DNA from: Tulasnella sp. 424
Taxonomy: Eukaryota > Basidiomycota > Agaricomycetes > Cantharellales > Tulasnellaceae
Direction of reading: 5' to 3'
Assembly (NCBI GenBank): GCA_019633425.1
Contig: WSUB01000012.1
Span: forward strand, 62,001-126,000
Length of the DNA: 64,000 nucleotides
Positions 1-64,000 of the stretch are shown here, piece by piece. Made by a program: the position numbers and the translations under genes. The notes under the pieces are model-generated. The model saw only the letters and a list, made by a program, of their open reading frames with translations. It ran no database searches and was not told the DNA's origin. How positions within the stretch are numbered: position 1 is the stretch's first letter; every line of letters starts with the position of its first letter.

Positions 1-572
1 AAGCTCAAAAGGTTAGTTACCCCTTTGCCTTTCTCTGACTGATCATGCCGCTGATGGTGGGCTGATTGTGCTTCTTTTCTGCCGCACGTCATTGTATAGG
101 CTTTGTTCGAAGAGATCTCACGACGAGTGCTCGAGCAAGAGAAAGACGTTGGTTGCCTCAGCGTCCTATCAGAATCAGCGGCTGCCTCCGGCCTCATGTG
201 TGCCGAACGGGTGAGAGACTGCCTCCACTCACAAAGCCGTCAGGCTGACTGGAGCTGACCAACAACCATTCATCTATCCTAGGCGATTGCTTTCTTGACG
301 TCCGATCAACTCCAGGATGAAGTTGAGCAGCAGGTCGCTCTAGCCCGACAGAAAGGTATCACCGGCGTGCCCTTTGCCGTTATTAACGACAAGTACGCTG
401 TGTGCGGTGGGCTCCCGAAGGAAAAGTACCTCGATGTAAGCCCCTTTTACACACCACTGCGCCCACAAGCCGGATGACCTGACCCCTTTCAATCTTAATC
501 TTATTTCAGGTCTTTACAAAAGTCGTTCGCGGTGAAGTCACTGAATCCTGTCCCGTGAACGACAGGAGATAG
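1..572 (+). CDS. DsbA/FrnE-like thioredoxin-fold oxidoreductase, 3' end only
   Basis: The C-terminal part of a DsbA-family protein (2-hydroxychromene-2-carboxylate isomerase/FrnE type) enters from the left edge. The visible exons are 1-11, 100-210, 283-435 and 510-572, with GT...AG introns of 88, 72 and 74 nt and a TAG stop at 570-572. The joined frame contains the family's hallmark GVPFAVINDKYAV block, which carries the cis-Pro (GVP) loop of the thioredoxin fold, followed by a G-G-L-P turn and a closing helix beginning YLDVFTK. The preceding helix ALFEEISRRVLEQ matches the helical insertion of this family. The N-terminal CxxC/SxxC region would lie left of the window. Expected activity is thiol-disulfide exchange or glutathione-dependent isomerisation; the substrate cannot be told. 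The family call is firm; the exact subfamily is inference. Confidence 0.85.
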
Positions 573-1348
573 CTGCCAGAAAGCTGTCAGCAAAAGAAAC
601 TGGCTCTTTCCCCACTCTGCCAGTTATGATTTCAGTTCCGGACATTCTGCCTTTGATCATGCACTTCTTCCTATGTCTTTGGGCTCTATTCTCCACCTTT
701 CTTTCTTTGTTTTTTTCTTTCTCTCTCTCATGCTCTCTCCTCGTCTCTTTTCGTTTGCCACTGCTTTTTCGTCAACCCGCATTTGTAACTCTAGTCACAT
801 TTTTCCGATCACCGCAGTCCTGGGCCCTCTTTTATGCTATTTTTCCCTCTGCTACGCCCGCCCGGCCGCCGATAAGCCAACGGGCATGACGAGAACTGCC
901 CGACCTTGCTGACTAGGATCTCTCAGCACGACGAGAGGGAGGGCACTCAGCTCCCATGCCAAGAATGATCAGGGTTGAATCAGGAATATCTTTCTCGGTA
1001 TCTTCATGCCGTGCTTTCCAAGTCTCGTAGAGAAACCTCCACCCCCAAGGAGCATGCATACGTCGGACTTTCAATACCTTGAATTCCGCAATGATACAAA
1101 ATGGCGAAATAAGATGAACAGGGAGGTGTAAAGACAGTGTCCGTGTTTGGTTTAAGAGAGGTAGTTTTAGGGACGACTTGAATGATGGTCTGTCGTTATG
1201 AACGACCTTTCCACCATTTCCCGACTTTGGTCACGCTGTAGCGAGCGCTCTTGAATACACCAGCTGTCACTATGCCTTTGAGGCTTTGAGCCGTTGCTGG
1301 TCCTCGAACGATGCCTTGGAGGGCTGTGAAAGAACGAAAGAACGTCGC
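573..1348. other. intergenic region
   Basis: This stretch lies between two convergent genes. It holds a pyrimidine-rich tract (about 655-775). No exon chain with coherent splice sites was found, and the overlapping short ORFs in this C/T-rich stretch look like composition artefacts. Confidence 0.5.
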
Positions 1349-2888
1349 TTAAGTCACTGCAACAGGCTCAATAGTGGGGGAAGAACCCTTACAAGAGTCG
1401 ATGACGCTTGGGAGGTCCTCATCTGAGGCGACCTTCAGCCAGAATGTTGCCTCATCTCCTTCCTTCATCGCAGCAAACTCGGGCGATTTGGCAAGGTATC
1501 GCTGTTCGACGTGAGTCAAGAGGTTCAACGGAAGTTTCCGCAGATGAGCCATCCGCATCTTCCCCTCTACGTCTTGCTATAAATGTGTGGACACCATCAG
1601 AACTGGACGTCCGTCGTGGTGACCGAATCGATCCAACACACCTCGACGATACGCTTGCCCGGGCTCCAATGAACCCCGGGTATGCCACTCGCCAACTTCC
1701 AGTACAGTTCATGGAACCATTCTTCCTGCAAGCTCACGATATTGCGGACTTTGGAACGGTTCTCTGCTGGTAGTTTCATCCGTGGGTCCCCAGCATAGCT
1801 GAATGCAGTGATCGTCTCGAACAATTGGCGTTCGGTGAACTCGGCAGGGAGGACGAGAAGGGCCGTCCGGAGTGCGTGAGCAAGGTTGACCTGTTGAGTG
1901 AGCCGTATTCGAGGGTCGTCCTTGATAATTCGTATTGGTTTGTGCATCCGACCTGAGAGGTAGAGAGTCTTCCAAGTGAGAAGGTCCGACGTGAGAGTGT
2001 CAACCGTCGTCACTCCGTATTTTATTGTCTGCATGCGACAGTGGAAATATTTAGCAAAAGTGGCGCTGTATTGGAGAACAAAGCACTAACGGCGCCCTTC
2101 ATCGGGATATACGCGTTGAACCAGAGTCCAGGACCCGTGTTTTGGAACCGCGAAATTAGGCTTGACCCTGCTATTCGCGCAGTAAGCGGGTAGTGGGAGG
2201 GGAATTGTTCCATGTTTATAGCGTGCCAGTGGTCTGCATGGGTGACAGCGAAGATGAAGTCCAGCATCGGCGGGTTCTAGAATCAGGCATCGCCAAAGGT
2301 CAGATTTCCCATGCATCATCGTTCATGTAGTATTGTACCTACTCCAGTACTCTGCTCGTATCCCTTCTGCTTGAATACGCCACTGCCGTATGCAAAGGCA
2401 TAACGGATCGGTGCACGAAAGGTTCCGACAATGTCCTCGAGCAACGCGCGCGTCTCATCTGGGACTGCTAACCGTTGGTTCGATCCGAATTGCTGGGGGA
2501 GGCGTGGAATGACGGTTTCAAAAGAATGGTCGGGACTAAACTTTAGTCGTGATCGGTAGGTGAACGGCTTCGGACTGCCGCTGTCTGGGGTTGGGGAGGG
2601 TCGTGGAGCCGGCGTGGGACGGGACAACGACGGCCGACCGCTACCCCCGCTGCTATCAGTAGACGACGCTGAAGATGATGGTGAAGATGTCGGAGTCGAA
2701 GATGGCGAAGTTTGGCTTGAGGAAGTTGCTGAAGGAGAGGTCGAGGGAACTGGAGGTTGCTGTTCTTCAGGCTGAGTCGCAAAGGTCCGATGCTGAAGAA
2801 TCCCTGAGCCAAGCAGTGCAGCGGCTTCCCTCCGTCTAATAGTCTTGAGAGAGCGCAGTGCCTGATTATGGGCGGTTTGGAGTGACAT
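1349..2888 (-). CDS. TAM41: Tam41, mitochondrial phosphatidate cytidylyltransferase
   Basis: Tam41 makes CDP-diacylglycerol from phosphatidic acid and CTP at the matrix face of the mitochondrial inner membrane, the entry step to cardiolipin. Four exons on the minus strand (2888-2343, 2276-2091, 2028-1642, 1576-1349) join in frame to 448 aa. The introns are 66, 62 and 65 nt. The start ATG at 2888 opens a basic, Ser/Arg-rich presequence ending near RHRTFAT-like residues, then a Ser/Pro-rich low-complexity linker (about residues 48-110). Family hallmarks follow: YGSGVFKQ at residues 167-174 (nucleotidyltransferase-fold motif), an acidic MLDFIFAV motif around residue 188, IKYGV, LYLSGRMHKP, NLxxALRxALLxLP and an F-T-E-x-x-L block. 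The Ser/Pro linker makes it longer than the yeast protein. An upstream in-frame ATG at 3005 is less likely because it would precede the presequence. Confidence 0.93.
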
Positions 2889-3161
2889 TGTAGGTAGAGT
2901 ATAGTAGAATAAGTGTGTCGGTATAAAGCACCGTCCATGTCCAAATCGTCGAACGAACCCAAGGTTTGCTTTGTCAGCAGTGCGCATTGATTTTACCAAG
3001 CACACCGCACTTTATCTTGTACCAACGGCACGAAAGCCCTCACAGAACGCCTTGGCCTTGCAGAATCATTCGATTAAGAAAGGAGCCTTGTATATATTTC
3101 GAACCTCATCGCTTCTTCCCGTGAAATGCCTGACCGTTAACAACGATGATAGAGCCATGAT

Positions 3162-4435
3162 CTAGCAGTCCTCCAGTTCCAATGTCTGCACGGATAGGCT
3201 GTCAACTTCTTGCATAACACGGTCATCGAACTGAGAGTTACGCACCGCGAGATCCCATTTGATGTTTCGTAACGCATAGGTCCAGGCCTTTGATTTGACA
3301 TGAAGGATAGTAGTGCCACCGGCTCCGTTACCGGGTTCATAGGCAATAAAGCCGTAAGTGTCGTACGAGCCTGGCGCACGCGTGCTAAGCTTATTTCCCA
3401 GTCGAAAGCTATGCATGTTCAAAAACATACCTCCATCTCTGTGCCATTTGGGAACAATCCTTCGATCCGAGTCTATCTCCCAAACCGCAGACCTTGCTTC
3501 ACCCTCCCAACGGTGCGGCTGAAGCCTAGATGTCAAACTTCCGTCTTTATCCTCTTCAAAAAGCGTGACAGCAGCTCGTGAGCGGAAAGACTCCTGCCAC
3601 TGAATGCCAAGCCATTTATCCGGGCCCTTTGGGGGTACAAGTTAGCTAGACGGCTGCTGGTCTACCCGTTCTTGACTAACTGAAACAAAAATCCGCGATA
3701 GTTTGGTACCGTCAGTGCAAGGCTTGACTATGACACGAAAAGCGTCCTCCTCGTCACAAGCGGCGTCCAAGCACCCTTGCCAATAGTCAGGTAGCAGGTG
3801 TCCCGCACGCCCGAGATAGCCAAGAAGCTCCCCATCCTCGTTGAGCACACGAATCCTCTGCTCCTGCTGCGCTTCAGAATCAACTGAAGGTGCTCTCGTA
3901 GAGGAGGAACTTGATCGAGCAGCGGCTGGAGTTGGAACGAGAGGCACTCTGTTGGAGTTGTCACGGCTTTGGGGTCGTTAGATCGGGCTTACTGTGATAA
4001 GGTTGTACCCACTGACTTTTCTCCCGTTTCCTCTGTCGGCCTTGGGTAGTGCGTCAAAATTGCGTTTTGCATTAGTTTCCAGTTCTCTACGACCTCAGGT
4101 TGCTCCATTTCCAGTTTGGCGAACCAACGGAGCGCTTCCCCTCGTAAACAGGTCGCTGTGTAATCGCAGAGCCAGTCGTTGTCGCGCTGCTTGCGTTCTT
4201 TGAATGCTAACTTCTTTATCGCTGCAATAAAGCCTTCCGCTTCTGCAGATGGGTCACTACCGTCCAAGCCATAGAACTCGATTTCTTCTTTACAACAGCA
4301 GGTTAGCGGTTCGCCCGCCGCTAAAGAAGAAGATACAGAGCTCACTTGCCTTCGGTGGTCATTTTCTTTTTGGAATTTTGGGTGGAGATTGTTATAAGAG
4401 CTCAGCCACAGGGGCACCGGCTGCCTGCTTGTCAT
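3162..4435 (-). CDS. gag-like-domain hypothetical protein
   Basis: Three exons (4435-4017, 3966-3681, 3626-3162) join in frame to 389 aa, with introns of 50 and 54 nt. The N-terminal part contains a region resembling the retrotransposon gag capsid fold: GLDGSDPSAEAEGFIAAIKK, then a W-L-C-D-Y stretch, ALRWFAKLE, and a downstream W-K-L-M-Q...YP block. The middle is a short Ser/Ala/Pro linker. The C-terminal half has an E-D-G-E-L-L-G-Y-L-G segment and a W-L-G-I-Q-W-Q-E-S-F strand, ending in a stop at 3162. I recall this architecture from families of uncharacterised Agaricomycete proteins. No protease, reverse transcriptase or integrase follows, so it is not a complete retroelement. The start is uncertain: an intron-like stretch (4345-4288, GTGAGC to AAAG) would break the frame if removed and was left in. 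Function is unknown. Confidence 0.65.
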
Positions 4436-4610
4436 GAAAACGACGTAAAATCGTGGCCCAGCATTGTGCTGATGAAAGTGATCGAACCGTCAGCTCTGCT
4501 TTGTCATGCAACAGTGTTTGCTTGAGTTTGCCGAGGGATCCCGCCAAAACACCGTGGTCGCCGAACGTGGCAAACGCGGCCACGCTTTCACCACCACTCG
4601 CTCTTGACGA
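4436..4610. promoter_or_regulatory. putative shared (bidirectional) promoter interval
   Basis: This is the 175-nt gap between two divergent genes, the gag-like-domain gene on the minus strand and derlin on the plus strand. No clear TATA box is seen. The assignment rests only on the head-to-head layout, and it weakens if the minus-strand gene has an undetected upstream exon. Confidence 0.35.
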
Positions 4611-5528
4611 ATGCCAGTAGGTATCGACTCATGGATTGCCGATGTCCCTCCAATAACTAGATGGTGGGGACTCTCCGCATGTGCGATTAGTATCGCCGTG
4701 GTATGTCATTTTGAGTTAAGGATCGAAAACCTGTCCGTTGACTTGAAACCGGAACTATAGCAATGCCATCTCGTAGCTCCATTGCAGCTGTACTTCAGCT
4801 ACAAATCGGCTCTTGTGAACTTCCAGGTGGGCTCAAGTCATGGAAGTCAGGTGGTCGAATTCATTGTTGGCTGACACGGTCTCCGCGTGTTTGACAGCCC
4901 TGGCGAGCAGTAACCACGTTCCTATACTTTGGTCCCTTGAACTTGGACTTCGTATTCCACCTTTTCTTCTTGTAAGTCATGTGAACAGACTGTCAAGTGA
5001 CGATATCTGAATCCATCTCTCCATTTTCATTTAGCATGCGTTACTCTCGGATGCTCGAAGAATCATCCTTCGCTAACCGAAAAGCAGACTTTCTCTGGCT
5101 GCTCATTCTCTCCGCAATGATGCTGCTCGTCATTTCTCCACTGGTCACCCTCCCCTTCCTATCAGCGCCTCTCGCCTTCGTGCCCATCTACCTCTGGAGC
5201 CGATCCCACCCCGCCACGCAGCTCTCGCTATTCGGGCTCATCAACATAACAGCGCCGTATCTACCGCTGGCACTTGTTGGCTTCAGCTACCTCATTAACG
5301 GGAGCTATTCGGCAGCTGCTGGGGACCTTGTTGGGTGTGTTGTTGGCCACGTGGCATGGTATCTGCACGACGTTTGGCCGCGAGAAGCCATGGGAGGTCC
5401 TACATGGGCCTCTAAAGCTCCGGATTCCCTGTAAGTGCTTGCTACCGCCCAGAGTGTCTTTCTGCCCGCTGACTGAAGCCCTGTGATTCTATCTCCGCAC
5501 TAGGCGCCGGATGTTAGGAGACGATTGA
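4611..5528 (+). CDS. Derlin (Der1-like ER membrane protein)
   Basis: Derlins are rhomboid-fold, proteolytically inactive membrane proteins of the ER that help retrotranslocate misfolded proteins for degradation (ERAD). Five exons (4611-4700, 4761-4826, 4898-4971, 5035-5430, 5504-5528) join to 216 aa, close to the family's usual length. The N-terminus has W-I-A-D-V-P-P-I-T-R-W-W, as in derlins, then PWRAVTTFLYFG and the family block YSRMLEESSFANRKADFLW, followed by several hydrophobic segments and a VPIYLWSRSHP loop. The short last exon adds LRRMLGDD. The start ATG at 4611 is chosen because it directly precedes the conserved P-P-[IV]-T-R motif. Introns are 60, 71, 63 and 73 nt. It lies head-to-head with the minus-strand gene ending its 5' side at 4435, leaving about 175 nt for both promoters. 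Confidence 0.92.
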
Positions 5529-6753
5529 ATACATATGACCTTGCTTCCCAGTGTTTCGGATCCTCTCATTTTACTGTGGAACATTCGTAACTCGGCTTAA
5601 CCCGATCCGTTCGGCCCACCTTCAATTCCCGAGAAAGTCGTTATCGTCTTCGCCAGTCTAAAGACGCGGAGACCGCAATGGACGTCACTGTATATTGTCC
5701 TTGAACGTCATTTATGGCCCTTCGGCGCGTGGTATCACTCTGTGAGACTCTAGAGCTGTGCTGTCTAATTGAACGTATGGCACTAGATCGATGTAATCGG
5801 TGACCAGTCATGTGTCAAAGCTTTAATAACACCGTGGGGGTCTCATCAAGCTAGTCGTTACGGGGAAAAGCGGCGATTTACATCTAGATCATACCCCTTT
5901 GAAGATAGTTCGGCGTGTTTCCTAGGTCACCAAATGGTGTTTACATTTTGATCTGGCCGCTAAATCGTACACTGCTGCTGTGCCCACGCCGAAAGTAGCT
6001 GGTTCACGTCCATAGACCCGGCGAAAGTGGAGCTTTACCCCATCTCCAGTCGACTGGCTCACTACCTATCATCAACCTGTGCGCTTAATGTCGGGAAGCA
6101 CTGGGGCGTGCTGGTTCCGGGTCGTGAGGGGCTTCACTTAGAGTGAGCTCGGGAAGCTTTTCCGACTTCCTATCTGCTCATTTCAGACAACCTTGCAACT
6201 CTTCAGAGACACTCGTATCTCGCTATGACACTGTTTCTTTGGGGAAGGAATTATGACAACGAAACGCATTCGTGCACCGAGTCGTTCCGCAAAAGTGCCT
6301 CTTAGAGAGTCAACCGGCTCATCCCGAAACCTGGGCTCCAGGTCAACTGAGGCTCACGACGAGAACGGAATAACTTGATGCCGAATGATTCTTTAGATTC
6401 AACAACTTTGCAGGGCCTTTTTCCCGCTCGCTTAGTTGCTAGACAGGTGTGCGGCCTACCGTGCCGGCCATCCGAAACGTAAGTTATTCGGTAGCATCCT
6501 ACCCGGACATACGAATGGCAGGTCATCCAAGGATGACCTCTCAAAGAAATATCGCAAACAGTAATATGGTTACGGGGTGCTAAAGATACTAGAGAGCAAT
6601 ACAGGATAGAAGCAATGTAATGTTAACTTGGGGAATAGTGTTCGTGTATCACGTGAGTCGAACGCAATACGAGTAGAAAGCAACGAAGCGAAAACGAGAC
6701 CGGACCTAGAGAGAATAGGGAGACCAGACGCGATAGGGAGCCGAGAGAGAAAA
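5529..6753. other. intergenic region, no gene seen
   Basis: About 1.2 kb between the 3' ends of two convergent genes. Only short ORFs are present, with no matching exon chain, no recognised motif and no obvious repeat. Confidence 0.5.
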
Positions 6754-7639
6754 TTACGTGTAGTGGCGAGCAAAAGCGACTGGGGGAAGAGCGCACGGCC
6801 ATAGGTCCTCTTGTACGCTGTCTGAAAGAAATTGAAGCGATCAGATTGAGCCAAGGATACCCCGTTGAGTTACTCACCCTCCCACTCTCTCTTATAGCTT
6901 TGGTAGAGGTCCATGGCGGCCCTGGCGTTCTCACTCTGCATCGCCAATCCGTTAGTTCGTGCTGTTCTGAATGAAACATAGTTCGGTAAGCGACGCACCG
7001 AGTCGAGGAAACCTGCTTGAATCTTTCGTCGCATAAGGTGCCAGACGAGTGTAGGAAGTCCGAGAATCTCATTAGGACGCTTTAGAGAGACCCGAAATGG
7101 CAGATACAACGAAACATCCCGAGTATCCACGGCCGGGTGTGGCAGTCCAAGAACCTGGAACCCGCATATTAGCATAAAAGAATCACGTATTAATACGCTA
7201 AAATGGCTCACCTGGAGGTCAAGCCATAGTTGGTGTCCAACAACGATCTTGCCAGCCAGCCACCTTGCTACGGTCAGCTGTGCCTCTTCGAATGGGACGG
7301 CTGGGAGACAACGTCTCAGTGGACTCATCAAGCCGCGTGTCCGGAACAAACGATCCTCACCGTTTACGAAGTAACTGGCATCGAGGCCGGTCGTAGCGAA
7401 GCGATAGCTTTCGACCTTGGAGGTTGGCTGCACATAAGCGTCGTAGAGCGCGATTCCTTGTGTGTCGACGACAGAGACACGAGCTGCACAAACATCAACA
7501 TAAGCACCGAGTGAGCCCCGAAGATACTCCTTGCCGACCTATTCCTGCCCAAAGAAGACCTACCGAGCATGGAAATCGTACCACCCTGACCAGTACCAAC
7601 AGTGATGCATGATAATCCTACGAAATCCTTCTTTGACAT
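6754..7639 (-). CDS. Rex4-like exonuclease-domain protein with degenerate active site
   Basis: Six exons on the minus strand (7639-7564, 7483-7361, 7300-7212, 7154-6999, 6935-6878, 6821-6754) join to 189 aa. The fold signature is clear: LARVSVVD, YVQPTSKVESYR, KIVVGHQLWLDL, LPHPAVDTRDVSLY, ENARAAMDLYQSY and the fungal Rex4-type tail WPCALPP. Rex4-family enzymes are DEDDh 3'-5' exonucleases used in rRNA processing. Here the first motif (A-x-D-C-E-M in active members) reads GLSCITV, so Asp and Glu are replaced by Ser and Ile. The last motif (H-x-x-x-x-D) reads LDSSEN, losing both His and Asp. Only the central Asp remains recognisable. The protein also lacks the long N-terminal extension of Rex4; no ATG precedes 7639 after the TATA-like site. 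Probably a non-catalytic paralog; the frame is fully open, so I do not call it a pseudogene. Confidence 0.82.
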
Positions 7640-7857
7640 GCCGAGAGGTTGAATAAAAGGGAGCAAGGCCTGAATAGTGACTTAAAGGGGTTATGAGGTG
7701 GTGTAACTGAGTGATTGCGAGGATAGAGAGCCAAGTTTGAAGCGTCCAGGCAAGAGGACAGGGTTGATTGTTGCAATAAGGGAACTAGGTTTTAGAGACG
7801 AGAGAAGGGAAGTTCAGATGGCTCGGCGGACTACCAAAATGGACTAGTTGCACGAAT

Positions 7858-7873
7858 CCCTTTTATAAAGGGA
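7858..7873 (-). promoter_or_regulatory. TATA-like box upstream of the Rex4-like gene
   Basis: A TTTATAAAA core sits in a near-palindromic CCC...GGG context about 220 nt upstream of the ATG at 7639. On the minus strand no ATG lies between it and 7639, which supports that start. It is nearly symmetric, so direction is assigned from the neighbouring gene. Confidence 0.4.
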
Positions 7874-10800
7874 CATTCGTGAGGCAAATATCGTCTTTTC
7901 AATCGCTTGTCTGTCATATCTCTTTGTCATGTCTCATCATTAATCTTGCCGTATTTCGAATTGCCTATGATCGAGCACGAGCGCCACGGGCTGCAACTCA
8001 CTTCGAGATCTTCAAATTGGCCGCGACCTTGGAGCTGTCACAACTCCGTAGTCTTTTTACGCGGAGAGGAAGGCCATACGAGAATCATATAGCCGATCAC
8101 GATGTCAGGCCTGCACAAAGTAACGCGCGTCGGCAGCGAGATGAGAGCACCCCGTATTCTTCCTAGCAGTGATGCCGTATGGATTTATAGAAAGGCCTAG
8201 ATGGGCTGAGAATGTGACTTGCTGATTATGAATCGGAGGCGACTAGAGCGCATATATATATGTCGACAGTGTGGTGATTGCAGCCTGATGAGGAAAAGCA
8301 GGACTATTAAACTTGAGATAGCATGATGAGATGATCGCTTGAAAGACTCACAAATCAAGTACCTCATCCGTCGGACGGAAAATACCCGTGGTCAAGAGCG
8401 GGGGACCACGAGAAGGGTCGAGAATCGTTCGATACGATGACTCTTCGGAAGAAAAGCAGTTCCGTGGGCACCCATTATCAAAACAAAAATCAAAATGATA
8501 AGCGCCATATTTTTTTACAGAGATAACGGCTCAGTGTTTGGACTTACCTCCCAACGTCGACGTCACCCTGGGGAAGAAAATGAAAATCGTCCAGGTAATT
8601 TAAGACGTACTTCTGACAGGCCAGTGTCGTTGGATATACAGTATATTAAGCACACGAGGTATGTATGAGGCTTCTTTGAGGCTAGAGCCCAAACATTGCA
8701 ACTTGTGGGGTCTGGTTGTCCAGTAAGAGCCGTGACCGAGCTGAAACTTTTGCGAGGTCGTGTTGTCAACGAATAGAATAGGAGGTAAACGTCTACACCG
8801 GCCATCACGCGCTGAGATGAAAATCGTCAGGTAGGAAGTCTTTCTCTGCGGAAGCCTCAAGGAATGGGCAGGGTGCGGGCAGACTGCCATCATGGGACTC
8901 AAGGGCACCACCTGAAACGTCCGCGACGTCGCTCCACACCCACATATGGCAATCTGATGCACTGTCTTAAATGATGTCGGATGCTTTCAATTGAACTATA
9001 AGGAACTGAAAGGCCCGAGGCATTCATCGGGGTGGCCTAAGGACAGTCCGAAGGAGTCCCGTACCGCACGGGAGCCTCAGCATTGACCTCAACCGAGAAT
9101 TTATCGGCCTCAGCAACGAAAATCGGTATATATAATCCGTGCATGCTTACTCCTCAACGAGCACACAGTAGCGTAGGGGCGACGATTTGAGACGGTGGCG
9201 GGGTCAAATGAATATCCGCTCTTGGACCCCGAGTGCCTCCGAATCACCGGGTCGCAGTTTGAATCCATTTGTTTGATGGCGTTACACACCCCCTGAAGTC
9301 TCTCATCTTATTCAAGGTCGGTCCCGACTCTCGGTGCCAGACCTTTGTGAACAGGTCGTTCCAGTCCTTTTATCTGATAGACTATGGACAAAGTCTCCCT
9401 TGAAAGACGTCTGCGGCGCTACTCGCACGACATGTTCGGCGTTCTGGGGTCCCCTCGCAGGGCACGTTGGACACGCTGCACCACCACAACCATCGAGCTG
9501 GATTTCCGGGTACGCAGATAGACTACAGCCGAAAGAGCTAAACGTAAATCAGGTACCCCCCGGTTTCGGGAATTAACCTGACGGAAACAACTACGTTGAG
9601 CGGCGTCCTGTTCGGAGACCACTTTAAGAATCTCGTACCCGCTCACCAGGTTACAACCGCCCTCTTATACCTTTTCCTGAAATGGAGGTGCTTCTATGCG
9701 AGACGCAGTTGTCGAGGAAGAGTGGTGCTCGCCGTCAATCGCACACCTGGGTCTCGCATGGGGTCGTCGCGAGGCAGGTCGTTTCCCAGAAGATCACAAA
9801 TTAAAACGTGTAAATCGGTTCGTCCATTTTCCTGGGTTTAGTCCCGCTTTGTTGGCCGCCTCAACCAACAAAGGTGAAATGCTCGCACGCCTGGCAAGTT
9901 CCTCACTTTGGGAAGCAGTCTGAAAACCTTGTGCTCGATAAATCTACTAAAAAGGACAGGACGGCGGATTACTACGAAAGCCGAAAGATAAACAGTAGCG
10001 CAGCCTCCTCGGTGTCGAACGTCATCAGGGTTCTCGCCTCCAGACCTGAGGAATCGTAACCAAGCTCACCACACAAGTCTCGCTGCAACAAAATCATAAT
10101 ACGGACACTCACCCTGAAAGTTAAAATGTTTAGAAACGGCAACCCTCTAGAATCCGTCATCGGACCTCGACGTACACCACAAAGTCTAAATTCCCTCCGA
10201 CAGAGAGAAGTATTGGACTGCGAATTCCAGACCATTTGAAGACCTCTTGGGCGTACCCGAGAGCCCGATCCTTTCGCAAGTGCTATGAAGGCGGGAGTGT
10301 TGCGTCAATCGGCGAACTTAGGAAATGGGAGCCCGACGGCCCGGTCGGGCCCGGAGTCAAGTTTGGTGATCTTTCAAATCACGACGAGTGCAGTATGCAT
10401 TAGTAGAGAAGAGAGATGGATCGAGGACGTCGTCGACCTGTGAGCGCATGTCAGATATATACCGTCGGAATCGGTGCCGGCATTGAATGGCGAGCGCGTC
10501 TCTGTGCGGTCGTTGGGCATGGGTCGACTCTGGGAGACTTTGAACTCAAATAATGCCACCTTAGCCAAAGTATGGTTGAATTAGTGGGGGGATACTATTC
10601 AAGTATGTCTCGCGAGTGGCGGGGCATATGCATTTGGTTAGCGATTCAGTCTTACGTGAAACTTTCCGTCAGACCGACAGCCGTCGCCTTCAGCTCGCGA
10701 GATCCTCTAAATATCAAGCTGGATGATATGAACCTTTTCTACCGACAAGATACGGGGCTCGTGCAAAGGGCTCTTATCTCATAGGGCGTTCTCAAGGGCA

Positions 10801-12246
10801 GTCGCTGGTATGAAGGCGTCGACGGCGCTGGAAATCTCGTAACACACCAGCTGGGATCTCACTCGAAGGCCGAGCATTTATTACATGATGGAGGGGGTAA
10901 TCTTTATCATGGCGTACGTGCGCGTGAGCAGGTTCAACGTTCCTTCAAGCTGGAAAGTCTGTTACTGAGGTATACAGACAACCTGTATCGCATATTGCTC
11001 GACTTCACTCGTTCTCTTTAGTGCTGTAGTACTAATGAGCACCATACGGTGGCCAAGTCCTAACGGTCGTGTGCATCGGAGAGTTGCCCTCTATGGACGG
11101 GATGAGCGGAGGCGGCCCGGCGTGCCGTCGAGCACGGCGGGCTTCTTAGAGCTAGGCATATCTCTCATCCACCTATATATATAGCTATTCGAAGAGAACG
11201 GTGTTGAAGGTTGCATTAGAAATATGGATAAGAGTAGAAGACGGGAGCGACTTGGGAGTGGGTGATGAGAAAGTCGGGATTGAAATTCTCTCTTACCCAT
11301 TATGGACGACATCCTCATGTCAACCCCTTCTCTCCCATTCTTGTCTTCTCGTACTCTGTTCACCACTCTCCACATAACCAGAGCCTCGCGTTATTCTTGG
11401 ATCATCCGACTATATAAGACTGTCTACCATGTCTTGAACATTAGCCTTGAAGCCTGGGCCAATCAGCTCCATTAGCGGCAGCTAAGAGACTCTATCCCAG
11501 TCGACAAAGATGCTCAAAAGGATGTGATCAAGCCTAGAGGATATCTGTCCTCTTTTCTTCTTCAGCCCAGGCCGACAGCGCCCGTGGACCGCAAAGGCTC
11601 TGCCGCCGTCGGTTGCAACAAGCAGGCAGCGCGTTGGGCCGATGAGGAGCACCCGCTTCTGGCTGGGGAACCCAGGGTGAATAAAGGAAGCCTGACATCT
11701 CAAGATCATCTATCAGGGTCATGCGGTTACAGAGCGGTCATCTCCATGGAAAACTAGTTGCCGAATCTCAAACACGTCCCACGAAGTCACCCTGCAATCT
11801 ACGGTTGGCTAGCCAGGACCCTCAATCTGCTTGATGGCCAATCCACGACGCCACCACACGAAGCACCCTTATTGTGGACAAATCATTTCGCTCGAAACGA
11901 GACCCATTTTCCTCTATGGCCACCCAGTCCAAATCCCGACATAATACTGAACAATACGAATAACTTTAGTGTACTTAAATCACCACTCGCGGCACGTGCC
12001 AGGCGCCCACCCCCCTTCCAGGAAGTTTGCAACTCCCTCCCATCGAACGAATACTCTAACTTGCGTTTCCTTAATGATCCCAAGTTTTATGCTAAAGCAT
12101 GAACACCTGCGATCGAGGCTCCAAGGCTAGCTCGCGTTAATCGTAATTACACCAACTCCTTGCCACAAGCCAATCCTGGTAGATCATACGGTACCTTTTA
12201 TGCTCAAGTCGCAAGCAAACAGTGCTCGCAGTAGCGTTCTTTCGGG
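7874..12246. other. gene-poor region
   Basis: About 4.4 kb in which I find no supported gene on either strand. ORFs are short (120 codons or fewer), and none shows a recognisable motif or connects to neighbours by plausible splicing. No relic of the metacaspase-like family was seen here. A short AT dinucleotide run lies near 8251-8262. Confidence 0.45.
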
Positions 12247-14179
12247 ATGGGCAACTCGGGTTCTGGCTATTCAGTGGTCTGTAGTAAATGAAAAGGAGAA
12301 CGGGAAAAACGGGGATTACCTCCATTCCTGGACAAATATTTCAATCTGGCCTACGGCAGCTCTGCAGCTCACCCCCGACACGCGCGTCACCTGGAGCGAA
12401 CGACGACACCAGACTCTAATAGCCTCGCCCCAGGTTTCCGAAAACGCCTTGCGGAGTCGGCGCGACTTGTCTTCACCATCCTATCCAAAGCGTTGCGAAG
12501 TCTTCACGCTGAGGTCCGGAAACCTGGTAGCTCGGGATCAGATGCGACTCCGAATACTTGAAAAGCTTTCCTTCCTTTCTTTCAATCAATCCGGAGCACG
12601 TCGAGAAGTAGCCAAGCCTGACTTTGTCGTATTGGTAGGTTGGACGCGACGGATTGCTTCTCCCCCCCCCCCTCCCTTACATTTTACTGGCTAAATTGAT
12701 CAGATTTTTATCCACTACGCGAACTGGAGATGGTCTAATAACGAAACGATGCAGCTTGAGGCCACCAAGAACGATATTCGACTGGTATTGACCTTTTTGC
12801 GCTGTAGGTACATCTAATGATGTAAAAGTCCAGATGGGGGTTGACATTCGTGGCTCGGATGCGATTGCATCGTCAGACCGTCATGGAGACAGGTCCAAAA
12901 CGTGGAGATTTCTCCTTGACTTTGACTGCCAGTTTACAGACTGCGAGAACGTCACGGCTTCACTGCCAACGATGTCTCCAACGCGAGATGCAATTGTAAG
13001 GAGTTCACCGATGTTCGAACACGCGGTGTTGATCAGTCGTTATACAGCTCGGTTCCATCGGAGAAGCTAGTAGTACTGGGCGTTCAGGATTGGTCTATTG
13101 TGAGCTTCCGTTTGGAAGAACTAGATCCGGGAGGCTTATTCTCTTTCAGATGGGGGACACTGCGAGAACGGGCGAGACGGCGTCTCGTGTAAGTTCAACC
13201 CTTCCTCAGTGATCAATTCAGCCCTAAAATACGTGGCCCGGGTAGTTTTGGAATCCAACGACGCGGAAAACTTATTTATGTATCATAGCTGCCCAGAAGA
13301 TTTGTGGACCGAGTCGCGGTCGTGTCAGTGCACTTTAAGGCCCTCCCCATTTGCGATGCTGACCTGAGGAACAGACCTAGTTCCTTTCGATGCTCAACGC
13401 ATTTATGGAGAGGTACGCTCTGCCACCGCACCAGGTCCTGGATTGGTGACTGATTGCTTAGTCCCTAGGATATTTTGGCCTGCTTGCCTTCTCCCCAAGA
13501 CCCCAACGTCGTATATACCGTACGTTCAAACCATCTTGAGGAGGAATACCCTCACTAACCTATTTCTCCTTTAGTTCGTGTTTGACGTATGTCCCATCCC
13601 ACGGTTGGCATTAGCAGAATTGACGTTCCTTCAACTCAGGCATGCGCGAGCGAAACGCTACTAGGTATGCAGGTTTTTCTACTTGTAATATGATAATGAT
13701 TGATCTGAGACGTGCTGACCTCGAGCGAAGAGCTAGGTTACAGATACGACGAGACAGGCGTGCACGCTCCTCCAAGTAATACGCCTCTTCATGATATGCA
13801 GGCCCAGATTGTGAGCTTCACCCGCGGTTTCAGGGCTCCAGGATCTGATTTCAGCCCTTTTCGATACCAGATTGCTGTGTCTGCTGCACGGAGGGACGAG
13901 CTTGCTGGGACGTTAACAGTCAGGGGCATTCACGACCATGGGGCTTTAACCCACTATTTGCTTCGTTGCTTGTCAAGTACGTTTACCAGGGGAGAGTTAA
14001 CGAGCGAGTGTTGATATTCTCCCTTAGAGCGCTTTTGTTTTCGACCCTCGCCACTTTGTTTGGCGAGATATCTCAACCGAAAATGCGCGATGAGGGACCA
14101 GCATCCTTCCGTTGCATCAAGGCGGCCCCTAACAGGAGCATTTAAGCTATTACCAAAATCGTCACACAACATATTCTGA
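12247..14179 (+). CDS. metacaspase-like protease, array copy 1
   Basis: Fifteen exons join to 370 aa: 12247-12280, 12368-12526, 12612-12634, 12704-12803, 12877-12995, 13048-13099, 13150-13188, 13222-13323, 13375-13412, 13469-13519, 13575-13586, 13640-13664, 13710-13810, 13871-13976, 14028-14179. In order: first strand DFVVL then IHYANW; NDIRLVLTFLRC helix; F-L-L-D-F-D segment; P-T-R-D-A-I; VYYGGHC with catalytic His166; FVFDACASETLLD with catalytic Cys245, then an L-G-Y-R-Y segment like the L-P-Y-x-Y of yeast Mca1; IAVSAARRDELAG; GALTHYLLRCL; RRPLTGAFKLL at the end. These match type I metacaspase landmarks (peptidase C14) without the usual Pro/Gln-rich prodomain. Metacaspases cleave after Arg/Lys, usually with calcium; specificity here is unknown. 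The first two exons are tentative; the rest is supported by alignment to the other copies. Confidence 0.85.
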
Positions 14180-17154
14180 AGCCCGGACAAAGGAATAACT
14201 AGGTGATAAAGATATACTTGGAACGTAATGAATCGGTAGAACACTAGGACGCTGTTTTCGTCCGATGGACTGTGAGAGTAGATCAAGCAACCAGTCTTCG
14301 CAATATCTCATCTCATAAATCTATAATATATTCGAGCACCAGGGCTCGTACCAATAATGGAGCGTTATAATGTGAAAGTCTTTTTCATCGAAAATTCATT
14401 CTTAGTCCCAGTACGGTACGGCGACGGCTAGCAGAAAGCCCCCGCGCACGAACCCTCGCCCTACATTTCAGGGTTTCTCCCACACCTTCCCCGGTACTCT
14501 AAGCCAAAAAAAAACCCCCGCTTTACAAAACTCCAAGCACCGACTAATGGGAGGCGTGCTCAACATCTGCCCCCCTCCCGCCTCTCTCCGTTTCGCAGGG
14601 TCTCCAATGCGATCTATTTGTTCTATACGCTATTTAATGCATTTTGGCAGTACAGAGGTATCCGAACCCTCTGTTCGATAAAGTCGTTATGATTGTCTCG
14701 CCGTCGGAAAACTAACTACCGGGTCTCTTATTATTGGCTTATATACAGATTATTTAGTGTTTAATATGCGTATATATAGAAGCAAATGGAAGGCTAAAAC
14801 TAAGTCAAACAGCCCGTTTACCATCAAGCAACTGGAGTGAAATTGAGGGTGAGCCTTGGCCTGAAAGGTAGGACTCGGAAGTGCACGTACGGCGTTTTAC
14901 GCCCTGGCCCTTGGCCTACCGCACTGGGACTAAGAAGTATTTTCCATGAAAAGGACTGTCACAGATTTAAGCGTCCGAGAAATCGCTGTAGTTAGAGTCC
15001 GCGATCGCCTTCGTTGACCTTCACGCCGCGTGGAGCAGATAACGGGTTCAAGGGATATTTTGCTTCACAAGGGCTAGAAGGCGTGATCGTAGGTCAGGGG
15101 TTAACATGCAGCTGGAGGAAGGTTACCGTGACGGTCGGAAACCCCCGAGTGACACAGAAGACGTCTCTTCTTGCGGATGTAGCAGGAAAGCGGTGTTCTT
15201 CTTCGCGGCTCAGTCCATAGAGCATTCCTATCGAAGCAACCCTGATACAGTATCAAATCACACACTAGAAACAGACACTAACAACAGCTCGCGCGAGTGT
15301 TGGTCGAGTGAGAAAATTAAAAGTTCTGCCAGATGTCAGAGTCACTATACAGTCGATTCCGTATACAATTTACTCGCCCGCTGGGCTTGTTATAGTTCCA
15401 TGGATGAGACGGAGCAGGCAAACTGGGGGCAAAAAGTCGGTAGTGCGTTTTGAAAGTGCATCAGGGGATGGGACGCAGCCACAAAGCCCCAATATTCCAT
15501 AGGGCTGCCCCTGGAACAACGAGGTGGGGCGAGAATCGACAGCGAGCTTGGCGGATGCTGACGGAGCCGACACGTGTGAGTGAGTCTCGGTTCCTAACAG
15601 TATGCACTCGGAATCGAGCCAAGAGCTGGCCAGAGGAAACACCTTATCGCTTTGAGATTGGGTGGAGGAGATAGTCAACTTGGAGATGCGTCGGCGATGA
15701 CGCTTAGAACGGGGTAATATAACCGCTATGAAAAAATGGCCGCAACCCGCCCTTTGCGATCTAAAGCCGTTTCCGAGGATGAAGTTAGCGTCGTTACCTG
15801 TCGTTACCTAAGGGTCTTTGTGTTTTGCCATGAATTCATTATTTTGGCGGGATTGTTTATGCTGCCTCGGGATCTTTGGAGTACGGAGATAAGCCAGTTT
15901 GAACATGCGCAAGTCACGATTTGAACTGGCCAAAATGAACTCTGTATCGTAAGCATTACGACGAACACCGAGTATGCGTGGTTCTGCGGCCATCTCCCTT
16001 TCTCTCCCTGCGCCTCCGTCCCTCCTCATCGACATTCACCAGCTATCGTCAAACTGCCAGCAACGCCAATCACACAGGTGACTTGACTTGGTGGGTTTTT
16101 TCTTCGACGCCTCTAGGCGATTCCATTGGGTTCCTGCAGCAGGGCCGCCAACTACTGTCGCATCCTGGATGGCTGGGACCGTTGGCCCCATTCCAAAGCC
16201 TGTAGTGGACCGCAGGTCATCCTACTAGTGCTATCCCGAGGTGACTTCGTCCAGCATGCACCATCCGACAAGGGGGTCAACGCCGAGATCCATGCGTATC
16301 CTCGCTGCTTTAGGTGGTGCGTGACATGTGACAACGATAACACGGACGGTGAAACCAGCCTTTCGTAACGCCGACCCACTGCACGCCGCATTGTCCATCA
16401 CATGAAGAACCTTGATCCAGCACAAAGGCACCGCCAAAGCGCTCAGCAGAGTCAGGCGATAGCGTTCAATTTGCGGAATCCAGGGATTCCTGCCTTCCTC
16501 ATGAGTTTTCCAAAATCCATACAGAAAACTCTACTTCTAGGTTTGCGGGTTCCCTGACCACTGAATTGAGTTAAGCTATTCGCTGGGTGAGGTGGAAGGT
16601 CCCTCGGCCACCCAACTGCTCGGTTCTGTGGCATGCCGAGATGGCACATCAAACTGGAGACTGAGCAAGATATTCACACCACTTCTGCCTACATATCAAG
16701 TAGCATCTTTCGTTTCGTGTTCCGTTGCTTCGCCCGTGCATGCTCTTCCAGATTCCTCTGTGCACGCTCTTCCAGATTCCTGAGTCGTGTCACCATGGCC
16801 ATGCCTAGTCACCTGGAATCTTCGTGATGGCAACCAATTTCGTGCTAAATATCATCAAAAATTCGACTATATTTATCTCAGCGCTTCCATCAATCAACGA
16901 CGTTCCCTGGCGCCTCTTCTTTCCCTGGCGCAAACCTTGGGATCAGAAGCGGAAAATCTTCCTCTGAAAACAAGCATAGAGGCGATGCCACTATCGTGAT
17001 AGTGGAAGTAGCCAGCGGGTGACAATTTGACAAGGCAGCGAATTCTATGGGTAGTCGGTCAGGGTGGTGGCGCGCATCGTCGGAGTGCGTTCCCGCGTCG
17101 ATCCAAGACCAACCTTTGGCAACCCTGCATCTCATTTTAGACTGATAAGCCGCT
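14180..17154. other. intergenic region, no gene seen
   Basis: About 3 kb between array copies 1 and 2. Only short unrelated ORFs occur. A 24-nt imperfect tandem duplication (GCATGCTCTTCCAGATTCC core) lies at 16738-16783, and an inverted partner of its core occurs at about 17282-17295 in the first intron of copy 2. An AT-rich stretch spans about 14740-14790. Confidence 0.45.
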
Positions 17155-19040
17155 ATGCCACTCTTTACCTCATTTGTTGACGCGACCCGGAGGAACCCCG
17201 GGACTTTGTTCGAGGCGTCGAAGGATCTGGTGAAAGGGAGACTAAGCAAAGTCGGGTATGTACTCGTTCTTTTATAGAATTCTGGAAGAGCATGCTGTGA
17301 CCGACGTTTAACCGCTGATGCCCATTTTGATAGCCATCACGTCCTTGTCGCTTTCAAAAAGCTAAAACCGGTTGCGGGAGCGCGGGTTCGATGGACGACA
17401 GAAGTTCGAGGGCCGGCTAATCGACTATTCGTTGTCCTGGTGAGCGGGGTTGACTAACTGTGTAGGTTCAGGTTTGCAAGAACCGCTGATCTATATAATT
17501 CTGTGCTCATAGGTGTTTATTCAGCACGAGAACTGGGTACGAGATAGTAATGGAGAACCAATGCACCTGAACTCCGTTAGAGACGATCTTGAGCTGTTGT
17601 TATCCCACTTGGGTTGTACGTAACCAAAACATCGTCGTTGGGTGAGCGCTGGATCTGATCCATTCCCGAATATTTATGATAGATCGTCACGACGATGAGC
17701 AGAGGACGTGGTACTTTCTACTAGATTTCGATTGTATTTATACCGATCCAACCGGAAAAACACAAGTCTTGCCGAGAGTCGAACCCACGAAAGATGCCAT
17801 AGTAAGCTGAGCGAAGACGCCCCACCGCGATAGCTCACGTCCTCTCCATAGCTATATACGTTAGAGATAGCTGGGAAAAATGACGGGTCGGGTCTAGTGT
17901 ATTGTGAGCTGTTTCTTGGTTTCGTCAGGTGCAGTACAACTGACGTACCTGGGGTTTCTGCAGATGGCGGGCATGGCGAACGTGGTCTGCCTGGATCCGG
18001 AGGTCAGACTCGTATACTGGAGGTTCGACTTTGCTGCTTACACAGTCGATTCTGTAGAATTGGTTCCTTCGGGACGTAAACTTATCTACAAGGAGGTCGT
18101 CGAAGATACCTCAGGAGCAGTAACGACTTGTGAGTAGCTATCTTCTAAACGTGTAGTCTTAGAAGTGCCGATTGGTTTGCTCCGGTCTTTCAGATCTACT
18201 TTCAAATGACGCCAAACGGATCTCCAGCGAGGTGCGAGTGAAATACCTGTTTCTTGCCTTGATTGTCCTAATCCCCTGGCCGAACAGGAGCTCTTCTCAA
18301 GGCTTCCGGATAACCTACGTCCCCAATCTGCTATTACTGTAAGCCACCTGATTCAAAATTTGGGCAATACGTCACTCACGAAACTGGACATTGACAGGTT
18401 TGCCTCGATGTAAGCCTTTGCCTCCTCGAGATTGTCGTACAGAAAGGCTTATAGTCATGGCAGGCCTGTCACGCAGAAGGACTTCTAAGTGAGGCGTTCG
18501 GGGCATCTTTATCGCCTATCTTTGCTAATTTGGTTTGTAGCGTCGGCGGGGAATTTACCGCACGTCTACGACGGCTCAACCGGACCTGGAGCCCATCAAG
18601 TCGTTGGTCAAGCGCAGAAATTATCTTGTCAGCGAGTAAGCTATATATTCTACCATAGCTACATCGATGGCTTTGTTTCAACGGCCTTTTGACCAGGTAG
18701 TTATCACGGCTGCCCGAGTTGGTGAGGCTGCTGGGACCGTGTTTCCCTCGGCATACTACAAACCTGGAGCCGTTCTTCACGGCATTTTGACATGGTTCAT
18801 GTCTTCATGGCTATCGAGTGAGTCATCATGCTGCTCGTGTTGCTGGGCTCAACGCGCGATCAACATTAACCACTGCTTTGTGGGGCAGAATATCCAGAAG
18901 CGACAGCGGCGAATGTCGCTCAGAGGCTGAATTATATTTGTGGAACTTACCCAGAGAATCAACAGCACCCCCGGATTGCTGCTCGATATCCTTTAACCGG
19001 ACCGTTCCAACTGCTTTATGAATCAAGCCCGTCGCTCTGA
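17155..19040 (+). CDS. metacaspase-like protease, array copy 2
   Basis: This copy gave the cleanest map: 14 exons at 17155-17255, 17334-17439, 17513-17615, 17683-17801, 17852-17903, 17964-18002, 18046-18129, 18194-18231, 18288-18338, 18398-18409, 18464-18488, 18541-18635, 18697-18817, 18889-19040, giving 365 aa with every junction in phase. Landmarks: FVVLVFIQHENW; SVRDDLELLLSHLGC; PTKDAI; GLVYYGGHG with His164; FSRLPDNL; VCLDACHAEGLL with Cys237; VVITAARVGEAAG; ARYPLTGPFQLL. The order and spacing equal those of a type I metacaspase p20/p10 unit (compare I-N-Y, N-D-A, S-G-H-G, D-S-C-H-S-G and G-A-M-S in yeast Mca1). It keeps the classical GHG after the His motif, whereas most other copies have GHC. 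Predicted soluble cysteine protease; role unknown. Confidence 0.9.
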
Positions 19041-22000
19041 TTGTAATGCAAGACCTAAGAACCAAGCATCTCAAGAAAATCTGTAAAAGCCCTCCAACTG
19101 CTTCGCCTTGGCCAACGACTTCCTCTTGATCATCGCGTACCAGTTCGACGCTGCTAACGCAAAGTATTTATATATATATATATATCTAATGAATGATGTA
19201 TTAACGTACGGAAATGAATATGGACCCTCTGTCGCCAAGGTATGGGTTCTGATCGCGTAAGATCTGTACGAAACCAATTTTGACACTTTTGTGTCTTCAC
19301 ATGCAGACTTTATGCCCAAGCACTTTCATAGCCCTTTCTGAGAATTCAGCTAGGTAGCAACCTGAACACATGGTATTTTCTGTCATATCTGGACAATAAT
19401 CTGTCGCGCACAACTTGTAACGTTCCTTCAGCTGTGGCTGCGTGACAGATGCCGGGAGTAAACCCTTCGCATCACGGCTCCGGTCAGCCATCCCGATAAT
19501 TTGGGGTACCAGACCAGCTACAATGGTCACCCTGTACTAACCTGGTCCCCGAATCATTGTTCGGAGGTAGCCTGTCGGTTCGCCGTCGTCCTAACCACGT
19601 GGCGGCTGTTAGAATTCCGGCAACGACAGCAACGCCAGTTTAGGTGGAACGGCGGTCGGCGTCCCCAGCGCGGGGGGGAGAGGCGAAAAGAAGTCCAAGA
19701 TCGTTAAGTACAAATAAATTACAACGGCGCAGGCTCTTCCCCGAGGGCCCTGCAAATCGTTCTGGACCGAAAGGATGCAATACCTTCCTCATTCGGCTCG
19801 ACTTTTCATGCGAAGTTTTGATCAACAGGTTCCCTCGGCGGATCTAGGCAGCTCCAGCAATTGAGGGAACGAAGTATATTTGTGGGTGCATTCATTTGAA
19901 ACTCCCGAGGAACCCGGGGCTGGATTTGTTGCGGTTGGTTTGTGTGTGCACCGAATCGCATAAGCCACGTGTGGCGACAACAATTCAGATAGGCTCCGTT
20001 ATTCTTCTCGTGGTGAATCAAATTCTAATCATTTGAGGGGGGGTGTTAATGCGCGGGGTAAACCTCAAACGGTAGGGGAATGGGATTCGCGCCGTATCCG
20101 CCAGATTCCGCTATTTTGAGGCCCTGATCCCAGAGGGTGACCAGATCAGGAAGGAGGCGCGGATATCTTCAGTGCCAAGTTTGAAGCATGAAAAGATCCG
20201 TCGAGGCTTCCCGATTCCAACTCCTCATGCTCATTGCTGATATCCGTGTTGTCATTTCACTGTACGGATGGCAGCAGGTAGCTAGCAACACGAGATCACG
20301 GGTTCAGTGCACGAGTGCACTGATCACGTGTTACCTGAACCGTGGGTGTTGTGAGGCTCTAATCATTCCGACCACGATTTCACCGAATTGGGCGGAACCT
20401 ATGCCTCGGTTGACTTCCAGTCATAGCTGAGAACGAGCGAAAGAGACTTTCTATTCTAACATTCTCCCTATCTAAAACCCAGCCGATTTTACTTCCAGAA
20501 GCCTCCTCCTGAAACTCTAGACTTGTGTAAGTTCGTGCTGAGTAAATCGTATATATAGAGGAGAGACCGAACGATCGTGGTCCATGTAGTTTTCAAGTGT
20601 GAGGACGTTGTTGATGATCCTCGGTGGGGTTCTTCGTGACTGCTCAGGATGTGGAGATACATGCATCAATATTCGTAAAATGAGTGAGATTTTCGTTCCA
20701 ATCTAGCCTGAGATCTATTCTGGTGTGGTGGTTGAAATAGGCACACATCGAAAGTATGAGAGTGTCGTTGAGCAGCACACGGTCCGTCTTGATCTAGCTC
20801 ATGCTCATGGAAGTGACTCCCCTCCCCGAGGATCCTCGATGCGGAATGAAGACTGGCTGGTAGCTCGTCTGCTCGTCCCTGCGTAGTGAAAGGCTCCCAG
20901 CTTACTACAGCCAACAGTCTAAATCCTCAGCCTCCGGAACCGAAATCCTGGACCGTTCAACGGCAATGCGGCGGGTAGCGATGACCTTGGGTCTCTTAGT
21001 CATGGCGAAAGAGCAGAATATGAGTCGATTTTCCCGCGTATTGGAGGGAAACGACAAGATCAAGCGTCTAGTCCGAGAGGGGTTCGTGGGGGGTTCAATC
21101 CGTCGTTAGAACTTGGGCTAACCTGCCCGTAGGCTTGTAGAGATGAGGCTGGTTTGAAATGCAGGCATCTCCACCACTCTTTACAATAGACTATTCGAAT
21201 ATAGAGCCGAGACTCGCTGAGTACCTTTCGCAAAGCTTGCGGGGAGTGGGGTGGAACTAACGTAGACTGCTTGCGCTGCTGATGCTTGGCCGGGCTGAGT
21301 GGAGCCACGGAATCTCGTGCTGGTCACTGAGTACGGATCTCTTTCGGATAGGTGGCGTCTCTATCAAGTTGTTGAGGATTTTCGCATCTCAGCGAGGAGA
21401 GTATGCCGTACTAAGTGATGGGAGTGCGGGCTGAGGGCTGCAACGCAGACTTGTATCCCGAGGACGTTCTGACCACTGTCTTCAATCCTTCAGACGAGTA
21501 ATAATGATATGAAGTAGAAGGAGTGGAAGGTCGAGCCGGGCATTGAAACGGTCACGTCAAAATCAAATCATTCGCGCGTGGCGCTCGTTCCAACGAATCG
21601 AGATCGGTCCGAGTCCAAATCGCCGTCTGGGTATCTCCTCCCTCTCCACTATCTGCAAATGATTTCTTCCTCCAGCAATACAAGGCAGCTTGCGCGATAA
21701 TGTATGGTCTTGCACCATTCCGCAGCCTTTGACTTTGCTTGGAAGCCGTCGTCGGTCAAGCAACCCCAGCGAGACTCTCGACCCACTGCAACGCAAGATT
21801 TCCATGCAAGCCACCGCAAGCGTGCACGATGTGCCCGTTCCGAGCGGTCGCTTATGCGTGCTCCGCTTGTTAGACAGCTTCCTCCGCCAACTGATCAAGA
21901 GCAAACTCCATTCGCGTTCCCAATGGAAGGACGCTGTCAACTCCTTGCAACATAAAAACAGGTTCTCGAACCTGTTTGGCAGTGCCCAGCGGCCAGGTAG

Positions 22001-24973
22001 GCCATTGGATTGTAGCCGGGCGAAGTCGTTTCGGGGGTCACATCCCAGGACGATTCACCCAGTAGGCTAGGGCATGGCTTCCAGCTCCGAAAGCTGGCGG
22101 TTGGTGGCAAACGTATCCAGAGACCCTCTGCCTCAGTGCCAGTTACTCTGAATAGCTTCAAGATACGAGGACAGTCCTGGCTATCGCGCGCAAGTCCAGT
22201 GCGCAACACGGCGATGAAGGGGATCACGGCGGGAATGTGAGAACCCTGGCAGTTGTCCGATGCCCTGACCTAGGTTTCCCGCTTGCCAATCAGTCGAGTA
22301 CTTGACCCGTCTCTCGTTAGTTATGGAAAATTTAGGAAGTAGTTGGATGAGGATCTAGCGGAAGGGGAGGCTTAAGTGCTTCAGCCACCGAGAGCTGGCT
22401 CTATTCCCCATCTTTGTAGGACAGCGTCGCTCGATGGAAGTGGCCAGCGTTGCTGACCACGGACTTCGCTTGGTTCCTCTCGAATTGGCAATTCGGGTAG
22501 ATGACATTGGTTTCGCAAGTCCGTTCCCTGGTGTGCAGCAGTCATCTTGCCGAAATTAGATGAACCCAGAGGCTGGCATGACGCTATTTCCGACCGGCCG
22601 GAGCGAGCTTTAATTCACCGCCCTTCTGGCGACGAACCGCATCGAGGACGAGGTTTCCAGAATGATTGTCCGTCGTCCCCAACGCACTGCGACCGCGATG
22701 AACGCAGCACGATGGAGTATGATTGATAATCGCTCGACCTCTTTGTCATTCTCCCTCCATGGATCGTATGTCGTTCCTCGTTCTATATTAGACGATATTT
22801 AAAACTGTGTGCGCAGCGTGCTCTGCACTTTCGCTTTATAGGCCACGCCGACACTCCTTCACGTCGAATTATCCACCAACTAGCGAGCGTGCCTGAGACA
22901 TCCAAGGTCGGAACGGGGTCTGAGAATCCGAAGCGAAATATCCATTTCGCCTGAGTGACCTCGATGTATGAAAGCAGCGAAATGGACAAGAGCGCAAGTG
23001 GGCGATTCCGAACCTCGATAAAATGAAGGACAACGACTGTTTAACCTTCCACAGGCTGCCAAAAGCGCGAATCTACTATTACTGGTACAAGGTCGCCGTG
23101 CCTTCATTCTTGATTGTACCTCGTGGCGTGGCTTTGGGTCTGGGATGACTAGAGCTTGTACACTTGCACGGCGTGTGGTGGGGCGGACCCGATGAAAAGC
23201 GACTGGTACTTACAAGCCGATGTAGCTGCGCCTATGCATAGGAGGTGACGGGCACAGCGAACGGTCCAGACGTTCTCATTGGTCGATCTTCATATTGGCT
23301 CTTATCTTGCAGAAGGGTGACAGGTTCAAGGGGCTACACAGTCCGCGACCAGCCATTCCAAGTTAGATTGTTTCCACGCGCTGCGGTGACCTTTGAAGCC
23401 AGGGTGAATTCGGCGACGTCTTCGAAGCGAAGGACGGCGCAACGGCGAACCACATGTGAGAAATCCATCACGACCAACCACCATGCGGTGCCCTCATCAC
23501 CTACAAACTTCAGAACTATGCCGTCACTTACTTCAAAGTAACATCGGAGGCCAAATTTTCCTAGACATACTGTCCTGGTTCCCAAGTTAGCGGCTCGGGG
23601 GGAGGGGAGGCTGTCACACCTGATGATGGCCCTTCTAGCCTAAGTAGCTCTAGTCCGGGAATACAAAGCAACCGTGCAACGTCATGGTTACGACTGTCGG
23701 CACCGAGCCAGCCGAACGATTGCACTCGGCATCTGTTATGTTCGCAGAAATGTTCCAAACTGACTGGACACATTCTGCAACGAGATGGTCTCCTGACGAC
23801 ATATATCTCTGGACTATTCGGAGGGAGGTGTATGCCATATAAGCCACACTATTGTCCTTCCAAAAGTTTGCGAATTCCTAATCGCTCTTCGGGCTGAGGC
23901 CACATCAACGAGAAAGGTCGTGCTCGAGGCCTCATTCTTCGCTTTCGATTTAGGATGCTTTGTGGGCGTTGGCGATATGCTTGGTGCCTCCTTCGGGCTC
24001 TAGGAGTTGGCAGATGCGTGTCGGGCTAGCAGATGTCATTCCACGTCGAGGCTGCGAGGTCCTTGAAGCGAATTGATATCCCCCTCCCACCAAGAGACCA
24101 TCATTCCACCCAGAGGTTCAACGAACGATTTCATTCTGGGAGTAGGCGAACCGGCCGCCTTGATGTTTCGCGTCCAATTGGTAAACGGACACCTGACACA
24201 TGAAAACGCCGAATGGGCACGGACCCCGCCCTCAGGGATAGACGGAGGAACGATGTGTCCATCGGCGATCGGATTTAGGCCTGAACACGCATGCAGCGCC
24301 TTTATTCACCATCTTTGGTCCTCGGCACGTTTTGGGGAACGCTCGTCAAAACATGGGACAACACGTCTCGCAGAAATCCCGCAGAAATTCTCTTGAGATT
24401 TCCCAGGGTGGGATTCGTACCCGATAAGTGCTGGCTGGCCCCACGAGGATATTGCCTTCAACTGTATATAAAAATGCTGTTGATTCCTAGTCCGCTCAAG
24501 GAGCTGGAGTTGTCCAGCTCCTTGCCTCCCTCCCCCCGGCCCCAACTCAGCCCAACCTGGGAGACCATCCTCATGCAGTCGAAATGTCGATCGTAGTTCT
24601 CTCCCATCGCTCTGCCTCCCCTACCGAACCGGATTTCTGCATGTCAATCTCGTCGAACCGATACGCAACATCGCTATTCTCCCCGTCTGAAGTTCTCATG
24701 GGTTGGACATCACGAAGGATGGCAGGCGAACGACCAAGCTTTTATACCAGAGAGCAAGACTGTAGCATTTGCTTTTCGTTTTTACGGAGGCTAGGCGCAT
24801 AGCAGTATGAAAGTATTTTGGTCGTTTAGATCGTCGAGGGAGTCGGGTGTACGTGTGACATTCGGTGTGACAACCTCATCGGTCGTTCTACTCGACGGCA
24901 AACACAGGGTGCGGATCCCAGGACAATCCGGAGCTAGTCTGGATCCAAATAGCAGATTAGCGTCCTCATAATC
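19041..24973. other. non-coding/decayed part of duplication unit 1
   Basis: About 5.9 kb upstream of array copy 3. From about 19320 it aligns by eye, with gaps, to 29345-33160 and 36240-42187. No intact gene was found. On the minus strand a short reading frame at 21003-20914 begins M-T-K-R-P-K-V-I-A-T-R-R, and a segment at about 20905-20700 begins V-S-W-E-P-F-T-T-Q-G-R-A. The latter has a partial counterpart in unit 3 (about 37227-37040), so a decayed gene is possible. A (TA)n run lies at about 19168-19185. Confidence 0.45.
24800..24827 (+). promoter_or_regulatory. conserved upstream block of type 1 copy, unit 1
   Basis: A TAGCARTATGAAAGTATTTTGG-like block lies about 150-175 nt upstream of the ATG of array copy 3 and recurs in front of the other two type 1 copies (33002-33028, 42011-42038), while much of the surrounding sequence differs. 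It could be a promoter or 5' UTR element; conservation is the only evidence. Confidence 0.4.
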
Positions 24974-26827
24974 ATGGATCATCAGCAAGCACCCTCCAAT
25001 GCCTCCTCAGCTCTTTTCTCCGCAACGGGAGTTTTGGGATTCATTCCACTTCAGTTTGATACTCTCCTTACAATTCTCGAAAACCGGACTCGTCGAATTG
25101 GTCGAATTCTCCCCCGCCTCCCACAACTGCGATTCAGAGAGCGAAACAGACCCAAGTGGACTAGCGAAGTACGTGGTGGCACAGGACCCAAGGACTTCGT
25201 GGTTGTGGTAAAAAAAGACACTAGAACTCAGTATACTTCCTGGAATCTTAGCGCTAACGTCCGTGTTTTCAAGATTCTCGCACATTATCCCGCATGGATA
25301 ACGACTGTCAATGGCAAAGATAAGAACTTGCAACTCGACACGGTGTGCAACGATCCTAAAGTTCTCCTTAAAGCACTTGGTTGTCAGTACTGGATGGTTT
25401 CGCGTTCAGCCCAAGAACGTTATGCCCACTCATATGATCGTTTCACCTCCGGTCCTCTGCCAGACGCACACGGCGACACGTCCCGGCGATGGTATTTCGT
25501 TACAGACTTCGAGGTAGACCATAAGGACATAAACGGTGTAGTAAAATCGCTACCACGCGCAGTGTACCCCGGGACAGAGACACCCGTTTTGCCAACGAAG
25601 GGGGGAATTGTAAGACTGGTCTTTAGACAGCCTCAAACGCGCCTTGCTAATTAAAGCTGTATAGCTTGGTATCCTACGGGAGGCCTCCGCTGGAGGAGGA
25701 TCCGGTTTCATTCATTGTACGTAATTACCATCTGGTCCCGAACCAACTTCTGCTCACTTGGTTTTCGGCCGGTTCAGGTGGTGTACATTGCATGTATACG
25801 ACCGCTGGAACATCTCGTAAGTGTACTTGATGCGCAAACTTTAAACGCGTGTTAATACAATTAGCTAGATATCACGTTGGTCGAACCTACCGGGGAAGTT
25901 CGATACGCGCAAACCCCCAACGGCCCCTCCATCAAGGAAGCCTGTAAGTGCGTTTTTCGACCCGAAGCTGAATATACCTTTAACTGGTATCGCGTAGTTA
26001 TTGTTACTATCGATGGGGAACGACTATATGGCTGGGTAGGGCCTTCTTGAGGAAGATGTTTGGGATAGTGCTAACTACATGATTAGGAATTCATAGACGC
26101 TCTTGGAGACGGTACAGACGAGCGATGCGGCACGACGCTAACGGTATATCCGGATACTCCGTACTAGTTCTATTTCTAACAATCTTTCCTTCTTCGCGCT
26201 CCGGCAGGTGTCATTGGATGTAAGCCATTGATTCAATCGGGTTTTGCCACACCTACTCACGTGTCTTTTAGATGTGCAACGCGACTGCGTTCCTCGGTAC
26301 GCCATCTCTCACTTTTCTCCTTGACCGTTTCTAATACCGCTCTGTAGCTGGGGTGGTCGGGATGACCTATCAATATCGTAATCCTGATTTCGGCGAAAGT
26401 AACGAGTCCCCCTCTGGGGAAGGTGTTACAACGACGCGGTCCACCAATCAGTTGGTCCGTCGACGAGAGCGTTATTCCATTCATCGCGCTAATCCGAACC
26501 TTCCAGGTTGTGATCTCGGCATCTCAACCCGGCCAACCCGCTGGGACGTGTAATGACTATGGGGCAATGACTTATTTCCTATCGACAGCTCTCATAAGTG
26601 AGGCACACAGTAAGCAATGTTCGTACTCTCAAGTCTCTCGGCAGGGCTCTAACGAATATCGACCAACAGGGGTAGAGGGACTCTCGGCCGCGGACGTCAT
26701 CCGGTTCATCCATGGCAAATGCGAGGCGCGGAAGGAGGAACATCTTCGCCAAACACCTCAAATCACGGCGCGGTACCCGTTGACAGGGAGATTTTGGCTC
26801 CTTCCGGATCCCCACTCCATGCTTTGA
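24974..26827 (+). CDS. metacaspase-like protease, array copy 3 (type 1)
   Basis: Thirteen exons (24974-25207, 25274-25382, 25464-25609, 25665-25716, 25778-25816, 25869-25943, 25998-26035, 26087-26143, 26208-26219, 26272-26296, 26348-26454, 26507-26597, 26670-26827) give 380 aa. The first four segments happen to read through as one 226-codon ORF, but splicing them out aligns the product with the other copies. Landmarks: KDFVVV; ILAHYPAW; DPKVLLKALGC; PTKGGI; GFIHCGVHC with His184; VTIDGERLYG; VSLDMCNATAFLAG with Cys256 and a following T-Y-Q-Y-R like the L-P-Y-x-Y of yeast Mca1; VVISASQPGQPAG; GAMTYFL; QTPQITARYPLTG. The second residue before His is Val rather than Gly/Ala, a deviation unique to this copy. 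Predicted metacaspase-like cysteine protease. Confidence 0.88.
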
Positions 26828-28040
26828 TCATCCTCCCCCCTAAAAAAAATCCGAGCAGATGGACCTGCACTGCAACTTGAAAGGCGATTCGCAGTCCGTC
26901 GAGGACAATATCTCCGGCCTGGGTTATCTCGCTCAGGTACTAGTAATTTTTCGGTGTCATCTCTCTATTATGGTGGATCAGCAAGCCCAACCGTGTTCGG
27001 CTTCGCTCATTCACCGTGACTCTCGCATCGGACTCTACCGACTGGCTCGTCAATGTATAATGTACATATTTGACTCAAAGCACTAGATTTTAAGCCTTGA
27101 ATATTATGAACTGGATGAAAGTTAGCTATAGCGCTAACGAGGCCACGCGAGTCTTGAAGGCCCTGATATAGAGCAATGGTTACGACGGGTTGACCGCGTT
27201 CTGCGCAGTGCCAATCAAAAAGTGCAGCTACGGAGACCTCGAGGTCCCTTCCTGTTCGAGACTCTGAATGCAGGAAATAAGTGGAAATTGCACCCGAAGG
27301 AAAACTACTCCGGTTCGGTCAGCGTGGACAAGACCGCCGATCTCAGTGCATGGAACGCATGTCCTTTTGTCCGCATGAGGCAGAAAGGCTCAGCTCAGAA
27401 CCTGCTGCAAAGGGTTATAGTGTGGTTTAGATGTCTACTTGACCTAGGGAGATAAGCGGCGGATCGACCGGGCTAGGCCAAGCGATATTGCGGCCCTTTC
27501 AAATTCTCAAGCCTCGATCTATTCTGTTGGTTACATCACTCGTTCGTTTGATTTGAGGAAGTCCACAAGCCCGGGTATGTGATCTTTCAGTAGTGGGTCA
27601 ACCAGCACCTAGCCAGTCGCCCCAAGGAACGGGTCGTCCCTTCACATTTGTATCACCTTATCACTCTGACATCTACCTAGGCGATGTGATGTAGTGAACA
27701 CTCTGATCTGCACCAGTATGGAATTGAATGAGCGAAAGACTGCAGCAGCTCCACGCTGCCGCCCAATGGCAGGTTCGGCGGTTGAATTCTTCGAAGTACC
27801 CTTGTCTTTCCAGGTTTCGCTTCTGCGGTTGCTATCCAGAGCCTGCACCCGAGCGACATCTATATATGATCTCCTGTTGCGCTGGAGCAGGTTGCCCACT
27901 GGCATGACCTACGCAGGCACGGAGGGGTTTTCATGACGCCGAGACGGTTGGAAAGCTCGCGGAAGCCACACGAACTCAACGCGGAACAGGAACATAGTCC
28001 TCTCGCATCTTAGTCTCCACCACCACTCTTTCCTTTCATC
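26828..28040. other. intergenic region inside unit 1
   Basis: About 1.2 kb between array copy 3 and the pseudogene. It matches the corresponding stretches of units 2 (35013-35450) and 3 (43989-45818) at several short blocks, including a TCTCCGGCCT block near 26908 and 35092 and the GAGTCTTGAAG block. No gene seen. Confidence 0.45.
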
Positions 28041-29330
28041 TCTGACTACTCCTCGATTATATCGCTCACTAAATCCTTTGATCGAAGAGCACTGGGGGGC
28101 ACCTCGCAAGCTGAGAAGATTAGAGGAGTGCCACAGGCCGACCGCTAAGGAAAGCACACGGGTTGCCCTTACGAACGATTGACCACAAAGATATATTATG
28201 TATACGATAGTGTTAGCGAGCAACTCCAGCACGTACTGGGCTCGAGCGTCGGGAACGCTCACAGCTGGTGAAACCTCGCTTTGTTGTCCCGGTAAGCCCA
28301 TGTGAAGCAGTAGAGTGGCGATGGGCACTTCATTACCCAAAAGACATGTTTTAGCAGGCTGGTACTCTGGAAGCCAGGAGAGTTCCCAGAGCGTGCAGCT
28401 CGATTCGGTCCGCAACGAGGTGCGGAATTATCTCCGTTCTTTTCAGGCATTCCGACGTTACCAGCTTGTGAAGTCGAACACGAAAGCTGAATACTATCAC
28501 GTGATGAGAAAACGATGTGCTAATTCTGAACCGGTTTCGATTTAAATTTGGAGTACACAGACACAGCGGCTAATACCAAACTTTTGTGAAGAATTAACCC
28601 GATAAGAGGAGCGATAGTAGGTCTAAGTTTTATCCATGCGTGCTATTCATCCACTCATTCCTCATAGCTCAAGGCAGTGACGGAAGCTGGCGAAAGTGGG
28701 GGTTCGGGACTCGTATTCCTGTACGACAGGAAGTCGGTCGAGCATAGAAGCTCCTGTCCGTGACCTTTCATCAGACTTGGAGGTGTCCTCGACATGTTCG
28801 CGCGGCTTGAAAAGTTCTGCTTGCTATCGACGGGGAAGGATATACAGTGAAGTGAGCAATTCTCAGACGTTGCCTAATGCCTCCGCTCGACAACTGACCA
28901 GCCCATTGAAAGGACATTTTCTCCCGTCTGCCCGAGGATGCCCCTGCGAGATGTGTTCATACGGTACGTGGATGATCGTATGAGACAGTCAATGTAGCTA
29001 ACGAGAAGCACGTGCTTGGGTTTGCGTTTGCTGTACATCCACGCTTACAATCGTCAGTGATTTGCCCTCTTGACGATCATCCACAAAACGATTAGGAATG
29101 GCACAGCGCGTGTGTAGCAATTGAGTAAACTTTGCTCTCATAGTGGATGCCTCTCTGATCCTGAGGCAGGTGTGGCAACAAACCTGCACTACGCGTGTAA
29201 TGGCAGGACCCTTTCGAACAGTGCAGCGAGTATGGAGGGATCGGCAGAGATAAGCAAGCGCAGAACGGTATTAGTATCTTGTCCTTCTAGTGGAACCTTC
29301 AGCCGTCGCGTTCGTTGGATGGGCTCAGCC
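28041..29330 (+). pseudogene. metacaspase-like pseudogene, array copy 4 (type 2)
   Basis: This stretch aligns with array copy 7 (45819-47793) but is broken. The start codon position reads ATA, the first exon is frameshifted, exon 3 has lost several codons around its acceptor, and the exon with the charged H-x-D segment contains stops (for example the TAA within 28540-28550). Recognisable remains include AAACCTCGCTTTGTTGTCCC (strand R-F-V-V-P), CAGCTCGATTCGGTCCGCAACGA (helix L-D-S-V-R-N), ATCGACGGGGAAGGATATA (I-D-G-E-G) and GGACATTTTCTCCCG. The microexon region with the catalytic cysteine cannot be recovered, and the 3' end stops where unit 2 begins. A dead member of the array. Confidence 0.75.
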
Positions 29331-32300
29331 TAACTCATATCCAATCCCTCATAGTCCTTTCTGAAGATTCGTCCGAGTCGTAAGCTGAATGCATCATATT
29401 TCCGCAACCTGGTCGCGGAAGTTTGTCACGTACGATGGGTGACTTAAAAACTCCCTTTCCGTTGACTGCGTGACGGACGGGATACCTGGACAAGGCAACC
29501 TGCAATTCGGATGATTTAGGGGCCGCACCAGCGATAGCTGCCCTACACTAACCTCTATCCGGTTCCACCGCTTTAGTGTCCCCGTGGGTTAGGAGCTACC
29601 TGTCAAGGACGTCGATTAGAAACGGAAAGGACCAAATTAGTTGTCAACTTCTCTGACCTCCCCCATCGCTCTCGACCAAACTGATGCAGTACATCCCTCA
29701 GTAGGCTAGGGATTTTCGTTCGAAGGTTTGATCAACAGGTCTACTCGGCAGAGTGAAGGCAGCCTAGCGAACCGGGGAAAGAAGTATACTTTTGGAGGGG
29801 TTTATTTCAAACTCCTGGAAGAGCCAGGGGTAGCCTGGCTGAGTTCGTTATAACCGGTTATGGATACACGGACCGCATAAGCCACGCGTGGTGGAAATAT
29901 CTGTTTAGATAGGCTTCTGGTCGTGATAACTCACTCGGGAAAAGGTGTTAATGCGCGGGGTGAACCTGAAAAGGTAAGAGGCAAAAGACGACGGATTCCT
30001 ACCGCATTCGCCAGATTCCGCGATCTTGAGCCTGTTCGAGAGGTGGCCAATTCGAACGAAACTCAAGGGAGGTGCGTGCGGATCTCGCCAGTCCCAAGAC
30101 GGAGATGCACGTAGCTTATTGTTAGGTTTCTCCTACGCTCTTAACCCTAACCCGCCGTTTATGTTGTCATTCCATTTTCTGGATAACCATCGGTAGGTAG
30201 GAAGGTACCCCATGATCAGTGGCAGATTACAACTAGCTCGCGGTGCATTGATCGTGTGCGAAGCGTCGAGACTGGAGAAATCACCGGAACCGTGGGCGTT
30301 CACGGATTTCCAACCCAGCTTTTCTGATGACCGCCATCCACCGTGGGATGCGCGAGGAAAGTGCGTAAGATTATGTTGTCCAACCCCTAACCTAAGTATT
30401 GACAGCGAACGAAGTGGCCCTTCTCTCGTCAACCGTGGAGGAGCTAAGTACGTCGGTAGGGCCTCCGATGACAGTCGAGCGAGAGGGTGAGGTTCAAGCC
30501 CTTTGGTCGTCCGGTCCAGATCCTGGTAAGGCAGGCTAGCGACTTCGGCACAAGTGAGTCAAAGTCGCTCGATCGGTAGAAGTGGCCAACCTGCCTGACG
30601 CCAGACCTCGCCCCCTTCCTCTCGAATTAGCTGTTGGTATATACGACGTTGGTATTACGAGTTCTTCTCATGGGGTACGATGTCGATTACACTCCCGAAA
30701 TCAGATGAGCCAAAGGCAGGCACGATGCCATTTCCGTCCGACCAGGACCGCTTGTAATTCACTGCTCTTCTGGCAACGAACCATATAGAGGACAACGATC
30801 CCAGAATCATCGTTCATCGTCCCCAAAGTACCGCGTCCGCAATGAACCCAGCACGATGGAACATGACTAACAATCACCTCCACTCACGGGCTGTTTGCCG
30901 TTCCCCATGGTGCGTTAGACGATGTTTATCCGTATAGCTTTTTGCAATCGGGGTCTCGCGGAGTCATGCCGAAATGCCGCTCGGTTGTCCACAGTCTAGC
31001 AGTCATTCCTGAGACATGGGTCCGAGAATTTGGAGAGCTGTCTTGACCGAGTAGTCTCGATGCATAGCAGCGAAGCGGATAAAGCACGCAGGTGGGCGAT
31101 TCGGAGCCCCGATAAAGTCAAGCTCAAGAAAGGGATTAGCTCCAAAGTTACGAAGGCTGCGAAGGCGCGAATTCAAATGTTAAAAATTACTTTAAAGGTC
31201 GCTTTGAGGTGGAAGCTCGCTCTCCAAGTCTCTGGTACCTTCATTCCTGTTCTTACCCGAGCATGATTCAATTCCGACTGTGGGGCGACTTAACTTCGTA
31301 TGCGTACACGCGTTACCTGAATGATGCAGGCATGATGAAAAGGGACTTACAGCCCCATTGTGGCCACGTATATATGCATGATGATGCAACGGCACAGGGA
31401 GTGGCGCAGACGTTTTATTGGCCGATCTCCCTGTTTACTTATATCTTGGTCTCAGACCGTCTGCTTGCGAATCTGTTCGCTGAGGTGAACATCGTTGATG
31501 CACGGAGCAGTTTTAATCGACGCGTCTGATTAGAACGGCGCTATATTTGGGCTGAGCAAAACGCACTTCCCCGAAGTCCGCGAATGATCATACCACGCGA
31601 GATCGTTCCCCCGCCTCGCGGTGACCTTGGAAGCGACCAGAGCGAATTTGGGGCCGCTTCAGAAGCAAAGGGCAGCGCAACGGCGAACTAGATGTGAGAA
31701 ACTCATCTGGCCGCTCTGCGTCCCTCGATTACTTACAAAATCTGAGAATCATTCCTTCGCGTACTGTAGAGTAGCAGGGGAGAAGAAACTCCGGCAGGGA
31801 GTTTTACACCTTTGCTTTTCATCAGGTTTGTCGCTCCGGGCTCGAAGGGCGGCATCAGGAACGACAGCCCGGGTTCGTTTCTGGGAATGAAAGCGCACCC
31901 GTGATGAAACGAAATGACTTCGGCTGGTGGCGCCATGGCTGCAATTCCTGGCAAGAAGCTGGCCAAACGATTGCTCGTTGGACAGCACATGTGTGCCACG
32001 CATTTCATTTTGACGACTGAGAGCACTCCAAGCTGACCATGGCGATTCTGCAACGAGGTGGCCTGCTGACATACACATCTCTGGACCGTTCGGAGGGGTA
32101 TGCCAGATCAAACCCATCGTCCCTCAAGCAGTTTGTAATTCAGCATCGCTCGACAGGAGCGTCGTCGACCACATCGTCCTAGAAAAGTCGGGAAGAACCA
32201 TCATCGTCCCCCGACTGTACCCGTCTGACACTTTGCATTTGCTTGTGGGCAGCGCGGCCCGTTCGCAATAGAAACGGGAACGCATTAATGGCCCTTGTCT

Positions 32301-33161
32301 TTGCTTTTCGGTTGGGTACTTGGGTCATTCAGCAGTCCACCTCTAAGCTGCGAGATGCTTCCGTCGAACAATGGAGCATGCCAAAACTTCGGTGTCTGAT
32401 TTTGCCTCTTGGGGGTGGCAGAAGCTGTCGCGAGCGGTTCTAGCCTTGATATTTCGCACCGATTTGCTTGGACGAGGAGACGGGGTCCTCCATCCAGGAG
32501 TCTCTTTGATCTGGTACCGTTTAGCACCAGCGGCGGAAAGCCGTTGTGTGCACGGGTATCCGGTGCCGTCACAACATTGGACAACAGGCGTACAGGCGCA
32601 AGCGTGGGGTATTTTCCATAAATTCCCCAGGGTAGGCTTCAATATATGGTGACAAGCCCCACGAGGGACTACCTTGGTATATATCATCATGTCGTCTCTT
32701 TGACCTTCGAGTCGAGAAATGGAACCGTCTGGCGGTTGCCCCCCCTCCCCACTTGGCAGCCAGCCACGGATGTTCGAGCCATTGGTCATACTTATCTCTT
32801 ACTGCTCTGCAGCACCCGCCGACCCAGATAGGTGCCCATAAAGCTTGTCGAGCCAACGCTCAGCACTGGGATCCTTCCAGCCTCTTCCCGTGGGTTAGTC
32901 GTCATGAACGATAGCGAACGATAGCGGCCAGACGGCAAAGACTTTGCAACGAGGAGCAAAGCCGTAATATTACTTTCCCGTCTTCATGGTGGCTAGGTGA
33001 ATAGCAATATGAAAGTATTTGGTCGTTGCGATCAGTTGGGTGCATGCGCGGCGTCGGTGTGATTGCACCTCAGCGGTCGTTCTACGCGACGACAAACCAA
33101 CAGGGTGCAACCTGAAATCTCAATCTTGCCTGCTTTTCGAAATCGCCAGATTCGCATCTTC
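29331..33161. other. non-coding/decayed part of duplication unit 2
   Basis: About 3.8 kb upstream of array copy 5, collinear with unit 1 but shorter. The part equivalent to 20.2-22.4 kb of unit 1 is missing around 30490-30500. No intact gene was found. Two telomere-like CCCTAA units occur at about 30141-30153. Confidence 0.45.
33002..33028 (+). promoter_or_regulatory. conserved upstream block of type 1 copy, unit 2
   Basis: The second instance of the TAGCAATATGAAAGTATTTGG block, about 150 nt upstream of the ATG of array copy 5. See the equivalent block at 24800. Confidence 0.4.
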
Positions 33162-35012
33162 ATGGATCCCCAGCAAAGACGCTCCGACGCATCCTCGGCT
33201 CTTGTGTCTGTGCCACGAGCATTGGCATTTATTAGTATTCCATCCTGGTTTAAAGACATTCTGCGTATCATTCTCAGCGACCGGGCCCGCCAAATTGGTC
33301 AAATTCTCCCCCGCCTCTCATCACCTCCATTCAGAAAGGAAAACAGTCCGAAATGGGGCAGCGAAGCGCGTGGTTTCGTAGCACCCAAGGATTTCGTGGT
33401 TCTGGTAAAGAAAACGAACTATAACCCTTAGTGTGTTTCGTGGAATGTCGGCGTTGACGATCGCGTTTTCCAGATCCTTGCGCACTATCCTGGATGGATA
33501 ATGACCGTCAATGGCCAAGATGAGACCTTGCAGCTCAACGCAATACGGAACGATCCTAGAATTCTCCTGAAAGCTCTTGGTTGTCAGTGCTGGATCATTT
33601 CGCGTTCATACTACTAAAAAAACGTCGTGCCCACTCATACAATCATTCTGCTTCTGACCCTCTGCTAGACGCACACGGCGACGAATCGCGACGATGGTAC
33701 TTCGTCATGGACTTTGAGGTAAACTATGAGGACATGAACGGTGTAGCAAAACCTCTGCCACGAGCTGTATACCCTGGGACACAGATTGCCGTTTTACCAA
33801 CAGGGGAGGGAATTGTAAGATTGGCTATTAGAGAACCCCCAAACGGGCATTGCTGATCGAAGCTGTATAGCGTTCTATCCTACGGGAGGCATCTGCTGAA
33901 GGATCTGGGTTTGTGCACTGTACGTAAAAACGTGCGATTCTAGACCAACAATCAGCTAACTTGATCTCCAACCATTTAGTTGGCGGACACTGCATGCTCG
34001 CGACAGCTGGAACATCGGGTATGCTTACTTGATTCGGAAAAATTCATCACATATTAATACAATTCGCTAGGTATCATGGACGAACCTGACGAAAAAATCC
34101 GATACACGCAAACGCAAACCCTGAACGGCTCCCCCATCAAGGAAGCTTGTAGGTGCTTTTTTTAGCCTCGGAGCAGAATATAATTCTGACTAGTTCTGCG
34201 TAGTTATCGTTACGACCGACGGCGGAAGACTATATGGCCGGGTAGGGGATTCGTTTATGGAGATGGCTGATTCCTGCTAACTCCATGATTAGGAATTTAT
34301 AGAATCTCTCGGAGACGGGACAGACAAGCGATGCGGCACGACGTTAACAGTGAGTTTTAGATGATCTGTATGGGATCTGTTAATAACAAATTTTACTTGC
34401 TGGTGCGGCAGTTGTCACTGGACGTAAGTCTTGAATGAATTCGGCATCACTTGCATTTGCTCACGTCTCTTTAAGATGTGCAACGCGAGTGCGTTCCTCG
34501 GTACGCCATCTCTTACCCTTTCTCGTTGACCGTTTCTAATATTGTCCTGATAGCTGGAATTGTTGACATGCCATATCAATACCGCGGTGAAGGTGTCCAG
34601 GAACCTGTCCCAACGACGCGATCTACCAACCAATTGGTCAGTCCGGAAGAGCGTTGTTTCATGCACTATCATGTTAACCCGAACCATCTAGGTTGTGATC
34701 TCGGCATCTCAACGTGGTCAACTCGCTGGGACGTTTAGTGATTGTGGGGCAATGACCTATTTCCTGACGACCGCTCTCATAAGCGAGGTTCACAGTAAGC
34801 AACGTTGGTACTCCCAAGTCGCTCAGCAGGGCTCTGACAAATCTCGACCTATAGGACGGCAGGGACTCTCGGCCGCGGACGTTATCCGGTACATCCATGA
34901 CAGATGCCAGAGTCAGCCGGACGAACGGCTACTCCAAACACCTCAGATCACTTCGCGATACCAGTTGACAGGGGGATTCTGGCTCCTTCCAACCCGCTAT
35001 CCCATGCTTTGA
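33162..35012 (+). CDS. metacaspase-like protease, array copy 5 (type 1)
   Basis: Thirteen exons (33162-33404, 33474-33582, 33669-33814, 33871-33919, 33980-34018, 34071-34148, 34204-34241, 34293-34349, 34412-34423, 34476-34500, 34554-34636, 34692-34782, 34855-35012) give 375 aa. Landmarks: KDFVVL; ILAHYPGW; DPRILLKALGC; FVHFGGHC with His186; VTTDGGRLYG; LSLDMCNASAFLAG with Cys259; M-P-Y-Q-Y-R; VVISASQRGQLAG; GAMTYFL; QTPQITSRYQLTG. The last intron (34783-34854) starts with GC instead of GT (A|GCGAGG); the aligned intron of array copy 3 starts with GTGAGG, so this is a GT-to-GC change, tolerated by the spliceosome in a small share of introns. If it is not spliced the C-terminal helix would be lost. 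Otherwise fully open. Confidence 0.87.
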
Positions 35013-35449
35013 TTCTCTTATCCGAGCACGCGAACCCGCACAGCAACATTATTCAAGTTGAACGGCAACTCTCGGCTCATCAAGGACGGTAGTATCTCCG
35101 GCCTCGGCTGTTTAGTTCAAGTAATCTTTTAGTTGTTATCTATAATCGTCGACCAGCAAGCCCAACCGTGTTGGGTTTTGCTCGTTCACCATCTCTTCCG
35201 CCATCGGACTCTACCGACTGGCTCGTTAATTTATCATGTAAATATTTGGCTGAAGGAATGGATGTAATATAGGTTATTGTGAACTGGTTGTAAATCGGCT
35301 GACGAGGCGCGAGTCTTGAAGTTGGTGATATAAAGCGCTGAGCACGACGGGTTGACTGCCTTCCGGGAAGTGCCAAATAACGACTGCAGTCACGACGACC
35401 CATGAGATCCATCTTTGCTTTGAGACGACGTGGAGATAGCAACTAATGT

Positions 35450-36115
35450 ATTGAATCGCTTTGGTAGGTTCTAGCCGTCGACGGAGGAAAGATAGACGGC
35501 GAATGAAGCAACACTCGGACGTTTCTCTCGTGCATCCAGGTTGAAATTTGACTAACTCCCCAAAGGACATTTCTCTCGTCTACCTAAAGATGTTGCCTCA
35601 GAATGTGTTCATACGGTGCGTGGGAGCTTTCGAACAACAGTCGAGGTGGCTTACGAGAAAGCGTGCCAGTTCGACGTTGCTAGTATCACAGCCCAAGCAA
35701 TCACTTGGATGCTTCGGAATATCAGGCATCTACGATTAACCTGCCTCTCATATCAGTATTCGGAGGGGGTCTGTCTGGGTTCGCCCTACCGGTCAACACC
35801 CCCCGTGGGACGGCCGTATTTATTTCGAGCTCCGCCTGAAGTACCGTTCTCCCTTAACAAACTCCCAAATTACCGGACCTTCCAGACATATTCAAGTATC
35901 AAGCGACTCTGGAACAGCTCATACACTTGTGTAAGCAGTCTGCCAGTTTCTTTCAACCCGTCCCGTCTCCTCCCCAAGTATTCACAACTGCGGCACTCTG
36001 TGCCCTACATCTATTGGCCATTCCATGGTAACAGCATGTCGGAAGTAGTGGAACAGAAGCTATATCCAGGTGCTCTATACATGATAGCTTGTATTATCGC
36101 GATTAAGGAGTGTTT
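35450..36115 (+). pseudogene. metacaspase-like relic (type 2) in unit 2
   Basis: Only the second half of a type 2 copy remains. The I-D-G strand region (about 35460-35500) and the exon starting GGACATTTCTCTCGTCTACC (about 35570-35618) match array copy 7, and the microexon region is shortened (about 35668-35680). The first half is missing. Downstream, an open frame at 35616-36119 (167 codons) has no recognised domain and may be chance. No start codon or His motif can be found, so it is called a truncated relic. Confidence 0.6.
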
Positions 36116-37810
36116 TTAATGGAGGGGAGGGGGCGCGTCGTGTTTTTTTACGTTCGGAACTTTCTCGGAAATTGTTTTTTTCAGTTCCCACGACCCCTAC
36201 AGAGTAGACGAGGGCGAGTTGCAGCAGACTGATAGGGGAGGTAAGTGCGTTGTTATCAGTCCGCAACGGAGACCACATCATTCCGCCAAGCTCTTCATTT
36301 TAAAGTTCGATCAAAAGGTCGACTCGGCGGAATTAAGCAGCCTAGCGCATCAAGGAACGAACGAAGTTTCTTTTAAACTTTGGGTAAGGGGGTACATTAA
36401 ATTGGGTACCACATCTTCCAGACTCCGCTATTTGAAACCCTGATCGAGAGGTGGCCGAACTGGGAGAGAGGTGAGGATCTGGGATTGAGGCGCAAAAAGA
36501 TTCATTGAGGTTTCTCATGCTCTCTCGATTCTAACTCGTCATTGTTGGTATTCAACTCATCATATTGTTGGTATTCATGCTGTCGCTCCGTCTTATGCAA
36601 GACATTAGGTAGGTAGGTAATCCCGTAGGGGCATCAGATCTTAGGTGCACTACTTGCGTGAGAAACGAGACTAGTAAATTATTCGAACCTCCAGCGTTGG
36701 ATCCAGCGCCTGGCCACAATCCACCTCTAAGCAAGGCCTATGCCCGTCGGTTGGGCCGAATTCGGGGCTGAGGATGAGTATGGGGACTTTGAACTCTGAC
36801 GAACTCCCTATCCAAAACCAAGTCGATTTAGGCTTTCGAGAATGCTCGTACTGAAACTGCAGACTACAAGTCAATCGCGACTAGATAGATGGTATTTCAG
36901 AGGGATCAACCAATCACGCAATCTTTAGAGCTTTCAGGGGTCAGGACCTGGCCAACGACCCCCAGTTGGAGGCATTCGTTGCAGTCAGGAGGTGGAGACA
37001 CATCATATAAGATTCCTGTCCTAATATCTATTTCAGGTGCAGTGATTGGAATAAACACACAAAAAAGTATGAGAGAGGATATTATTGAGCGGCTTACGGC
37101 TCGTATTGGTCTTCCTTCGTGATGAAAGGACCTCCTTCTCCCCGGGGAGTTCTGGATGCGGAGTGAACTTAAGACAGGCTGGTCGGTCGTTTGCTCGTCC
37201 CAGCGTGGCGAAAAGCTCCCAGCTCACGACAACTGACAGCCTAAATGGTAATACCTCCGAAACGAAAAGCTTGGACCGATCAACGCCAATGCGGCGACTA
37301 GCGATGACCTGGGGGTCCCGTGATCATGGCGAGAGCGCAGAATCCGAGTCGGTTTGCCCGCATGCCTGTGGAAAGCGGCAAGATCGAGCGTGTAGTCCGA
37401 AAGTGGTTTGCCCATCGTTCAACGCGTCGTTAGAACTTGGGCCAAGCTGCCTGAAGGCTTGTAGGAACTAGGTTGACGTCCGCGGATTCTGCTTCAGCTA
37501 CTGACGCTTGCGCTGGCTGAGAGGAGGCTCGGAGTCCCGTGCTGGTCGTCGAGTATGGATGCCTTCGGGATAGGTTGTGTTTTCTATTGAGCTGTTGAGG
37601 ATGTTCGCATCTCGGCTTGGAGAATATACCGTATAGTGAAGGGGAGGGCGAGCTGCGAGTTGCAACGCAGACTTGTATTCCTAGGACAGCCCTGCCCACT
37701 GTCTTCAGTCCTTCAGGCGAGTGATAACGATATGAAGTAGAAGGCGTAGAAGGTCGAACAGGGGTACTTGGCGTCAGAATCGAAATCCGTCCCCGCGTGG
37801 ATCGACACCT

Positions 37811-38456
37811 CATCCCAACAAAACGATCTCAGTCCGAGTCCAAATCGTCGTCTTGTTCTCTCCCTCCATCTCCAACATCTACGAAAATCTCTTCTTCCAG
37901 CGACATACGGCTGCTTGCGGTAAAGAGGACGGCCTCGCATTATTCCACAGCTCTTGGCGCGAGTCGCGACGTCGCGAGTTCGGACGTCGCGAGTTCGCGG
38001 GTCGGCCATGCAACCCCAGCACGACTCCCGACCCAATTGAGCACAAGATTTCCATGTAACCACCATAGTCGTACGGGATGTACAAGCTCCGAGCAACTGC
38101 ATATGCCGGCTCCGCTTGTTAGTCGGTCCCCTTCCCCAGCAACACGCCATCCCAATAGAACGATCTCAGTCCAGTCCAAATCGTCGTCTTGTTCTCTCCC
38201 TCCCTCTCCAACATCTACGAGAATCTCTTCTTCCAGCGACGTACGGCTGCTTGCGGTAAAGAGGACGGCCTCGCATAATTCCACAGCTCTTGGCGCGAGT
38301 CGCGACGTCGCGAGTTCGCGGGTCGGCCATGCAACCCCAGCACGACTCCCGACCCAATGGAGCACAAGATTTCCATGACCATAGTCGTACGTGATGTACA
38401 AGCTCCGAGCAGTTGCATATGCCGGCTCCGCTTGTTAGTCGGTCCCCTTCCCCAGC
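37811..38456. repeat. tandem duplication, period 337 nt
   Basis: Copy 1 is 37811-38147 and copy 2 is 38148-38456, both starting CATCCCAA. They are nearly identical except for a 15-nt internal repeat (GGACGTCGCGAGTTC) present twice in copy 1, a 5-nt indel (near TCCATG/ACCATAG), a 1-nt indel and a few substitutions. Their similarity is far higher than between the large units, so this duplication is much younger. No gene is assigned. Confidence 0.9.
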
Positions 38457-41400
38457 CGATCTGCATTCGCGTTCTCAATAGGACGACCCCGCCAACCCTT
38501 TGCAGCATACAACAGCTGGTCGAGCCTATGTGGCGTTTTCACTTGCGTCGTTGAACCGTAGCCAGGCGGAGACGTTGGAGGGGTCCTATCCCAGACGGGT
38601 TCCTCGAGTAGGTTAGGGAAGGGCTTCTAGTTCCAGCAACTGGCTATTGACGCAAGACAGACCCAGGTACTCTTTGCCTCAGTGCCAGTGACTATGAAGA
38701 AGCCTAGAAATTCCGAGACAGTCTGGGTTATAGCGCAAGTACAGTGCATACGAGAGCGGTGAGGAACATCGCGTCCAGTCTATGTATATTTCCTATTCTC
38801 AGTTGTCCAACCCTCTCACCTAGGGTCCAAATGGGACAACTAGCCGAGTGGGAAGTCCAGGCTTAATCGTTTCAGCCATTCAAAGCCAACTCTGTTCCAC
38901 GTCCTTGCAGAGCTGGCGAGCGACTTGGGGACAGACAGAGACGGCAGCGTCGCTTGGTGGAATTGGTCAACTTGCCTGACGACGGCCGCGTCCACTTGCT
39001 CTCGTACCGACGATACATACGTATGACGGTGGTTTCGCATGTCGTTCCCATTGCGTACGAACAGCTATATCGACGAAAACAGATGACCCAAAAGACTGGC
39101 ACGACGCTGTTTCCATTCGGCCGGAACCGCCTTCAATTCACTGCTCTTCTGTGGTGAAGCGGAACTTGTAGGGACGAACCCCGTATTGACGTCGCCGTCA
39201 GAAACGTCGTTGGTCATCCTCGAAGCGTCGCAACCATGTGGAGACCCAAGTCGACGGAGTGAATTCAAGAATCGCTCGACCAACCGATCCTGTCGCGTTT
39301 GTTCCTCTTCCATGTTGGACGATACTTTGTGCGCCGAAGCCTGCTTCGGGAGGTTCGTACCGAAAAACCGCTTCATGTCGAATTGTCCGCGGGCTGACAA
39401 TCGTGTCTGGGACATGCGAGGTTAGAAGCTCTTAGCTGAATGTAGCGAGAATTTGGAGAGCGATGAATATATATATATTTCCCTGTTTACCAGCGGTGAA
39501 ATGGACAATAACGCTAATAGGGGATTAGGAGCCTCGATATAAGTGCAAAGGAGTTGTAAGAGATCACACACATTCTGCCAGAGGCCTGCGCGACTCTACT
39601 GTTGCTAGTACGAATTGCTGAGGGGTGGGTTTGAGGCCTAAACTCACTCCCCGTGTCTCCGGCACCTTTAGTAAACCCCCCTGGTCCGTAACTCACTTCG
39701 ACTGTTGACCGACAGAAGTCCACATGGATGCGTTGAAGTACAGAAGGAGACTTAGACCCCGTCTGTAACCACGGAGACGCATGACGCCGGTGCCGCAGCC
39801 GGTTTGCATTAGTCAATCTCCATCTTACGGCCTTTCTCGAACCTTGCCGCTGCTCTGTCATCTGGCGGCTGAATCGAGCATCCGTCCAACCCTGGGACAG
39901 AGCAGCTCCTATCATCGTCGTAGTCCGAAGAAGTCTCGAATCAGGAGGCGGTTCTTTTCAAAGGCTGCGCGAAACGCACTTCGCCGCATACTTAGTTTGC
40001 TGATAATCTTACGCAAATTAGGTTAGATAGTTTGCCCTGTCTCTCGCCAGCCTTTGCAGCCATACTTAGCCAAGTCGGCGGCGCCTTCGCAGCGAGCCAG
40101 AACGCTTGCACCGACGAACCAGATGGGATCACCTACAAAACTTGAAAAATAGCATGCAAGGTTTTTTGAACCACATGGCCTGCACGAAGATGAAGAGGGA
40201 GTTGTCCGCCCAGCGCACTTCAGTGATGGCCGGCAGGGCAGAGATGAACCCAAAGGCGTAAGGCATTTTGACCAAGTGTGATGAACCAAAACACACCGCC
40301 CTTTTTGGGCCGCTAACGCGATGTGGCTTACAATTGCCGGCGAAAAAGCTGCTGGACAATTCTTTTGGAAAGTTACATTTCATATTATTTTCAAGCGCTC
40401 CGCTCGGTCTGGTTGACCCTTCTTTTTTCGGGGAAATGGGGGAGGCGCTGGAGAGCGGAATCAGTCCCCAAGGGCGCGTCCTGCATGCAGTTGTCCGAGA
40501 CGTTATGAAGTGTGTCAGCCTCAGTCTCAGGCCGGGCGTGCCGGAAGGGGGCAGGCTGAGAGAAAGATTGTCTTTGCTGCATCTTGTTCCGAGGGCTCGA
40601 GTGAGCAGCGGTGTCACCCTCCCTCGAGGAAGTATAGACTATGTAATATGTAAGACGATGAAAAGAAATCGTTATATATCGCGTCATGGTGACGTTCAGT
40701 GTCCACGGCGGACGAACTGCCTACCTTTTCGCTCGGGGTTGGACACCGTGTCGGGGTAACCTTCGCCCCCACCTCAGAGCCTCACATTTTTTGGTCGCAG
40801 GTCGCAGGGCGGACCATCGTACCATGATGGTGTGCTAGCGATGTGGTTTAGCCGTCGCTGGTGTGAAGAGCACCAGAAGCGAGTGAGATTATGCAAGCGT
40901 TTCGTCGCTTCATCAAGGGCCATGCACCACAGCACAACCCAGTCCACCTTGCATGCTGCACCACAGGAGATTAGACAAGCGCACAATGCAGCGGGCACGA
41001 CCGACCCTGACAGGTAATCCCCCGAAAGAAGAAGGGACCTGCACATATTTCTATTTGGAATTGGATGGTGGTGGAGACTAGCTCCGCCGATCGCTCTTTT
41101 TGGGGTGCTCCACGGTGCTCCCATATTCACAGCTCGCGAATGGCCGGAGGTCTTTCGTTTGCCCCGTCCCGCATCCCTTGCTGTTTCACACTTGGTCCCC
41201 TAGTGTTGCCGCGAAGTAGCTTCGATTGCGTTTTTTGTCCCTGCGAACAATCTTCCACGCACTACTGGCCAATCAGGTTGTCCAAAACATCGAAGTGTTC
41301 GAAGGAGATCGAAATCTCTTTCGCTGTTTGCCATCGCTGCCCCCTTTGTCCTTGAGGGCTTAGCACGTATTCTCGAGATCAAGCCTCATCCTCGCCGCAT

Positions 41401-42010
41401 TCAAGTCCAAACCGAAACGTCCCCCCCCCCCCCATAAACCGTTAACCTTCTGCCTGATGTCCAGGTATCTCTCTTCCCTTCTTCCCTTTCTCTAACTCAC
41501 TAGCCTCTCGCTTTGTCTTTGGGCCTCCTCGCACTCGCAATTCGGAACGGAACGGCCGTTGATGAACAGATTTGCACTGCCATACATATTGGGGAAGACA
41601 AAGGGAAGGAGACACGTTCTTCGTGGTTGCCATCGATTAGTCTCCCGATGCGATCTGCAAGCTGTCGTTTAGCCCCAGAAAATCGGGTCAGTGGTGTGGG
41701 AAATAGGAAGCCCCCACATTTGATGAATTCCCGGGTTCCCTTCGGAAACCAGCAATCCCGAAAGCTCCGAGCCATTTTCCTCAACATATAAACCAGGTGT
41801 AACGCCACGGAAGACCTCCCCCTTCCCCTCCGATTGCTCCCCTGCACCTCATCAACTCACCGTATCTGCACGTCAAGCTCATCGAACCGATATGCAATAT
41901 GTGCTCCTCCAACTAGATTATCGATAGCGGGTGTACGACAGAGTTTTCGTACTGGAAGCCAAGACTGTAGCTCTTTGCTATCCGTGTTCATGAAGGCTAT
42001 ACTATACGTA

Positions 42011-42038
42011 TAGCAAATATGAAGTATTCTGATCTTTA
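42011..42038 (+). promoter_or_regulatory. conserved upstream block of type 1 copy, unit 3
   Basis: The third instance of the upstream block (TAGCAAATATGAAGTATTCTG), about 165 nt before the ATG of array copy 6. See the equivalent blocks at 24800 and 33002. Confidence 0.4.
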
Positions 42039-42187
42039 CGATGGTTTGGATTTGGGCCGTAAGGTGTGGCGTGAGTGTGTGTTCGCTTATCTCAGCGTTG
42101 ATCTACTCTTCGACCAAACGAACAATCGGCATTCGCGGCGGAAATCGCAATTTGGCCTGCCTCTCTAATCGCTTCAATTGAATCTTC

Positions 42188-43988
42188 ATGGATCCCCAGC
42201 AAGAACGTCCCAATGCATCCTCGACTCTTTTTTCCGTGCCAAGACCCCTTAGACTCATTAATATTCCGCTCCGGTTAAAGCACATTCTTCGTCCAATCCT
42301 CAGCAACCAGGCTCGTCACATAGGTCAGATTCTCCCTAGCCTCTTATCACCACCTTTCAGAGAGGGAGATAGCCTAAAATGGGGGCCCGAAACGCGCGGT
42401 CTCGTAGAACCCAAGGATTTCGTGGTTGTGGTAAAGAAAAAACCTCTAATCTTGAGTGTATTTCGGGGAATGTTGACGTTACGTCCATATTTTACCAGAT
42501 ACTTGCCCATTATTCCGAATGGATAATGACCGTCAGTGGCCTAGATCAGACCTTGCAGCTCAACGCAGTATGGAACGATATTAGAATTCTCTTGAAAACT
42601 CTGGGTTGTCAGTAGTACCTTGCGCTCGGCCCAAAAACGCTGTCCCCGCTCATCATTCTACTTCCAATCCTCTCCCAGATGTACACGGCGACACATCGCG
42701 ACGATGGTACTTCGTCATGGACTTTGACGTAGACTACGAAGACACGAACGGTGTAACAAGACCTGTGCCACGAAAACCTGTTTTGCCATCGTGGGACGGC
42801 ATCGTAAGACCGACTGTTAGAGCCTCAAACGCGCATCGCTGATCGAAGCTCTATAGCTTGGTATCCTACGGGAGGCATCCGCTGGAGGAGGATCGGGGTT
42901 TGTGCATTGTAGGTCATAACTTACGATTTCTGGACCAATATCTAACTTGATATTTAACCATTTAGTCGGCGGTCACTGTATGTATACGACCGCCGGGACC
43001 TCGAGTACGCATACTGTACTTGATGCGCAAACTTCATCATATATTAATGCAATTAGCTAGATATCACGCAGCTCAAACCATATCGATACACGGAAACCGC
43101 AAACGGCTCCCCCGTCATGGAAGCTTGTAAGTGCCTTTTTCCCGCTTCGGAGCAGAATACAATTCTAAGTAGTTTTGCGTAGTTATCGTTACGACCGACG
43201 GAAGACGCCTATACGGTCGGGTAAGGCTTCGGTGACGAAGACGGTTGATTAGGATAATCTGTGCTAACTCGGATGATTAGGAATTTATTGAAGCTCTTGG
43301 GGACGGGGCGGACAAGAGATACGGTACGACGTTAACAGTGAGTTTTAGATGATCTGCATGGGTTCTGTTGCCAACCGTTTTTGCTTGCTTGGGCGCCAGA
43401 TATCATTTGATGTAAGTCTTGAACGAATTCGGCTTCATTTACATTTTGCTTATGTCTCTTTTAGATGTGCAACGCGAGTGCGTTCCTCGGTACGCCATCT
43501 CCCACTTTGTTTCCTTGACCGTTTCTAATATCGCCCTGTTAGCTGGAGTCGTTCAAATGCCATGTCAATACCGCGGCGAAGGTATCCAGGAACCCGCCAT
43601 CCAGACGACCCGGGATACCAACCAATTGGTCCGTCCACAAGAGCGTTGTTTCATGTGTTATCATCATGTTAACTCGGACCGTCTAGATTGTCATTTCGGC
43701 ATCGCAACCCGGTCAAGTCGCTGGGACGTTTAGTAATTGTGGAGCAATGACTTTTTTCCTAACACAGGCTCTCATGAACGGTACGCGGAGTTCGTACTCT
43801 CGAGTCGCTTAGCAAGGCTCTGACGAATTCAACCTATAGGAGGCTCGGCCGCGGACGTCATCAAGCACGTCCATGACATGTGCCAGGGTCAACCGAAGAA
43901 ACACCTCCTCCAAACACCCCAAATTACGTCGCGATACCAGTTAACGGGAACATTCGGGCTCCTCCCCACCCAGCATTCCATGCTTTGA
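42188..43988 (+). CDS. metacaspase-like protease, array copy 6 (type 1)
   Basis: Thirteen exons (42188-42430, 42499-42607, 42679-42803, 42857-42908, 42966-43004, 43061-43126, 43183-43220, 43281-43337, 43400-43411, 43465-43489, 43543-43628, 43687-43780, 43840-43988) give 364 aa. Landmarks: KDFVVV; ILAHYSEW; DIRILLKTLGC; FVHFGGHC with His180; ISFDMCNASAFLAG with Cys249; a C-Q-Y-R strand; IVISASQPGQVAG; GAMTFFL; QTPQITSRYQLTG. The donor of the last intron has moved a few bases downstream compared with array copies 3 and 5 (ACG|GTACGC), and the next exon is correspondingly shorter, so the frame is kept. Predicted metacaspase-like cysteine protease with the dyad intact. Confidence 0.88.
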
Positions 43989-45818
43989 TTCCCTTTATCC
44001 GAGCATGCGAACGCGCACAGCAAAAAAAAACTATTCAAAAGTTGAAACGGCACCTCTCTCAGTCCATCAAAAAGCAATCTTTCCGCCCTCAGTTATATCA
44101 TTTCAAGTGGGCTTTTAGTGCTATCTTTTTTCTTAACTGTCCGATTGGCAAGCACAACGGTGTTGGGCTCTGCTTGTTTCACCGTGTCTTCTGGCACCGG
44201 GCTTTACCGACTGGCTCGTTAATTTATCGTGTACATATTTCGTCCGAAGAGCTATAATTTAATATGGGACGCTGTGGGCTGGTTGTAAACTGGCGAGCGA
44301 GCGAGCGTTGAAAGTCCCGATATATAGCAATGAGCGCGACGGCTTGACTCACTCTCTTCCAGTCGCCCGACGGGAAGCTCCGTGGACGGGGAAACTCGGT
44401 GCTGACAAAGCGAATGTTTGATATTGTTTAGTTCGGGGTTGGCTCTGCTTACGTCACTTTTTCTGTGGCTGTGACCCATTCATTGCTTGGTCCCATTTGC
44501 TTGATATGTCAGCATATCTACACTTCTCTACTTTGTATTCCCCACCGTCTAAATCATGGCCTTTACTCCAGAAATAGCTCTTGTAAGCCAAAGATACACT
44601 ATTAATAGAGCTAGAAAGCCAATTGATAAGATAAAAAGCTGTGTGCTTCGGAAAGTTTCGTCGGCTCAATTGAAGCCTGTACCTCCCCATTTACTAGACC
44701 GAAGCATCGTATTTCACCGTCATTATCATTGAAAAGATCTTTAGTAATGCGCTCATGCTTGAGTCAAGCTGTTGTGACGAGTCTAAGGCCGATGGAAGCG
44801 AAGGTGCTCCGCCTTTGGAGCAGGGGGCCTACGTGTGAACCTAGTCCGCAATGCAACAAACAATAACCAAACATCCGCTTGGTCAGCACCGAGTTTCGCC
44901 CCCGGAGTTTAGCGGCGCTTCCCGTCGGGGGAAAAGTTCGTCGCGCCGCGACCGTCGGGGGGAGTGTGTGCCCGACCGCCCTCCGGGCAGTGCCAAATCA
45001 CGAATACAGCCAGGAGGACCCAGGAGATCCATTCTTGCTTTGAGATTCGAACTCCGCTAGGTATGAGTGGATTGTTGGAAATTGCGATTGGCGGAGAACT
45101 ACTCAGGCTCGATTCTGGCATACGGAACGCTAGTCCTTTGCACACCTGAGCTAAAAGGGCATAGCTCAACACTAGCTAGAAAGGGTTATAGTACCAGTAC
45201 TATTGCTGATATCTGGCCTTGTCTCGTGTAGATAAGGGGCGGACCAACCGGGCTAGGCCAAGCTTCGGGTAGCTTGCGTCACCGTCATATGCCCCTATTC
45301 CGCTGGGTATCAATCGCTTGTTTGATTTTAAAAGGCATAAACCCCGGCTATGTGATCTTCCAGTAGTGGGGCACCCAGCACTCGGCCCCCGAGGAATGAG
45401 TTGTCCCTTCACCCTATCAGTCTGATGGCTAGCTAGGCGCTGTAGCCTGTGACGCAGTGAACCCTTTGATTTGTGCCGGTTCGAATTCTAATGAGCCGAG
45501 ATCCACGCTTCCACTCGGTCCCAATGGCACGTTGGGCGATTGAGTTCTTTGAAATACCCTCGTCCCTCCAGCTTCGCTTCTGTGTCACCTATCCAGAGCC
45601 TGAACCCAAACGACGTCTCTCGATGATCTCCTGTTGCGCTGGAGCAGGCTGCCCAGTGATCCGATCGATCTATGCAGGCACGGAGAGGTCTTCACGAAAT
45701 GAGACGGTTGGAAAGCGTGCGGAAGCCGCACGACCTCAACGTTGAATAGGAACATCGTTCTCTCGCATCTCAAGTCTCCACCACCACCCTCTCTTTCATT
45801 CCTGACTGCTCGTTAATC
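43989..45818. other. intergenic region inside unit 3, with TIR element
   Basis: About 1.8 kb between array copies 6 and 7. It holds the inverted-repeat element at about 44351-44970. The part from about 45230 matches 27440-28040 of unit 1 (upstream region of the type 2 gene), including a CCGGGCTAGGCCAAGC block at 45248 and 27468. No gene seen. Confidence 0.45.
44351..44970. mobile_element. MITE-like element with terminal inverted repeats
   Basis: The left arm (44388-44431, GAAACTCGGTGCTGAC...ATTGTTTAG) is the imperfect inverse of the right arm (44857-44901, CAAACAATAACC...GTCAGCACCGAGTTTC). Pairing can be followed outward through CCCGACGGGAAG (left, about 44366-44377) and CTTCCCGTCGGG (right, about 44919-44930) and possibly to CACTCTC/GGGAGTGTG at the ends. 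The interior is AT-richer than its surroundings and has no transposase. Units 1 and 2 are continuous at the same place (27200 and 35360), so it is an insertion specific to unit 3. The target-site duplication and superfamily could not be determined. Confidence 0.7.
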
Positions 45819-47793
45819 ATGTCGTTCACTAAATGGTTTGGTCAAAGTGCACTGGAGGCACTTCAGGGGCTGGCAAGATCCTCCAAGGCGGTGCTGAAAG
45901 GCAAGCAGGTCGCTACTGAAAGCAGGTAAATAAGCTCCCGCTACGGGTTGCCCTGGTGTATGATTGACCGTTCGCATATATTACGTATACGATAGCGCGA
46001 GCGGGCATCTCCAAAACGTACTAACTTCGTCGGTGAAACCACGCTTTGTTGTCCTGGTGAGCCAAGGACGAAGCATCAGGACAGCAATAGGCATCTCATG
46101 CGGCCGCTTCTACCCAAACCAGGTTTTTATTCACTACACAGGCTGGTACTGTGGGAGCCGGGAGAACCCCAAGAGCATGCAGCTCGATTCCGTCCGCAAC
46201 GACTTCATCGAAGTGCTCAAATATCTCCGCTGTACGCCGGCATTCCCTCACAGCCAGCTTGTGAACCCAATACTGAACATGGGGCCATACCTTAGACCGC
46301 CATGATGACGAGAAAACGATGTGGCGTCTTCTGACCGATCTCGATTTAGAGTACACGGACGAGGCGGGAAATGTCAAGCTTTTACCGACAACGTACCCGA
46401 CAAAGGAAGCGATAGTAGGTCTAAGTTTTGCACATCTAGGTTATTCGCTCACACATTCCTCGTAGCTCGACGCACTGACGGAAGCGGGCGAAACCAAGGA
46501 TTCGGGGCTCGTTTACTGTACGACACGTCTTCCGGTCGCGTTATGTGACCTGGCGGGCTGAGCTTGCGTCACTCCTTAGTTGGCGCGCACGGCGAACATG
46601 GACCTTCCGGAACTAGTGGCAAGTTTCTTCCCTCTTCTTTATCCACACCAATTACTGAATACAGTCTCTATTACGCTGGACTTCCCTACAGTCTTGCAGA
46701 AAAGCGGCCGAAGAACCTACTATAGCGTCAACGTGCAAGGGTCGGCTGAGTCCAGGAGCTCCTGTCCGTGACCTTTATGTGACATGGAGATGAGTCCTAA
46801 CGAGTTGAATTGTTCTAATTAGTCCTTATCACCATCGACGGGGAAAGGATATACGGCGAAGTAAGCAATACTCGGACGTGTCTCTCATGTATCCAGGTCT
46901 AACCTTGACCGACTCACCAAAGGACATTTTCTCTCGTCTACCTGAGGACGTTGCCGCGGAATGTGTCCATACGGTGCGTGAACGATTTTTAACAAAAAGT
47001 TGAGGTCACTTATGGGAAATATGCGGTCAGGTTGCACTCGACGTAGGTCCATATTTCCCAATCATCGGTGATTTGCTTTCATGACAGTCTTTCGCGAAAC
47101 ATACAGACATGTAGCAGCGGGGGTTTAGCTGGTCAGTAATTTCACTCTTCAGGATTAACACCATTCTGATCCCTAGAGCAGAGGCGGCGAAAAATTTATG
47201 CCGGCGTTATGACGGCAAGCGCATGAGCCGTGCGTCGAGTCCAGAGGTGCCACCGGTAACAGGGGCCGCAAACGCAGTACAGAGATCCTCCAAGCAGCTA
47301 GTGAGTCTCTGAACGCTCAACTACGACATAATACTAACCATATCCCATCAGGTAATCATATCGGCTGCTCGGGAAGGAGAGATGGCAAGGGCCGTGCGCC
47401 CAGGTGGCAAGGCTGCGCGCGAGCACGGAAGGCTGACATGGTATATGATCCACTGGCTCGAAAGTACGTGGATATAATTTCTGGTTCGGCGTCATAGTAG
47501 CCGGGCTAAATATCGAACTGCTAGAGCATCCCAACGCAACAGCCCAAAACCTTGCTGAAAGGCTTCGCTACCGGCTTACGGATATGGCTCCGGAGGGAGA
47601 GAAGCAACACCCTGTGATTTTGGCTCGCTATTCTTTGACTGATTCTTTCGAGCTCCTTCCGGGATTGCAACGTCGATCTCAGGATGAGAGCGGATCCGTG
47701 AGACGTCTCCTTCCACTCCTTCGACCCCTTCGACCCCCCCTCACGATTCGCTGGTTCCGCCCGCCTCTTCTGGCCAGCGGCCGAAGGCACTGA
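45819..47793 (+). CDS. metacaspase-like protein lacking the catalytic Cys, array copy 7 (type 2)
   Basis: Fourteen exons (45819-45925, 45997-46057, 46123-46231, 46296-46414, 46466-46517, 46580-46618, 46665-46763, 46823-46860, 46923-46973, 47031-47042, 47088-47110, 47153-47300, 47352-47463, 47525-47793) give 412 aa with all junctions in phase. Landmarks: RFVVL; FIHYTGWY; SVRNDFIEVLKYLRC; LVYFGAHG with His153; ITIDGERIYGE; FSRLPEDV; microexon VALD; VIISAAREGEMA; ARYSLTDSFELLPG. At the catalytic exon, where other copies read D-x-C-x-[AST], this one reads VALDSFAKH: Phe231 replaces Cys, and that exon is 2 nt shorter, compensated by the phase of the next exon. The intron at 46619 has a GC donor (G|GCAAGT). 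The C-terminus carries an extra Arg/Pro-rich tail of about 40 residues. Best read as a pseudo-protease or an early pseudogene. Confidence 0.78.
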
Positions 47794-49933
47794 GTTCCGC
47801 ACCGGCAAACCACCAACTATAACTTAAATCTCTCGATTCGCTCCTTTTTTTTGTACACTAGTGCTCGCTCTGGAACGAGTGATACCTTTACATTCTTTGG
47901 GTTCGCCCTAATATCATACTTGAAATATTGTAGCTGCCGGCGTAGAACGCTGAACTATGCCATTAAAAAGCTAGCGTAAAAGCAACAGCACAGTGCAGCA
48001 AGTCACAGTTAGCCGCTGTGATCGGCAGTTGCGTCGGCCTCGCGTAAACCTTGTTGGGAAAAGCACCAACTGGGACATCCGTGGGCTCGGAAGCTTCGTT
48101 CTCCCGAGGCCTTGCCAATCCCGGTCTTGCATCTCCCAGCGATTAGATCTCTCTGCAAGACGTGTATTGCATTGCCTATAGCGTCAGATGGAGGCATCAC
48201 AGAGCATCTGATCTCGAGGACCGATCGACTACTCTGGTTCATTCCGATCGCGCGACGTCATAGATTAGACCGCATTGCTTCATAGCTTCTGAGGTTTTGA
48301 GAGCGATTATTAACTGCAACTTTAACGTTTATTATGGTCGATGAGAGGACCAGAAACCAACCGGACTGCGGATGTTTGCTGTGTCGATTTGCCTCCCTAC
48401 CTCGTGCTCTGCATGGGTCAACGGTCTCCCTGGAAGTCTTTCACGCGGCTAAATGATCTGCACAATCGTTGAATCGACATGATATGCTAGATAGCGAAAG
48501 CATTCTACACTGAATACATCGTGTAACGAGGGGCTGGGTGGAGGGATGCTCTGCTAGATCAGCTACACTAGTGTATATACACATAGTGACGACACACAGG
48601 TCGGTTGTATATGGGCTGTTCGCCTCAACCCCTGATACCTGCAGGCCTGCGTAGGTAAGCGCCACGGAAGGCTGAATTGCGGGATAACGTGAGGTGCAAA
48701 GGTGGTGAGGCACCTTGTACGTCAACGACCATCCCCCACCTCCGAAACACTACCCCTCCATCTGCCCAGTCCCAAGAGTCGAAATTCAATATTCGCATCG
48801 TCTCGATTATTCTCAGCAAAGCCCACTTCCAACCCAGTTCTCGAGTTCATATAAATGTGATGGCTCTTTTGTGGACATGAAGACCCTTACCGACGCCCAC
48901 CCTCCTTCGGTTTCTTCTGACAACGTTGTCCAGCGTTCGCCCGTCAAGACCTGATGCTTCCTCGAGCTCACAAGCAGTGTTTCATCGGGGGAAGCCCAAA
49001 AAAAAGCAGCTTCTGGTTGTCTGGAGTCAGTTTTGGCAGGTTCCAAGACGACCGATTCACTTTCCCTCGCGACGGCCTCTCTCAAAACGCTCGAGTTATC
49101 CCAATCGTGAAGGATAAGGATCAATCCTGGGAGGGGCGTGAGGCTCATACGATATCCTGGAGTTTCTCGTTGCGGAACGATTCCCATATCCTTGGCCTCG
49201 TGTTCCGAATGAGGACTCGAAATCGCCTACGAGGCGAACACGCGTCCGAGCCGCCCTCCGTAACTTCTTTCTCAGTGCACTCTAATGGACAAGGCGGTTC
49301 CTGGGTGGTTCATCAGTGGGTTGTTGGGAATCTTCGAAGGCTGGGGCCGTCTGAGTGGAACCGGCCTCTAGCGGAAATAGCGCATTCGTCTCCCTGCCTC
49401 ACTGCCGATACTCGGCCCAGTTTAGAGACAATCTTCGACTAATCTTGGGAAATCCAAAGGGTCCTTCCCTGTAGTTCGGATAGTTTCCCGTTGGAGAGTC
49501 GACTTTATAAAACTGGGGCCAAACGCTTTGGCGATTGCATTCCCCCTCTGTTCAGACCTTTGTCCAATGCTTCCCCCGCCATTCACAAGTCCTCCTCCCT
49601 CCCTCCGAAGATCATCCTCCCCCGTTGGCGTGGCTTGGCTTGGTGCCGTCGGCAAATCTCAATGTCGTTCGTCAACATGATCAGGGTTGTAACCAGCTCC
49701 CAGGTCTTGGATCGGAGATGAGCCATCCCAGAAGACCAGATCCGCCCCGCCCCGTCGGCAGTAGTACACGAAGAGAAATTGTGACAACGAGCCGATACCA
49801 GAGTCGCAGAAGTGGACGGTGAACGTCCAGCACAATGCTTGTTACGACGCTCCCACAGTCGGGTTCGCTTTCGGTGCCGTGACGGGTGTCGTCAGTCTAG
49901 CTCAAAACCCTCTCGAGTTGCTCGTCTCTCATC
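47794..49933. other. intergenic region, no supported gene
   Basis: About 2.1 kb between array copies 7 and 8. An open frame at 48954-49442 (162 codons, plus strand) and an overlapping one at 49187-48813 (124 codons, minus strand) have no recognised motif, and neither extends by splicing in a convincing way. Confidence 0.4.
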
Positions 49934-51845
49934 ATGCTCTCCAAACCCAATCATCACGATTACAGTGCCAACGCCTTCAATACTGTATCAAGGTTGCGAA
50001 CGGCAAAGTCTCCGACCATCAGGTAGTATAAAGTTCAACGGCTTATTTGGCTCATTCGCAGCGTCGGCTCACCGAACTTTTTCCTCTCCAGTCGGATCTT
50101 TCCCCTTCTTTCATCGCTCAAGCACTTCAGTAAGCAAAGACCGCAGTGGACGCGTCAGTTCCGGGGAGACCAAGGAGAGAAAGATTTCGTAGTGCTGGTA
50201 AGCTTTCGTCTTGCAATTCTTTGCGGGGCATCGGCGCCTCCGCGAGCCATGAGACGCCTAACAAAATCTCGCCTCTAGCTCTTCATTCGGTACAAAGGAT
50301 GGATATACACTACTTCGTCTAGAAAATCGGAGAATTTGGAGCTCACTTCAGTCCAGAACGACCCTTACATCTTGCTCGATTACTTGGGGTGTGAGTTCTT
50401 GGGGGTAGAGAAACCGCTTTCTGCAAAAATGGTTCCACTCACTCTCGCTTTCTGTTGGCTATCACCAAAAAGTCCGCCACGACGATACCTCTAGGAATTG
50501 GTACTTTATAATGGACTTCGACTTGGAATATACCGATTCGGAGGGCATCACTAAAGTCTTACCTCGTACCGCACCAACCAAAGATGAACTCGTGAGTTGT
50601 AACCTCAATGAACCCCAAAACTCTTCAAACTCATGAGATTTTTTTAATTCATTTTAGCTCCGGACAGTTCGTGAAGCTACTAGGAGTGGCACCTCAGGCT
50701 TTATCCATAGTATGTTCTCCGCAGCAGAGACAAGGACAGCGGAGTAGTAACCCTTTGTGAATCTACAGTCGGAGCGCATTGCTTCTACAGCTACCCAGGG
50801 ACCTCTCGTGAGTATTTTTCGGCTGGTACTACATTCTTAGCGTGCTTATATCGTTGTTCAGATACCAAGGTCGAAGGCGACACCACAACGTACTGGGAAA
50901 CGCCAAAAAGACAATCAGGTACAAAGCAAGCATGTACGTCGACTTGGTGCTTCCCCTACTTATCAACCGGAAACTCACCTCCCGCCTACCAGATTTCCTT
51001 TCCTCAGACGGCCTGAGGGTGACTGGGGAGGTGAGATGGCCGCAGCATGTTCTATTAAATGGGTCTAAAGTCTTCCACCAGGAATTGCAATCTTGTCTCT
51101 CAGACAGTCCCAAGGTTAGCCGAAAGGCAACCATAACGGTAAGCCTGAAGCGTTTCATCAGTATCTTGTGTCCTGAAAGGCTGATCTGGGTCCGTCATTC
51201 CAGATGTTTTTCGATGTACGGATGCTTTCGCTGTGGTGGGACAGGACTTGATGCTGATACCTTACCTCCCCGATCCGTAGATGTGCCACGCCGATGCTTT
51301 CTTCAGTAAGCCAACCCCTGGTTCTCCTTATAAATGCACTTGTTGACCCCCACTTTCTTGAATAGAGGACGACGTCGTCGACCTACCATGCGTTTACACC
51401 GCTGCGCAAAAGAACGTGGAATGGAAGAGACGGACTCGAAAGCAATTGGTAAGTAGTACGAGATTCAATATTCTCGCACTACAGCTGAACTGGGCAATGG
51501 TTTTCTCCCAGATTGCAGTCTATGGGTCCCGAGCTGGGCAATCTTCGGGCTCGTGGAAGGACGCTGGTTATGAGTATGGCGCCGCAACATTTCTCACGGT
51601 TGCGTTTCTCGGTGGTATGCGCCTTTTCCCTCTTGCTTTTGGTGCCGGGCTCCTAAAGCCACCCATCGAATATTGGCCCTTTGAACATAGATCGTCCATC
51701 TGCCTCTCCGGTTGAACTTGTCAGGTACCTCAATGCCATATGCAGCAGACGTCCACAAGAAAACCTTCGCCAGAGCCCTTACATCGCCTCCCGATATCCA
51801 ATCCCTGGACGCCTTCGACTCATTTCTGGTCCAGCCGCTGTGTAG
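49934..51845 (+). CDS. metacaspase-like protease, array copy 8
   Basis: Fourteen exons (49934-49992, 50062-50197, 50279-50390, 50473-50591, 50658-50709, 50769-50807, 50862-50933, 50993-51030, 51082-51138, 51204-51215, 51281-51305, 51366-51448, 51512-51611, 51691-51845) give 352 aa. Landmarks: QWTRQFRG then KDFVVL; FIRYKGW; DPYILLDYLGC; WYFIMDFDLEYTD; PTKDEL; FIHIGAHC with His163; MFFDMCHADAFF with Cys234; a D-L-P-C-V-Y stretch equivalent to the L-P-Y-x-Y strand; GAATFLT; SRYPIPG. The first exon and its atypical GTTGCG donor are tentative; a different start exon further upstream is possible. From 50062 on the structure is strongly supported by exon-by-exon agreement with other copies. Catalytic dyad present. 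Confidence 0.82.
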
Positions 51846-54800
51846 TTTCCGCAGCTCGATATGCCGGTTGTAGCGGCCCCTTCGTCCCCTCCCCGTCCAA
51901 GAAGACAGCCGCACAACCTCCCTGCACTCTTGTCTCAGGACTTTTATCCTTTTCTTTCGGGCCTTATTGTGCAGGCTTCTTGGATGTTCCTGCTAATCTT
52001 AAAGTCTTTCTTACCGTGTATGCGTCGGGACATGTGGACCTTGCATTATACTATATAGCCTTGCGTATTCGTACGTTCTCGCATGCGGCATCTAGCGTTA
52101 GAGTTGAGCATCGCAGTGCCTCTCGATCGGCCGAGGTTAACATTAGATTTAGAGGGCCGAGTCTTACGATAGTGATGGTGATGTCGTGTTAGCCGTTGGC
52201 GCGCTTCATTTGTTCGACAAGCGCTGCGCGTTTGGTACATGCCGCAATCTCAAGAACCCAACTTTGTTCCTCCTTCCCGTTTAATCGTCGCGCTCTGAGC
52301 ACAAGTGGGAATCCCATCTCGTAAAGTGGGGCCCAAGCCCCGGGCCCCGATTTTCGCAGCTTGCCGGAAGTTCGCCGTTCCAGGAAAGACTACAAACTCT
52401 TCCCATTGCATTGCAAATTGTATTGCATATCATTTGCACACCATACCAATTGAGGCTGCTTGTTTCAAGAGCTCTACCCCCTATCGTGAGCAAATGTGGC
52501 ATATGAGAGTGCGTCGCGTCACACCGCCAGGGTGGAGCTGGAAATAGATAATCCGTTGGTTTTTACTAGCAGGTATAAAATCACGCATGCACGAGTAGTC
52601 GGAACCCTGCACTTCGTCTGAGTCGATTGTCAGGTTAGACTCTTACGCCTGGTTCCGGAAAGGTCATACCCTGCAGGGCGTTTATTAGTTGTCGTGTACA
52701 AGTTTCCTAATGAATATGATTAGCTGAAGTTGGAAAGAGCCCTCGTACGTCTTGATTACCACTTACTATTGAATGGACTGTGAGGCCCATCATAGAGCCT
52801 TTCCGAAAGCTTCTGCAGACGAACTTAAACCTGGTGCTTCTATCTAGAACACTCGAGCTTCCAAACGACCCGAGAACCAGAAGCAGGTGCTTCTGGGGTC
52901 ACCTGAAGTTTTTTTGTCATCAGGAATCATTATTATTGCGGCTGGCGCGGCGTTGCGGATACTGATATCGACCGCGGAGTTTGAGCCATAAGTACCAGTC
53001 GAATATAGTGTCTGAGTACTTCCGTAGGATCAGAAAGCTCAACACCTGACACTCGTATGCCTGGAGGACATTCTCTGACTGCCCCCAACAGTGTCGAAAA
53101 GTATCAAGTCTCACCTTCAGATTTACGGTGTATCTTTTAGCTCCCTAGGTCACTACCGCATGTGAAATGTCTTTCATGCGCGGGGGCATTTATTTAACGT
53201 TCTTACGGGCGTCGCTTGTACTGTTGATGGTGCGTGAACGGCGTCGGGAATCGGTTGGAAGACGGATCTGGCGGCCTTGAGAGTGCGTTATCGGGTACAG
53301 CACCCAAAGTCGGAGCTCGGACTCTGGAAAGGGATGAGTGGCCTCTACCTCAGCCTGAGTGTTGGGGTCCGTTGTGAAAGTCGAAGCCTCGGCGTTCTCC
53401 CCAAGGGTTGTCCAAGCCGGGATGGTCTTATTTGGGGTTCAGACCAAGTCCTTCTCTGTTCTTTGTCAATTCTACGAGACGTTTTTCACTGATACATAAC
53501 TCATGATCACTAGTGGACTATTATGCGGCAAGCGAGGTTTCGTTTGGAATGGGCGTTCCGCAACAGTAGTCGGTCCTTGTTCATGACATCGCCGACCCAT
53601 CTTCTTGAAATAAGAATTTCACAACGCCAGGCCTAGGACAAATAGTTTATTTGCAGTAGGTTTTGCCGACATAAATCACCCCCAGAATCGTCACTTCACG
53701 AGACGTGACCTCGCCATCGTCGTCACGGCAGGGATGGATGAAATTCCACGCCGACGCGTCGGAGGCGGTGGCGATGGGGCGAGGTGAACGTTCAGCGGAA
53801 GCAAACATCTTATGCGATAGTGATATCTGAGTATTTGATTCTTTGTGTGTTATGAACTCCTAAATTTCGGAAGATCCACTGTTGCCTCTGTAGGAGCTGA
53901 CACTTATATTACGCGGTCATACACACGTCTACCAGCATTGATTACTGCATGGGCCACGAGAATTGAACGTTCGCCTCGGACGTGGCTGCCGTCTTGGAGA
54001 TTCCAGCATCCCTGACGGCAATGGCGAGGTCACGTTGCGTGAGTGACTCTGGGAGTTGCACGGCTACGTTCATCTCCGATGGCCTGGGTTGCTAGATGGA
54101 ATTATCCCGTCCCTGACACTTTACCCGAGCGAAAGGTTCGCCTGCTCAAATGGTTTATGGGAACGTTTTACGTAGGGATATGATGGACTCCAGTTTGGCA
54201 AGATGGTTTACCGAGTCAGGCATGGATTTATATTATCGTTCCGCCTTAGAATCTCGATAGACATGTAGCTTACCCCTTAACACAAGAGTAACAGCCAAGC
54301 TTGGTTGGCCACTGTTCCTGGAGCCCCATCCTGTGTGATCACGGCAATGATGTGGAGTCTGATTAGTAAAGGTACTGGAGTCTTGGGGTGAGGCGGGCTT
54401 AGGGGACGTCTGGGAATGAGTGGAGAGATCGACAACAAAAGCCCGTTCGAGTAAGTACCACCCCGAATCATCGATGGATGACGCCCCTGCTGGGGACGGA
54501 TCTAAGCTTCAGTTCAGGATTTTCATCACCGTGGTAACGGTAACTCAAATACCCATTTGATCGGGGTTTCAAAATATGCCCGAGTGATTTTATCTAGCCT
54601 CACCTGGTCTAGCTCGCCGAGTGATACATTAAGAAATTAATGGCCAATGGAGTGGATCGGGTGCACAGCCGGCTCCACGTGCAAGCCACTATCTACCACG
54701 TCTTCGTTTTCAGAACAGATGACCACCTTCTAAAGTGTGAAATCGTGATTGAAAGACAAGAACCATGAGGTTATCTAACGTGGGTACACTCGGACATAAA

Positions 54801-56804
54801 GTTCTGGTATTCCGAGGAGGGATAGGAGTTCGGTAAACAAAGGTAGCTTAATTCCGGGTTGTTCCGATGGATAGCCGACAGGGCGTTGCGGGCATCCGAG
54901 TCATAGACGCTTGCACCTCACAAATCTAGACCGAGTGAGACTATTTGAGAAATTAAAGCAGGTGCTTTCTGAGATAGATAGTTGACAGTGGCGCCCGAGT
55001 AATAAACTTCAGCCGCCCGGTGGTGAAGTATGCCCATGTGGTGTTAGACGTATCGAGCATGAGATTATCGACTCTCCTTGTTAGTTCAGAAGGTTCCTGG
55101 GATTGGAGCTCGCAAGCCCCAATCACAGGCGCAAGAAATAAAGTACAGTACAGCCACTTGCCCAGGTTCCAGTTGCGCGTTCCAAACCTTATCCTCCCTG
55201 AGATCAAAACCCTGAATTAAATCCATTCGCAAGAAGGCTCCAAAAGGGATAGACCAAAATTTGTCAGGGTGGGTGCACGATGTTGAGGTGCACTGCGAGT
55301 CTTCGGCTGTTGTTCATCACGATGCATCAGGTGGGGTTGCATGTTTTATTTACTTAAGCAGGTCGCTCAATACAGTGTGGCAGGCTGCGGATTTGCGTAG
55401 GAATCGCAGAAATCTGGCTATATACCTAACCCAGAGGAGTCTTTTCTACGAGGTGTGAGGCTTTTTAAGGGTTTGTGGGTCAGTGTGTTTGTAGGGCGGC
55501 GTCCAGGCGTTGGTAGCCCGCGAAGTGACTGCATATCAAGTTGTTCCATAGTATAGTACTCGTTTCGTATAGATGTATCGAAAGGCGTCAGTGTAGAACT
55601 TTATCTGTTTCTGGGCATAGAAGCTCAGGTTTCGGAGGCCCTTTATATACCCTCAAATCGCAACTGGGAATCGCGCAAGATCCCCCTTTGAACGTTCTAC
55701 TCCCCTCCCTCCCGTTCGCCTCGTCGAGCTAATCGCAACCGTGCTCAATAGAAAATTTGGGCTAATACTATACGGACAATTAAGTCGGTGGATAGGGACA
55801 CCTTCGAGCGGCCGGCTTGTACTCTGATGGATCAAAGGCTGGGAATACGACATTCTAAGGGATCTTGGAAACTTATACCAAGAGTGCTTTCTTTCGATCC
55901 TTCGGAGCTATTTGGCCTGTGGTCCGTTTACTGCTTGCCCCCCGGCGTCCTTCATGGCGAAAACTCATAGGCCAGAACTTCACTCGTTCACAGCGCGTCG
56001 AGGGACTGCCGAATGATTGCTCCCTACCGCAACTTCGCATCATCAGCCTGAATGCCGGCCATTACCCGGCGGCACCTTTGGATCCATTGAGTATTCTCTA
56101 TTGAACTACAGAGCTTGTTCGGAGCATCGCTATTCTTCCCGAGCGCGATCAAATCATACATTCAAGGCCCAAGCCCCCTGGCATTCCTTCATCGTCGCTC
56201 AGAGGATCCGTCCCTACGCCTACAGGGAATTTGAACCGTTGCTTCATGACATGAACGATGGTGACTGTCTTGTTCCACCATCGGCCTTTTTGTCAAGGTG
56301 GCTAACGTGAGATTACTGGACTTACGTCAGCCACATCCCCGGTCCGACAAGTCCGTCAATCGTTATCGTCGCTCGCCATCAGCAAGACGATTTTCGGCCT
56401 GAGTGAGCCATGGAGGAAATAGGATGTACGAAAGTCGACTTTCGCTTGGGGCCGACCGAGACAAAGGCGATCGCCACCGATCATAATGGCTAGAGCGGAG
56501 ATGTTAGTTCCTAGAGCTGAGAGGCGAAATCCATCGTCGTCCTGAGGATTGAACGCCATTCCTCCATCTTCCGTGTATGTTGTGGGTTGTGGGACGTTCA
56601 AGCCTTGGACATAAGATGGACCGTAACCCATCGCAGGCAGGGAACGAGTAGGCACTACGGTCGGATGTCGTTTTGTTGAGAGACTGGTCTTTATTCTGAG
56701 GCTTTTGCGCATATGATGTGGGCGCCTGGGCTAGTTTATCCTCCCCCTAGCCTTGGTCCATTTCAATTCTGTCTGTGGTTTTACGTCTCTACCCTGAACC
56801 ACAC
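51846..56804. other. gene-poor region
   Basis: About 5 kb without a supported gene. The plus-strand frame at 51740-52192 overlaps the end of array copy 8 and is a shadow. Frames at 56712-56356 (minus, 118 codons) and 55865-56310 (plus, overlapping) show no known motif and no clear splicing partners. Confidence 0.4.
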
Positions 56805-58781
56805 ATGCAACAGCGACTTGAACGCCTTCCACTTCCACTACAGTTGGCGGCCCCTACCACACCGAGAAGAACTAAGATGACCGGCTTACAGTTAGTCTGA
56901 TGGTATCTGTTTGTGGAGGACTTGGCCGAAGCTCATGTAATATTCCAATCCGCCAGCTGGGTCTTCCCTCTTTTCACCGCTGCGCTTGGAAACCTCTCCA
57001 CACTCGGGCGAGCTGGAAAACGCGGAAATGGCACCCCACAAGAATACATCATCATAGTAAGCGCTTGAGGAACTGTTATTCAAAGGATCTTTTGAGCTAA
57101 TAACCGCACTTTCGCATAAGATCTCTTTGCATTATGAGGGGTGGAAGGGCCATCCCAACGGAGAGAACATGCAACTGGAAGGCGTGAAGCACGACGTCAA
57201 AGCTTTGCTTGACCACCTTGGTTGTAAGGCACCCCCGATATTTTTTCCGTTCCCCGCAGCCTCGTTTGACCTGAACGTAACCAGACCGACACGACAACGC
57301 AGATGGACGCCACTGGGACTTCCTCCTGGATTATAACCTCGATTACAAGGACCCATCGGGCACAACTAAACGATTGCCACGCACCGGCCCCCCTACCAGG
57401 GATAACATAGTTCGTTTTCATGCATTCAGTGCTTCCCAAGAGTACACGTGATCCATCCTTCACTCCTTTCGCTCTTATCCAGTTGGAAACGCTTCAGGAA
57501 GCCACTTGTAAAGGCGCTTCAGTTCTAGTTCACTGTGCGTCTATAGCGAAGCAATTATGGACCAGCAGCTAACTTGCCCTGACCATAGACGGCGGTCACT
57601 GCCACTATGCAGCGCCGGGAGCATCAGGTCTGTACAATTTGCTTCATCGCCCTTTAAGGCTATTTAACATGCGTTGTAGAGCTCGAGCACAGAAACGACG
57701 GCATTGTTTACAAGGAAATCGAGGATAGTCCAGGGGGCCTAAACGCAGCATGTATGATGCTTCCTTTTCGGGTTCACGGCAGAATGCTTGCTAATCTGTA
57801 AGGTAGTCCTTATTTCCTCCGATGGAAAAAGGGTATATTGGAAGGTGCGGGAGTCATTAACATGAGCCCTCGTGAGCAAGGCTAAGACGTTGGGCCAGGA
57901 TTTTTATTCATCTCTTCACGGCGCATCAAAGAAAGGCTGCGCTTCCGCTATCATGGTATGCCATAATCTCCATCTACTATATTCTTGAGGATGATAATAA
58001 CAGTCAACTTGGTCTTGCAGGTAATTCTCGATGTAAGGCTTCCCGGCATGAACTTGCAAATCTCCTCACGACTGACGTCCTTTGTAAAAGACTTGCAAAA
58101 CCGAGGCTTTTATCAGTAATTATGTTCCTATAACGACAATTTTCATATGACTAACAGCGACTCAATTCCTAAGAGGACTTTGGCAACCTCGCCATCATCT
58201 ACGATGATGGATTAAGAGAAATCGCTCCGGACGCCCCGATCGTCTCCACGCCACCCCTTGATCACCTGGTCGGTCATAAACTAATATATACAAAAGTCCT
58301 GAGATTAATGTATCCAACTGCCATTCAGGTTATAGTCACTGCGGCCAGAGCGGATGAGCTGGCTTGGACCTTTGATAACTGTGGCGTCTTGACGTACTTC
58401 CTGATACAATGCCTTAAAGGTGAGCCCCACTAAGTACTAAAGCTTCTTTTTTATTTGATGTGCAACATATACTTTGAGAGCTAACAAGCGAGGGGCAAAA
58501 TAGATCACCCGGAAGCTTCAGCGGCTGAGGTCGTCCAATACCTCAACAGTGACTGCCGAAAACAACCGGACAAAAAGAAACTTCAGCGTCCTCGCATCTG
58601 GTCGCAGAATCGTCTGCAAGGTCCATTTCGGCTTCTGCCCAGAAACGCCTCGCCCGCGGCAGACAGCTCTCCACCCTTCTCCTGGCGTTCTTGGCTTGAA
58701 GCTTGCCTCGACTCCACGGCCCCATACGTGCTCGGCCTGCAAACGCTCCAGCCGGCGGCGCTTTCTATGATGCTTTTATAG
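56805..58781 (+). CDS. metacaspase-like protease, array copy 9, with C-terminal extension
   Basis: Fourteen exons (56805-56890, 56957-57056, 57121-57223, 57285-57409, 57483-57534, 57589-57627, 57680-57751, 57807-57844, 57899-57955, 58021-58032, 58091-58115, 58174-58268, 58329-58419, 58504-58781) give 390 aa. Landmarks: EYIII; SLHYEGW; VKHDVKALLDHLGC; LLDYNLDYKD; PTRDNI; VLVHYGGHCHY with His159; ISSDGKRVYW; VILDTCKTEAFI with Cys230; VIVTAARADELAW; GVLTYFLIQCL; GPFRLLPRN. The last exon runs about 55 residues beyond the usual end into a Ser/Pro/Leu-rich tail. The first exon (GTTAGT donor) is tentative but has the same phase as in array copy 2. The acceptor of the exon at 58174 is AAG, chosen because the upstream CAG at 58157 leads to a stop. 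Dyad intact. Confidence 0.84.
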
Positions 58782-61700
58782 CAACCCTAACCCTTTCCCC
58801 ACTTTATTGTTGTAACTTAGTATTCTGGATTACGCCCGGATCGAATTCCGATCTACGACATGGTCAAATTATGTATCTATAGTGTCTATGCGCTTCATGC
58901 AACGTACTTGGGCTCCGGGTAGTCTATCCTATTTGTGTCCCAAACCTGACTAAATTCTAAATGTGCGAGATGGTGCCAAGCGATGACAACATTGTTTCGA
59001 CAAGCGCCAACCTAGTATTCGGCGTTGAATTTTTAGTCGCTCTTTCTCGCATGTCGTTCCGTCTCATTACATTCTGGTCCTCACCCCGAGAAGTGCAGGC
59101 GTCATGGTCCCAGCCTCGGTAATCGTGATCTCGCGGGAGAGATAATGTGTATGCACGGTTCGCTTCGTACCGGCACGCATTCCGAACGCCTTATCTTCTG
59201 TAGGCGGCATAGAACATTGATAGGGCAGATGTCACTGATTCGTTTTCGTCGCTAGGATGACGTTTAAATATATTGTACTATATTAGAGACTGCAGGTTAT
59301 TGGAACGGTTGCATAGTCCGTGTCGTCGCCATCGGCCAGAGCGGCGAAGGATTATATCATCACACGCACTTGACGTCCCCTTTATAGGTCGACATTCCCG
59401 CCCTGCCGGTAATTATGCCATTCGATATTGATCACCTATCCTAGAGTGTCTTGGGTGCATTTTCCTTTACCCTGCTAGTCCAACGATCGGGATGGTGGGG
59501 TGGCAAACTTTGAACGACCCCACTGGAGCCAGGATAAGATTCAAGCTTAGCACTGCAAGTGGGCTAGGAAAAAAACGGAAATCGCACCCCTTCGGCCCGT
59601 CATCCGAGCCCTTCGTTCTGGTTTGGGGTGCAATATGCATCATACACTCCTTCGGGTAGGGTCATCGGCACGGGATTCTCAAACCTATATGCAGCGGACA
59701 AGTGTTCTGGTTAATACAATGACGGCCAGGAAAGCATTCACCGTCCCTCTGCAATACTTTCTCCAATTCACCCACGCGCTTTGTTCACTTTTGTAAGAGA
59801 AACGCTCGCATGCACATTTCGGCATTGCGTACACCTCTCAACCTACGTACATGAGGGGGTAAAGCAAAGGCATTGGTCCCCCCAACTCGCGAGGTCTCCT
59901 CCTGACCTTGGTCCATAGTTCATAAAGCTAGGAGGAAGCCTAGGTCGGCTGTGGGGGATGACCCGTGCTATAGGCTGAATATCTTGAGGTTCGCCCGAAC
60001 CGGATCCTCATGCTTCTGTGAGATGTGAGATATATCGAGACGAATGGCCATGCATATGGGTGTCACTAGAACCGGGGCTAGGTCGCCTCAACGGGCTTTC
60101 TACACGCCCCCCGAGACTCCACGGCTCACTAGCAATCATCCACGTAGTACTCTAGCGAGATTAGTTTAATTGATAAAACCTCCCGCAGAGCTATATGCCC
60201 GCATTGGAAGACCGATCACGGGAGAGCATGAAAATGACCCGCTTTCGCTGCCTGATATCCCAATAAAGCCCGGATCGAGATGAAACGGTGTCGGATTAGT
60301 GCTATGCCGGCACCATACGTGATCCCGCCTCTGCGTGTGGTGATGGCAATTGAGTCGGCACATGCCTTTCTCGTTACGTAGACCTTTCGTTGTCCAGAGG
60401 GTGTGCGGCGCCGCCGAAGCGTACATCCCTTAATATCTTACCTTCAGCCGCTGCATATTGGACGTAGCGTCCATTTAACTACATATCCCTTTCGAATCGC
60501 AAGGGATAAGCCAAATGTGTCAGCTCCCGTGGCCGAAGTTTGCAATCACCCGCTAACGCCATTCTCTCTTTCCACTCAGCTGGTAGTCTGAGGACCAAAC
60601 CCTAGCCTTTGGGCAGGTTGAGCAAAGCCCAGTTCCAGCTCAAAGCGTAGAATCTCGACGCATAGCCAGCCACAAGTTGTGGATGGATGCTCTCTTCAAC
60701 CTAGCGAGGCTAGTTTCAAATCTGACCGTGGCTCGGCGGCCGGCCGTCGGCAACGCAAAGGGTTTCCGTGAAATCAGACGAGGCCAGTGGCCAACCCCTA
60801 GGCAACACTAGGGATACCATATCCCAGGACCCATCACCAGGTCAATAATACCAGTAGATGGACCGCCTCTTCTACCGTCCGTCTAGTTGTTGTTACAGGC
60901 CGTCGGTCTTGAGTAAAAGCCGAGAGCACGAAAATTGGGACCCCACTCGTCCAGACCACCGCCAGTTCATGCCGCAACAATGCAGAGTTACGGGAAATGA
61001 TATTCCGCCAAGGCTTAAGATGCTACTGTCGTCAATTCTACGACGGGTAACCGCAGAATCCACTGGCAAATCGCGGTCAACCGAACCACGGCCTAGGATG
61101 ACCCTTCGTCCTCAACTATTAAACGTCTCCACGACATTGAGGACTTCGAGAGGGCTCTCATGAAGAGCGAATAAGTCCTAGAGCTTCCTGCTTGGTCGCC
61201 TCCTCGCTTGAAGATTTGGGTCTTGAGGTCATGCTGCTCTGTTAGGGGAGGTTGAGCCACTAGTGTTTTCACCTTCGTGAAAACTTGCTTCTGTTCCCAG
61301 ATCCCACCGCATCCAGCGACCATCAGTCGCTCTTTTCGAGGAAGAAAGGCTGGTCATGGGAACTAACGCTGCACCCGTTTGCGTTTCAAACCATTCGCTT
61401 GGAAAGACTGGATCGTTTCCGTGCTGATGCACCGGTGCAGTGTATAATTTCACAGGTTGGATGGAAGCGAAGAGTCCTCTTCAGAAACACGAGAAACAGT
61501 CTGCATAATGAAAGGTTATCGCAGGCCATTTCCACTGTGCCGAAACCACCGTCCAACTGATTACCGACTCAATCCAGCTCGTCGGGCTCTGGTGCACGAG
61601 AAGATCTGTAGGTTGCCCGATATAGTTTTTATGTGGTTTATTTAGTCCGGGGGGGTCGGTGGCGGTGCCACCTCGTCCTAGGCCGATTCCTGCCTCTATA

Positions 61701-64000
61701 TACGTTTCATGGGGCTTAAAGAAGTACGCAAGGTCAGGCTCAGTCGGTTCATGCTGGAGTAACGGGCGGTTTGAAGGACGAGATTTACCCTCGGTCTGAT
61801 TTCTCCATGCTCGACGCCCTGCAAGGATTACTTCGTAGTTTTTAAGCCAATAAACACGGAAAGCCAGACTTCGACAACCGCGAAAGCTCCCCATTCTACC
61901 CAGATCCATGAACCACGTGCTATCTTGAAATCATATATCCTCGCCTTCCAGCGACTTGGCGTTAGCCATCCAAGTTAGTGTTGAGCTCCCCCCGCACTGG
62001 GGCACGAAGTTCGCGCCCACTCACAGATCGGGGCATTTGGAATTCGAATTTTGATTACCGACTTGACAAATTCTGCAATGGTATGGTGTAGTCCTCCTTG
62101 CCGGCTCAGCCCTGCCCGATTGAACGGCGATCTAACGTAACTCATCCGCTTGGTATTCTTAGTTCGAAGCATATCCTGAATTAGCCACTCGATATGCACT
62201 CAACATCTAGTGACAATGGTGCTCTTTACGGCTGTTTGCGACTTTGTTGGTGCAAACACAATCTTACGTATTTTTCGACTCTCAGAGTGCGCGACGGGTA
62301 GCTCACTCAGCTCAACCCCAATTGTTCTAATATTTTGCAGGTACTACTAAAAGGAGTATATGCAAATGCACGAGCTAAAACTGGGGGAGTTGCTTTACGG
62401 TGGGAGAGTCTGCTGAGCTTCACCCGTGTTTGCTTTGTGGAATGAATCGCTTTCAAACATGCAAATGAAATGCCATAAATCTATCAATCCTGGAAACTAA
62501 CATAGAATTACCAGATGCCGGTGGCATTGCGGTAGTGGTAGAGGCTGGGTGGGTGCTCATATCACCCCGCCAAGGCCAAGGTGAGTCTCGGCCAACATAC
62601 CCGCTTTCAGTAGGCCAAAATACGCATCAGCTGGATACAAGCATCATAAACCCTCTGGAGGTTATTCCTTAAGAGCTTGAGGGGTATGGAATCTCAAAAG
62701 GCCCTAAATGCAGGAGCAAGGGATGATCCGTTGTTGAGGGCGTTGGGTGAACATTCTTCACATGACCGTTTTAAGATTCAAAGAGTATATGCGCATTTGA
62801 ATGACTACCCCTAGAGCCTGTGTACCAACTTTGAAGACAGCAGCTGCAGGGGTTGTGGAGAAATCAGTCCCCGACGAAAAGGTAGAAAATTACGTAAGCT
62901 CTTGTTTCTCCAGCAAAATCGCAAAAGCGATCCTTGGAGCTTTCCATCCGAGCCCCTTCCGACTTATGGCCCAGCGTCCCGGATTGCACATCTCGGACCG
63001 CCATGTGTGATCTATGGCATGTTTAAATACTGTATTGTGAATCGCTATATGTTCTACTTGGATGTATTTGGCTCCAAATGAATCTGTCTTCGTCTGTATC
63101 CTGATTCAGACCTCCAGACGCTGGCCCTGCGCCAAATGTGTACGACGTGTGTTGATTGAAGCCAGCCAATGAGGGCCATCTATAAAACATCCCGTAATAA
63201 TCAGTCCCAAAAAAGGTTTAGAGAGACTTCTATGATGCTTCGATACTGTCGATCCTCCGGACCTACGACTCCGTCAACGACGGGTGCAAGAAGGGTGATT
63301 GTGATTGAACGAATTCACCTACCTTGATCGCCTTAAGAGAAAAATCGAATTCAAGTCATTTTGGGATATAAGAGGGGCGACAAACAAGAATAATGAGACG
63401 AAGGAAAGCGAAATGAGCTCTGTAGCCGAACATTGTGAAACATGCCAGTCTTAATCGCGTGCGTGGATTTTATGACCATATACTATTATTAATCGTAATC
63501 CTTAGAGGAAGTCGAAAAGCTGAGTAGGCACTAGAATGCAGTGGAGTTGCATATCGAGGCAGGAAAACAGTGTACAGTGCGAAGAATCCGCTTGAGAGCT
63601 TGTTCCGGACCGGGCAAATATACAATCATGAGAAGAATCGCTAAATATTGAAGCCTTACGCTCATTTAGTCCAAAGTGTCGCTCAACCGTCGCGGGGCGT
63701 GTTTACGGCGACATGAGGAAAACGTCGCGAAGCCCCGATGCAAGCGAACCGCGGCCATGCGTTTGGTACGCGTCCCCCGTGAGGTAGAAATAAATAGATT
63801 GCTCAGAGTAGAGACCTGTTAAGAGCCGTTGTGGTCGGACTCATCACTTCCCCAGAGGCATTTAACAAACCAAAAATGCCACTTCCGTGAGCTTTTCTTC
63901 CGGTCGGATCTCTGCAGGGAAAACAGCAACGTCCCCGAGTGTGGGCGTCGGTCCTCATTTCGATAGCATAATTCTCCAAAGTTTTCACTCCTGACGCGCT
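58782..64000. other. gene-poor right flank
   Basis: About 5.2 kb with no supported gene. The longest frame (61909-61481, minus, 142 codons) has no recognised domain and ends without a clear upstream exon. No copy or relic of the metacaspase-like family was found here. A CCCTAACCC stretch at about 58784-58795 just after copy 9 is too short to be telomeric. Confidence 0.4.

Follow-up and report, generated by a model that had tools for sequence, protein, structure and literature searches.

The array and its micro-exon gene structure

The window analysed here is a stretch of 64,000 nucleotides, bases 62001-126000 of the 476,324-bp contig C24, from the 46.8-Mb genome of Tulasnella sp. 424 (Basidiomycota, Cantharellales). 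From about 12.4 to 58.8 kb it carries eight genes with intact spliced frames, all on the + strand, and two degenerate copies of the same family. Paralogous exons were seen, among the matches listed, on an all-against-all comparison of the six-frame ORFs of the window. One copy was spliced by hand from a three-way DNA alignment and its protein was used to seed a splice-aware profile aligner, which from this single protein recovered one common exon chain at eight loci, all on the + strand. Aligned with a profile, these loci scored 662-1166; the best score was 101.8 on the minus strand and 104.5 in one mononucleotide-shuffled window. The original prediction of eight open and two dead loci in one direction is confirmed, and the position at which it ended the array, 58781, coincides with the stop codon of the final gene. 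Its statement that none of the loci gives a long ORF was nearly right, except for a 233-aa open frame that spans the first exons of g25 with the introns retained. An L-G-C motif that it had listed is an artefact of the unspliced frame: after splicing, the position is taken by Tyr or Phe, preceded by L-G or L-R, at a phase 1 junction, as in the related database protein P0007.

The final models of all eight genes have no stop before the terminal one, and their GT-AG introns measure 50-87 nt, 10 or 11 of them, depending on the alignment, being common to the whole set. Exon lengths recur in the order 49/52, 36-43, 59-78, 38, 51/57, 12 and 25 nt. Every intact gene carries a 12-nt exon, which ends with the Asp of a D-x-C motif, and then a 25-nt exon that encodes the catalytic Cys; the length of the latter does not vary among the eight genes and is shared by the genome's canonical metacaspase. 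In g17 these micro-exons lie at 18398..18409 (+; VCLD, with an equivalent in every intact window copy and encoded in P0007) and, from the spliced models, at 18464..18488 (+).

The eight genes are given here in order, all on the + strand, with the motifs around their catalytic His and Cys in brackets; the modelled N-termini of g12, g46, g50 and g57 are uncertain. The spliced model of g12 (12428..14179; GGHC, FDACASE) has 13 exons and its product matches FS837_012759 (P0025) from Tulasnella sp. UAMH 9824 with 55% identity across 255 aligned positions. The 14-exon g17 (17155..19040; GGHG, LDACHAE) is matched by P0007. Three 13-exon genes have deposited NCBI counterparts: g25 (24974..26827; GVHC, LDMCNAT) is 90% identical to FRC04_001436 (P0015), with gaps where the models differ, intron 2 being retained in the deposited one; g33 (33162..35012; GGHC, LDMCNAS) is 100% identical to FRC04_001437 (P0011) over 289 residues; and g42 (42188..43988; GGHC, FDMCNAS) is 87% identical, with gaps, to FRC04_001439 (P0023), which lacks one exon of our spliced model, and 98% identical over 177 positions to the Tulasnella sp. 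425 protein P0024. The exons of g46 (45819..47793; GAHG, LDTCSSG) were modelled from 45768 with a likely ATG at 45819, and its assignment draws on the Pfam family PF00656 and on P0001. Finally, the spliced models of g50 (49832..51845; 15 exons; GAHC, FDMCHAD) and g57 (56964..58781; 13 exons; GGHC, LDTCKTE) are 58% identical to P0012 over 354 positions and 44% identical to P0010 over 291 positions, respectively.

Protein databases provide external support for these splice maps. P0007 is an uninterrupted 361-residue protein encoded on a 1,721-bp public contig, and the g17 model matches it without gaps at 96.4% over 361 residues, one splice junction of the models having been set from it. The most plausible reading of this contig is a transcript, since the coding region of g17 occupies 1,886 bp with 13 introns. 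The g46 product is 68% identical over 415 positions to P0001 (426 aa, 1,573-bp contig), a comparison made after the g46 exons at about 46.6-46.8 kb had been adjusted with P0001 in view. Uninterrupted, transcript-like contigs were found in the protein database searches for several lineages of the family.

Probable descent from a canonical-type metacaspase gene

We are close to certain of the metacaspase identity of the array proteins. Profile searches of the PDB with these proteins rank metacaspases first. In Pfam, an earlier model of g46 reached 27.8 bits against PF00656, for which the cut-off is 21.4, and any match at E<=10 was obtained for four of the eight members; a direct Pfam search of two hand-spliced proteins, of low sensitivity and with partly rough models, returned nothing at E<=1. 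Structure prediction, which the original prediction had named as a check, was run with AlphaFold2 on P0007, the relative standing in for g17. From a 26-sequence alignment it gave a model with a pLDDT of 81, whose best Foldseek matches are type I metacaspases, and a caspase-haemoglobinase fold is predicted on this basis for the array proteins. A model of P0001 built from nine sequences was poor (pLDDT 40.2) and was set aside. As in a type I metacaspase, an N-terminal region is followed by the large and then the small subunit; residues 1-52 of the P0007 model are of low confidence, and no proline-rich prodomain was seen in the array proteins.

The gene structure points in the same direction. Searches with the Pfam C14 model and with the canonical protein as query found a single canonical metacaspase locus in the genome, at 369.9-371.2 kb of contig C68, the core of which was spliced by hand. 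Across eight alignment settings, four to five of its nine introns match the introns of all eight array genes in both column and phase, and one further alignment gave five shared introns. Irrespective of the setting, the intron immediately ahead of SGHG/GGH and that leading into the 25-nt Cys exon are among those shared. If introns were placed at random, the probability of at least four shared introns would be 4e-6, and that of at least five 5e-8. The array genes are thus likely to descend from a canonical-type metacaspase gene. Giant-virus metacaspases also match the fold in a BFVD search; vertical descent was judged the better reading than a viral origin because of the introns shared with the fungal canonical gene. 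Pfam, in which one member was shown to exceed the cut-off, PDB profiles, structure prediction and shared introns all uphold the metacaspase-like identity and the motif order first proposed for these loci.

The closest comparison is with fungal type I metacaspases (Yca1/Mca1; MEROPS C14; PDB 4f6o, 7qp0). The array resembles them in its predicted caspase fold, subunit order, N-terminal extension and His-Cys dyad, in the S1 aspartates of N-D and D-x-C, and in the four to five of nine intron positions of the C68 gene. However, it is only about 15% identical to them in a structure-based alignment; all eight members lack the IVDD calcium aspartates, SGHG has become G[GAV]H[CG], DSCHSG has diverged, and the array is made of many tandem copies. 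The canonical C68 gene has the 25-nt exon with the catalytic Cys and several introns in common with the array but keeps SGHG, IVDD and DSCHSG, and the 12-nt exon of the array arises from an intron that is not present in it. Metacaspases 9 and 4 (8a53, 6w8r), which we take to be type II, are plant enzymes, unlike the array, and the sequence and intron evidence favours metacaspases over the other clan CD peptidases considered, namely caspases, the paracaspase MALT1 and legumain.

A conserved dyad and a degraded calcium site

PDB profile alignments place the catalytic His and Cys, invariant in the eight window proteins, on the dyad motifs of yeast-type Mca1. In the 26 database relatives, the His column holds 23 His, two gaps and one Leu (P0017), and the Cys column 24 Cys, one gap and one Asp (P0009). 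From their sequences, both exceptions look like gene-model errors, P0017 because P0018, which is identical to it over long stretches, has the His.

We used TbMCA2 as a reference for the remaining sites, the assignment of its residue numbers to the motifs of the array being an assumption. The S1 residues of TbMCA2 are Cys92, Asp95, Ser156 and Asp211 and its calcium ligands are Asp173, Asp189, Asp190 and Asp220, both sets being conserved in Yca1 (PMC4357240). The acidic S1 pair, equivalent to Asp95 and Asp211, is Asp at both columns in all eight array proteins. Cys92 and Ser156 are kept in none and are replaced by V/I/T and by Gly, respectively, in 8/8. Equivalents of Asp189/190, the IVDD calcium motif, are found in none of the eight; that of Asp220 is found in none by alignment column, or in two (g33 and g50) if it corresponds to the residue before the L/M-P motif, and the alignment at the Asp173 column is ambiguous. 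On this alignment evidence, most of the calcium site appears to be lost in the array proteins.

Of the 36 sequences of the tree, 17 have Cys and 19 have Gly immediately after the catalytic His, with four changes along the tree, two automatic readings having been corrected by hand. In the 26-sequence alignment, the most variable part is the linker leading to the small subunit (2.7 bits), followed by the post-His loops (2.0-2.3 bits) and residues 311-330 (2.0-2.2 bits).

Duplication, decay and selection

All-against-all DNA comparison of the window reveals a segment present in three tandem + strand copies (20707..47019; about 20.7-29.0, 30.5-35.7 and 37.0-47.0 kb). In each copy a single g33-type gene precedes a single g46-type gene, the latter being intact in the third segment and dead in the first two. 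The dead copy at 27352..28976 (+) has 68-71% DNA identity to 45124-46986, with frame-breaking indels in seven of the nine g46 exons compared; the later g46 exons have no match in it in the window DNA comparison. The remnant in the second segment, at 35354..35660 (+), has 80-83% DNA identity to g46-type sequence: 83% over 72 bp (44974-45045) and 80% over 188 bp (46832-47019). The array turns over by birth and death: one two-gene segment has given rise to three copies, in two of which the g46-type gene has decayed and the g33-type gene has been kept under purifying selection.

Purifying selection acts on the youngest three of the array genes, with dN/dS values of 0.34 (g25/g33), 0.30 (g25/g42) and 0.35 (g33/g42). 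Positive selection is unsupported by ω in these three pairs, which have moderate dS; among the other 25 gene pairs, dS was not computable in 24 and reached 2.3 in one. The tree resolves well-supported separate lineages in the family, and those of g12, g17, g46, g50 and g25/g33/g42 each include sequences from other Tulasnella species or from further contigs. The description of the set as rapidly evolving was therefore only partly right, given the low ω of the young trio and the separate lineages with outside relatives.

The family extends well beyond the window, with at least 22 modelled loci of array gene structure in the genome, eight of them in the window. Contig C24 carries further copies at 54.7-56.5 kb (opposite strand, last exons uncertain), 135.7-137.3 kb and about 352 kb, and others lie on C223 (two), C100 (four in a row), C128 (three), C109 (one) and C111 (one). 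Stop-free models could be fitted at 20 of the 22 loci, 19 of these 20 having both catalytic residues, the intact counts outside the window being upper values because the aligner can bypass a stop by placing an intron. At the C128 locus at 59.8-61.4 kb the catalytic Cys is lost (Cys-to-Gly), and a degenerate family piece lies at 53.3-53.6 kb of the same contig. Family matches on C100, C179, C420 and, weakly, C35 were left unmodelled, so that 22 is a lower bound for loci, although not for working genes.

All 18 named database relatives, of 26, come from Tulasnella (T. calospora MUT 4182 and Tulasnella sp. UAMH 9824, 408, 417, 424 and 425), although in two of the three protein searches scoring was confined to the 7,998 candidates with the most words in common, so that relatives outside the genus may have been missed. 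Several relatives presumably share contigs with one another: FS837_001555, 1557 and 1558; FRC01_011760 and 11761; FRC01_000623 and 624; and three T. calospora family proteins, presumably on one 507,885-bp contig. Clustering would thus not be peculiar to strain 424.

Could a duplication-prone segment simply have multiplied metacaspase-derived genes without distinct roles, by neutral growth in copy number, with pseudogenes as their destination? The two dead copies in the window, the segment in three tandem copies, the two loci with stops and the C128 locus without its catalytic Cys are what this would leave behind, and intron identity in the young trio (71-79%) is near the coding identity (73-79%). 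However, ω of 0.30-0.35 in that same trio, a dyad invariant in 8/8, lineages common to other Tulasnella species and uninterrupted, transcript-like contigs for several of them all argue against it, and we consider it improbable.

Proposed function of the array

The explanation that we favour, with a probability of roughly 60%, is an array of metacaspase-derived, predicted caspase-fold cysteine proteases that would not depend on the usual calcium switch, proposed to act in regulated cell death or self/non-self responses. Most intact copies are likely to be catalytically active, and proteolysis by the His-Cys dyad would occur after Arg or Lys, as the S1 aspartates suggest. They would act inside the cell and respond to a non-calcium trigger; one candidate is cleavage of the variable linker that precedes the small subunit, where an R-S-x-[KN]-Q-L stretch is retained in several lineages. 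Copies may differ in substrate or trigger, in a division of labour, and could run regulated cell death during stress, self/non-self or host encounters. Whether fungal metacaspases are true death proteases is still argued, and the cell-death or non-self role, the tentative part of this explanation, seems to us somewhat doubtful.

Inactive members of other metacaspase sets have been described as non-proteolytic or regulatory, and the array could likewise encode caspase-like decoys, scaffolds or aggregate binders. The Cys that replaces Gly after the His in 17/36 tree rows, the loss of the S1 Cys and Ser and of most of the calcium site, and the Cys-to-Gly change at 59.8-61.4 kb of C128 are compatible with such a role. 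Set against them, His and Cys are both kept in 8/8 window genes, and the exceptions among the 26 relatives, P0017 and P0009, resemble gene-model errors; a non-proteolytic set is, in our judgement, quite unlikely. Less likely still is an outward role, with the orchid partner or competing microbes, and not the fungal cell itself, as the target of the proteases: Tulasnella is known for orchid mycorrhiza, as the title of PMC11503967 also has it, and all named relatives belong to this orchid-mycorrhizal genus, within the searches made, but no signal-peptide-like start was seen by eye in g17, g25, g33, g42 or g46.

A broader view of the favoured, protease-based explanation, to which we would give rather low odds, is that Tulasnella has made the metacaspase, present in one or two copies in most fungi, into a multi-lineage arsenal of more than 20 loci that has shed the calcium switch. 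Here executioner proteases, and not NLR-type receptors, would be the diversified and clustered part of a fungal self/non-self or cell-death system. A Pfam search of 20 other window ORFs, unspliced and hence of a kind that intron-rich genes may escape, found no recognition or NLR-type domain.

A metacaspase derivative judged new, and its annotation

Most fungi are described as having one or two metacaspase genes (PMC13208671), one to four metacaspases are listed per genome (PMC1325252), and U. maydis and M. oryzae are given one and two, respectively (PMC9820594). No description of this family or of any fungal metacaspase array was found in the literature searched, partly available as excerpts and with few subscription journals covered, nor do words beginning with "caspase" or "C14" occur in the main text of a Tulasnella transcriptome paper (PMC11503967), which is also absent from the papers that mention metacaspases together with Tulasnella. 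The belief that no tandem array of such size had been described stands within that same literature. Because of the low copy numbers reported for fungi and the lack of an account in the literature searched, we judge the family to be a new, diverged metacaspase derivative.

With one canonical gene next to many derived paralogues that have intact dyads but no longer the calcium site, the fungus provides a natural experiment on how such proteases are activated, what they cleave and what they do. The array also illustrates how automatic annotation can overlook a protease family whose active site is encoded in 12- and 25-nt exons. The NCBI proteins FRC04_001436, FRC04_001437 and FRC04_001439 carry no precomputed Pfam domain, and two of these three appear to be misspliced relative to our spliced models.

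Family members beyond the array

A second array was identified on another contig of the same genome (C100), where spliced models place four tandem copies (L010, L012, L013 and L015) at about 53.4-65.3 kb, the array reaching the contig end. The motifs of these copies are more canonical, and read GGHG, D-x-C-x-SGG and L[PS]YTY. On contig C128, the spliced model fitted to locus L086 (59800-61450) has no stop, and its catalytic Cys is replaced (motif TGNSAGSL); L086 is a candidate pseudoenzyme.

By eye, the database relative P0010 and locus L026 (contig C223, 620 kb) carry a long hydrophobic stretch at their N-termini, which could possibly be a membrane anchor, unlike the N-termini of array genes g17, g25, g33 and g42.

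Deposited gene models

Introns and micro-exons seem to trip the deposited models of four database proteins. Comparison with our spliced models showed that P0015 (FRC04_001436) retains intron 2 of g25 and that P0023 (FRC04_001439) misses one g42 exon; in the alignment of relatives, P0009 and P0017 appear broken at the His or Cys exons.

Surroundings of the array

DNA self-comparison of the window revealed, inside the array, a head-to-tail direct repeat (37805-38456; about 336 bp, 90% identical). To the left of the array lie ordinary genes, detected by a Pfam scan of window ORFs, namely a Tam41-like cytidylyltransferase exon (2316-3011, minus strand) and a Der1-like protein (4985-5434, plus strand), together with a retrotransposon gag-like ORF (3989-4489, minus strand) whose PF03732 score of 21.1 bits is below the cut-off of 24.1.
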